NCBI GenBank assembly: GCA_945910005.1
Contig: OX246744.1
Location: 87,501 to 151,500 of the forward strand
Origin: Isoperla grammatica
Taxonomy: Eukaryota; Arthropoda; Insecta; Plecoptera; Perlodidae
Length of the DNA: 64,000 nucleotides
Reading direction: 5' to 3'
Part shown: positions 1 to 64,000 of the stretch, in pieces
Layout: every line of letters begins with the position of its first letter
Numbering within the stretch: position 1 is the first letter of the stretch
Program-made: the position numbers and the translations under genes
The notes under the pieces: generated by a model
What the model was told of the DNA's origin: nothing
The model's input: the letters and a program-made list of their open reading frames with translations, nothing else
Database searches by the model: none

Positions 1-815
1 AAGGCCAAGCAAGGTCAGCCGGCCATCTGCTGCTGTCACTAGACCCAACTGCAAATGTTCGTTCGGCGCTCGGGACTTCGCCTGAGCAGGTCCAGGCGGG
101 CAGTTGGGGGGGGGGGGGGGGGGACAAACCTTTTAGTAGGCCAGAACAAGACGAGATCGGGAATGAGAGCTCTTGTTACGGCTCACACTTGTCACACCCC
201 TTGAGGTAGGTTCCGCTTATCTCGGAACAAGCTAAAGTTTGATTCGGGAAGGCAGGGGGGGGGGAGGGGCGATTGGCAGACGCAGAACGAAGGCAAGAGC
301 GACAGGTATAAGAGCTCGTTTATTTTAATTTCCGATTTTTTTTTTTACTAGCTGAAATTTGTTTATCAATGTATCGATATTATCCATAGTATCGATTCGA
401 TAATGACACTGCCGTTTCGATAATCGATAATGAAAAAAGTATCGATGTGCATCCCTAGTAACTAGTAAGTAGTAATCTTTTTTAATATTTAATGCTAATT
501 TTGGTCGTAGAGCTTCGATTAAAAACATTCTGCAATACAGATCAGTTGCTCACATCAAAAATAGTTTCAAAAATTAAGATATCTTGAAAATATGACTTTA
601 TTAGGACATGAAATATCCTTCCGGTTGAGTGCGTAACTCCAATTCAGTGGTCAATGGAAGTGTATCGACCACAACATTCGCGTGATTGACAGCTCATTGA
701 CTGAGCGCTACGGGACGTCCACTTTGATTTCTTCAAACACCGCTGCACGGGTAGACTGTAATAGCAAAGCAAAAAAAGTAACTAATATTTTATATAAATG
801 TTATCAACTACTCAC
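1..815. other. Intronic sequence with a poly-G run and hAT-like remnant
   Basis: No exon recognised. There is a G homopolymer at about 105-123. The interval of roughly 340-460 contains repeated atcgat motifs and ends in gtgcatcccta, resembling one end of a hAT-type element; no second end was found. Confidence 0.4.
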
Positions 816-1021
816 GCCAATGTCAGTAAACGTGATCCTATCGGCGCAGTCGTTTGCATCATCCAGCGAGATCTCCTCAAAGTGTGCGGCTATTCGAACG
901 TTGTTCTCGCTAGACAGAAGCCATCGACATCGCACGTTTGCCGGGTAGTTGTTGGGCCAGGCGGGAGATGTCAGTACTTGCGAGCTGTTGGTCACATTCA
1001 AGACCAGCTGACCGCAGATAG
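816..1021 (-). CDS. CUBN: Cubilin exon, CUB-K first half (last in window)
   Basis: Acceptor ttctcggtcag, then ICGQLVLNVTNSSQVLTSP, NYPANVRCRWLL, FEEISLDD and CADRITFTDIG. Donor GGC|GTGAGT (phase 0). CGQ replaces CGG. The second half should lie upstream of base 1. Confidence 0.85.
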
Positions 1022-4000
1022 CTGACCGAGAAACAATGCACACGTTATGTCTTATGTAAGCCATCGACATCGCACGTTTGCCGGGTAGTTGTTGGGCCAG
1101 GCGGAAGATGTCAGTACTTGCGAGCTGTTGGTCACATTCAAGATAGATAGTCACAAGGGACGAGGTCACTGCAGCAGTGAAGCGTGGTGTATGTGTGTGG
1201 TTTCAACTCACAAGGGACGCTGGTCACTGCAGCAGTGAAGCGTGGTGTATGTGTGTGGTACCAACTCACAAGGGACGCTGGTCACTGCAGCAGTGAAGCG
1301 TGGTGTATGTGTGTGGTTTCAACTCACAAGGGACGCTGGTCACTGCAGCAGTGAAGCGTGGTGTATGTGTGTGGTTTCAACTCACAAGGGACGCTGGTCA
1401 CTGCAGCAGTGAAGCGTGGTGTATGTGTGTGGTTTCAACTCACAAGGGACGCTGGTCACTACAGCAGTGAAGCGTGGTGTATGTGTGTGGTTTCAACTCA
1501 CAAGGGACGCTGGTCACTGCAGCAGTGAAGCGTGGTGTATGTGTGTGGTTTCAACTCACAAGGGACGCTGGTCACTGCAGCAGTGAAGCGTGGTGTATGT
1601 GTGTGGTTTCAACTCACAAGGGACGCTGGTCACTGTAGCAGTGAAGCGTGGTGTATGTGTGTGGTTTCAACTCACAAGGGACGCTGGTCACTGCAGCAGT
1701 GAAGCGTGGTGTATGTGTGTGGTTTCAACTCACAAGGGACGCTGGTCACTGTAGCAGTGAAGCCCGGTGCTTCGTTGACTCCATCTGATGCGAATCTGAC
1801 CCACAACCTGTTAGAAGACGACACGATTGGCCCAGAGGGTTGCTCGCCGCAATATGTGCCAATCAGGTCGGAGAACTGCGTGGTTCCATCACGAATCTAC
1901 AAAACGAGACAAATCAGGCTACATACTATACTGTTGGCCACTTTCTGTTGTTTTGTAGACAAAGCTGCAGCCTCACACGGAGAAGCAAAATATTAAAAAG
2001 AGTATAGTGTGAATAAAAAAGTACTTTTTTGCTGCTATCTCCCAGGAAGTTTTCAGCAAAAGGAAAAATAATGCATTTTAAATCATTTGTCAGCATATTT
2101 GACGAAACTAGGATGCACTGTTGTGGATACTAGAACACGACCCTCAGTCTCTTGGATAAACAAACAAACTAGGCCCTTCATCTATTTCCTCCAGCCACCT
2201 TTATACTTTTTTTATGCAAAAGTTATGAGAATTCTGTATGCCTTACCACTCTGCAAAGTTCTACTCAATGGAAACTCAATATCGACCTATCACGATCAAC
2301 TCTTCCCTTGACGAGTAGAATCCGTCTTTTTGGGAGAACTTTTCACGTGTCGCTCTAATAAGTACCGGTAAACAAATAAAGACTGGACAATAGCGATATA
2401 AGTAAATAAGTAAACCATCAAACAAAAAGTTCAAAACAAGTACAAAACAAATGAGACTTAAGTTAACAAAGATTGAAGTGATAGAAGAAGAATATCAAGT
2501 GACAACACAAAGACCTACATGGTAATACACACGCTACATATGACCAAGTGACACAGGCTCACCTCAAGGTAATCGCAGGCACATCCAGCGGTGGCATTGA
2601 AAGTCTTATTGAAGCACGGTGCAACGCTCAACGAGGTAAGCTGCAGGCTGATGGTCTGGCTGTCGGGCCCCGTCAGCAGCCAATGACAGTCGAGGAACGG
2701 CTCATACTTCCCGTCGGAATTCACATCCGGCGAGTGGAGAGTTGTTGCCGAGGGGCCGATCGTCATTTTACCACCACAACCGGCTTTTTCCCCTGCGCAT
2801 TCAACAAGGATATGTCTTTCTATTACCTCGGAGCTGTTATACCTCTAGGTAGGTTCTGACAATACTCATTGTTGTGAGCTAAATAAATACATAACAAAGT
2901 GTGTACAATATGCAAAGCAACTGCTGAATTATCAAACTATGAAAACGTTATGAAATAATGTGTTTTCAAGTCTGTGAGAAACTAATTGTTATCATAATCA
3001 TAATCCCTTCCGCTACGAATGATCAAACATTTTAAAGTCTCCCTAACAATATTTAAAATCCTATTTTCTTCCCAACTCAAATGTTGTGGGTACAAATCTT
3101 AGTGAAGACACTGAATGCAAAAACACTGTAGGCGATTATTTTTCTTTCTCGGCATAACACATAAATTCTAAACAAAAATATTTGATAAACTTGGTTTCGG
3201 GTATCGCCTCCTTCCTGCACTCACCGTACGTAAACAAGACATCGGCACGGACGCGGAAGTTGTCTCGCTGATGCATCATGGTGAGAGATACGACCATCTG
3301 GTTGGTTGTTGACTTGGAGACTGGGGGTCTGACGGACAAGTTGCCGCAGAACTGACCGACCAGAGCAGTTTCGTTGATGATCGCTCCGTCGTAGAGTGAA
3401 ACGCTGTCGTAGTGGCAATGGTAGCTGTGCTCCAACTCCAGGCTGGTAAACCTGAAAGAGCAAATACCATCTTCGTGTCTCCTCTTGCAAGTTCTCACAA
3501 CATAACAATTTGGATAATTAGGGTTGGTACATTTGGCAACTTGTGCTCAACTGTTGAACGTTGTTGCACTCGAGAAAAACTTGTTGGAAATTTTCAGTTT
3601 AGGGCTGGGCAAGAATATCGATATATCGATTCGATATCGATAAGTCACGAATTTTTCGATATCGATATAGAAATATCGAAACAAAATTAAACTGTTATTA
3701 AAAATTTACTAAATGACTGTGTAAATGACATTTCTTTAAAGAAAATGTTGTATTTTCATCTTTTCAAAAGGGTATACATTAGGGGTGGGCACCCAGGATT
3801 TTTAGGGTCGAACTCGAACTCGAATTTCATTAGAAACATATTCCAACTTCGAACTCGAACTACGAAGGAAAAAAAAAAGGAAAAATTGCCACATGACTAA
3901 GGATGTAAATCAAATTCTAAATTTGATTTGGCAACTAGGATACAAAGACATATAGGTCTATGCACCAGGTTAAGATTTGAATGTAATTCTTCAAGATTTA

Positions 4001-7000
4001 CTTAGAATCATTTACAGGGCTTGTATCAGTTTTAAATAATGCTCATTAATAATATTATTGTCACTATACAGACCTAATCTCGCGGAATTTCTATGAATAA
4101 ATTAAGAAACTCATGCTCGAAAATTGTTGTTAATTAAGCGTTGTAGTGTTGGCGGCATTGGTTTGTACTCTTCAGACGTGAGCACCATCTTGCGGAAATT
4201 TAAGGAACTCCTTGGATAAAGAACGCACTGCGGTCGGTAATACCACTTACTACTTTACCGATATTACTACTTTACCGATCTTGCGTCACACGAACGACGC
4301 GGACGCGAACGTGAGCGCTGTCTTGCGGAAATAAAGAAAACTCTTTGCATTAAGATCGCGTGTACGAGCTGTGATTGGTGCGTTCATTCAATAGATCGAT
4401 TTATTCCCGGTTTCGACTTTTTCGTGCATGCGATCTAGCGGAAAAAGCGGGAACTCGTTGGACGAAGATCGCGCGGCGCGCGTTTTGAATAACGAATTCA
4501 GCAAAATGTCGAACTCGAACTTGAATTTTCGAACCCTAACTCGGTTCGAACTTAATTCAAGTTCGGTTAGAGTTCGAAAATTCGAACGTTCGCCCACCCC
4601 TACACAGGGGTGTTGTACCCTTTTCTTACTTGTGGTCATTCCAGACTTTTCTACCTTCTGCGTTAAATTTACAATACCCTTAGTTATGAGTTTTGTATTC
4701 AGACAAATATATATATTATTATCAATAAAAAAGAGTAATAATAATACATTCTTGCATAAAAATAGTTGGTTTTTCATTGTTGTCTCTAGAAACTGGGAGG
4801 TGATAAAATCACTGCAATAATTTTTGATATATCGATATCGAAGTTTTGCTATGTTATCGATAATTGAGCGGTATATCATAGCCCAGCCCTAGTTCAGTTT
4901 GTTCCGTAACCTGCTGAAAGCATCTCCAAAGCATTTACTTATTATGGAGCCACTATTAAAGCATCTAGGAATTTATTTTATCATTTCATGCTTGGACTTC
5001 TCGGTCAAGGTTAAACATTCTAGCTTTTCTTCACTTACAGATGATAACTGTGACATGTTAATATGTGTGTACATACAGTAGTGCTTTTCTTCACTACCTT
5101 ATAGCTGTGACATGTTAATATGTGTGTACATACAGTAGTGCTTTTCTTCACTCCCTTACAGATGATAACTGTGACATGTTAATATGTGTGCACATACAGT
5201 AGTGCTTTTCTTCACTTACAGATGATAACTGTGACATGTTAATATGTGTGTACATACAGCAGTGCTTTTCTTCACTACCTTATAGCTGTGACATGTTAAT
5301 ATGTGTGTACATACAGTAGTGCTTTTCTTCACTCCCTTACAGATGATAACTGTGACATGTTAATATGTGTGCACATACAGTAGTGCTTTTCTTCACTTAC
5401 AGATGATAACTGTGACATGTTAATATGTGTGTACATACAGTAGTGCTTTTCTTCACTACCTTATAGCTGTGACATGTTAATATGTGTGTACATACAGTAG
5501 TGCTTTTCTTCACTCCCTTACAGATGATAACTGTGACATGTTAATATGTGTGCACATACAGTAGTGCTTTTCTTCACTTACAGATGATAACTGTGACATG
5601 TTAATATGTGTGTACATACAGTAGTGCTTTTCTTCACTCCCTTACCGATGATAACTGTGACATGTAATGTGTGTACATACAGTAGTGCTTTTCTTCACTC
5701 CCTTACAGATGATAACTGTGACATGTTAATATGTGTGCACATACAGTAGTGCTTTTCTTCACTTACAGATGATAACTGTGACATGTTAATATGTGTGCAC
5801 ATACAGTAGTGCTTTTCTTCACTTACAGATGATAACTGTGACATGTTAATATGTGTGTACATACAGTAGTGCTTTTCTTCACTACCTTATAGCTGTGACA
5901 TGTTAATATGTGTGTACATACAGTAGTGCTTTTCTTCACTCCCTTACAGATGATAACTGTGACATGTTAATATGTGTGCACATACAGTAGTGCTTTTCTT
6001 CACTTACAGATGATAACTGTGACATGTAATGTGTGTACATACAGCAGTGCTTTTCTTCACTCCCTTACCGATGATAACTGTGACATGTTATTATGTGTGT
6101 ACATACAGCAGTGCTTTTCTTCACTCCCTTACAGATGATAACTGTGACATGTAATGTGTGTACATACAGTAGTGCTTTTCTTCACTCCCTTACAGATGAT
6201 AACTGTGACATGTTAATATGTCTGTACATACAGTAGTGCTTTTCTTCACTCCCTTACAGATGATAACTGTGACATGTTATTATGTGTGTACATACAGCAG
6301 TGCTTTTCTTCACTCCCTTACAGATGATAACTGTGACATGTAATGTGTGTACATACAGTAGTGCTTTTCTTCACTCCCTTACAGATGATAACTGTGACAT
6401 GTTAATATGTCTGTACATACAGTAGTGCTTTTCTTCACTCCCTTACAGATGATAACTGTGACATGTTATTATGTGTGTACATACAGCAGTGCTTTTCTTC
6501 ACTCCCTTACAGATGATAACTGTGACATGTAATGTGTGTACATACAGTAGTGCTTTTCTTCACTCCCTTACAGATGATAACTGTGACATGTTAATATGTG
6601 TGTACATACAGCAGTGCTTTTCTTCACTCCCTTACAGATGATAACTGTGACATGTTATTATGTGTGTACATACAGTAGTGCTTTTCTTCACTCCCTTACA
6701 GATGATAACTGTGACATGTAATGTGTGTACATACAGTAGTGCTTTTCTTCACTCCCTTACAGATGATAACTGTGACATGTTAATATGTGTGTACATACAG
6801 TAGTGCTTTTCTTCACTCCCTTACAGATGATAACTGTGACATGTTAATATGTGTGTACATACAGTAGTGCTTTTCTTCACTCCCTTACAGATGATAACTG
6901 TGACATGTAATGTGTGTACATACAGTAGTGCTTTTCTTCACTCCCTTACAGATGATAACTGTGACATGTTAATATGTGTGTACATACAGTAGTGCTTTTC

Positions 7001-10000
7001 TTCACTCCCTTACAGATGATAACTGTGACATGTTAATATGTGTGTACATACAGTAGTGCTTTTCTTCACTCCCTTACAGATGATAACTGTGACATGTAAT
7101 GTGTGTGTACATACAGTAGTGCTTTTCTTCACTCCCTTACAGATGATAACTGTGACATGTTAATATGTGTGTACATACAGTAGTGCTTTTCTTCACTCCC
7201 TTACAGATGATAACTGTGACATGTTAATATGTGTGTACATACAGTAGTGCTTTTCTTCACTCCCTTACAGATGATAACTGTGACATGTTAATATGTGTGT
7301 ACATACAGTAGTGCTTTTCTTCACTCCCTTACAGATGATAACTGTGACATGTAATGTGTGTACATACAGCAGTGCTTTTCTTCACTCCCTTACCGATGAT
7401 AACTGTGACATGTAATGTGTGTACATACAGTAGTGCTTTTCTTCACTCCCTTACAGATGATAACTGTGACATGTAATGTGTGTACATACAGTAGTGCTTT
7501 TCTTCACTCCCTTACAGATGATAACTGTGACATGTTATTATGTGTGTACATACAGTAGTGCTTTTCTTCACTCCCTTACAGATGATAACTGTGACATGTA
7601 ATGTGTGTGTACATACAGTAGTGCTTTTCTTCACTCCCTTACCGATGATAACTGTGACATGTAATGTGTGTACATACAGCAGTGCTTTTCTTCACTCCCT
7701 TACAGATGATAACTGTGACATGTAATGTGTGTGTACATACAGTAGTGCTTTTCTTCACTCCCTTACAGATGATAACTGTGACATGTAATGTGTGTGTACA
7801 TACAGTAGTGCTTTTCTTCACTCCCTTACAGATGATAACTGTGACATGTAATGTGTGTGTACATACAGTAGTGCTTTTCTTCACTCCCTTACAGATGATA
7901 ACTGTGACATGTAATGTGTGTGTACATACAGTAGTGCTTTTCTTCACTCCCTTACCGATGATAACTGTGACATGTAATGTGTGTGTACATACAGTAGTGC
8001 TTTTCTTCACTCCCTTACCGATGATAACTGTGACATGTAATGTGTGTACATACAGTAGTGCTTTTCTTCACTCCCTTACAGATGATAACTGTGACATGTA
8101 ATGTGTGTACATACAGTAGTGCTTTTCTTCACTCCCTTACAGATGATAACTGTGACATGTTATGTGTGTACATACAGTAGTGCTTTTCTTCACTCCCTTA
8201 CAGATGATAACTGTGACATGTTAATATGTGTGTACATACAGCAGTGCTTTTCTTCACTCCCTTACCGATGATAACTGTGACATGTAATGTGTGTACATAC
8301 AGCAGTGCTTTTCTTCACTCCCTTACAGATGATAACTGTGACATGTTAATATGTGTGTACATACAGCAGTGCTTTTCTTCACTCCCTTACAGATGATAAC
8401 TGTGACATGTTATTATGTGTGTACATACAGTAGTGCTTTTCTTCACTCCCTTACAGATGATAACTGTGACATGTTATTATGTGTGTACATACAGCAGTGC
8501 TTTTCTTCACTCCCTTACCGATGATAACTGTGACATGTAATGTGTGTGTACATACAGTAGTGCTTTTCTTCACTCCCTTACAGATGATAACTGTGACATG
8601 TTATTATGTGTGTACATACAGCAGTGCTTTTCTTCACTCCCTTACCGATGATAACTGTGACATGTAATGTGTGTACATACAGTAGTGCTTTTCTTCACTC
8701 CCTTACAGATGATAACTGTGACATGTTATTATGTGTGTACATACAGCAGTGCTTTTCTTCACTCCCTTACCGATGATAACTGTGACATGTAATGTGTGTG
8801 TACATACAGTAGTGCTTTTCTTCACTCCCTTACAGATGATAACTGTGACATGTTATTATGTGTGTACATACAGCAGTGCTTTTCTTCACTCCCTTACAGA
8901 TGATAACTGTGACATGTAATGTGTGTGTACATACAGTAGTGCTTTTCTTCACTCCCTTACCGATGATAACTGTGACATGTTAATATGTGTGTACATACAG
9001 CAGTGCTTTTCTTCACTCCCTTACAGATGATAACTGTGACATGTAATGTGTGTGTACATACAGTAGTGCTTTTCTTCACTCCCTTACCGATGATAACTGT
9101 GACATGTTAATATGTGTGTACATACAGTAGTGCTTTTCTTCACTCCCTTACCGATGATAACTGTGACATGTTAATATGTGTGTACATACAGTAGTGCTTT
9201 TCTTCACTCCCTTACAGATGATAACTGTGACATGTTATGTGTGTACCCACAGTATTGTTAATGGGATTTATTTATTTAAATGGATATTATAATTTAACCC
9301 TTATTATTTATCAAGAGAAAATACAGATACAACTCCGCACAGGTTTTCGGAATAAACCGGCAGCAGATTTGAGGTCAGGCCACAATGGTAATAAAGGAAT
9401 ATTGTTAACGATCGTGTTTACAACAAGTGAGTGTTCCGTTGATGGAATGCCAATTTGAGTGCAGGATTCAACAGCTTGCCCTAATACTAACAGGCATAGC
9501 AACTCTGAAGTTACTTCTAGGATAGAATACAACTCTATACAAGGGTAGGCCTACTTGCTTTTAGAATGTTTGGTATATAAATACACTAACAAAACGACTA
9601 TGGCTTAGGTTTTCAACCCGCAAACTTGTGCTACGCTCATTTTCGTAGGTATATTCTCTTATCTCAATCAAAATTGGTATGAAAATGTTGTATCAGAACT
9701 TTTCTACAATACAAATACTGTTGGAAATACTAGGAAAATGCTCTGCGTTGCCAGATGAGCGAATTTTTGAAATGTATAATTATTTTTTTGTAGGTTGGCA
9801 TCTTGACAGGTTTTGCTGGTTATGTTAACAGCATCTAGTTTAGTGGTCACGAGTGTTGACTGAAAATTCAAACAAATCCGTCAAGCCGTTTGACCTATGC
9901 ATAACAAACAAAATTCTGTACACAAACAAACACACAAACAAAGCACCGATCGAGTTAAAATGAGAGATTCACTCCGATTCGCTGTGCTCATTTAACTGTG

Positions 10001-13000
10001 TTAAAAAAAGCATTTGTATGATTGAATTAATCATACTTATTATTTACAAAAATTCCATTTTATTACCTTTTCATAGCTAAAGGTACCATTTAACAATACA
10101 TTTCATGAAGTAGGTATTTACAGGAAATAAGAAGCGTAGGAGGATTGGCTTGCCTGACAACGATGACGTTATTAGGCGGAGCTGTTATTGTCCACGTACA
10201 GTTGATTGCCCCCATTAGTACAGTAGCACCCTGAGATATTTCAATCACTCCGGGTGCCCTAATGTCGGAACCGCAGCCTGAAATCAATGTACATTTACTA
10301 GTAACATTAAATAAAGCAACTTAAATACAACAAACACACAAACCATAACCAGGGTAATAGAATAAAAACCATCACCAAAGTGTGCACAACATTTTCTGGA
10401 GCTCTGCTCTCTTCCTCCTCACCAGTGCCCTTGTGTCCATAAACTGAACGTGCCTTATTTTATGATCATGGTTATTGTTCATGTGGTTGTCGGTCTGAGT
10501 CTTGGTTTCATCACAAAGTAAGTTGTTTCGGTAACTGCTAGCTACGATATTTTACAAGGACGGAGTGGAACTAAATACTTGCAGGTACCAAGGCTGTGCC
10601 TCAATGCTTCGTAGTCATCTAAATAATTGCCCGAATAACAATGATCAACAATGAAAGCGAGGTCTAAAGAAGGCAGTAGTTGGCTGGCAGTGAGTTAGCA
10701 GACTAACATTGGAGCTTTGAGATATTTGAGACAGTACAGCAGCCGAGGCTTAGCCAGTCACTGTGGCACTTCAAAATTAAGGCTTTGGTCCCCACGTACC
10801 AATCATGCGCGAGTGTTTACAAGCAGATACAGAATTCCACATGTACCAATCACAACGAGCAAGGCAGTGCTCATGTGCCGATACTTACTGCTAACTTCAA
10901 ACTCCATCATGAACCCCTTCCTCTCCACCTACCAATCATGCGCGAGTGTTTACGTGCAGATACTTACTGCTAAATTCAAACTCCATCACGAACCCCTTCC
11001 TCTCCACGTACCAATCATGCGCGAGTGTTTACGTGCAGATACTTACTGCTAACTTCAAACTCCATCACGAACCCCTTCCTCTCCACGTACCAATCATGCG
11101 CGAGTGTTTACATGCAGATACTTACTGCTAACTTCAAACTCCATCACGAACCCCTTCCTCTCCATGTACCAATCATGCGCGAGTGTTTACGTGCAGATAC
11201 TGCTAACTCCAAACTCCATCACGAACCCCTTCCTCTCCACGTACCAATCATGCGCGAGTGTTTACGTGCAGATACTTACTGCTAACTTCAAACTCCATCA
11301 TGAACCCCTTCCTCTCCACGTACCAATCATGCGCGAGTGTTTACATGCAGATACTTACTGCTAACTTCAAACTCCATCACGAACCCCTTCCTCTCCACGT
11401 ACCAATCATGCGCGAGTGTTTACGTGCAGATACTTACTGCTAACTTCAAACTCCATCACGAACCCCTTCCTCTCCACGTACCAATCATGCGCGAGTGTTT
11501 ACGTGCAGATACTTACTGCTAACTTCAAACTCCATTACGAACCCTTTCCTCTCCACGTACCAATCATGCGCGAGTGTTTACGTGCAGATACTTACTGCTA
11601 ACTTCAAACTCCATCACGAACCCCTTCCTCTCCACGTACCAATCATGCGCGAGTGTTTACGTGCAGATACTTACTGCTAACTTCAAACTCCATCACGAAC
11701 CCCTTCCTCTCCACGTACCAATCATGCGCAAGTGTTTACGTGCAGATACTTACTGCTAACTTCAAACTCCATCACGAACCCCTTCCTCTCCACGTACCAA
11801 TCGGAACGGAAGTCGAGAGTGAGCCTGTCTTTAAACGACCTCTCTGGCGGCATGTTAGTGCCACAGTAAGTACCAAGGGCTTGGACTTCTCTTGACCAGT
11901 AGTTTTGTAGGCCATATAGGGTGACGTTATCGTAGCGACAAATCTAAAAACGATAATGCAGGATTGTGACGTTCCTTAAAGATCAACATAACAGGTCAAC
12001 TCTCAATTGGGCTACTGGTTCAATTGTCACTGAGTATAACTACATTAAGTAGCTTGGGGTCATTGATATAACGTACTTGAAAGCAAACAAATTTCAAAGA
12101 GCAATGTTGAAATTTAATTCTTACACTAATTGCAAACTGTCAAATAACACTTCTCCTCTAAGCAATAGCTAATATAGTAGGGGTGGGCGAACCCAGGATT
12201 TTTAGGGTCGAACTCGAACTCGAATTTCATTAGAAAAATATTCGAACTTCGAACTTGAACTTGAACTTCGAAGGAAAAAAAAAGGAAAAATTGCCACATG
12301 ACTAAGGATTTATATCAAATTCTAAATTTGATTTGGCAACTAGGATACAAAGACATAATATGCACCAGGTTAAGATTTGAATGTAATTCTTCAAGATTTA
12401 CCTAGAATCATTTACAGGGCCTGTATTAGTTTTAAATAATGCTCATTAACAATATTATTGTCACTATACAGACCTAATCTTGCAGAATTTCTATGAATAA
12501 ATTAAGAAACTCATGCTCGAAAATTGTTGTTAATTAAGCGTTGTAGTGTTGGCGGCATTGGTTTGTACTCTTCATACGCGAGCACCATCTTGCGGAAATT
12601 TAAGGAACTCCTTGGATAAAGAACGCATTGCGGTCGGTATTACTACTTAATACTTTACCGATATTACTACTTTACTGATCTTGCGTCACGCGAACGTGAG
12701 CGCTGTCTTGCGGAAATTTAAGGAACTCCTTGGATAAAGAACGCACCGCGGTCGGTAATACAACTTACTATTTTACCGATATTAATACTTACTACTTTAC
12801 CGGTCTTGCGTCACACGAACGACGCGGACGCGAACGTGAGCGCTATCTTGCGGAAAGTGAGTAAACTCTTTGCATTAAGATCGCGTGTACGAGCTGTGAT
12901 TGGTGCGTTCATTCAATAGATCGATATATTCCCAGTTTCGACTTTTTCGTGCATGCGATCTAGCGGAAAAAGCGGGCACTCGTTGGACGAAGGTCGCGCG

Positions 13001-16000
13001 GCGCGCGTTTTGAATAACGAACTAAGCAAAATGCGAACTCGAACTTTCGAACTCGGTTCGAACTTAATTCAAGTTCGGTACGAGTTCGAAAATTCGAAAG
13101 TTCGCCCACCCCTATAATATAGCCAACAGCCACCAATAGCCTCTAAGCAATTAAGTAAACCAAGGGATGGCGACAAGACTGCTTTCAGAGCTCCTCACTG
13201 ATATAAAGCCATGCCAGGAGTTCTTGAAAGTGACAAAAGTGACCCAGCAAACCAAAGATTCTCAAATGTGAAGATTTCATTTCATTTCATTTCTTAGCTG
13301 TATAACCACAATACAAGATTGCATACAAGAAAGAATCCACTTGGAATTTCTACGTTTATATTCTACTAAAATAAATAAAAAATTTAAATTTAAATTAAAA
13401 ATGCATAGCTTTACATCTAGCAAGCTGTGGTCAGAATGCAGTAAAATTAAAAACAAATAAAACAAAACCAAATTTGTCTAAGGCAATTTTTTCATCCCAA
13501 TGTCAATGAGCCAGCATCTATTTGTTCACACATTTGTTCTAGATGCTTTATTAGATTGAATAACAAAAACAACTGTACAAGAAACAGAAACAACTGTACA
13601 ACAAACTGTACAAGACCTTTTTCATACCAATCCTCACATATGCGGCAGAAACCTGGAATATGGGGGGTAGAGAAGAAAGTCAAATACAGGCGGCGGAGAT
13701 GAGATTCCTAAGGAGCACGGTGGGAAAGACAAGAAGAGACAGAATTAGAAACACAAACATTAGAGAAATGCTTGGTGTGGAGAAGCTAGGGGACAGAATG
13801 GGAAGGACAAGGCTGAGATGGTTTGGACACATGAAACGGATGACGGAAGAGAGGATGCCCAGGAGAATATATCTTGGGGGGAGGGTTGCCTCTGCCACCG
13901 GGCTATAAGGCCCAGCCGCAGAAGAGAGAGCTACTACTACTACTACTACTACTACTATAAAGGATCGAAGGAAGAAGAAGACGGGGAAGACCAAGGAAGA
14001 GATGGAAGGAAAAGATTGCTGAAGACCTACAGAAGAGAGGAGAGAACTGGGAGCAAGTAGAGGAAGTACGATTGTGGGAAGATAGGAAGAGGTGGAAAAA
14101 TTTGGTTGTGAAACCCAAGCTGACCCTGCCAGAAGAAGCACGAAACGGCGATGAATAATGATGATGATGAACAAAAACAAAATATACATGTATACATTAG
14201 AAGTAGTGAATATAAATGTAATGTAAAAATGTGTGATCAAAGTCAACAGGTTATTTCTCTAATGAGCCTGACAGTAGATCTATGTCCACAAGACTATCAC
14301 ACACACACAAGACTATATCTCTCCATTTTAATAACTGCCAACTAACGCACTCTATTTATCTAACGCAGACTTGTTGCACCGCCCCCTGTAGCATGGCCAC
14401 TTGTTGGGTGCTACCTGTTGGTTCATTATATACTTCTAAATCGTTGACGCCTCCCTGTACATTGTACAAGATGGTAATCTCACCGAGCCATATCCCGCCT
14501 CCAGCTGAAAGGTGGTAAACTTGGTAACAATATGTCTTCCAGGAGCCAAGATGGTGTAGTTGCAATGTAGTTTGCCAGCGTACGCGTCCGGGTAGCCAGG
14601 AGAGATGATGCGTCCGCTAGTCTGGCCGGTGACTATCCCCCCGCATGAAGTCTTCCAACGAGCCTGAAAACAAGCCTTAATCACTCCACTTTCAATACCA
14701 ACATATTATATGATAAATGAAAAAGTAAGAAATAATAATTGCCTACAAAACACCATCAGTTACATAGCTGAATAGGACAGACTATTACTATTATAGTGAA
14801 GCCTGTGGCTTATCTAATCTCTATCTGTCACAAGTAACACGTACCCAGTGTTTAGTCTCACCTGGAAGCCGTCTTGACTTATGGCCCCATTGGAACGGAA
14901 CAAGATCTTCAACCGAGACCCGGTAGAGTTCTGTAAGTCGGGCATGGTCCGCCCACAGTAACGGCCCATCTTGTTCCAGTCGTCTACACCCGGCTGATAG
15001 TCGTAGACCTGAGGTAACCACACGGGCACACATTTCTACCCAGCTAGCTGACCAGTACCAACTGGTAAACATGGCAATAATACCATTATTGCTACTTAAG
15101 TAAAATATGCTAGCAACTCCTGCCCATGTGCACAATGATTACTTTATATTTTATATTATTAATCCTTGGCCAAGAACTTATAAATGGGTGTTTGTCATTA
15201 AATTATTGACAACATGATAGGAATATCTCAAACTTTGAATACAAATATTTCAAAATTTTGCACCATGAACCATAGCCTACTTTCTTTTTCTACATCCTTA
15301 TGAACAACATAGCCTACTTTCTTTTTCTACATCCTTATGAACAACATAGTTAAGAACTACTACAGTTTGTCTCAATTGCGCTGTGCGGGCAAAGCTCAAA
15401 GTAGAGCGCGCCAGGTCTGTAGCTCCAAAACGTTCCATTGTTTCACAGCCTTCTCGGGGGCTCCGAAGGCAAAGCTTGACCTAGAGAGGGCCATCGTGCC
15501 ATCACAGCCTTTTGGACGAGCCTCATCAAGATCTACACCAGCTTCCCAAATACTTCACCAGAATAAAGCAGGCCTTGCAAAAAAGATTTATTACACTAGT
15601 GCCAGCGCACAGCGTCATTCAAAATACACGCTGGCAAAATGCGAACTGAAGGGAACTGTTTCTTATTGTTGGAGACTAATGATGTCAATCATCCCCTTCA
15701 TTTGGCAAACCACTTACCTTCTAACATAAAAAAGAAGTCTCCAAACCACATGGACCATCGACCATGAACATTCAGGATTAGCCATTCTCATAATGACTTT
15801 AAGAAAAGTAGTAAAATAGCAGTTGCATTTAGTGATGGTCATCTTTCTTGAACAAGATATTGTCATGTAAAAGTTGGTACTTTATAACTTTTACAGGTGT
15901 AATCTCCTTCTTGGTGATTTATGGATATCTTGATTGTGTCAGTTTGTCATTTACAGTTTTCTTTCACAATTAAGGTATGCGATGTGCTGGCTATTTCGTC

Positions 16001-19000
16001 AGCCCAGAGCGTTGGTTATTTCAATGATAATTGTTGCAGTATTGAGGGCAATGATTGCGGCAACTTCGCTGACTACTCGGTTTAGGAGGGCGCTGGTTCG
16101 GTGGTGACGTCAGTGGAGCCTGGCCCCACTCTTTTGTGATTGTTACGGGAGGGGGTCGAACCGAGTAGTCTGATTGGTAATTTATGACTTAGTACAGCCA
16201 GCGTAGGGCAGAGAGGGGGTGACTGGGGTATGACGTAGGAAAGTCTAGGTGCGAGGGAGCACGTGTGTAATTCGGGGCATTCAATCATGTAACGGTAGAG
16301 GAGGTAGACCTGTGCCAAGGTGGAACGGTGGAAAGAACGACGGAAGACCCAGAGGGAAGGACATGGAGGCCGATCGTGGACCTGGACGACGGAGCCAAAC
16401 CACAACACGGGGTCGGAGTCAGCCACCGGGAAGCCAAGGTATAGGGGTTACTACAGCTACCCTCTAGATAGGAAAGTTAAGTCCATCAGACCTGGAATGC
16501 CCATAGACAGATTCGCCATAACTCAGCCACGTAGGATAAATGTGTATAGTTCAATAAATTGCGGTTCCTCTATTGTTTGAACCAAAGTCTTATCATTCCT
16601 AAACTGCCTGAATTGGTATGTCCCGATCCCTATGATGTGAGAACCACCCCTAGAGCTACGCCCCAGTACTTTTACGGGTCCGTCGACTTTGGAGTCCGTG
16701 GGTTCGAGGCCGAGCCGACGGAATTGGATGGATGTCACGGTAGGTTCTCGCTATCTAACAATATAATTATGGTGATCCTTAGAAAAAGGACCGAATTCTG
16801 AGCCCCCTTCTTCACTATTGTCAAGCGGATGGTTTTTGTTATTTGAATAGAACTCATTGATGGTCACTTTTTTTAAACTGTGCATCCTTCCTGGTGACAA
16901 GCTTGACGTTTACAACCTTGCATAGTGAGCGGGAAATAAGCCACCCTTTGATGAGTCCTCTTTACCGGCGTGTATTTTGGATAGAGACGAACTTTAAATG
17001 AAATTTGGGAGTGTTCTAACTGAAGTGAAGTTACAGGGGAGTCTCCTTAAGTTTTAGACAGCAGCCGTCTTCTAGTGACTCTCTATTGTGAGTTTTAGAA
17101 ACAGCTTTCTCCAGAAGTGAAATGAAGGAGCAACCAGTGGCTGGTTTCCTTTAGTTGGTTGATGAAAAGTCAGTGTCACAATGAAGAGGTAGCCCTACAG
17201 ACCTCGACAAAGTCATTAACGCAGTCCGTGGCCGTCTCCAAGTGGAATCTGTTGATGAACTCGAGTTGTATCGTGTAACCGTTCTCGACACGCAGCTCCC
17301 ATTCGCATTCCGCATTCTCGGGGTACAGGCTGGGGAAACCGGGGGAAGCCAGTTCCCCGGTCTTGCCGTGGAAGATGCCTCCGCAACCTACACAACAGAG
17401 AGTGTGAGTCCCGAAGCTGCCGGGGGATTCAGAAACAAGGTCCACTAAATCCCCTGGCGGGGTGTCGTCAAACTCCTACTAGCGATCTAGTGGACCTTGA
17501 ACAGAAATGCTTTGATCCAGTAGGCAGTGTCTGGTTTATAGTAAATGTTTTGATAAACAAATGAAGATCATTATGGTAAACATCAAAATTTAAAAAGCAC
17601 AAGTTTGCTATCAGTGTTTTTGGGCAATATTAAATTAATAACTATGTAAAATTCAACGTACAATTAAAATATACCTAATTTCTTAATGAGGTTACTTTTA
17701 TTTCATTTCAATTTTAAATTAATAAGTTACTGGAGATATAATTAGTAGAATGAGTTTTCATCCAACCCATACTAAAGTTAGCCCCACAACTGAATGCAAG
17801 CCAGAAATCCTCACCCAGGTAAGCTCCCATATATTGGTGGGCAAAACTGCAAAGAACAGACTATTTCATATAGCGAGTATGAAACTACGTGTAGTTTATT
17901 TTATTGTTGTTGTTTTCCTCCTCACTGTTGGCTATTGTAGATTAGACTGGGCAAAACGATGCAGGACAAAAGCTAAATGCTAGGGGCAATTAAGGGGTTG
18001 AACCTAGCTAAGAGATTCTGGCTAGAAAACAAAGTGTGGTTAGCTTTGGGAAGTTAGCTGGCTACGACACGTAAGCGCGGCTTCGTCAGCCATTCTTCTT
18101 CCTTGCTATCCAATATAAAATAGCTTCTTTTTCTGACCTGCCCATATCATTGGTCAATGTCACTCTGAAGTGCGGCACACCTAAAAGGGTATGCTCTGTC
18201 TTGGGATTTAAAATTACATAATTTGCAGACGGCCGGTTCAGTCGTAATTTTAAAACGGTTCAAATGGTGTTGAAGAACATCATGTCCAAAGGCGGAATTG
18301 GGCTGTAGTTGTTTTACGAGACCACTTTTTGGCTGGTCACACTTTGTCTTTCTATTTATAGAAAACTTGCAAAATTATTCAACAGAACCTTTCCATCTAC
18401 TATTTAAATGCTCAAAATGGCCAGAGTAGCTCGAGAGTAACCAGTGATATTAATAGAGAGACAATTGTAAATTTGTGTGGTTTATTGGTATAGTGGGTTT
18501 ATTCCTGCTTTCAATGCAGAGGTGTACAATTTGATTCCTGGTTCAGGCTGTAAATTATTAAACTATAGGCCTATCTAATATCTATACAGGTACTGGTGTA
18601 TGTACATGTAAATGGCGACTTTGGAGCTATCACATCAACGAAGCATAGAATAAATCGTATTAAATGCCCGGCACTCAGAATTGTAACTAAGTGGTTAGAC
18701 TATAAATACAAATTTATTATTTTATTTTATAATTAATCCACACTTAAAAATTTTAACAAAACTAGGAAGAAAAGGGGGGCCTAATGTAGGCAAGATAATC
18801 GAGAGCTTAGAACATAGTCTCGTAAAGCACAAGTCCAGAGTGACCAACGGAGCTAATGAGCACGTTCCCGGACTGGAACAACCCTACTTTGTAAAACATC
18901 TCATTGTTCTATTTTTCATAGGTTGCACCCCTGATAAATGTCCAGTCCAAAGAAATAACTGGACTTGCATGTCCATGCCAGAACTTAGATGGACCAATCG

Positions 19001-22000
19001 TACGCTTTTATAGCCCAATCACTGGCAAGATTTACGTTCGGACGTTCTCAGGTAGGCCTAACAATGTTCGAGATCACATCATTGGTGACTGGTAATTTGG
19101 GGGTGTTTTTGTGCACACACAATTTAGTTAAATTACCAACCACAGGTGGATGAATAATGTCATTTTATTTCTATTGTTAGACAGAAATTTTGAAGCCATG
19201 AGATTTATTCACAATGTTCATTGAATAGCCTTCCAAGCTCCAAGTAGGCTTAGAAGCTAAGCTATGTAACCATTTACCATTAAATGCCCCCAGCGGGAGG
19301 AACAAGGATTCCCATCAACGTCGACAACAAACATCCGATTCCAACGAGTGAGGCGGAATTGAAAGATTTGCTGCAGGTCAAAAGACCCAAGACTCCACTT
19401 TACGTTCCACATTTAACAGACCTCCCTTCGGCAGAGGTAAGTGAATCATTTACACCTGCTGTGGCAGACTACAGTGATAAACCATGTGTACAAACCTTGT
19501 TCGATTGATCCCTAAATCATTTTCACCTAGGTAGGTATCTTAGGTTTAGTACTCGAGTTGGGGATTGTCCCTCTGCTAAGATGAGGTCAAGATGGACTCA
19601 ATTTGACGTATTTACTCAAGTAAATGTAACAATTTACCAATAAAGCACTTTGCCACCTTGGAAATTTTTTAAATTAAATACCAGAATGTGCTATAGTAGG
19701 CCTATATAAGTAGGACCAAGAAATTTAGATTATCTAGACTAAAAATAAAATGAACATACATACCACATAAATTTAAATTATATTTCAGTGTTTCTTTGGC
19801 TCCTTCTCATTGTAAAATGACGTTTAGACACGTTTACATAAAGTGAGTGAATATGGTGGTACGATGGTTGTAATAGAAGATAACGGCCAAGTTACTTAGT
19901 TGTGTTTGGGAAAAGAAGAGAGGAGAAAGGAACCAACAGCTCACCTGAAAAGTGGTAGGCTGCCGTGTGAGAAGTAGAATATGTATTACATGAAATGTTA
20001 CAAAATCAAAACGTTTCGGTATGCCAAATCAATAGAAAACTCAAAGAAAATCATGGGTCTTCCACTTTGGATTTCAACTGTGATGTCCAATGTCCATCCT
20101 CTAATCTATCTCAATATCTGTTAATTTATTTGTATAGGACTTCAGGAGAAACCAAGAAGAATTTTATGATAAATACAACTCGATGAGAAAGAAATGCCAC
20201 CCAGACAAGAGAAACTCCAGTGAAGAGGTGAGCCATGTATACATATATGAGGAGGTAAGCTATAAATACAAATGTATTTATTTATTAATTAATGTAAATG
20301 TTTAATAAAATGCCAAATAAAATGTTACAATTTATCATTTAATCAGTAGGCTAGGCCTGAACTAAACATTTAATGTAATTATTCAATGATTCTAAGAGCA
20401 GTTTGCACTTATTAATATGCACTTAATTCATACGTATTCAATTATTACAATTTTTTTAATCTCTCCCCCAGCCACATTCCCACATTTTACTTTTCTAAAT
20501 CTACTTGTTTCACCGGACGTCACATGACCTAGTTGTCGAGTACATCAGAAACAACAAATATTAATAATTAACCAATTGTTTTAGGCCTACTGTCTTCTAT
20601 ATTCAATTTCCCAGATTTCAACACAATTTGCAAATGAGTGTTACATGCCTTATGTAACATGTAAACATAACATCCATGCTCCCCCCACCCCCACCCCCAC
20701 ACCTTGCAGTATCATATCAGGTAACAAAGGCACCTGGCTTTTTCACCAAGTGATGGCAGAAGGCAGTGCATAAGTTGTATCTACATTGTTGTCCATGCAA
20801 TAACAGGAAACAAAAACCACCATAAAATTTCAATAAATAATAAACAAAAAATGTAGAAAAATAATCTGGTAAAAGTTTAGTTGGACAAAGTATGACACAG
20901 ATGTTTGATAATGCCTACAATTGTATCGAGAATATTTGATATGAAGACGTTTTTTACACCAATTTGTTGTGTTTTCGGGCAAGGGAATGACAGTTACATC
21001 TGAGAAACATTGGTCCAGATGACAGTTAATTACGACACAAGAAACGGTTTCAAACTGCCGGACCTTCCGACAAAATCTAGTTCTATAGTGAGTTATGATG
21101 GAAAGAGTACTCATCATTTTATATCCCAATGTTTGGACTACTCAAATACCCATATGATGGTCAGTAGCTAGGAGGGTGCCCATGCTTGTGTCTGCAATAG
21201 GTAGGCCTACCTAGTTCTTAATCTTGCTGTAAATCATCTCCTATCCAAGTAAGGGTATTTCTGGAGGACTTTATGATACACAAGACTGAGCCAGGTGTAC
21301 AAACATTATTGAGTAAAACATGCTCCAAAATCCATAACCGTCCTATCCGTATTGTCCGTATAACGTTAACGCCGGTTTTGACCGAGATTGTATGATTGTG
21401 ATACATTCAATAAAATGATAATAATAACTAGCTTACCTATATGCATCTTCCTTGACTAAAGAGTGGACTGTAGAGAATGCAGTATATGACAGTATAGTTC
21501 CAAAGGTCTAGTTAGTACTTGTAAGGCTAGACGATCCCGTATTCATGTAGCCATCAATTCATTGCAGCAGTATATGACAGTATAGATACAAAGGTCTAGT
21601 TAGTACTTGTAAGGCTAGACAATTCCTTATTCATGTAGCCATCAATTCATTGCAGCAGTATGAATACACTGTTTGAGACAATGAGTGAAAGAGGAGAACA
21701 AAACACCTCCATGTCCATAAGTCCCAAACAGCAATCGTGTTGCTTATCACAGACTTGATACACTCATGTGTAGATGATCATAGAGCTATGCGTAGAGAGT
21801 GACCCAGCACGTTCTATATGTGCACAGAAACTGCCTTCGCTAGTCCAGCCAATACCCCGACCATCCGTCACAAGCTGTGGCCTGAAAAGCTGGAACTCGA
21901 CAGAAAGCTCGGAACAGCCGACGGACAACCGAGTACCGGTACGTACAACACACGCCACAAAGTGAATGCGACCAAAGAGGCATCTGTCTGATTTTTCATT

Positions 22001-25000
22001 TTTTGTCTTTTTGTGGCTTCTAGAGACTTTCGAAACTTTACAGTCGCTACAGAAAACCTCCTTCGGAAGATGAGGCCAAGTTTGACGTGGACAAAACTGA
22101 GACAAACTTGCAGCCACCTATGCCCACAACAAATCATTCTCTGGCAGAAACATGTCATCCAGCAGTAAGTTGGTAATAGATGTAGGTTCTCTTTCACATA
22201 GTTACAAAGTAGAATTCAAAATGACTGAAGTTGAGCTCAAACCTATCAGATAAATAATACACCAGAGCCCATAAATCTCCTAGATGAGTTTTGGTGTGCA
22301 GTATGATGTCTACTAGAAAACCTGCTTTATTAGCTATGCACTAGACCTACTATGGGCATATAATAAACATTGCGATTTAGGAAATATACATTTCAAAATA
22401 CAGACAATACAAAAATTAAGTCTTTCCAGCTTGTTATTTTGGTTGCCCATAAGTTTGTTAGACAGAGTTCAATAATTAGTTTTGCTGAATGTTTCTCCCA
22501 TATTTTGAATAACACGTGATTTTTGCAATCTTACTACGGTAATTAGTGAACTTTAAACTGAACGGTGAGTTTGTACTTGTGTGAGCCCTAATTTGGCTCT
22601 AATGAATGGGCTCATTCAAAAACAACAATACAGAGCAATATTAACCTAGACTGTACCTACCACAAATATTTATCATGATGAATGATGATGAATAAACAAT
22701 ACAATAGGATACATCCGCTCCCAAACTAACCAAGATTGTCTCTTGTTGCCACATATCCAGAAACTAACACCACTTAACGAACGGAGAAATGGCTTCCAAT
22801 TGGATCCCAAACTAGAAGAATGGAGAGAAAAAATACGGAATAGAATTCTGCCGGTGGACGATGAAGGCTTGTTGCAGTCAAAAGGAAAGGCAAGGGTGTG
22901 TTATGTGCAGACCTGGCTAGTAACGTAGCGGAACTAACGTGATACTGTAACGTGCCAGTAATCTGATCACAAAATTATCATTGTAACGGAAAAGTAATTT
23001 CACTACTTTTTCATTGTAATTTGGGGTTAGTAACGCGTTACCATCGGCTGCTCCCGATGCCGTCCATTCAGTAGCCCTGTAGCCCCTATTAGGAAAATGT
23101 AAACAAAAAATAATAATAAATTAATAAAATATCTAAGGCGAGAATTTACCCCCGGGGACCTAAGACTACACTAAACAGAGCTTCAAACACTCTTACGGTA
23201 ACAGGCCTCTGTAACGTCATAACTCTGGCGCCGTGCAATAGACCATTTCAAAAACTATCTAGGACCCTTTGTACGAGTATCATCACGGACTCCCAAGTCT
23301 TCAAGAACAACAATTAAAAATCAGTTTTCAAATGTTATATCAAAGCTGACCCTGCCAGAAGCAGGGAACGGCAATGGATAATGATGATAATGATGATGAT
23401 ATTGTAGTGTGAAATTGGGAAGTTTATTCATTTTCACCCTAGATTCCTTCACTTTCGTGTTTTATTCTACTTGATTGTGACATGGGTAAACATTAAACAA
23501 CACTCTGTTTTGATCACAATCAGGTAGGTGCTTAGCTGGCAATTGTGCAACCATCAATCTAGGGCAACAATACTAACATTAGAATACTGACACAGCATAA
23601 TGGTCATAATAGTAATTTGGTAACTTTGCTGTGTCAGCGGTTTTGGGAGGCCCAAGTTGGATTGTTGATAGCAGTTTGGTCTGAGCCCCACTCTTGCATT
23701 TTGGCTTGAGTGGGGGGTCAAACCATGAAGGTTGATTGGTGATTAGAGACACGAGCAGCTAGCACAAGCCAAAGAGAGGGTAAAAGGGGCGAAGGTGACG
23801 TGATACGGTCGAGGTGGGTTAAAAGTGGTAAGTCTCGGGGGTACCAGGATGGACCGGGCGGAGGAGCCGTAGAAGATGGACGTACATGAGGGCGCATGAA
23901 GACGGAACTGGCCAAGAGCGACCGGCGATATGCCATGGGGCTCAAGGAGGACTATCCCCGAGGAACGAAGCAAGGAGTCACGATGGAAGATTAACGAGGG
24001 ACGTACGGACGGGGCAAAAGCCAAGGTAGTGTGACTCCTTAGTTAGTAGATTATAGAGGGCCAGATAGACCCTGACCGGTTCGCCACGTCTTTGCCACGA
24101 TAGGATGAATGTCTATTGTCTAAATGTACGGTTCCTCAATGTTTGAACCCAGGACTGTTGATTTAAGTACCTAGTCTCCCGGTCTTCCTCAAACATAGCA
24201 ACGATCCCAAATGTACGAGTTCACGTATGTCAAGAGAGGGTTACGTCCCCAGTAAAACCTTGTGACAGCCGACCGGAACATGGGTACGAGTCCCGTACCA
24301 GGGTGGTAAGGGTTCGTTGGTCGGCGCGTGAATTCGGTACATAACATAATCAAGGTTCATTGATGCATACAAGATCATCATCTACTAACCTTGATTTTAT
24401 GTTTTTAATTGTAAAAGACAGTGTGGAGAACAGAGGAAGATCATGGAACGAAGTTGAAGCAGAAAGACTATGGGAAAACCGTGAGAGATGGAGGGAACTA
24501 CTAAACAGCCCTCTGGTAACGGAAGAAGTGATCGAGGAAGAGGTTGAGGAGGTGGTTGTGTCAGGCCTGGCTAGCCGGCAACGAAGACATTAGCCCAAGA
24601 CATGGAGTACTCTGCTACTCCCCCCTACCCGATAAATTAATGTTGGAAACGGGGTCAAGATATATATATATAATTGTTGTTCATTGTTGCTAATAAAGAT
24701 TTAGAGGACCGTGATGATAATCATACAAAGGGTCCTAGATAGTTTTTGAAATGGTCTATTGTCAGCGGAACACGACTTTAAAAGGGAGCACCTAAAACCG
24801 CGCGAATCCACAGTAGACGTCCAAATGTGGCTGGATTCCAATCGTTGGTATTTTTCCTTTCAGTGGAAATAAAAAAACTGAGGGTGAGTTTAGTTATGTA
24901 ATATGACACGTGACGGAACATGTTATAAGCAGGTAATATAGGTAGAGCTGCCCGCCTATAGGTCTGCCAGTATAAGTTATGTCTGACCTCCAGTCCACCA

Positions 25001-28000
25001 GGAATGTATTCAAAGTAAGGTTAAACCCCTAGAAGTTACATATACTTAATCTTTCTGTATAGGCATGTTACTAGTTGGAAATATTCACAATATTCATTTA
25101 GGATATTCATTTTACCCGCGTTTAACGCCCCACATTTGCTCTGCAAATATCGCTCCGTCTGAAAGTGGGAGCAGCTCGGTGTGGCACCCAAAGCGAGCAA
25201 TAGCCCGGTGGAACGCGTATTTCTAGCACCGGTGCACACTCAAATTACCAGTGGAATGTAAAGTCGCTCCCGGAGCGACCAGTGGAAAACACCATTAATA
25301 TGCCTTTTCAAAGTCCATATTTAAAGTTCTTCCCCTATTCTAATATTCCTGTGATAATGATTGATTGATATTTGGGCTTCACGTCTTATATTTTTGCAAC
25401 TTGGCTAATCAAGACGATGAAAACTACTCAAAATACGACAAACTTGAATTTTAAAAGTAACTTTTGAAAGTTATTTCATTTTTTTCATAAAAAGTAATGA
25501 AGGCCTAATTTAATTACCTTTTTGGAAAAAGTAACTACCGGAAAATCGCAATTTTATTACGTTACATGTACCTTCACTTCAGGCAAAATAGGCTGGTGGA
25601 ATCAGAGGCTACTTGTCTCAAGCATCTAGCATATAAGCTTTAAAATACTTCCTTAATTTGTCAATACTTGACTGTGTGGTTTGTTGTTTTTCTTAACCCC
25701 CATTCATATTATATTTCAAGATAAACACTTTTAAGTATGTTTGCATTCTCGCCACAAAATGTACGTATTTATACTAGATCTCCACGCTTGCTAGGAAGCC
25801 CGGCCTTCAGAAGTGTTCACCAAGGTGGTAAAACACGAGTACAACGAACAACAAGCGTCCCGGGGGAGGAAGCTTTCCATTCACCTGCCGATGCCCGACC
25901 GACTGTTGCACAAAGACACAAGGTTGCTGTGGAGGAACGAAGAGGGCGGTGACAGCACCAACGATGAGGACAGCGTTGACGAGTTGGTGACCACGGATGC
26001 CAGGCCTCTGTGCTCGGACAAACTGTGAGCACTATCATATTGATCCGTCACTCACACGGTCTACATCAGTCTGACTGTCGAGTACCACTGAGCTCATTTT
26101 TATAATACGTTAGCTAATTCCCGTCAAGTTGTCTTTGGCTTGCCTTCATTAACATAGTCTATAGACTAGAACTCAGGCCTGCCTCTACTACTTAATGCAA
26201 CAGGTTATATGCCTTGATAAGACAGTGAGCCTAATGGTACCCGGTAACCTAGATGCAACAGGTTATATGCCTTGATAAGACAGTGAGCCTAACAATAACA
26301 CTGCTGTGCACCAGGTGTAAGAAGCACCAAGAGCAACAGCATTGACTTGGTTTGAGTTGGGAACTAGGAGCAGTCGTTTCAGTGCAAACATTTCCGTATG
26401 TTTCAGAGTGAACCGGGAGTGTACCAGGATCATTGTATGTAGCCAACTAAGCTTTCTCTTATTTAGCCACCTCACATCCAGTCAGATCATGCAATCGAGA
26501 TTCCTTCAAAATGTGATTTGTTGTGTTCTACAAAAGATAGAGAGACGGTTGAATCACTTCAATTAGCTTGTTTCAAACAGTGTCACCCCGCGGACCACCA
26601 ACAAGCTCACGAAGCTCCCGAGCATCTTCGACTCGCCGACCAAGGCAAAAGAGAGATCGAGGGAAGAGTTTCGAAAGGCGGCACTGGAAGTGAGAAGAGA
26701 GAACCTGTGTTCGATGTAAGATAGTAGTTTGTACAGTAGAGTCAACAAGTCGTTAGATCATTCATATTGTATTTAACTGCCAAAGTGGACTGTATTTCAT
26801 ATTTTCATACCAAAGGGTAGGGAAACCCAACAAGAAACCTAAAACCACGTTACCAAAAGGCAATATTTTTGATAACAAAAAAAAAAATTTAAAAAAAAAA
26901 AAAATTGAATATATTCAAATGGGTAGGCCTACTGTCTCTTCTGTCCCACGTAACAGGCGACCGCAGGGCTAATATCAGATGACTGGGTTGTGGGAAACCA
27001 CCAATGTGATGTTTTAAAGCTTGAATTATTCCCAGGTCTCTAAGGCAAGTTCAAATGAAAAGGAACAGGATGCAAAAAAATCCGGAGAAATTTCCAGAAA
27101 ATGAAGAAGATCCGGCGTTCCTCATACGTAAGGCCGTCAAGAAAATGAAGTCCACATCATGGTAAGGTGGACTTGTATGACTAGAACGGTAAATACGGTA
27201 ACCCGTCAGTTAACACCAAGAGTAGGTGGAAGGTTCTACATTATTATAACAGACTACACACCAATGTAAGTTGTTATTAAAATACCTAATACTATTTTGT
27301 AAATTAATTAGTTTCAATTACAAATATTACTGTGTTTAATATTGGAATATAGGAACCACTTACCACCGGACAATGACTCAGAATGTCTAGGCTTGGACAT
27401 TAAGACAGTAACTTAACCCAACACCTTCTTGTAAAGGTCATACTTGTTCTCATCCCTTTCTTGCCTTTCATTCAGCTCTTTCTCTAAATCCTTGTCCTCT
27501 CACCATCTTTCCAACTCAATCGCTGTAGTGTCCAGTAAGAATTCTTAAAAAGTACCTTTACAACCAAAAAAGTAGATAATGCATCACTGTCAATATCAAT
27601 ATGATGTCAATATATTATTATCAAATTGATTGACAACAAAGTAGACGATTCTTACACAAGTGGCGTATAGTTACGCGTCTGGTCTTCAGGAACGAGTCTG
27701 CGAGAGGCCTAGAGGAGACGGTTAACCTGTCGAATGTAGCGCCCCACCTTCTAGAGCCGTACATGAACACTGTCTACAGACATCTGATACAGCTGTTGCG
27801 TAGTCTGCGCTCCACCGTGGTCCGCATAGCATGCAACGTTGCCAGGGAGCTGTTTCGCACCATGAAGTGTACACTCAGACCGGTAAGTAGCTAGTCGTAC
27901 ATGAACACTGTCTACAGACATCTGATACAGCTGTTGCGTAGTCTGCGCTCCACCGTGGTCCGCATAGCATGCAACGTTGCCAGGGAGCTGTTTCGCACCA

Positions 28001-31000
28001 TGAAGTGTACACTCAGACCGGTAAGTAGCTAGTCGTACCAGAAAAAAACAATCATAGCATTCACATGAAACAAAGCATGAACATGAATTCTTACAAAAAA
28101 TTAGCAAAACTTTGCTGCTTTAAGTGAAAATTAGAGAAAATGGTTAATTTTAGCAATATAGATACCTTTTAGTAATAAATAGCAGAAATGATAAGGAAAG
28201 GATGTATTTAGACTAAAACCTACCAAAAGTTTGAAAAATTAATTCAATATCTAATTTCTCTAGCCATTTAGCATTTATAGATTTAACTATATTTATGAGA
28301 CCCTACGACTATACGATTGTCGCCGGTTTCAGGAGTTTGACGAGATTGGCGGCATCCTGGTTCACAAGACGGCCGACACGAACCGGTTTATACGCGAGGA
28401 TGCAAACTGCGCCCTAGACGAGATGGTGACGCACATCCCTGCCCTCAACACCGTGCGTGTGTTGGTAGACAAGGGGGCCAGCCACAAGAACGCGTTGGTG
28501 CGCATAGCCGTGGCGAGACTGCTCACCTGCGTGGTGGCGCTGACTGGACCCGAGAACATATTGGGACCCAAGGGACAAAAGGAGACTCGCCGGAGAATCT
28601 TACAGACCATAGCCAAGTTCATGGATGACTGTAGCCTGGAGACACGGTGAGTCACATCATACTCAAAACTATGTACATATAATATGTGAAATACTAGTAC
28701 AATGAGATGATATCTGTGTTTCAGAGAATATGCCAGAAAACTCTACAGGCAACTTCTCGAGTACGACGAGTTTGAGTTTCATTTTCACAATGACGTGGAC
28801 AACAACACCCTGAGACATATAGAGAAGACCATGATAAAGCTCAAATATGATGTAAGTTCTGGTTTGATCTATCCCACTCAACATGTTCAAGTATAATCTT
28901 CCACGGTCTGTCCGTTTCAAGGCTAGACGCGTATTGCAGAACGAAATCAGCCGCCGTGCGTTATGTCACTGTATTTTAGTCGGATATGCGACAGAGCTGC
29001 ATGGTTGGTAGTCACTGTGGAGCTACCCAGACTAAACCCAATGCTCTTATTGTTCTAAATCGTGGCGGACAAAGTTCTGTCACACACTTTATGGTTTGGT
29101 GTAGTTTAAACTCTATCCAACAATGCTTACACATTTATATTTATTTATTAACTAAACGAGTCGCCAAGGCACTGCCTGAGAGCTGCACAGAGTGAGAACT
29201 GATGAATTAGGAACTAGGCTAGGCCTATCATCCATCAACATTTCACTAGGCCTAGGTCACGCCAGCTAGGCCCTACCTAACCTCAATCAAAGGTTCGCTT
29301 GCCACTTCCATCCACCCTCGACAGCATAGGCCTACTATGCATTATTTCCATAAGATCATCAGTTGGCCAAAATGTCTCAAACTAGTTATTTGTGTGTTTA
29401 CTTCCTCATCTTTATGTTTCTCAATGCAATCTCAAATAACTGCCATCCTGTACCTTTTCCATCACTGGAACATGTATATTCATGTTCTTGGTTTCAATCT
29501 CACCCCCTTTGGCCTCTGTACCAGTGCTTAATTTCAGGGCGGACGCGTCCGCCTACTCTTTTTTCGTGGGCGGACACGTCCGAAAGTCAATACGATGTTG
29601 TATTGACACTTTGACAGAACCATTGACAGAACTAATCACGCGAAATTTGTATGAATAGCTCATGCTCGAAAATTGTTGTTAATTAAGCGTTGTAGTGTTG
29701 GCGGCATTGGTTTGTACTCTTCATACGTGAGCACCATCTTGCGGAAATTTAAAGAACTCCTTGGATAAAGAACGCACTGCGGTCGGTATTACTACTTACT
29801 ACCTTACCGATATAACTTCTTTACCGATCTTGCGTCACGCGAACGTGAGCGCTATCTTGCGGACAGTGAGTAAACTCTTTGCATTAAGATCGCGTGTAAG
29901 AGCTGTGATTGGTGCGTTCATTCAATAGATCGATTTATTCCCGGTTTCGACTTTTTCGTGATCTAGCGGAAAAAGCGGGAACTCGTTGGACGAAGATCGC
30001 GCGGCGCGCGTTTTGAATAACGAACTCAGAAAAATGTTGAAGTCGAACTTGAATTTTCGAACCCGAACTCGGTTCGAACTTAATTCAAGTTCGTTTCGAG
30101 TTCGAAAATTCGAACGTTCGCCCACCCCTATCCTGAGTGTCAATCATGGCAACCCCACCACGCTGAAGAAAAAGATTGGCGAGTGTCCGCCCACTTCTTA
30201 TTTTAGAAATTAAGCACTGCTCTCTACCCGCAAATACAAATTAAGTTGTATACACATCTTTAATATGTTGTAATGCTTTCTGTTTACAGAGTGAATCTGC
30301 AATATTTGATGAAGATGAAAACTGAACAAAACTAATAACTACCAAATACTAATAAAAATATTAAAATCAAACTGAATCATTGCACATTACCTTTGTAGAT
30401 GCACCGTTTTTATGAGCAAGAAGAAAAGAACATACCCACATCATATTGTTTCAAGTAACTTACTATTTCATCTGTATTGACAGTACTAAAATACAGGTGG
30501 GTTCGTAACTAGGTGGAAAACATCAAATCTACTTCCATCGTAATGGGGCTCATATATCGTACAAGTCTAGTGATTTGGCATGGCAATTAACTTCCATACT
30601 GTGATGTCTCTCGACATTTTCAGTAAGATAATGGACCACCCTGGGTCAGGTTGTGTTAGGTCACAATCAGTGTTGTTAAGTAGCGCGCTACTAGCATGTT
30701 ACTTTTTTTGGTAGCGAGACTGGTAGCGTGCTACATTTGAAAATGCAGTAAAGTAGTGAGTAGCAAGCTACTATATACGAGTATTTGTAGCGAAAAATAG
30801 CCGCTACTCTATTTTTGCAATTTTGCAATGCAATATAAAATATAAAACCTCTTATAGACATATATTTGTGGCTTCTAAGTTGTTGCTAACATTATTTTCA
30901 TAAACATAAAAATGATCATTGGTAAGAAAGCCTAGATTTTCAAAGAAATAATTAATTAGTATGTACTCCTGGTCCTTTATAACAAATTAAAGTAGCTGTA

Positions 31001-34000
31001 AAGTAGCGTCACTACTTTTTTTGAGTAGCTGTACAAGTAGCGAGCTACTTACAAATTACAGTAGCTGAAAAGTAGCTAAGTTACTTTCAAAGATCAAGTA
31101 GCTGTAGCTGTAACAGTGCTACTTTTAAAAAGTAGCTTTAACAACACTGGTCACAATACTGGTTGAAACAAGATAAGTTGCTTGGATCATGTGCAATAAG
31201 TCTGGGTCCGTTGGCTTTCTAGCATATTAACAGTATGATGTAGTTGTGTTTTTAAACTGTCGATGCACTTAGAGTAGTATTATATTAATGACAATAACAA
31301 TAATTAGAAACTTAATATTATTTTTGTGTGGATTATTAATGTGTAGTAGAGTAGTACAAAGTTTTAACTAGAATTCCTTGTGAATGCATTTCCCATGCCC
31401 CAATACAAGTTTAAAATTCACTCCTCAGATTATTGGAAAGAGCTTGTGGTTAGATAACAGGAATACTCTCCTTGCAGTTCTGCTTGCGAGCGAACCAAAG
31501 ATGCGTTCACCAATCATCGGTTCCGTTTCCCAAATGCCGGCACGAAACACGGTCGCCGATTGGAGAACGCATACTTGATTCGTTTGTGATACCCAACTCT
31601 AAGGAAATGTAACGAGTCACTCACCGAAAACGACCGGCTCGAGGGTGAGATTGAATCCTGGCCTCTGATTGGTCGAGTCCGAGTGGAAGTCTATCCACAG
31701 CACGTTGGACTGGGAGTTGAAGTCTGCAGGAACGTTGTTACCGCAGTACTTGCCGACGACGGGAGACTTTGGACTAGCGCCGTTGTGGATCACGACATAG
31801 TCTTTGTCGCACGACGCTTCCAGGTCCAAGTTGTTGAAATGTATCTGGAAACATCATCCATGCCTGTATACTCATTTCCCAGACACAAGACCCATACATT
31901 TGCACACAACTTGTTGTTTTACATCTATGTTATTGAAATCATACTATTGGAGATCATACCCTTATGAATTTCTAGACAAGACGACTGATTCTAGATAATT
32001 ATTAAATTTTAATTTTTTTTCTTAATGTTAAAAGATCCAGAGTTGCTAATTGGCCACTTAATTGGCCACTAATCTTGCCAAAATATCAATCAACCCTACT
32101 CACTGGCCACTGCTCATTATTACACTTATTTGTTTTATTTGTTGCACTGGGAATTTATATCATGAAATATACTTTAGTATGTATGTAGTATGTATGTTTA
32201 TTTAGTATGTATGTGGCTTATGCAGTTAGGGCACAGGCCCGTACGCCACCTAGGGAGTGGGTTCTAATCCCATATTAAGGCATGGTTTATTTTGCAAATG
32301 ACCTTCATCTTCATCTACCACCCCACATTGTCTGACATGATAGATGTAAAGCAACAAGAACTCATCATCAATAGGCTACTTGCATAAGTTCCATATATGG
32401 TTTTAAACTATGTAGGTTCATAGTTTTTTGTGTACAGAATCCGAAAAAAATACGTTTTACAAAAAAAAATAATTACCTAGTGAGTAAAAACAGAGTTAAA
32501 AAGCAGTAAATATTTGAATTTCCTCACTATTGAGAAACGCGCACGGATTGGCTGACGCGTTTTTGACGTCATCGGCCTGCACGCTAGCCCGCGCCTTCAA
32601 AGCTACAGCGGTGAGGTGAGCGTGACAATGACGGAACAAGGATTTAAAAAGGGTCAATCGGATAATTTATGTCGAATAGATAGTTTCATGGTAGCCGAAT
32701 ATCTAGGCAACAGTGACAACCATGTTAGAGCTGAAATGAAGAATGTAAAAGCAGAGAGGTAAGGAACATAATATTATGAACTTTGTTACCTATATTTTCA
32801 TAGCCTAGGCCTAAAAGATGGTAGGCCTAATCAGTTATATCTTCGGCGTTACTTTAACTAGTCTTGTATTATTATTAGTGTGTGATAAAGTCTTGCCCGT
32901 TCTTTATTACTATTTTCTGTCACTAATAATCAACCTCCACCCGTCAGGTGACCTTGGTAGGCGCCGTAGAACATCACAAATGTGGGCCTTGTACTAGGCC
33001 TAGGCCTAGGCCTATCCCTTGTCCGAAATTGTGTTTGACAATTTGTTATTGTTTAAAGTGAACCCAATGCCTATGCCACGTATACGTATATAAGCCTAGG
33101 CCTTCATACGGCTTCTACTAGTAAACTAAATGTCCAATTCCCGTGCCTGTCACACTAGACCCTACCTTAATATTTAAATAGAATAAGGATAACCCTAAAC
33201 AACTAGGTCTAGTCTTCTAGTTAAAGGTATATGTAAATTGATTTAGGAATTAGGATATAGCACTATCCATAAATGTTGTGACACAATCACGTACCTATTC
33301 CCCCCACCCCCAATTATACAGCCCTATAGCCATAAATGTAAATTCAATTTTAAGACCTACCTACAGAGTTTCTCTCACTGCCATTCAAACTTATTTTTTC
33401 CATTTCTGCAGATCAGGTAGAGAAAGTTACGGAGATGCAGCAGTGGGATATGTGCAGGTTCGAAGAGTGCAGTCGCTCTGTACAGTGAAAGGGAGAGTGT
33501 GTCCCGAACACCGAGTTCGAGCCAAAGGATATTCTGTGACACTGACACTCGACGAAGAAAACGAAAAAGTTATCAGCGTAGAATGTCACGATTGTGCGGC
33601 GTCTGTAGGTATGTGTGGCTACTGGCTAGATCTAGTACCTACTGGTCTGTTACCAATATGGAATATTACGGTTCACTGACACAAATATTGTGTGTTTTAT
33701 TGCAGGAGGATGTAAACATTCTATTGCATTCTTGATGTGGTTGCATCGAAGGAGTGAAGAACCTGCATGCACCTCAGTCCAGTGCTACTGGAAAAAATGT
33801 AAACTTGCAACAGTAGGTACTGGATTGAAGTTTATTGAAGTTAAGGAATTTAATAAAGAACCTCTAACACAGGAGGAAAATGATGTTGAAAATGACTTTT
33901 TAAGAGAAGTTATTGAGGAGGGTACCAAAAGGTCTGTGAACAGTCAATTAATCAAACATTTTAGTGGCAACCCACAAAATCCTGCACAAGGACTCTCAAT

Positions 34001-37000
34001 GCATTCATTAATTTCACACTACAAACAAAGTGAAAATTTAACATATCAAAATTTCTTAAATACATCTCGTGTTTTAATGTCTGAATCTTTATGTCATGAA
34101 GCGGCTTCATTGACACAAGGTCAGGCAGACAATAAGTTGTGGTATGAGTTGCGTTATGGAAGAATAACGGCATCGAAAATTTACGAAGCTGCCAGGTGCA
34201 AAACACTAAAAGGTTCCTTGGTGGAGGCCATACTTGGTGCTAAAAAGATAAAGGACACAGAGGCAATGCAACGTGGGAGAACTCTAGAGAAAGAGGTAAT
34301 TGAAGTTGTTGCAAACAAAATTAAAAAAAAGTTAAGAAGAGAAGGCCTTCTTTTAAATCCTAAGTGGCCAATGCTAGGAGCTTCTCCGGATGCTGTAGGA
34401 GATGATGTGGTAGTTGAAGTAAAGTGCCCTACTTCTGAGAAATCAGTACAACGATATGTCAATAATGGTAAAATTAATCCAAAGTTTTTAGCACAGATTA
34501 ACCTCCAAATGCTCATGGCTGGAAAACAAAAGGGATATTTTTGTATCGCAGATCACACTTTTGAATCAACAAGACAAGTAACAACATACATGGTAAATTA
34601 TGATCAAGAATTTATTGAACAAATTATTGAAGATGGAATACACTTCTGGAAAAAAGCTGTATTTCCAATACTTCTTAAGGGTACACAGTAGTATACTGTA
34701 TATATACATAATACATATGTGTACATACGAGTGGAAATGTAGAAGGCGTATTGAAATAAACTAGGAAAACGGTCTGTTTGACGCGTTGATAAGCGAGCGC
34801 GTCCATCTACGAACTTTGTGGCGAAAAGTTCTCAAAACTAATAAAAACCACAACAACAATTCAAGAATCGCATTGCAAAATTGTTTCTAATTTCCATAGC
34901 TATTATACTTTCCGACATTGTTGAAAGCAGTGCAATGTGCGTTGAAAGAATTTTCATTGTCATGTTTTCAACATGGTCCGCCACCGTTACCAACACTTAT
35001 TGACAGCAATAGAAATGTAATTTCTGCCTCTAATACGTATCCGATTGGATTTAAATTAGTATATTCGTGACCAGACCAAAATTTACTATAAGATAGCCCT
35101 ATAAGATAGCCACCTCAAATTTTGCTGTTACTGTGTTTCAGAAAAATATTTTTGAGTAACTTTTGTGTAACTTTGCCAATATTTATTAAATCGCAATAAA
35201 ATGAACATATTCGTGACCGGAAAAATTTTAGAAAAATATGGCTATCTCACATTTTGCCGCCATTTTGTTCAGAAAAATATTTTGCAGTAACTATGGTGTA
35301 ACTTTGTAACTTTTCGAACGATTTTGCCACAAAACTAAACACCTTCAATCCACATCGAGGCTTGAGGATGGTCCAAATTTCAAGTTGACCGGACTTTCCG
35401 TTCAAACGCTATTGACAGACATAAAAAAAAACAACGAAGTGCCATAAAGGTCTAATGGAGACGCTCGCTTAATTATGTAGTACCAGTTCCGGTACTCAAT
35501 ACTAAACCACTCCAACCGATTGATATCAACATAACCTATAGGTTAGCACAACTGACGTAACAGCTGAACTACAACAATGGAATAAATGAATTGAACTGGT
35601 AGACAAACAACCAGCTGTCAAAGTAATATCTTTGCAAATAATGAGGAGAAACAATTAGTTGTAACTATAGTAACTGCTCGCCAGTTTAAATTTATTTTCA
35701 TTAATGGACAGCAACTATCTGACGTAAACGTTTGTAAACGTTCTGAACGTTTGTTTTCCCAACTTCAGAACTTCATATTTTTTTTAACAGCTTGTTTGTC
35801 CATCGGTTCAATTCATTTGTTTCATTGTTGTGTTTTGGTGTTGTGCGTACCCTATACACATATTACATTTATACATAGCACACAATGTAAAAATGTAGCA
35901 TACACATTTTTAAATTAAATCCATATTATGATTGTCAGTTACTTCTTCATTTTATAATTTACTTTGTTACGAGTTTGTACATACAATGTGGGCCTAAGTT
36001 TGTCTTTTGGCATGTAATAAAAGAAAAAGACATGAAATAAACATGAAGACTCTGTGTCATGTAACATACTTAATGTTGTAGCCCAAGTTCAAATTAACAA
36101 GAAAGTGATTCCTGACGAGCAGTTATATCTACCTATTTAATCAATGGTCCTTGCAAATTAACAATCCCAGCAGCAACTATCACTGCATGATCAGCAAGAT
36201 AAACAGATTCAATATCAATGCATGCATGAGGTGCTAAGAATGCAAACTCTCTAAATCTTCTAATTACTCTTTCAATGTGTATACGTAGGCTAGCAATAAC
36301 TTTCGTTTGAATGACATCCTCACGAGTACATTTTGTATCTGCCGACACACTTGGAGGTCGAATAAGGGTACAACCTTTTCTAAGTAAATGTGCATCCAAA
36401 TGTTTAAAGCCCCTGTCAGCCATTACAGCCATTCCAGGAGTCAGTTTATCAAGAAATCCACAATGCTCTGTTATTGTAATATCACTTGTTCGACCGCCGT
36501 AACCACTTGAGATAAAATTAACTAACCCATCAGGAGTTGACGACACAAAATACTTAACAGTATTAGCCTTTTTGTATTCAGACCAAGTAAGTGCTTGTGT
36601 TACTGGATTTGATGGTTTTTGGATTTCTATTTCAAAACAGTCTATGATTGACTGAACATTACTGAACCTTGCTCTAAAGGATATTGGCAACAACTGTTGA
36701 ATACTTTCTTTAGTTGGCCAAACCACAAGTTGTTTCATATATTTGGAAATTTCTGGTAATGTGGTTTTAAAAATTCGGCTTGCCTGAGAGAGAGAAATAC
36801 CAAAGTCATGCCCCAATGTAACAAGTGAAGCATTAAGCCGAAGCTTTTTTAATGTCAGCAAGACGTTTTCCCTAGCTTTTCTAGAATGTAGCCTTTTTGA
36901 CAGCAAATCAACTAAAAACCAACAATCATCAGGTAAACCCAAGTATTGCCTAGGATGTTTTTCAATCAATAACAATGTTCTCTTTAAACTTAGCATTTGC

Positions 37001-40000
37001 AGTTCATCGTTGGCAAACTTTTCAAAATCCGAGTCCATGTAACTTGTGTCAGTGCATGTGGCTGACGTATATGTTGCATTGACACTACTTTCACACGAAT
37101 CAGTATCACTTGGCAGCTCCAGTACCTTCTTAAGTAGAACTTGTTTCTGGAACTTGATTGGAGAAGTCTGGACATTGATTCCCGGTTTAATAGGCAAACA
37201 TGCTGTGCTGGCAGTAGAGGTGTCTCTTTCTAGATAAGATACATCAATGCTAGTACCTTTACTACGGTAGGTTGGCCTTGCTTGGACACCCTTGTCTACA
37301 AATGTTGCTGAAAATAAATAAAATAACATTAGGCCCTAGTTGTTTAATTAATAATTAGAAGGCGGTAGGCCTAACCAAGCAAAATACAAACTTTTTTTTT
37401 TTTATCATATGCCCACATTTGGCTTAATCAGGCCATTAATTAATGTTATATTAATGTTTGCTTAGCAATTGATTTTGTTATCATGAAACCATTATTATGC
37501 ATCTAGAAATGTATGCATGTAGGCCTAGGATGTATGATTTATTTATTTAAAATCCAATTAATTTTTTATTTTCATTTTTATAATGATTAGGGCCTACTTG
37601 AGATATTTGTAGGTTTAATTTGTTTTTATTAAGAATTAAATTGGTATTTTTTGTATGTAACAACATGTGTGTCACAAATTATCAAATAAACTTGAGAAAT
37701 GAAATTTTATATTATTATTTACATGTTTTAAGGAAACCTTAGCATAATACACCCTAATTCTTTGGTTTTTAGCTCAAGAAAAAGTGAATCTTAAGGCCAA
37801 GGGACAATACTGCTTAAGGCTCATTCACAATCAGTTTTTAGGCGTTAGGTCTAAGGCGTAAGGCGTATGGTTTAATATTGCCAAGCGTATGTTTCAATGT
37901 AACTGTTCACAACGCGTCGTATGTTATAAGGCGTAAGGCGCAAGTTGTAGTGAATTGCCCAAAATCCAATTCTTACGACGAGACTCTTACGACGAACCAA
38001 TCCCAACAAGGTATCTCCCTCTCCTACCATACACAGCTGATACACTGCCATGCAGTCATGTGTCCAACACCGTGGTCGAACATACAAAAGGCTGTGCATC
38101 GTCATTGCCGCGTCCGTTGCGCATGCGTAGAACAACGGGGCGTTTCCAAAATCATTCTATTGTGAACGGTTGGCTTTTCCTACGCCTTACGACTTAAGAC
38201 CTTACGCCTTAGACCTTACGCCTTAAAACTGATTATGAATGATGCTTAATGTAAACATAAACCTAACCTCCATTCTTAAATTTAAATCAAATGATCCCAT
38301 TGAACTATTCCTGTACAAGCCAAATGGCTCATAGCAAATATAAATGTAGGCCTATATACATTATCCTTACGGTACTAACAATATGTTTTTAGGTGCAAAT
38401 TTGTTTAGCACTTGAATATGGATATAATTAGTAGGCCTATATAACTCTGGTAGGCCTTGGGGTCGAGCCATGGTTCACAGTAGGCCTACTAGGGAATTTT
38501 CAAAATTTTTTTTTCCTTCTCATGCGATGATGACTTTTCAGCCATTCATTTTTCTTGCTATCCAATACAAATAAATACAAATATGTACATGTATTATAAC
38601 ATGCAAATGAATCTATTGGGGTCAGTGGTTAAAGTGGGGCGGTATGAGCCGGTATGTATGTATACCGTTACATAGATCCTCCGACATACCCGCTTTGTCT
38701 GCTTTACACAGCATTAGTGCATACCGTCACTTCTCCGAGTCCACTTTAACCACTGATTGGGGTGCTTACTTATAATTGGTGGAAGGCCTAGACCTACGGG
38801 TATATATTATTTTATTTATTTATTGTGGTTAATTAATTAGGCTTAATGAAACATACCAGTTGGTGTAGCGATAGAGCATATATTATTTCCATCAACTTCT
38901 AAATCCAAAGATTCACTATGTGTTTCTTGCATGATTGTATCCTGGCTTGTGGAAAGTAGTTCAAGCTCTCTTGCACCCTGTATTTCCGACATGCTCAAAA
39001 TTTGTGTTATGTACCGTTTATGTACAACAGCTGATCTGGGTGTTGACGAATGTGCTGCTTTTCTATTGGGTTGGCAATCAAAAATATGAGGTACTTTTTC
39101 GGGTTTCATTCTGATGGCACCACCCACTAAATTGTAATGCACCCAGTTGTCAGCATCAACTTCCATCTAAAAATAATAAAGCAATTTTGTTATTACAAAG
39201 GCACATAGATCTAGGCCTAGTACTAATTATGTGACAATATGGCTATTGTGTAATTAAATGTAGGCCTAGTAGCTAAATCTATTATACTATTCTTTTTGTG
39301 TGTCACATGTGTATGTGAAACTAGAAAATGCACTAAGTAATTTTCAAATAAAATAATAATATGATGACTCTAATGACAGTATCCGTATTTTATAAACATA
39401 CGTAGGGCGTAAAAGGTTTCCATCTGTAGTCCACATTCTAGAGCTATGGATTTACTTCTTTATTTGAGCAAGTGTCAGCAAAGAACTGGCAGTATAAAGA
39501 GATAAGGCCCTAAACAAAGTCTGGTAAAACAGTAGGCCTCTATAAATTGATAAAATTTATTGAATAAATATAGGTATTGATAAATATAATTTCTATGACA
39601 GTCTAGAAAATACCTACGAATAGTCTAGCCTAGGTCCTAGGCCTACCCCTACACTTAACTAGGCCTAGCCTATTGAATAGGCTACCAAAACCTCCTTACT
39701 GAACCAACGAACTGTCATTGTGACAGAACTACTAGGGGCCTAGGCCTAGGCTAGGCCTAGGCCTACGCCTTGTACAATGTACATTTTACGCCTAGGCCTA
39801 GCTGTGTACAAAACGTCCTTGAAGCTTCCGTTATTGAAGCTCAAGACATTTCATCCTTCAAAATAACTAGGCCTAATATAGCATAATGATTTGTTCTAGC
39901 CTACTATCTGTATACGTACGTTAAAGTGATCTTGACAACAATACATTGTTGACTTGGATTTTGGGACATCTCGTTTGGCTGCTTTCATCCAGTTCTTTCT

Positions 40001-42156
40001 TCTCTTAGCATCTTTCGGAACACTAACAAATATTTTAGTTGGTGTCTTTACAGTCGTATTCGTACATAGTGGAACAAAACACCACTTGTATGGAATTTTG
40101 TACCTGCGTTTTCGTTTGCAATCCAACTCGGGCGATGCAGCCATCGCAACAGCTATGCAACAGCTGTGTTGGGAGTGGGACTGTTGGTTTGCGCCAATGC
40201 CTGCGCTCGCAGGCAGCGTAGAGGCCGAGTACGTCATAAAGATGGCGCTTCGTTCAAACATCGTTTTCGAGCGCGGTAAAGGGAGGGAAAACTACTTATT
40301 TATTTTCTCCGTCAAAAAAGGAAAAAATAAATTTTTTTAAATTGCATTGCTCTTAGACGTGTAATATCTTCAAAGTAGAGTAATAAAATTGTGTTATGCA
40401 AGTAGCCTATTATGGGGAAACATATTTGTACAATGCCGGAGTGCCGGGACTCTTGTGGCTTACCTTGATAGATTGCCCAGGGGGAAACTCCACGGACCAG
40501 GCACAGTCCGTGTCCGGAGGATAGTTGGCCGGGGCGCCCGGACTCTTGTGGCTTACCTTGATGGACTGCCCAGGGGGAAACTCCACGGACCAGGCACAGT
40601 CCGTGTCCGGAGGATAGTTGGCCGGGGCGCCCGGACTCTTGTGGCTTACCTTGATGGACTGCCCAGGGGGAAACTCCACGGACCAGGCACAGTCCGTGTC
40701 CGGAGGATAGTTGGCCGGGGCGCCCGGACTCTTGTGGCTTACCTTGATGGACTGCCCAGGGGGAAACTCCACGGACCAGGCACAGTCCGTGTCCGGAGGA
40801 TAGTTGGCCGGGAAGCCCGGACTTGTGACAGTCTCCGTGGGTCCCGTCAGCTGACCTCCACATGGAGAGGTCTTGTAGCTCAGTGCAAAGGTCACACTGC
40901 CATGCCACGTGCCAGCTGACGCCTGCCAACAACCAATACAGAGCCTCATGCACAGTAGGCTACCCTTGTCTTGTGACAGTCTCCGTGGGTCCCGTCAGCT
41001 GACCTCCACATGGAGTAGCTCAGTGCAAAGGTCACACTGCCATGCCACGTGCCAGCTGACACCTGCCAACAACCAATACAGAGCCTCATGCACAGTAGGC
41101 TACCCTTGTCTTGTGACAGTCTCCGTGGGTCCCGTCAGCTGACCTCCACATGGAGAGGTCTTGTAGCTCAGTGCAAAGGTCACACTGCCATGCCACGTGC
41201 CAGCTGACGCCTGCCAACAACCAATACAGAGCCTCATGCACAGTAGGCTACCCTTGTCTTGTGACAGTCTCCGTGGGTCCCGTCAGCTGACCTCCACATG
41301 GAGAGGTCTTGTAGCTCAGTGCAAAGGTCACACTGCCATGCCACGTGCCAGCTGACGCCTGCCAACAACCAATACAGAGCCTCATGCACAGTAGGCTACC
41401 CTTGTCTTGTGACAGTCTCCGTGGGTCCCGTCAGCTGACCTCCACATGGAGAGGTCTTGTAGCTCAGTGCAAAGGTCACACTGCCATGCCACGTGCCAGC
41501 TGACGCCTGCCAACAACCAATACAGAGCCTCATGCACAGTAGGCTACCCTTGTCTTGTGACAGTCTCCGTGGGTCCCGTCAGCTGACCTCCACATGGAGA
41601 GGTCTTGTAGCTCAGTGCAAAGGTCACACTGCCATGCCACGTGCCAGCTGACGCCTGCCAACAACCAATACAGAGCCTCATGCACAGTAGGCTACCCTTG
41701 TCTTGTGACAGTCTCCGTGGGTCCCGTCAGCTGACCTCCACATGGAGAGGTCTTGTAGCTCAGTGCAAAGGTCACACTGCCATGCCACGTGCCAGCTGAC
41801 GCCTGCCAACAACCAATACAGAGCCTCATGCACAGTAGGCTACCCTAGTCTCCGTGGGTCCCGTCAGCTGACCTCCACATGGAGAGGTCTTGTAGCTCAG
41901 TGCAAAGGTCACACTGCCATGCCACGTGCCAGCTGACGCCTGCCAACAACCAATACAGAGCCTCATCCAGAGTCCTACTTGCACAGTAGGCTACCCTAGT
42001 TTCCCTTTAATTTTAATTACAAGGGACCCTAAAAACTCAAACTTGAATTACAATTGCACTAAGAAAAGCTTTGCCCAAACGTTCTGTAGAGACTTGATCA
42101 CTAGTTTCAATTATACATAAATATGATATATTATATTTATATTATATAAAATATAT

Positions 42157-42203
<47 letters not shown>

Positions 42204-45200
42204 TTTCAATTATACATAAATTACAATTACAATGAATTAGAGGGATTAAACTGTATAGGCCTACTTAATTAACTAACAGAGGAATACAATGTAAAATACA
42301 TAACAGTATGCTGTGTTTCAGACATATGTCATGTGCACATCCCAAAGCTCAAGGCTTACAACATTATTAGGCCCTAAGTAACAACATTATTGTAATAAAA
42401 GCCATGGTCTAATTACAGTTCCTTTGTGACTTTTAGCTAACAAAATAAGCTTTTAGTGGTAATTAAGGCCGTTACGTCTGATCTTAAGGCTTACAGCTGT
42501 GAGATAACTTGATTGGTGATTGGTGATTATAATCACCAAATACCATGGTGAATACAATTTACATTACATAGAATGAAACATTTAGCTTGAAGTTGTAAAA
42601 GTGAGCAGCTTTACTCACCAAGAGTGAGCAAGACTGTGAATGAAGTGAAATGTCTTAACCTCGGTCTTTAAGCAGCTCGCAGAATATTAAAATAAGCCGT
42701 TGGCTCACGTCCACTGAAACAGCTTTTAGCTACTCCACACAGGTCGAAATTATTTTACAATACCTTCAGTTTCGTGGATGGGAATGGACTTCGAACAGTG
42801 ACGGGTGAAGTAAAGTTACCACAGAAGTCGGCCAAACGAACTTTCCCGCCCACTGTTAACAGATTGAATTTGCATTAGATGTTTTACTTCTTGTAATTGT
42901 ATGTCACCTACACATCATTTATCTTTCTGTATCGGAAGTCTACAGCTCATACGATCACGTCACTTTTTAAAAGCCAGAGAGGCAAATTGCAAAAACGATG
43001 CAGCCTTCCAAATGTACAGATCCAGTTTCTATACAAAATATATACATTGCAATTGGAATTTTAGACTTAGAAAGTATATTGCTTTTAAGAGTAAAGTGGC
43101 CATAGAAGTTGAATATAGAGATCTTCTGTTCATTTCATTTCACTTCATTTCATTCATGTTTAATGTTTATGTTATATCAATCAATTGATTGGTTTTGAAA
43201 CAGTTCTCCATTATTCCTTTTTCTGTCATTCATTTCATACATATAAATTACTACAAATAATAAATAGTATCAGCTGAAACATTCTAATAGTGGTTGAAAT
43301 TCCATAATAATAGTTAAAAGCTTTTCTACTTATAATATAGAATATGAATGAAGAATGATGGTTTGGCCACACGATGGAGTTGATGGCAAGAGAATACCGA
43401 GACACGACAAACAGACCCAACTTACTGGCTGACATGCTGACGACCGACGTCGACTGCTGACACTGGGTGTCTCGCTTGCCGATCGTGCCGTTTACCACGG
43501 TGACTGCAAGGGTCTGGTTTACGTTGTCGGCGCGGACGTTTTCCCACTCGCAGAAGTAAGTCCAGCTGTTGTTGGGAGTTGCCGGAGAGACGATCACCCC
43601 CGACGAGCCATTAAAGTCCCCCACGCACGCTGCAACACAAGACCATGTGGCTTAGACAAGAGTTGTGTTGGAACAACTATAAACAGCATCTGAAACAGCC
43701 TCGTGAACAGGAGGGTAAAGCTGTGACAACTAGTATCTAAATAGAGTGGCTTAGACAAGAGTTTAGTAGTAATAACACCTGTAAACAGCATCTGAGCGTG
43801 CAACTAGTACGTACGCACCGGAAGGCTCGTCAGAAGAGTAGACGGCCTTGAAGCCCCGATGGCCGGTGCTGCGTCTCAGCCACAGGTGTACCAACATCTT
43901 ATTGGCAGACGACTTGACGGGCAACGGAACGGAGGTGCTGTTGTACGAGACTATGCGAGCCTTGTACTCGTGGTCGTTGTAGAACTGGAAACAATGTCAC
44001 CTTCAAATACACATTATACTACCCAAAGAAATCATACTTCAAACAATGCTGTTAACAAGGTTAAGGTGTTTCCAAGTAGCATTAAGCAGATTTACTTACA
44101 GCAAAGTTCAATGCAAACATCTAATTAATCCAGATCTGTCTTACTATTTTCTCATTAATATGTGGGCTACATGGATACAGCAGTACATGTGTGTGTATGT
44201 GTGTGCGTGTGTGTGTGTGGCTATATACGGAAGTGTAACGCAATTGGTGGCAAGACACTGTGATTTCAGGGCTCGACCCTTTTCTTGTCGCCACCAATAT
44301 ATTTTGTGAGGTTTGTATTGTATGAAGCGATATTCAAAATAAATAATAATAACTTGTGACTGAAATGAATTATCCGCCTTGCCAAGTTGAATCTATGGTT
44401 GCATGTCACGTGATTCGGTGTCGTCTCTCGACCAGCCGTGCACTTAAGGTTGGAATTCATAGTCGGCCCCTACACCTAGGGGCACCCATTGTTACTATGG
44501 ATTTGTTTTGTTTATGGGAAATAACATGCAAACAATTGTTACCTTGGTAACAATGGGCGCCCCTAGGTGTAGGGGCCGACTATGAATTCCAACCTTAATG
44601 CTATTCACCTGCAACTGTTGATTGTAGGCCATGTTCGTGGGCTCGAGGTCAAAGTCCAACAGTTTGACGGTGATTCTCCGACCGACCGGGACGGTAATCT
44701 TCCACACGCAGAAGCGGCTGTAGTAGCCTCTGGTGGAGACCGGCGTCTCAAACACACCATTCGGGGTGTCCAGATCCCCGCCACAGGCTGCAACATCGTA
44801 ATATTACTCGCTATTTTCTTAGCAAGCCGCTTTCAATCAACCCAATATATTAATGAAAAATTGAATGATTACAGTGAGAACCAGAAATGAAAAACTCTCC
44901 TTGATTGTGAGAACATCAGGGCTGGCTAATATTAATATAACATAGTAAGATGTTTTGATCTACGGTGTTACGAGGTGGTAAGGAGAAAGGAGCCACGTAC
45001 CGATTCGGCTCGAGTTGAAGAACAGTTTGAACCCATTGAATCTGGCGGTCCCCTGTCTCGTAACGGAGTGGAACGAGATGACTGCTTCGTTGGAGGACGT
45101 CTGCAACGTTGCGTTGGGTCCGAGGAGGTTACAGAACACGCCCAGGTTGTTTCGCAGGCTCTCTAAACACAAGTACAACGGTATTTGTGTTACTCGAAAC

Positions 45201-48200
45201 TTACTGTCAAGAAAATGACCATTCCATGGTCTTCTTTTGTTTTTTCACCATGTTATAACAAACCAAGTCAAACATACATTAATAATACACATATTCTTTC
45301 AGATAAATATGTTTCTAAAATTAATATTGTAGGTCCAAACAATTATTTTACGAACGTCTGCAAAGTGAAACTTAAACTTGAACTTAAAGTAAGCTCGTGT
45401 CACCGCCCTCAGAAATGATCCGTCATACATGTATCTACCTCTGAGGAAAGTTTGGTGTTTTTCACAAAGTGTACGATCATTGTGCTTAAGCCTGTCACTA
45501 TGATTGGAAGAAGTCAGTTTGCTCTTTTCCTGCTACAGGTATACTCGCAGAGATGTCAAACAAGCAGTCCGTAACCAAAAGTTAACAATAAGTGACCTTC
45601 ATAGTGTTCTATTTCTAATTAAAAAACTAAGATTTGTGATAAGAGAATAAATAAAAAGCAAACGGAGCGTTGTAAATTAGACTCAACTGCACCACGTTGC
45701 ATTTGCCGAGTGAGTCAAAGGTGATATTTTGAATGCACTATTTTCCTACAGTAAACATGTGTCTATAATTTAGGTACAAAGTTGCAGTTTAGTTGCAGAC
45801 GTAGATTGTGGATCGAAGGATTGTGGAATTGTTGCGCGAAGCCATATTGCGTCTCCACCAAACATACCGGCTTCAAAGAAGGAGCCAAGGATGTAGCTCT
45901 GTTTGCATGCACTGACGTCTCGACCACACACATGGCATATACTGACATGTCCTCCATAAGGCGACTCGTGACATTCCGTGGGATGACGTTGTGAAGAATC
46001 AATATAATAAGAAATGTCTCTTCTTGCATGAAGCAGTCACCAACCTCTCTAATAGTTACTTTCGATAAGAGTAGACTATATGCCCTTTTTGTTTCTTCGT
46101 CGCAGAGATAATTACAAACGACCTGTCAAGTTGCACTACGTCAAAAAGACAACCGGTTGGGGTTCTAATCCAAGACCTCGTGCATAAAAAGCCATCACGC
46201 AGCCTTGTGGTCAAGTAATAAAACCAGACTGTTCTCTTCTCGTACCATTCTATCCCCTCCAATACCGACAGCAAGTCCGAGTGCTGAGTACAACACCGTC
46301 CACCCCATTATGACTGACAGGCTGAGTACGACACAGTCCACCCCCCTTATGACTGACAGGCTGTGTACGACACAGTCCACCCCCTTATGACTGACAGGCT
46401 GTGTACAACACCGTCCACCCCATTATGACTGACAGGCTGAGTACGACACAGTCCACCCCCCTTATGACTGACAGGCTGTGTACGACACAGTCCACCCCCT
46501 TATGACTGACAGGCTGTGTACGACACCGTCCACCCCCTTATGACTGACAGGCTGTGTACGACACAGTCCACCCCCTTATGACTGACAGGCTGAGTACAAC
46601 ACAGTCCACCCCCTTATGACTGACAGGCTGTGTACAACACCGTACACCCCCTTATGACTGACAGGCTGTGTACAACACCGTACACCCCCTTATGACTGAC
46701 AGGCTGTGTACGACACCGTCCACCCCCTTAACACTGACAGGCTGTGTACAACACCGTCCACCCCCTTATGACTGACAGGCTGTGTACAACACCGTACACC
46801 CCCTTATGACTGACAGGCTGTGTACAACACCGTACACCCCCTTATGACTGACAGGCTGTGTACAACACCGTCCACCCCCTTATGACTGACAGGCTGTGTA
46901 CGACACCGTCCACCCCTTATGACCGACAGGCTGTGTACGACACCGTCCACCCCTTATGACCGACAGGCTGTGTACAACACCGTCCACCCCCTTATGACTG
47001 ACAGGCTGTGTACGACACAGTCCAACCGCCTTATGACTGAGGCTGTGTACGACACAGTCCCCCCCCTTATGACCGACAGGCTTTGTACAACACAGTCCAA
47101 CCGCCTTATGACTGAGGCTGTGTACGACACAGTCCCCCCCCTTATGACTGACAGGCTGTGTACGACACAGTTCACCGCCTTATGACTGACAGGCTGTGTA
47201 CAACACCGTCCACCCCTCTTATGCCAGACAGGCTGTGTACAACACAGTCCACCCTCCTTATGACTGACAGGCTGTGTACAACACCGTCCACCCCCTTATG
47301 TCTGACAGGCTGAGTACAACACCGTCCACCCCCTTATGACTACAGGCTGTGTAAAACACCGTCCACCCCCTTATGACTGACAGACTGTGTACGACACAGT
47401 CCACCCCCTTATGACTGACAGACTGTGTACAACACCGTCCACCCCCCTTATGACTGACAGGCTGTGTACAACACCGTCCACCCACTTATGACTGACAGGC
47501 TGTGAACGACACAGTCCACCCCCCTTATGACTGACAGCCTGAGTACAACACCGTCCACACCCTTATGACTGACCGGCTGTGTACAACACAGTCCACCCCC
47601 TTATGACTGAGGCTGTGTACAACACCGTCCACCCCCTTATGACTGACAGGCTGAGTACAACACCGTCCACCCCCTTATGACTGAGGCTGTGTACAACACC
47701 GTCCACCCCCTTATGACTGACAGGCTGTGTACAACACTATCCACCCCCTTATGACTGACAGGCTGTGTACGACACAGTCCCCCCCCTTATGACTGACAGG
47801 CTGTGTACGACACAGTCCACCCCCTTATGACTGACAGGCTGTGTACAACACTATCCACCCCCTTATGACTGACAGGCTGTGTACGACACAGTCCACCCCC
47901 TTATGACTGACAGGCTGTGTACAACACTATCCACCCCCTTATGACTGACAGGCTGTGTACGACACAGTCCCCCCCCTTATGACTGACAGGCTGTGTACAA
48001 CACAGTCCGACCGCCTTATGACTGAGGCTGTGTACGACACAGTCCACCCCCTTATGACTGAGGCTGTGTACAACACAGTCCGACCGCGTTATGACTGAGG
48101 CTGTGTACAACACAGTCCAACCGCGTTATGACTGAGGCTGTGTACAACACAGTCCGACCCCCTTATGACTTAGGCTGTGTACAACACAGTCCGACCGCCT

Positions 48201-51200
48201 TATGACTGAGGCTGTGTACGACACAGTCCGACCGCCTTATGACTGAGGCTGTGTACGACACAGTCCGACCGCGTTATGACTGAGGCTGTGTACAACACAG
48301 TCCGACCGCCTTATGACTGAGGCTGTGTACAACACAGTCCGACCGCCTTATGACTGAGGCTGTGTACGACACAGTCCGACCGCCTTATGACTGAGGCTGT
48401 GTACGACACAGTCCGACCGCCTTATGACTGAGGCTGTGTACAACACAGTCCGACCGCGTTATGACTGAGGCTGTGTACAACACAGTCCGACCGCCTTATG
48501 ACTGAGGCTGTGTACGACACAGTCCGACCGCCTTATGACTGAGGCTGTGTACGACACAGTCCGACCGCCTTATGACTGAGGCTGTGTACAACACAGTCCG
48601 ACCGCGTTATGACTGAGGCTGTGTACAACACAGTCCGACCGCCTTATGACTGAGGCTGTGTACAACACAGTCCGACCGCCTTATGACTGAGGCTGTGTAC
48701 GACACAGTCCGACCGCCTTATGACTGAGGCTGTGTACAACACAGTCCGACCGCGTTATGACTGAGGCTGTGTACGACACAGTCCGACCGCCTTATGACTG
48801 AGGCTGTGTACGACACAGTCCGACCGCATATGACTGAGGCTGTGTACAACACAGTCCGACCGCGTTATGACTGAGGCTGTGTACGACACAGTCCGACCGC
48901 CTTATGACTGAGGCTGTGTACAACACAGTCCGACCGCCTTATGACTGAGGCTGTGTACGACACAGTCCAACCGCCTTATGACTGAGGCTGTGTACGACAC
49001 AGTCCGACCGCCTTATGACTGAGGCTGTGTACGACACAGTCCGACCGCCTTATGACTGAGGCTGTGTACAACACAGTCCGACCGCCTTATGACTGAGGCT
49101 GTGTACAACACAGTCCGACCGCCTTATGACTGAGGCTGTGTACGACACAGTCCGACCGCCTTATGACTGAGGCTGTGTACGACACAGTCCGACCGCCTTA
49201 TGACTGAGGCTGTGTACAACACAGTCCGACCGCCTTATGACTGAGGCTGTATACGACACAGTCCGACCGCCTTATGACTGAGGCTGTGTACGACACAGTC
49301 CGACCGCCTTATGACTGAGGCTGTGTATGACACAGTCCGACCGCTTATGACTGAGGCTGTGTACGACACAGTCCGACCGCCTTATGACTGAGGCTGTGTA
49401 CGACACAGTCCAACCGCGTTATGACTGAGGCTGTGTACAACACAGTCCAACCGCCTTATGACTGAGGCTGTGTACGACACAGTCCGACCGCCTTATGACT
49501 GAGGGTGTACGACACAGCCCGACCGCCTTATGACTGAGGCTGTGTATGACACAGTCCGACCGCCTTAAGACTGAGGCTGTGTACGACACAGTCCGACCGC
49601 CTTATGACTGAGGGTGTACGACACAGTCCGACCGCCTTATGACTGAGGCTGGGTACGACACAGTCCGACCGCCTTATGACTGAGGGTGTACGACACAGTC
49701 CGACCGCGTTGTGACTGAGGCTGTGTACGACACAGTCCGACCGCCTTATGACTGAGGCTGTGTACAACACAGTCCAAGGGCGTTATGACTGAGGCTGGGT
49801 ACGACACAGTCCAACCGCCTTATGACTGAGGCTGTGTACAACACAGTCCGACCGCGGTATGACTGAGGCTGGGTACGACACAGTCCGACCGCGTTATGAC
49901 TGAGGCTGTGTACGACACAGTCCGACTGCGTTATGACTGAGGCTGTGTACAACACAGGTTGACCGCCTTATGACTGAGGCTGTGTACAACACAGTCCGAC
50001 CGCATTATGACTGAGGCTGTGTACAACACAGTCCGACCGCGTTATGACTGAGGCTGGGTACGACACAGTCCAACCGCCTTATGACTGAGGCTGTGTACAA
50101 CACAGTCCAACCGCCTTATGACTGAGGCTGTGTACAACACAGTCCGACCGCGTTATGACTGAGGCTGGGTACGACACAGTCCAACCGCCTTATGACTGAG
50201 GCTGTGTACAACACAGTCCGACCGCGGTATGACTGAGGCTGTGTACAACACAGTCCAACCGCCTTATGACTGAGGCTGGGTACGACACAGTCCAACCGCC
50301 TTATGACTGAGGCTGTGTACAACACAGTCCAACCGCCTTATGACTGAGGCTGGGTACGACACAGTCCAACCGCCTTATGACTGAGGCTGTGTACGACACA
50401 GTCCAACCGCCTTATGACTGAGGCTTTGTACGACACAGTCCGACCGCCTTATGACTGAGGCCAAACCGGAAAACCGCCCATCAGGATTGGTGAAGGTGGT
50501 GGGAATCTCGTGCTACCTTCTCGGAGATACCAGGTTTGATTCGAACCACCGGTAATTCTGACTACAGTTTTTCCGCCGTCATGAAAGGCCTACGCGTTGG
50601 GGCCCAGGTTCGAGCCTACGTGTGAGCGATCACACGCGTGGAGGTAGCTGGTTGGTTGGTGATAAGAGAGATAACAAGGGTGATATAAGACGCTCGGTGA
50701 GGTCGGCTCTGTCTTTAGTCTGTTCGTAGTATCGCCAGTGATTCAACTACAAGCGAGGCGTCAACATGGCAAACTGGTAAGACATCCTTGTTTACAACCC
50801 AGCACTGATAACGCTGTTGAACACGGGCTATTCAAGCGGGCTAGTACAAACAGGGGTCCGTAGCTTAGTTGAGAAGAATACTGTACACCTCCCACTATAC
50901 CTGGCTAACACAAGCTCACATTTCTTGGAACTACCCAACATCTAGACAAATACATAATAGACGTTCACACAACAAAAAGGCGGCAGTGAATTTGGAAGCA
51001 ACCGGGGGGGGGGGGGGGGGGGGGAGGCCCTAGGCGTCTCTTTTATCGTCACAATACAATTCGTTGAAGAGAAACCCGATAGAGACAGCACAGTGGTAGC
51101 ACACAAGGCTTTCGATACCCGTTACCGGCAAACCTGACTGAAGGTGTTTCCGAGGTTTTCCTCAGACACAGGGGAATGCTCGGATTAAGTCATACTAACA

Positions 51201-54200
51201 GCCCTCGGACATTCCTTACCCAAATACCACAATACATTATAGTTGGCCACCTGAATTGTCCCTGGGCAGGTTTCCTACAAACATTTATTATTATCATTGG
51301 AGAGAAATATCTAGCAAAACTAAATATTTGTAAAAGGAAAAATAAGGCAGTCAAAGACTAATACCTGTTTTGGGTTCAAGACGAGTAGTTTGAAAAATTA
51401 TTTACTGTAATGCTTGGAATGCTCTACCTGCAGAGATAAGGGATGTTTATCATGACAATTTAGGGTTATTCCGATTAAAAACTCACAATCACTTTTTTAA
51501 TAAAAATTTACACATCAGTTAAATACCAATTATGGCAGAATGTACTCGTTGGTAATTGTAATGTGACCTTGCTTCCCTTAATAATGTCAATGGAAAATAA
51601 AAAAAGTGAATGGGATGGATGAATGAGACGTTGATTTTTGTTAGTGTATAGGCCTAAGTTGAAAGTTTTAAGTTAATCATATTTATTTGTAATCAATTTG
51701 TATCAATTTGTACTTAATTAATTAAGTAAATAATTTGTATTTCTACTTAGTAATAGTAGGTTGGATGTAAGAGAAGGCCCAACTGGCCTTAATCACGCCT
51801 GAAAATATAGACATTACCTATCTATCTATCTATTTAAACTATATTTAATTACATCTGATAATACCAACACTTGGGATTTAATTGCCCACAGCATGTTACT
51901 GACATTACCTTTAGAATTTCCTTACATGTGATAAGATAAGATAAGATAAGGTTATTATAGTACAAATATAGGTATCGTCATTGAAGCGCAGGACCGATGC
52001 GTATGGGGCCAAGGGACTCGAGTGTAGGACGAACCCCACATAATACACTTATTTATAACTATCCAACCCCATCTAATTCCACTAGTGTGTTTTAAAAGTC
52101 ATTGTACGTACTAACAGAAACGTAGAAACAAACAGCGTGCCCGAACACTCTCGCTACAGCAATAGCGCCGGAGGTCGATTTTCAGTAAAGTTTTAAACAA
52201 GTACGAGTATGTTTTTAATAAATTTCTGTTCTCATCCTTGCTATTGTCGTCACTGTCCTCATTAATACTAAGGTTGCCCATAGACATCGATTAATCGATT
52301 AATAATCGATGTTGATGCAAATTTCCGACATTGTTTTTTTTTTCCATAAATCGAATCGTTTTTTTACACAAAATAATAATAATAAAAAAAATCTGTACTC
52401 CGCTCGTCAACAAGCTAGGTTACAACACAATATTAACTTACCTGCAGGTTTTGCGATCAACAAGAACCGATTTTGTTAGTTTTCCTTTTTAGTTTTTACA
52501 TTTTTCAAGGAACTTTTTTCCGATGTCGGTTATTTCAGGTTTGATGTCGATGTCGAAAAATTTCCAACATCGCGATGTGACATCGATGTTTTGATTTCGA
52601 TGTTGTAATTTAACATGGATGGGCAACCTTAATTAATACCTATTAATACTGGTATCTACACTCCGATAAAATTAACTTTGCGGATGTAATATTTAATGGT
52701 AATTGGTAACATCTTGATTCCAAACTAAAAACATATGAGACCCCGTAATAATATTCTCCATTTTAAAACAGGTTAGTGCCAAGAGGTAACATTTTCAACA
52801 GATTTCTAAGCTGATTTCGAATATCTAATTGAAATTAACCTAAAATCAATCAATAATATTATAAACTAGAATCAAGTGTCCCAATGTAGGTTGTTTAATG
52901 TCCACCAACCCTTGAAGAAAAAGGATAATTATTTTTAAATCGAGAATAATAACAAACATAATTAATATAGTAAGCGTAATATAAACCGCTAAAATTATTT
53001 TTGTACTATGAAAGTATAAATTACTTTACATACATATAAGGAAGACTTGTGTATTTAGCTTGAAGAACATATTATTTGCACTACATACAGAACTTGGAAA
53101 TTATTTCGTATCATTACAGCTGGCTGGAAGGTTTGCACATCATGGCTGGAGAAACGTACTTTATGTAATAACTTTTCTACCGTCAACCAATTACTAAAAT
53201 TATACAACTACAATAACATATTTTTTAAATATTATTTCTCATACAATAGGGAACACGCGTATGAAAATTTTAATCGATTTTTAAATACCTTGTCTCTCAT
53301 TTAATAATTTTGTGTCTTTGAATTTTGAAAAACGGATCAGTCTATGCCTCAAAATAATTGACCAGTTTCCTTAACAGCGCTGCGGCGAGTTTTGGAAGCT
53401 CGCATATGACATAGTTAACATTGAAGGCATAGGCGAAAACCCACTTATCTCGCTCTAGCTACGAAAATAATTTTTTTAGCGGGAGACTTATTTGAAAGCG
53501 TTTATGGAAATTACAATTCTACGTATTTTGAAAGTATTACGAAAAATCTACATGCAGCAATGAGGGAGTTATTGATCGTAAATGATCTTCTTGCGTGTGG
53601 CTGCTGCGCGAATCTCGCCTCTAAGGCGTGACCTTCTGTCGTATACGCAGGCTGAGCCGTCGCTGGTGTGCGTAAGGTCTACTAGCGAGATTTGAGTGAG
53701 ATGCACATTTCAAACGAACAAGCCGCGCCAAGAAACCGTTGTACAACTAGCAAATATGAAAATAGAACCTATCAACACGCTCATTGGATCTGATAGATCG
53801 GCGAATAGTGTACATCACCAAGCAAGTGTATTTTTTTCTTACAGTTGATTTCTTAATATGACAAACTGGTAATATAGTACTGAATTTAACATTCCGCCTC
53901 GATATGTTTATCACTTATTTGTATAATTCATTTTTTTACAAATGCTGTATACACAGCCTACCAGACGTTTGTGAGAAGTTTAAAAATAATAAATAATTAC
54001 ACTTCCTTTGTATATGATTTACAAATCCCGAACCTAATATTGCACATTTAAGTCAACTTGACGCGCCGATCTGTCAGATCCAATGAGCGTGGTTCTATTT
54101 TCATATTTGCTAGTTGTACAACGGTTTCTTGGCGCGGCTTGTTCGTTTGAAATGTGCATCTCACTCAAATCTCGCTAGTAGACCTTACGCACACCAGCGA

Positions 54201-57200
54201 CGGCTCAGCCTGCGTATACGACAGAAGGTCACGCCTTAGAGGCGAGATTCGCGCAGCAGCCACACGCAAGAAGATCATTTACGATCAATAACTCCCTCAT
54301 TGCTGCATGTAGATTTTTCGTAATACTTTCAAAATACGTAGAATTGTAATTTCCATAAACGCTTTCAAATAAGTCTCCCGCTAAAAAAATTATTTTCGTA
54401 GCTAGAGCGAGATAAGTGGTTTTTCGCCTATGTCTTCAATGTTAACTATGTCATATGCGAGCTTCCAAAACTCGCCGCAGCGCTGTTAAGGAAACTGGTC
54501 AATTGGTTTAGTAACAATAAATAAAAGGGCGCGAAAAACGAGCCGCCGCCATGAAGAGTGGATTTGACGTCATGGTTTTGTACTGTGTACGCTCACCGCC
54601 TCAGCGATTGGTCTGTTACGCCACGTCTACAGAATCATTGCGTCACATCCACCTGTACGCGTTTCAGATCCCCGAGTTTAAACTTCAATAAATGCGACCA
54701 CATTAAACCTATTTAAAAATTTCTTTTTTACTTGGGACTTGCATTAATATACTTTTTGTATCTGATACTATTAAACTAAGTGTTTGGTTAAACAAAAAAA
54801 TCGTACGCGTGTTGCCTATTAAGCACATTTTAATGTTAATTTGATCTTAATAATAAAAACGAGGACAAACAAATCAATTTGAAATGTAGATACTAGAACA
54901 TGTTTTTAAGTGTGTGGTAAAAATGCACAAATGAACAGAAATACCATGCAGAGGATGAAATAAGAGCTCCAATTACAATTGTATAACTGGAACAAATTTA
55001 TGTACAATTGTTGAGATATGTAGGTATGAATTAAATTCCAGTGTACCTGATTCTGCTTACCCACCAGACCGAATGTTTTGTCTATATGCATCACAGGACG
55101 AAACTGTTGGTGCTGACAATGCTGGTTCTCCTGGTTGTCGACGACGTGACAGCCCGCAAGAAGAGTAAGGGGGGCAAGGGGAGGGAGGGCTCGCCAGACG
55201 AAGCCAAGGGCAAATACAAGAAGGACTCCCAGGAGGTGGGAGACCAGAAGCGAAGCCGGCGTAGCGTCAACTTGGAAGGTGTGTTCAGTTTCGTCAAGTA
55301 CTTGCTCGTATCGCGACTCGTACTCTTCGCCGTCACTTCGGGCCTCAGGATGATCGTCCACCTCTTGAAATATCTTGTTTTTACGCTGCTCGTACTTTTG
55401 CCAATTGTCTATTTTTTATTTTGGGAATTTAAGAACAAAATCCCGGCACTTTCACTACCGACACATTTATATGGTATCGCACAGTCCGATGTACTATAGC
55501 TATATAGGTGACGATAGATGAAAGGAAAGACATGCTATTTTCTGTCAGATTTACCGCGCGTTACAGGTTTTCCTAGCAAATATGTATTTAGGGGTCAGAC
55601 ATATTGTGAATATTCAGAAAGTTGAAACTAATTGTTTATAATATGTGCATAACTTTTAAGATGTAGTTATTGGTAGCAAAAAATTATTTATAGCAACTAA
55701 ACCATGTTAAGTGAAAATGAATTTGGAAATTGCATTATAGATAATGATTACATAATAACATACTGCTATCTTTTCAAACTGTTACTCACAAGAATAATGT
55801 CAATAGGTTCCTATACACATCCATGGAAGCTCAATCACACTGTAAACCCTTTATAGTTTATAGTTAATAGTACTATTGTACCAGCATGATCATTAGTTTA
55901 GATGACAAACTTAATTTGGTTTAAGTATGAAAATGAATTAGGTACTAATTAGGCAATTTACTTTAAAAGCACTAAATAAAAATTTATGATTAATAAGCTT
56001 ATAGTAACAATGTTGAGGATTGTTGTATTTCCGACACTGAATGATCATAGTCATAGATTATCAAAGTAATATTTCAGACATGTTGTATATGAAGTAGGAT
56101 TCCAACAGCTAACCACACTTGTTGGTATGCCTGCATACAGTGGCCGTCATCTAAAGAGTTCATTCGAGTTCTGCGAAATGCCTTCCCCTCTTACCCCCAC
56201 CAGTGTCCGCGCATGGACGAACAACGACGACGAATATTAACTCACGTAAAATTAATAACGATTGAGTTACATTTAATGTAATTAGAATAAAGGAATTCAT
56301 TTGTATTGAAAGATGGTTTATTTAATTGGAAGATCGTTGACAGCTTTGGTTGACAGCTTGATGGTCTATTATAGAGATTAGATCTTTCACTGCCTCTCTT
56401 CATCCGTGCCCGAGCACTGGTGGGGGTACGAGGGGAAGGCATTTCGCACAGCTCGAATGAACTCTTTAGATGACGGCCACTGTAGGTACTGTAACATACA
56501 CTGAAACCTTATGTTTCCTCCCATCCCCAGCCTGCTCGGATAACCTGCTGACGTACCCGACCATTCAAATAGCACATGTGTGTTTATACAAGTTACGATA
56601 AAATATTAATCATGAATTTTTGTTTAGGAGAAGCAATGGAAAGCAAGGACGAGGGACAAAAAATCAAAGAGGTGAAAATAAAAAAGAATAAAAAGGATGG
56701 AAAAATGAAACTTGTTGAGGAGGAGATGCCCGAAATGGAAATTGAAATTGTGGAAGAAAAAGTGATGAAGAAGAACAGCAAGAAGACCAAGAAGTTGTCA
56801 AAACCTGTGCAGGAAGAGGATTTGTCAATGGAAGAGGAAGGTGTCCAAGAGAAACCCCAGAAAGCCAAGAAAGCCAAGAAGGGCAAAAAACTTGCCAAGG
56901 AGCCACAAATGACAGAAGAGGAAGTCACTGGCAATAAGAACGAAATGAAGACAAAGAAACAAAAGGGAGACAAGAAGTCGACGAAGGAGGCAACAATCGC
57001 GGAAGAAATTGAAGAAACGGTGGATCAAATGTTTGTAGAAGAAGCTGTCGCTGAGAATGATCATAGTCAAAAAAAACCCAGCAAAACCAAAGAGGATAAG
57101 AAAACAAACGCAAAACACGAGGACAAGGCGTGTAGAAAGAAGTGTGAGGTTGAACCAGAGCAAGTAGAAGCCGAAGAAGAAGAAAGTGTGGAACTCGACA

Positions 57201-60200
57201 ACACTCACACTCAAGAGGATGCCACACTGACAGAAGATTGCAACCCGGTCTAGAACTCTGCAATGACTGAAGCGCTACTGTTTACCGGGCCACTTTTAGT
57301 TGGCTCTTCAGAAATCACCGAGTCTAATGTTAAAAAATATGTAGATATAGAATCGAACAGTCTTTTTTATTATTTACATTATTAGTTTGTTTTTGTGTTG
57401 CTGAGATTTTCAAAATGATCTTGGAATGATGTCTAACTGTAACTTATATTATGTAATTCGCAATAAAAACTCCGAGTAATCCGTAATTCGTGTAATATAC
57501 CAATGGATAAAACACACATGATGTAGCCTACCCCTTCACACATACATTGGGATTGTGACCCACACATTTTATTTCAGAACCTATCCACATCTACCGGTAA
57601 TTGATCACTCATAGTTCCTGTGAAATATCAGCATCGGTTCATCTCTACTTCCTCCTGCAGCAAGTCAGGTGCTAATCCCATGTCCAAAACTTGTAGTTAA
57701 TTACAAACCCACATCCTGATGTATGTTTTATAATACACTACAGTAAAACTTCTTTGTAACAAACTCTTGGGGGCCAGATTATTACTTTGTTATAAAGAGC
57801 ATTTCTTTATAAAGGTGGTACCTTTACATGCATAAGAATCTTTTGGGGCCTCAAAAACAGTTTGTTATATAGATCATTTTGTTATAAAGACGTTTGTTAT
57901 AAAGAAGTTTCACTGTATTTCTCGTTGATTCTTTGTATGGAAAAGCAATATAGGATTGAGAATAGTAGTAGTACAGATTTTTGACTTTTTCCATCTTTTT
58001 ATATAAGTTCTTACGAACATAGAAATGATTGCCTGAACTCGATCAAAATTATTTTGATGATTTAGTAAAGAGGTTATTATTACTTATTAGAGATGTGTTG
58101 TATTTTTAATTTTGTAGCGTTAATTTAAACTCGAATACAATCCTACATCACAATGTTCACACTACATTGATTAACAAATTATAATACATGTAACCAGATA
58201 CTTACTACATTACAATGAAATTAATAGCAAATGTACAAGGTAGTGATTCGTTAACTCTAACGGAAAAAATTTTTAAGAAAAAGTGTGTAAGTTTGAAAGA
58301 TGGATGAGACAGAATGCCTGTGGGACAATGACAGGAATCAAGACAATTATGGAGTTAGCAAAAGAAAATGATGTAGGCTACCACTTTGCAGTAAGTTATA
58401 ACAGAAAACCAGAAAACATTTGGTTTTCAAGATAATATTTAGATTGGAGGAACACACAAAATAGGGAACAGCCACGAGACTATACATTAACTCTTGCAAG
58501 TATCAGAATTAGTTTCTTAGCAAAAAGCAGATAACAAAATACTTAACACTTTTCTTTAGTTGGCCTATTAGTTGTTTCAGCAACATAACGAATGAGAAGG
58601 GCAAATTGTGTCTGTAGTTTTGTAACTTGAAAAATAAAACAATTTCTGTTGAAAGTAAAATATTACCGACTGGTGTGTGGTGTAGCTTAAGACCTAAGCA
58701 CTCATTAATCTCGTTATCTACATTCAATCAATGTTGTCTTAAAAACACAGATTTGCCAACGACGCCGTACTCTCCATATTTACCCTCGTCGTAATTCTTC
58801 CGGATGAGGCTACGAACACTAACAGTACCAAGAAGTTGTAACATACTCAAAATTCATTTTTATTGGAGGGCTCCGACTAACAAATAACACGTCATAAATC
58901 ACTGGTATTAGCTTCGTACGCTTTGTAGCATTGTTTGCATGTGATCTGATCAACAACCAGTGACACTGATAAGACATCTAGAAGTAAGTAGAACATGAAT
59001 GACCCTGAGCCTTTCACTTGTATGCGCAACAAATATAAGGCCTAATTCTTGTGTACAAGATCAACTGCCTGACCATTATAGCATAATTTATAACACAAGA
59101 AATGATCAATGCTTTTGAATAATACTTAGTACTTACCCAATATTTCAAAACTCCTGTACCGGCAACAAGTTTATTAGTCATGCAAACCATTGCCTGGTAA
59201 GGTTTCTAGAAAATTGTAAGGGGAAGAGGGCAATAAAATTGTATAGAACTAGTATAGAAATACTATTTTTTGTTCAGTTGGCAGCACGCATGTTGCTTGG
59301 TTTGGACGCGAGAGGGAGGCAGTGTAGAAGAGCACCAACGTTGTGAGGGGACCAGTCCTAGCGTTATTGTATTTTAGCGAATATGTGAAACTGTGGGAGT
59401 AATTAGACTGTGTGGTTCAAGCTAGTGTGTAGAGCTGAGTGCGCCATTTCTGTGAGTCTAAATTCTTGCATGTGATGTCTTCAATAAACCAACATTTCCT
59501 ACAAACTGGTGTTGTATTGTGAGGTAAGCCCTGTGACACGAGTGATCCCGAGTCCTGGCCGAGTCCTGGCTACACTCGCTACAAGAGTATTATCATTATC
59601 ATTGTCATCTATCACCCCTCATCGTTGCAATAATAATAATAGAGACATAAAGCAACACAAAGATCCGAGGATGTGACGTTAGAAAGAGGGGCAAAGCGAA
59701 TGTATTTGATGCAACTATTCACAATCTAGTAAATCTCATTATGTGCAACAGTGGAATGGAAACCTCAGCACTCAATTCAAGTAGCCTATATACACAGTTT
59801 AAATTTGTTTTGTCTTGGGGTAATTAAAATTGTTTTAGAGTCAATGTGTAAAACTAGAACTAGCTCTTTGTCTAGTGTAGCAGTATTGATGAAGGCTATG
59901 GTTGCTCAGCTATTGAGCGACTGGAACATTAACATCTGTCACAAAATAGAAACGTTTATCACCTGTGGCTTCAAACAGCACTCGCTACTTGTTCATTATA
60001 TATTTATTTACATACCTGTTACAGGTTAACACTTTACTTGTCAACCATGTAGGCTAAACTCACCAGAGTGGTTGCCGCTGCCCGGTACAATCTCGTCCAC
60101 AGAGATGAAGTCGGCTGCGGAACAGTTGTTTCCGCGGCGATACAAGTCTATCTGCTGCAACTGGAGGGTGAGGTATGTCCCCTTGGGGCCTACGATGCGC

Positions 60201-62860
60201 CACTCACAGTCTGTGCTCATGGGATACGGCCCCGGGGAGTTGGGGGAGGCAATCACACCCCTCCTGTCTCGGATCGACCCCCCGCACGTAGCTGGGAACA
60301 GAGCGCCCACATAAATAGGGAGGGTGCAATTTTTAGAAATTTTTGATGGTTTAAATGTTTTAGATTTTATAAACAAAATTGCAAATTTTATTATTTTTTG
60401 ATTTTATTTTTAATTTTCAAAATTTTACCAAATATTGTTATTGTTATTTTAACTGAACTCTAAAATACCTAAGAAGAAAAAAATCATATTTTCATACATG
60501 TGTTTATTACTCACCCCATTGTAAACATTTAAAAATAACTTAATGTACCATAATAAAGACCAATAAATAAACTTATCATTGATATAACTGCTACAATAAT
60601 ATATTCTAATCTTGGTTTATGAATAAATCGGGAAAAGTTGTAAAACGCCCACCACAGGAAAATGGACCTGTTTTATAATGACCAGCACCCTAAATGTTTA
60701 CAGACTGGTAGAAGGGAGGAAGTAATGGGAAGATCTTATTAAAAAAAACTTACAAATTGATTGATATAATGTAACCAAAAAATTACAATCATTATTGATT
60801 AGTTCTGTCTTTATGACACTCGCCATCATTTAAGTTGAGAAACTGAATGACGGCCCCCTCCATATCCCCTCCACAGCTACCCGACCCCCCTCAACTCCGT
60901 GACAACCTGACAAAATGAAATACGTAACTGAAAATCAGTTTGTTTCAGTTTTTCAGTTTGTTGTTTCATGTTGAGGTGGGTCGGGAGCAGTGGAGGGGAT
61001 AAGGAGGGGGCCGTCATTCTTACAGTTTCTCAACTTTACTAGCAGGTCTCTAATCATTATTGTTAATGAATATTAATATTTAATAATACATGTATGCATG
61101 AAATATGTGTCTATGACAAATCCTATATCTTGCAAAAGATCACTTGGATACTAATAAAAACTGAACTAACTAAACTAAACTAAACTAAACTAAAGCCTGT
61201 AAGTCGAGCGAGTGCTCACCGAGCGAAATTGAAGCCTTGAACCCATCCTTGGGGTCGACGACGTCGGTGAAGTATCTAACGTAGAGCATGTTGCCGGTCG
61301 AGTACACAGAGCTGGGTTTCTCCGAGCAGAACGGTCCACCCAGGAGGGGAGAGTTCTGTGTGGCGCCATCTCTCACCTCCACCGCTGCTTGCAAGCACCT
61401 AGAGTAAACACCCCATTTCCATCTCATAAGATAACTGCCCATTCCAGCAACTCGTGCTAACAAAGAAACTGGGTTTTCAAGGGTTGACAGACGTCGCGAC
61501 TATCAACATTATATCGATAGAGAACAGTCATAGCTGCCGTTTTTTTATGTATTTCGTGAATGAATTTAGGGCCATTGAAATTTATTTTTGTTGTTAAAGT
61601 AGTTTTGTATTGTTAATGAAGTATTAACAATTAATCAAACAGAAATAATGATGATGGATGAAATATTTAAAAATTTACATTTAGTAACACATAAAAGCAA
61701 AACACTCAAACGATGCACACTTTAAGGGAGAACATCAGTTGGAATAACAATTAATAGTAAGGACGTCAACCCTCTCCACAAAGTCCAGGTGAATCCTCTC
61801 CCCGCCGTACATGTGGCGGGGGAATGTAGGGTACTTACCCCGAGGAGGCAGAGAGGTCGAACCTATCCACAAAGTCCAGGTGGATCCGCTCCCCGCCAGG
61901 AGCCATCACGACCCAGGTACATTCAATGTGAGGCGATGGGATGTTGGGGTAGTTGGGTGAGGAGATGTTCACGTACTGACGCTCCACTCCGTCCATCAGC
62001 TTTATGTTACCCCCACACGACCGAGACACCTCTTGGAACTCCATGCGGAAACCCTGGGTAAACAATACAATTGGGCATCCTTTTTAAAACATGCACGCAT
62101 CGTTGTCTATCTGTCAATCAAAATTATGCTAAATTTCAGATATATAAATATACTGCTTTGATAGATAGTGCCTAGAGGCTGGGATAGTATTGAGAGGGAA
62201 AGAATTATAGGAACCAACAGCTCACCTTAAAGAAGATCGGCAGCCATGTTGAGATGGAGATTACATATATTTACAATAATTTACATTTACTAGATATATA
62301 AATATAATGATTTCTTCCAGAGTGAGCTCTTTCCTAACACTTTCCAAAGCATAACTAAATAGTAACTGACAGATAATGTCTAGTTCTGCCATTATTACAT
62401 GTATCATGCAGAGAATAATTCCTAGTTCCTCACTCTCACCTCGTTTCCTCTGAACGCCTGCAACTTGACAAATAACTTGTTGCTCATGGTGTCGGGAACA
62501 TTGGGTAGCTCCCGTCCGCAGTACTTTCCATTACCCAGGAGTGGAGAGTCCTCGCCGTGACCATTTTTCAGCTGGAACCAAGAACACAAGTCACACTTTA
62601 ATTGAACAACATTTGAATTGTGTAATATGTGACGAAAAAGAGTGAGGTTACCATGAGGTAGACGTTGTCGGTGCCACTGCTGCAGCCTCCCTCGCTGGTT
62701 CTGGACAGCGCAAACCGAGTGAACGTGACGGATATATTACGACCCGTACGAACGGTGATGTTCCACTGGCAGTTGAGGAGACGGGACCTGGGGTTACCGG
62801 TGACCGTTTCGTTGGTAACCTCGATAACTCCGTTGCTGTCTGTCAGCAGGCCGCCGCAGC
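816..62860 (-). CDS. CUBN: Cubilin-like multi-CUB receptor gene (21 internal exons, both ends outside window)
   Basis: Exons in transcript order: 62652-62860, 62440-62571, 61839-62053, 61220-61398, 60064-60291, 45001-45162, 44609-44787, 43819-43984, 43426-43629, 42764-42852, 40743-40922, 31625-31844, 17203-17387, 14862-15008, 14484-14663, 11754-11943, 10154-10277, 3225-3451, 2563-2792, 1734-1896, 816-1021. Every junction keeps phase, and the sum (3815 nt) equals one 2-nt split codon plus 1271 codons. Translation gives ten full CUB domains and half of another. Each starts near a CGG-type motif and has the usual pattern: SPxxP, C.W, F.LE, a Cys before DxLxV.DG, YCG, and a closing GF. Domains are mostly split over two exons, with a phase-1 intron just before the first Cys. 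Cubilin has 27 CUB domains and acts in endocytosis of protein ligands at the apical surface. No EGF repeats or anchor region are in this window. A different long CUB-only protein is the alternative. Confidence 0.85.
1056..1143 (-). pseudogene. Partial duplicate of the CUB-K exon inside the upstream intron
   Basis: Bases 1056-1143 repeat about 918-1004 almost exactly, covering the part from NVTNSS to RCRW. It lacks an acceptor and the Cys start, and sits just upstream of the real exon on the minus strand. One visible difference is cggaagatg versus cgggagatg. Confidence 0.85.
1150..1763 (-). repeat. 58-bp tandem array carrying ten copies of an exon end and splice donor
   Basis: Eleven units of 58 bp. 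On the minus strand each holds the last codons of exon 1734-1896 (about TAAVTSVP) followed by donor GTGAGTTG. Donors end exon sequence at 1734 and then every 58 bp down to 1212. The last unit (about 1154) is degenerate. Units are nearly identical. The array occupies most of the 712-bp intron 1022-1733. Confidence 0.9.
1734..1896 (-). CDS. CUBN: Cubilin exon, CUB-J second half, donor lies in a 58-bp array
   Basis: Acceptor cgttttgtag, then IRDGTTQFSDLIGTYCGEQP, LWVRFASDG and GFTATVTSVP. Donor T|GTGAGT (phase 1). With the previous exon it gives the canonical DYLEIRDG. The exon end and donor are the first unit of a 58-bp tandem array that fills most of the next intron. Confidence 0.86.
2563..2792 (-). 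CDS. CUBN: Cubilin exon, CUB-J first half
   Basis: Acceptor tgcgcag, then EKAGCGGKMTIGPSATTLHS, DCHWLLTG, LQLTSL and CACDYLE. Donor GAG|GTGAGC (phase 0). Confidence 0.86.
3225..3451 (-). CDS. CUBN: Cubilin exon, CUB-I second half
   Basis: Acceptor ctctttcag, then FTSLELEHSYHCHYDSVSLY, VGQFCGNL and NFRVRADVLF. Donor G|GTGAGT (phase 1). Confidence 0.86.
3600..4891. mobile_element. hAT-type non-autonomous element with a second element nested inside
   Basis: Ends are TAGGGCTGGGC and its inverse GCCCAGCCCTA. The flanking octamers tttcagtt (3592-3599) and gttcagtt (4892-4899) match 7 of 8, as expected for a hAT target duplication. Both ends are rich in tatcgat motifs. No transposase frame is present. 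A second family is inserted at 3780-4602. Confidence 0.75.
3780..4602. mobile_element. GGGGTGGGC-family hAT-like element, nested copy
   Basis: Ends TAGGGGTGGGC and GCCCACCCCTA, with subterminal tcgaactcgaa repeats. It shares most of its length with 12178-13114, and its internal part with 29640-30130. No clear target duplication surrounds this copy. Confidence 0.72.
5022..9240. repeat. 4.2-kb minisatellite, units of about 58-64 bp
   Basis: Roughly 67 units of a motif running from gcttttcttcactcccttac to cagatgataactgtgacatg and a variable gtgtgtacatacag part. Units differ mainly by a 5-bp ttaat indel and by loss of the ctccc block. Where the unit is 63 bp, all-repeat reading frames stay open, which explains the long ORFs here; I do not regard these as genes. 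Each plus-strand unit has a polypyrimidine tract followed by CAG, like a splice acceptor. The array lies in the cubilin intron between 10154 and 3451. Confidence 0.93.
9241..10153. other. Intron, nothing recognised
   Basis: AT-rich unique-looking sequence between the minisatellite and the cubilin exon. No exon, repeat or element with clear ends was seen. Confidence 0.4.
10154..10277 (-). CDS. CUBN: Cubilin exon, CUB-I first half, with a GC donor
   Basis: Acceptor gatttcag, then GCGSDIRAPGVIEI, NCTWTI and NNVIVV. The only junction that keeps the CUB frame uses the non-canonical donor CAG|GCAAGC (phase 2), joining to FTSLELEHSYHCHYDSV. The nearby GT at 10129-10128 would shift the next exon out of the CUB frame. 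Confidence 0.82.
10795..11803 (-). repeat. 79-bp tandem array carrying eleven intact splice donors
   Basis: About 12 units of 79 bp. On the minus strand each holds the end of exon 11754-11943 (from YVERKG-like to FEVS) plus donor GTAAGTATC. One unit near 11197 has lost 4 bp of the donor, and the most distal unit (about 10800-10860) is degenerate. The open plus-strand frames across it are repeat artefacts. Confidence 0.9.
11754..11943 (-). CDS. CUBN: Cubilin exon, CUB-H second half, donor lies in a 79-bp array
   Basis: Acceptor cgtttttag, then ICRYDNVTLYG, LGTYCGTNMP, LTLDFRSD and GFVMEFEVS. Donor A|GTAAGT (phase 1). The exon end and donor are the first copy of a 79-bp tandem array continuing to about 10795. 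The long uninterrupted frames in the array come from these repeats. Confidence 0.85.
12178..13114. mobile_element. GGGGTGGGC-family hAT-like element with 8-bp target duplication
   Basis: Ends TAGGGGTGGGCGAAC and GTTCGCCCACCCCTA-like (one mismatch). The exact 8-bp duplication taatatag is at 12170-12177 and 13115-13122. The interior includes a duplicated block near 12590-12830 (cttgcggaaatttaaggaac). No coding capacity. It is full length relative to the copy at 3780-4602. Confidence 0.88.
13600..14160 (+). pseudogene. Non-LTR retrotransposon 3' end, interrupted
   Basis: Translation shows the C-terminal part of a LINE reverse-transcriptase polyprotein: ILTYAAETW, REESQIQAAEMRFLRS, then LRWFGHMKRM, and further on GRPRKRWKEKIAEDL and WEQVEEVRLWEDRKRW. 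The tail ends in gatgatgatga repeats. Between about 13886 and 13962 it is interrupted by an insert ending in a (CTA)n run, which breaks the frame. It lies in the cubilin intron 11944-14483. Confidence 0.8.
14484..14663 (-). CDS. CUBN: Cubilin exon, CUB-H first half
   Basis: 60 codons. Acceptor ttgttttcag, then ARWKTSCGGIVTG, IISPGYPDAY, CNYTIL and FTTFQLEAGYGS. Donor TCG|GTGAGA (phase 0). Confidence 0.86.
14862..15008 (-). CDS. CUBN: Cubilin exon, CUB-G second half
   Basis: 49 codons, phase 0 at both ends: VYDYQPGVDDWNKMGRYCGR, then LKILFRSN and DGFQ. Acceptor ttacctcag, donor CAG|GTGAGA. Confidence 0.85.
15009..17202. other. Cubilin intron: short tandem duplication and dispersed repeat
   Basis: A 37-bp unit is duplicated in tandem at 15274-15347. 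Bases 16080-16760 resemble 23640-24270 and, more weakly, 50580-50720, including a tttgaacc motif and a ttgatt-ggtgat block, so this is a dispersed repeat family with no protein. An open frame at 15337-15729 matches nothing I recognise. Confidence 0.5.
17203..17387 (-). CDS. CUBN: Cubilin exon, CUB-G first half
   Basis: Acceptor tgttgtgtag, then GCGGIFHGKTGELASPGFPS, CEWELRV, FINRFHLE and CVNDFVE. Donor GAG|GTCTGT (phase 0) is weak, but it joins to VYDYQPG to give the expected FVEVYD. The intron just upstream (17388-31624) contains the whole TOG gene on the other strand. Confidence 0.86.
17750..30325 (+). CDS. TOG-domain protein, TOGARAM/crescerin-like, complete 13-exon gene
   Basis: Exons: 17750-17818, 18922-19051, 19294-19436, 20138-20227, 22024-22164, 22761-22889, 25795-26024, 26581-26715, 27036-27161, 27690-27882, 28333-28646, 28725-28851, 30290-30325. 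Phases agree at every junction and the sum is 1863 nt, 620 aa. It starts MSFHPTHTKVSP and ends SAIFDEDEN then TGA, with AATAAA at 30351. Residues about 399-608 form alpha-helical HEAT-like repeats typical of a TOG domain (YRHLIQLLRSLRSTVVRIAC, NALVRIAVARLLTC, EYARKLYRQLLEY). TOGARAM proteins bind tubulin and act on ciliary or axonemal microtubules. The N-terminal 400 residues are charged and unrecognised. Exon 6 may use a GC donor (AAG|GCAAGG at 22890) or a GT six bases later. The gene lies entirely in one cubilin intron on the opposite strand. Confidence 0.82.
23232..24768. repeat. Inverted repeat pair enclosing other repeats
   Basis: A block starting caatagaccatttcaaaaac at 23236 recurs inverted, ending near 24763. 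About 55 bp match, including ctaggaccctttgta and tatcatcacgg. Between the arms are a LINE-like tail, a dispersed repeat and a second LINE tail. This may be the ends of a composite element; no target duplication was found. Confidence 0.55.
24378..24660 (+). pseudogene. Non-LTR retrotransposon 3' end fragment
   Basis: Encodes SVENRGRSWNEVEAERLWEN followed by RERWRELLNSPL, the same C-terminal motif (W.EVE..RLWE.R.RW) as the fragment at 13600-14160, but diverged. It ends in tata repeats near 24661. Confidence 0.65.
27690..28851 (+). CDS. TOG domain exons 10-12
   Basis: Exon 10 (27690-27882) runs from NESARGLEE to ELFRTMKCTLRP. Exon 11 (28333-28646) begins EFDEIGGILVHKTADTN. Exon 12 (28725-28851) begins EYARKLYRQL and ends EKTMIKLKYD. 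GC content and codon use are clearly coding-like against the AT-rich introns. The 3' part of exon 10 with its donor is duplicated in the intron. Confidence 0.88.
27768..28023 (+). repeat. 128-bp tandem duplication of the end of TOG exon 10 with its donor
   Basis: Bases 27768-27895 and 27896-28023 are virtually identical. Each holds the coding part from YMNTVYRHL to CTLRP and donor CCG|GTAAGT (27882 and 28010). The second copy has no acceptor and is intronic if the first donor is used. Confidence 0.92.
28852..30289. other. Last intron of the TOG gene, mostly transposon
   Basis: Holds the hAT-like element 29522-30219. The first 650 bases contain several aggccta motifs and no recognisable exon. 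Confidence 0.5.
29522..30219. mobile_element. hAT-like element containing a truncated GGGGTGGGC-family copy
   Basis: Ends CAGTGCTTAATTT and AAATTAAGCACTG. Flanking octamers ctctgtac (29514-29521) and ctctctac (30220-30227) match 7 of 8. Subterminal ggcggac and gtccgcc blocks are inverted. The interior from about 29640 to 30130 is the 3' half of the family at 12178-13114, ending CCCACCCCTA. It lies in the last intron of the TOG gene. Confidence 0.78.
30668..31149. mobile_element. hAT-like MITE with exact 8-bp target duplication
   Basis: Ends CAGTGTTGTTAAGTAGC and GTAGCTTTAACAACACTG. The duplication gtcacaat is at 30660-30667 and 31150-31157. The interior is rich in gtagc/gctac motifs that can pair. 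No coding capacity. It sits just after the TOG-gene polyadenylation site. Confidence 0.9.
31625..31844 (-). CDS. CUBN: Cubilin exon, CUB-F second half
   Basis: Acceptor gtttccag, then IHFNNLDLEASCDKDYVV, VVGKYCGNNVP, DFHSDS and GFNLTL. Donor G|GTGAGT (phase 1). The E and D residues typical of calcium-binding CUB domains are visible (LEAS, CDKDY, HSDS). Confidence 0.88.
32200..32372 (+). mobile_element. tRNA-like SINE, target of the ISL2EU insertion
   Basis: Contains an A-box-like tggcttatgcag near 32214 and a good B box, ggttctaatcc, at about 32268, followed by a non-tRNA body and a tail with atcatca. The ISL2EU terminus begins right in this tail. No intact tRNA cloverleaf. Confidence 0.55.
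32564..32588 (+). promoter_or_regulatory. CRE-like block shared upstream of both transposon genes
   Basis: TGACGTCATCGGCCT with following ACGCT, 40 bases before the nuclease ATG, matches in inverted orientation 40212-40236 before the transposase ATG (19 of 25 positions). TGACGTCA is the CREB/ATF core. A shared promoter element is an inference; it could instead be a diverged subterminal repeat. Confidence 0.45.
32628..34691 (+). CDS. ISL2EU YqaJ-type nuclease with SWIM-like zinc finger, 437 aa
   Basis: Exons 32628-32758, 33412-33608, 33706-34691 sum to 1314 nt with no stop. The first exon (MTEQGFKKGQSDNLCRID) is short. Residues 102-114 form a SWIM-like CxxC...CxH finger (C102, C105, C112, H114), split by the second intron. 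The YqaJ domain spans about residues 255-400: GRITASK, E304 in GRTLE, D338 in SPDAV, and E347/K349 in VEVKCP, the restriction-like nuclease core of YqaJ/lambda exonuclease. All expected catalytic residues are present. AATAAA at 34755. The role of this protein in transposition is not established; end processing is plausible. Confidence 0.88.
34692..36132. other. Spacer between the two convergent transposon genes
   Basis: 3' flanks of both genes. There is an AATAAA for the nuclease gene at 34755 and a minus-strand AATAAA candidate near 35690. It contains diverged internal repeats around agaaaaatattttt (35140 and 35270). No coding frame was recognised. Confidence 0.5.
36133..40144 (-). CDS. ISL2EU transposase, THAP finger plus DDE domain, 569 aa
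   Basis: Exons 39920-40144, 38857-39166, 36133-37307 sum to 1710 nt, phase-consistent. Residues 1-104 are a THAP zinc finger: C22, C27, C70, H73 and the closing VPHIF, split between exons 1 and 2. A helix-turn-helix lies near 331-361 (TLGHDFGISLSQASRIF). The DDE_Tnp_4 catalytic core has D401 (IIDCFEI), D476 (MADRGF) and E524 (HIERVIRRF). All three acidic residues are present and there are no stops, so the enzyme looks intact. Start ATG at 40144, 249 bp from the right terminus. The intron 37308-38856 has a MITE inserted. Confidence 0.9.
37814..38249. mobile_element. TTAA-flanked MITE inside the transposase intron
   Basis: TTAA at 37814-37817 and 38246-38249 flanks inverted ends (ggctcattcacaatcag and its near inverse). 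Subterminal ggcgtaaggcgtaagg repeats are inverted at the other end. TTAA duplication is typical of piggyBac-mobilised MITEs. It postdates the ISL2EU insertion or was carried along with it. Confidence 0.85.
40444..40820 (-). repeat. 93-bp in-frame tandem array carrying four splice donors
   Basis: Four units of 93 bp. On the minus strand each holds FPANYPPDTDC-like to GQSIK coding sequence and donor AAG|GTAAGC (exon ends at 40743, 40650, 40557, 40464). Intron bases read through as VSHKSPGA without a stop. The array ends about 35 bp from the ISL2EU right terminus. Confidence 0.93.
40743..40922 (-). CDS. CUBN: Cubilin exon, end of CUB-E and CUB-F first half, flanked by splice-site arrays
   Basis: Acceptor gttggcag, then ASAGTWHGSVTFALSYKTSP, CGGQL, TSPGFPANYP, CAWSVEF and GQSIK. 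Donor AAG|GTAAGC (phase 0). On the acceptor side are eight 148-bp copies containing this acceptor. On the donor side are four 93-bp copies containing this donor. Because 93 is a multiple of 3, the frame stays open to the last donor, so a longer exon 40464-40922 is possible. Confidence 0.85.
40822..41997 (-). repeat. 148-bp tandem array carrying eight splice acceptors
   Basis: Eight units, mostly 148 bp, one short by about 8 bp. On the minus strand each holds acceptor gttgttggcag, about 94 nt of the 5' part of exon 40743-40922 (ASAGTWHG to TETVT), then an AAGGGTAGCC donor-like sequence. Exon starts at 40922, 41062, 41210, 41358, 41506, 41654, 41802 and 41939. The last unit has a small insert after gcctcat. 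Confidence 0.93.
41998..42763. other. Intron with AT microsatellite
   Basis: An (AT)n tract of about 40 bp at 42160-42200 with AT-rich flanks; otherwise nothing recognised. Confidence 0.5.
42764..42852 (-). CDS. CUBN: Cubilin exon, CUB-E middle (89 nt)
   Basis: A short exon with no separate open frame of its own. It runs from acceptor ctgttaacag, encodes GGKVRLADFCGNF then FPSTKLK, and ends at donor AAG|GTATTG (phase 0). It joins the neighbouring exons in frame and supplies the FCG motif. Confidence 0.78.
43426..43629 (-). CDS. CUBN: Cubilin exon, CUB-E first part
   Basis: Acceptor tgttgcag, then ACVGDFNGSSGVIVSP, FCEWENV and QQSTSVVSMSA. Donor A|GTAAGT (phase 1). CVG replaces the usual CGG. 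Confidence 0.8.
43819..43984 (-). CDS. CUBN: Cubilin exon, CUB-D second half
   Basis: Acceptor gtttccag, then FYNDHEYKARIVSYNSTS, MLVHLWLRRS and GFKAVYSS. Donor G|GTGCGT (phase 1). It lacks a YCG motif, so this domain may have lost one disulphide. Confidence 0.8.
44220..44345 (+). mobile_element. Possible tRNA-like SINE
   Basis: An A-box-like ttggtggcaag and a B-box-like gggctcgaccc about 30 bases later are followed by a short body and an aataataata tail. Related units were not aligned in this window, so this rests on the internal boxes alone. Confidence 0.4.
44444..44598. mobile_element. 155-bp palindromic MITE with TTAA ends
   Basis: A nearly perfect palindrome: arms of about 52 bp start TTAAGGTTGGAATTCATAG and include ggcccctacacctagggg, with a loop around 44500-44540. 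TTAA at 44444-44447 and 44595-44598. The element starts 10 bases beyond the end of cubilin exon 44609-44787, next to its donor. Confidence 0.88.
44609..44787 (-). CDS. CUBN: Cubilin exon, CUB-D first half
   Basis: Acceptor gttgcag, then ACGGDLDTPNGVFETPVS, CVWKITV and LLDFDLEP. Donor CAG|GTGAAT (phase 0). A 155-bp TTAA-flanked MITE begins only 10 bases past the exon end. Confidence 0.86.
45001..45162 (-). CDS. CUBN: Cubilin exon, CUB-C second half
   Basis: Acceptor tgtgtttag, then SLRNNLGVFCNLLGPN, EAVISFHSV and FNGFKLFF. Donor G|GTACGT (phase 1). The YCG position is FCN, a tolerated variant. Confidence 0.82.
45163..46279. other. Intron, no exon recognised
   Basis: AT-rich. A frame at 45763-46029 on minus is open and not very AT-rich, but it lacks any family signature and any link to the CUB exons. 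A B-box-like ggttctaatcc at about 46160 hints at a SINE remnant. Confidence 0.35.
46280..50460. repeat. 4.2-kb minisatellite, 37-40 bp units in two subfamilies
   Basis: About 110 units. To about 48.0 kb the unit is about 39-40 bp (cttatgactgacaggctg, then gtccaccccc). After that it is 37 bp (cttatgactgaggctgtg, then cagtccgaccgc). Each unit contains the palindrome ctgtgtacgacacag. The minus-strand frames are repeat artefacts. It lies in the cubilin intron 45163-60063. Confidence 0.94.
50683..50720 (+). promoter_or_regulatory. Possible TATA/Inr promoter of the small secreted-protein gene
   Basis: atataaga at 50683-50690 and an initiator-like tttagtc with its A at 50717, about 33 bases apart, followed by an ATG at 50766. 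The surrounding bases 50580-50700 resemble a dispersed repeat, so this could be coincidental. Confidence 0.35.
50766..55499 (+). CDS. Small secreted or membrane protein, two exons, unknown family
   Basis: Proposed exons 50766-50776 (ATG GCA AAC TG|GTAAGA) and 55097-55499 (after atgcatcacag) give 137 aa in phase. The N-terminus MANWTKLLVLTMLVLLVVDD is a strong signal peptide, with cleavage likely after VTA (residue 23). Residues 24-60 are basic and polar, ending in the dibasic run KRSRR (55-59), a possible furin site. Residues 68-86 are moderately and 92-113 strongly hydrophobic. AATAAA at 55975. An alternative is a single exon from the ATG at 55089 (MHHRTKLLVL), also a good signal peptide. 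No family recognised. Nested in a cubilin intron. Confidence 0.5.
50777..53354. other. Intergenic/intronic stretch with a poly-G run and MITE
   Basis: A G homopolymer at about 51004-51024, an (agata)n-like tract near 51930, and the hAT MITE 52269-52631. The rest is AT-rich without recognisable genes. Confidence 0.45.
52269..52631. mobile_element. hAT-like MITE with exact 8-bp target duplication
   Basis: Ends TAAGGTTGCCCAT and ATGGGCAACCTTA. The duplication attaatac is at 52261-52268 and 52632-52639. Subterminal atcgat/catcgatgtt motifs. No coding capacity. Confidence 0.9.
53355..54503. mobile_element. Large foldback element, about 445-bp inverted arms
   Basis: Arms 53355-53803 and 54064-54503 are nearly identical inverted copies, separated by a loop of about 260 bp. 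They begin aattgaccagtttccttaac. Differences include a 7-bp indel near 53770 and single bases. No coding frame. Family not recognised and no target duplication found. Confidence 0.88.
56138..56483. repeat. Inverted pair of 77-bp blocks with matching reading frames
   Basis: 56138-56214 and 56405-56483 are inverted copies. Both read WPSSKEFIR, then RNAFPSYPHQC, in frames pointing toward each other. Differences change residues mildly, so both may derive from a coding sequence, possibly a transposase fragment. Family not identified. Confidence 0.6.
56636..57253 (+). CDS. Lys/Glu-rich low-complexity protein, 205 aa
   Basis: An open frame from ATG 56636 (good context, gcaATGG) to TAG. An acceptor-like tttttgtttag lies just before, at 56626, so an upstream 5' exon is likely. 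The protein starts MESKDEGQKIKEVKIKKNKK. It is almost entirely K, E, T, S, D and Q, with KKAKKGKK-type basic clusters suggesting nuclear localisation, and an acidic tail. No folded domain. AATAAA at 57462. The frame stays open over 600 nt in a stop-rich AT background, but low-complexity sequence makes that weaker evidence. Nested in a cubilin intron. Confidence 0.6.
   Translation: MESKDEGQKIKEVKIKKNKKDGKMKLVEEEMPEMEIEIVEEKVMKKNSKKTKKLSKPVQEEDLSMEEEGVQEKPQKAKKAKKGKKLAKEPQMTEEEVTGNKNEMKTKKQKGDKKSTKEATIAEEIEETVDQMFVEEAVAENDHSQKKPSKTKEDKKTNAKHEDKACRKKCEVEPEQVEAEEEESVELDNTHTQEDATLTEDCNPV
57500..60063. other. Intron with a MITE and a possible solo LTR-like segment
   Basis: Contains the TA-flanked MITE 57741-57915. 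The stretch 59270-59590 is less AT-rich, has a late AATAAA (59481) and starts near tgttcag and ends near ctaca, loosely like an LTR. No matching second copy or primer site was seen. Confidence 0.35.
57741..57915. mobile_element. Pogo/Tigger-like MITE with TA duplication
   Basis: Ends CAGTAAAACTTCTTTGT and ATAAAGAAGTTTCACTG, flanked by TA at 57739-57740 and 57916-57917. The cagtnaaact terminus resembles pogo-family ends. No coding capacity. Confidence 0.75.
60064..60291 (-). CDS. CUBN: Cubilin exon, CUB-C first half
   Basis: Acceptor ttcccag, then TCGGSIRDRRGVIASPNSPG, CEWRIV and QIDLYRRGNNCSAADFISV. Donor G|GTGAGT (phase 1). The following intron is about 14.9 kb and holds a minisatellite, a large foldback and two opposite-strand genes. 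Confidence 0.88.
60833..61038. repeat. Foldback with about 68-bp arms
   Basis: Arms around 60833-60900 and 60970-61038: gttgagaaactg, then aatgacggccccctcc, and the inverse. The loop is about 70 bp. Probably a MITE. Confidence 0.7.
61165..61194. repeat. (AACTA)n microsatellite
   Basis: About six pentamer copies immediately downstream (minus strand) of cubilin exon 61220-61398. Confidence 0.8.
61220..61398 (-). CDS. CUBN: Cubilin exon, CUB-B second half
   Basis: After acceptor ctctag it reads CLQAAVEVRDG, SPLLGGPFC, MLYVRYFTD and GFKASIS. The donor is G|GTGAGC (phase 1). The first codon is completed from the preceding exon and restores the conserved Cys before VEVRDG. Confidence 0.87.
61767..61806 (-). 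pseudogene. Degenerate copy of the CUB-B exon edge
   Basis: Minus-strand bases read GGERIHLDFVERVD, matching GGERIHLDFVDRFD of exon 61839-62053. The copy is about 35 bp past the exon end, inside the intron, with several substitutions. Confidence 0.8.
61839..62053 (-). CDS. CUBN: Cubilin exon, end of CUB-A and first half of CUB-B
   Basis: It starts with GFRMEF, closing the previous domain, then SCGGNIKL, SSPNYP, ECTWVV and DFVDRFDLSASSG. Phase 0 in, phase 2 out, donor GG|GTAAGT. A degenerate copy of its 3' part lies just downstream at about 61767-61806. Confidence 0.87.
62440..62571 (-). CDS. CUBN: Cubilin exon, CUB-A second half
   Basis: Exactly 44 codons, phase 0 at both ends: LKNGHGEDSPLLGNGKYCGR at the start and KLFVKLQAFRGNE at the end. 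It supplies the YCG motif of the CUB fold. Acceptor ggttccag, donor GAG|GTGAGA. Confidence 0.85.
62652..62860 (-). CDS. CUBN: Cubilin exon, CUB-A first half
   Basis: Acceptor ccccttag before GC TGC GGC GGC (phase 1). It encodes GCGGLLTDSNGVIEV, then NCQWNITV, FTRFAL and DNVYLM. The donor is ATG|GTAACC (phase 0). This is the first coding exon seen in the window; its upstream partner lies beyond 64000 or was not recognised. Confidence 0.85.
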
Positions 62861-64000
62861 CTAAGGGGTGGAAGCCAGACAAACGTAGGTTAGTCGTAAT
62901 AATACATCGAGTCTTTTTCAAACATTTATTTTCAATATAGATAGATACATGAGTTCCAAATCGAAGAATACCAGCATGTCTGCCCTTGTTGAGTGTGTTT
63001 ACTAGCATTGTACTCCTCAAATAATGCTCGTGATTGCCTATCACTATCAGGTCAAGATTGCAGGGTATCGATTTGTACTTTTTGTGACATGTCGAAAACA
63101 TTGATCTAAACATTGTTTTGTGGAGTGTTTTGAGGATTATGGTTCAAGTTTTTGCTATTGGTTATTGTTCCATCTGGAGATATTGTTGTATCGCTTTGTA
63201 TCCCTTTGAACCCCTATCTTTGAACGAATTTTAGTAGGTGTGAAAACATTTTACAACCGTGGTTAAGAAATCTCTCCTTGATTTTAACACATCTATAGAT
63301 CTGACAGTAAAAGTGGTGATTAATATAGTGACACCAGCCGGTGTAAGATGCAGCGTGGCACTGAAGTAAAGCATGGGCTATACGTTCATAGTAGAGGCTA
63401 CAAAGTCAAACATACTTAGGCCTCATAGTAAACATGGTCACACTGTCACACAGTCTAACTTATGGTGAGGCCTAGCCTAGCACAGATCCAGGCCTAAGCT
63501 GCATAATATTAATTACACAAGTTTTTGACTTAAGCCTACCCGTTTTGTGAAAAAATACCAAATTGTAGAACTTCTGAAAGAGTTTTGTTTTAATATGTAC
63601 ATATTTATTTATGCTTGATGCTAAATCGTGAAGACAATAATATAACATGACAAAATTAAACTTTGTTCTGTGCGTGTGCAGATCAAATCCGTAAAAACCG
63701 CAACCCTGATCTATTCAACTTGATAAATTATAGGTGTGGAGCCTAAAGGCTGTGAGTCTAGGGAATTTGAATAGATGACAGGAGCCGACAGCTTACCTTA
63801 AAAAGTTTGGTAGGCCATCTGAAGGTCGAAGATACGACGTAACAAATAACAGCCTTGCTCACTCGTCAGAGTCAGAGTGAGCAAGGCTGCGGAAGCCGAA
63901 ACGTCTCGTCTTTTGTGTTTTGTGTATATATATATATACGTCTTGTCTTTGACCTTCAGATGGCCTACCGAACTTTTTAAGGTAAGCTGTCGGCTCCCGT
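62861..64000. other. Cubilin intron to the window end
   Basis: AT-rich, with several taggccta motifs at 63416-63540. A frame extends upstream from the CUB-A exon to 63113, but it runs across the acceptor and is not coding. A foldback occupies the last 220 bases. Confidence 0.45.
63779..64000. repeat. Foldback with nested palindrome at the window end
   Basis: Arms about 63779-63829 and 63949-64000 (ggagccgacagcttacctta, then ggccatctgaaggtc, inverted). Inside is a second palindrome, gccttgctcactc / gagtgagcaaggc. Related starts (aggaaccaacagctcacct) occur at 19927 and 62209. Confidence 0.72.

Follow-up and report, generated by a model that had tools for sequence, protein, structure and literature searches.

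Tandem repeats whose unit runs across an exon-intron boundary are known in amphioxus as ‘mirages’, a name given for the pattern seen in the Adh3 gene (Canestro et al. 2002, PMC117041, as cited in PMC3087553). Excerpts of PMC3087553 describe mirages in the amphioxus globin genes BflGb6 and BflGb9, on the acceptor and donor sides, where the units measure 150-160 and 157 bp, and report that the Adh3 data and globin RT-PCR suggest that regular splicing is not disturbed by mirages. Excerpts of two further reports describe 60- and 108-bp repeats at splice sites of lancelet PGBD5 (PMC3902484) and an amphioxus VCBP gene with introns that contain partial exons and splice sites (PMC2632668). Searches of open-access literature, judged by titles and the beginnings of abstracts, brought up no mirages named outside cephalochordates.

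Here we analysed 64 kb of animal DNA without any N (this whole stretch is referred to as the window), in which five arrays (A, B, C, D and E, the last a pair of copies) and two further pairs (A' and F) lie at exon edges. Their architecture matches the known one of amphioxus mirages, of which the window appears to hold a new instance. The repeat unit crosses the exon-intron boundary in arrays A to E, A' and F being pairs of copies and F having no second donor, donor and acceptor sides are both affected (with the acceptor of D resting on reading phase), and splice signals are present in many copies but not in all, being lacking in one copy of B and in the truncated copy of A. The window differs from the amphioxus mirages in that one exon is arrayed on both sides (C and D) and in that seven cases lie within 64 kb. 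With lancelet PGBD5 it shares short tandem repeats that abut or overlap splice sites, which the excerpts of PMC3902484 read as protein-neutral, but unlike those of the window the PGBD5 repeats are imperfect, present in few copies and varied in copy number between assemblies. In Rogers-type intron gain, as relayed in the excerpts of PMC3087553, exon DNA with splice signals is likewise duplicated; here, in contrast, the introns appear to be pre-existing and to have been lengthened by the arrays, so that no intron gain is shown.

A multi-CUB gene with a TOG-domain gene nested in one intron

Two genes bear the arrays:

816..62860, minus strand: multi-CUB (cubilin-like) gene, 21 exons proposed, running past both window ends
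27690..28800, plus strand: part of a TOG-domain gene, with exons 27690-27882 and 28333-28648 and a third from 28725 (Pfam CLASP_N, sequence)

Exons of the CUB gene were called by combining Pfam, in-house half-domain profiles and splice sites. Pfam CUB scored at or above its threshold in 12 of the 15 minus-strand stretches and just under it in one (20.9 vs 21.4), and two were without a CUB match; the domains are mostly divided between a 5'-half exon and a 3'-half exon. As the in-house profiles were made from the window's own exons, they give circular E-values for them. Four weak exons (at 45.1, 43.9, 42.8 and 10.3 kb; E-values of 0.03-1.9 with the in-house profiles) were accepted because they fill the alternating half-domain pattern and fit the frame. 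For one joined CUB domain the best solved structure was Cubilin (3kq4; E-value 2.2e-57), and we use ‘cubilin-like’ as a label of similarity that does not imply orthology.

The TOG-domain gene, which presumably corresponds to TOGARAM, is nested on the opposite strand inside the 14.2-kb CUB intron 17388-31624. Its joined exons match Pfam CLASP_N (TOG) with 48.0 bits, and a comparison of the domain with solved structures gave no match. The coordinates that fit the frame are 42764 in the CUB gene and 28333 in the TOG gene, and the GC content of exons is 0.547 vs 0.411 for the whole window. Two plus-strand ORFs, of 152 aa (55041-55499) and 225 aa (56576-57253), lie within the 14.9-kb CUB intron; the latter is rich in lysine and glutamate and has no Pfam match.

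Seven duplications at exon edges on donor and acceptor sides

Tandem arrays were identified with Tandem Repeats Finder (TRF) and local pairs with self-BLAST, giving the following at exon edges:

918..1143, minus strand: pair A', a second copy of 86 bp of exon 1021-816, lying 140 bp upstream (98.8%) on the other side of the acceptor
1151..1763, minus strand: array A, 58 bp x 10.6, end of exon 1896-1734 with its donor and 29 nt of intron (TRF, 98% matches)
10783..11802, minus strand: array B, 79 bp x 11.8 and further, decayed copies on the distal side, covering the end of exon 11943-11754 and the donor
27755..28038, plus strand: pair E, 138 bp x 2, end of TOG exon 27690-27882 with its donor
40435..40823, minus strand: array C, 93 bp x 4.2, end of exon 40922-40743 with its donor (TRF, 97% matches)
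40822..42004, minus strand: array D, 148 bp x 7.9, start of exon 40922-40743 with its acceptor
61762..61897, minus strand: pair F, decayed, 45 bp of exon 62053-61839 repeated directly past the donor (86.7%)

The spans given by TRF itself are 10875-11802 for B (96% matches), 40822-41973 for D (96% matches) and 27758-28038 for E (x 2.0, 100% matches). Each array unit is made up of an exon edge, the splice site and some intron, and the repeats lie on the donor side in A, B, C, E and F and on the acceptor side in D and A', so that exon 40922-40743 is arrayed at its donor end by C and at its acceptor end by D. The self-BLAST copies of pair A' (918-1003 and 1058-1143) are fused with array A where that array ends distally, and on our reading of the sequence only about 65 nt of the 712-nt intron 1733-1022 are outside repeated copies. 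In pair F (copies 61762-61806 and 61853-61897) the second copy is without a second donor, and this pair need not have originated as a full tandem unit.

The first-pass annotation of this DNA had described five exon-edge arrays of common architecture in two genes, on donor and acceptor sides and with units that differ in sequence and length. All five were confirmed, and A' and F were found in addition. The unit lengths of 58, 79, 93 and 148 bp given there also hold; the 128-bp unit listed there had no counterpart and was probably the 138-bp pair E, or A'.

Copies are near-identical except at the outer ends of the arrays

The donor of array A is intact in all 10 full copies and absent from the truncated 11th copy, and matches to splice sites amount to 11 donors in B, four in C and two in E and to eight acceptors in D; one copy of B has four bases missing at the donor. 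Within arrays the copies are near-identical, in their exon and intron parts equally, and differ by single substitutions, by an 8-base loss in one copy of D and by the truncation of the final A copy. The outer copies have changed: the distal ones of B are decayed and the terminal ones of C and D altered. Ages spread from identical copies through to a decayed pair. To go by these differences, the copies other than the outer ones look like the product of recent growth or homogenisation; in the excerpts of PMC3087553, a globin mirage of amphioxus likewise leaves out the outer copies. Homology at the junction is clear in pair E only (5 bp, CGTAC), the other junctions being ambiguous, and in array C the intron is similar to the exon stretch joined to it.

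Repeats of this kind could come from the assembly, if it had collapsed or expanded them or placed both haplotypes in series, as the earlier annotation had also suggested. The identity of pair E over 138 bp would fit such an artefact, as would the misassembly of one mirage in a draft genome mentioned in the excerpts of PMC3087553. However, copies carry private variants, outer copies have decayed and pair F is 13% diverged. Variants confined to one copy, together with the decay, speak against the arrays being artefacts throughout, and we consider an assembly artefact most improbable.

Exon-proximal sites keep the reading frame

Joining exons at the exon-proximal sites retains the frame in arrays A, B, C, D and E. 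The join at these sites completes a CUB domain in A (profile positions 1-109 of 110), B (1-110 of 110) and C (1-109 of 110, across the junction), and the junction of E sits within the 48.0-bit CLASP_N (TOG) match. In array D, Pfam did not call the CUB domain whose end lies shortly past the acceptor, and this acceptor was assigned from the reading phase and from the CUB start in the same exon; the proposal that the proximal copy completes a conserved domain is therefore borne out for A, B, C and E and not for D. Distal sites lead to stops or frameshifts with one to four extra copies in A, with one to three in B, at the distal acceptors of D that were tested (three of seven) and at the sole distal donor of E, for which the join was computed with acceptor 28331 instead of 28333, the stop preceding that point. 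These frame effects are most simply read as use of the exon-proximal site and tolerance of the remaining ones.

Only array C stays open and in frame with zero to three extra copies, each of which adds 31 residues, and Pfam still finds the CUB domain. Its open frame would not speak against a role at the protein level, and one may ask whether array C is partly exonic and gives rise to protein variants with added 31-residue CUB pieces, with which the open frame and the persisting Pfam match would agree. Yet the join without any extra copy already yields a complete CUB domain (1-109 of 110), and the other arrays behave differently, so that we regard an exonic array C as very unlikely.

The frame effects also bear on the earlier proposal that redundant splice sites have been selected to secure the recognition of exons beside very long introns. 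Such selection would be in line with the splice sites being intact in nearly all copies and with the strong donor of array C (11.0). However, donor scores at array edges are 6.3-11.0 vs about 4.4-10.8 for the other chosen donors, on manually entered scoring matrices on which these values depend. The array-bearing introns of the CUB gene measure 440, 712, 1476, 1841 and 8898 nt, the remaining 15 range from 80 to 14901 nt, and neither of the two longest (14.2 and 14.9 kb) is flanked by an array, which indicates that the arrays do not owe their presence to redundancy for long introns. Moreover, intron parts of the copies are as much alike as exon parts, as recency predicts, and in A, B, D and E the distal sites tested lead to stops or frameshifts. 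We therefore rejected redundancy for long introns on intron lengths, donor scores and frame effects, and we give the selection of redundant sites scarcely any credence.

The excess at exon edges depends on what is placed at random

The chance tests used 16 local direct duplications, namely 10 TRF arrays (period of at least 30, rows of shorter period being dropped) and six direct pairs from self-BLAST, together with 48 mapped exon edges, one of which is a placeholder (28800) and two of which are approximate (60300 and 10150). The 16 contain the pair 12576-12884, which lies within a dispersed repeat and is left out of a set of 15 duplications. With one unit per duplication placed randomly, the seven of 16 duplications that span an edge compare with 1.04 expected (P = 3.0e-5), and with GC-matched placement of the units they compare with 2.14 (P = 1.4e-3). 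Allowing one event per intron or exon leaves five of 14 (P = 7.8e-4 uniform, 7.3e-3 GC-matched), and adding 48 random edges for unseen exons gives P = 9.2e-4 in the set of 15. When whole arrays were placed randomly, five of 10 spanned an edge vs 2.70 expected, which is not significant (P = 0.08; 0.08, 0.14 and 0.16 across three sets). We prefer the unit as the object to be placed because array length follows later growth, and acknowledge that this is a choice; furthermore, the P values are optimistic because the window was selected for looking striking. The claim of a concentration beyond chance therefore stands when units are placed and fails when whole arrays are placed. Independent reports from other genes would weigh more than these P values, provided that they concern the same kind of animal.

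Base composition contributes to the pattern, as GC matching doubles the expected edge count, and part of the excess remains, which may reflect fragility linked to the boundary or the bias of a single window. It could be argued that the arrays are ordinary minisatellites, and that their position at edges comes from high GC around exons, from easier detection through one conserved copy and from the choice of a striking window. The doubled expectation of 2.14, the nine of 16 local duplications that lie away from mapped edges and the P of 0.08 for whole arrays all agree with this explanation, but seven against 2.14 is still improbable (P = 1.4e-3), the copies of A to D are near-identical, so that one conserved copy cannot aid detection, and the excerpts of PMC3087553 describe the same pattern in other amphioxus genes, a point that is valid if the host is amphioxus. 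We therefore think that ordinary minisatellites are an unlikely explanation.

A local-alignment scan of the 48 edges returned six at the 1% level, which are A, A', B, C, D and E, followed by pair F (p = 0.02) and three further edges (p = 0.015 to 0.033). Two of these three are accounted for by the pair 43647-43693 / 43746-43795 (82%), which lies entirely inside a 189-nt intron and is not an edge case, and the third is 61398. With only six of 48 edges at the 1% level, we rejected the idea of hidden decayed arrays at every edge. Hairpins were likewise rejected as a common cause, as five of the six unit stretches fold no better than shuffles, the exception being A (z = -3.3). The duplication at 21479-21661 (88 bp x 2.1), with an acceptor-like TTGCAG at the end of the unit, was counted as non-edge and could be the edge of an unmapped plus-strand exon.

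A probable origin as mirage-type minisatellites

We consider it likely that the arrays are mirage-type minisatellites, which would have started as duplications spanning an edge, grown on the intron side and been tolerated by virtue of the intact exon-proximal copy. The basis for this in the sequence is the content of the units, the retention of sites in nearly all copies, the frame effects and the spread of ages. The first event would be the short tandem duplication of a segment spanning an exon edge, with little homology at the join, and slippage or unequal exchange would then multiply the unit on the intron side, with interior copies remaining alike and outer copies decaying. Such an array would be nearly neutral, with splicing at the exon-proximal site, and would be tolerated because the exon-proximal copy keeps the exon and its splice site whole.

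On a more general level, exon edges might be a genome-wide hotspot of tandem duplication beyond base composition, triggered at the boundary itself, in an animal that may be a non-cephalochordate, a reading that we put forward tentatively and would not lean towards. Transcription-linked breaks or R-loops near splice sites, for instance, could then start the duplications, and if this reading were true and the animal lay outside the cephalochordates, mirages would be a broader animal phenomenon. With seven duplications of differing ages within 64 kb, and arrays at both ends of one exon, the window allows tests of why exon edges duplicate, how introns grow and how splicing chooses among identical sites.

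Other repeats and elements in the window

Intronic minisatellites are also found off exon edges, with a 64-bp unit in 66 copies (5034-9244) and a 37-bp unit in 112 copies (46283-50461), both from TRF. The 64-bp array was considered as a missed mirage and rejected, since the flanking CUB half-domains join and thus no exon was missed there.

The intron adjoining array C holds a DNA transposon at 32370-40411, which we take to be of the ISL2EU family, with a YqaJ-type ORF (33690-34691, plus strand), a DDE_Tnp_4 transposase (36133-37329, minus strand) and a THAP stretch (39896-40261, minus strand). Its candidate 18-bp inverted ends (32370-32387 / 40394-40411) score 36 vs a shuffled maximum of 28 (n = 100), and the right end lies 24 bp from array C.

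Across the window, the palindrome TAGGCCTA is present 31 times vs 0.86 expected from base composition, an excess that is perhaps a signature of the genome. In addition, the window contains a dispersed repeat at 3774-4602, 12172-13114 and 29626-30131 (about 85-91% between copies) and an inverted repeat of about 448 bp at 53356-53803 / 54064-54504 (97.8%).
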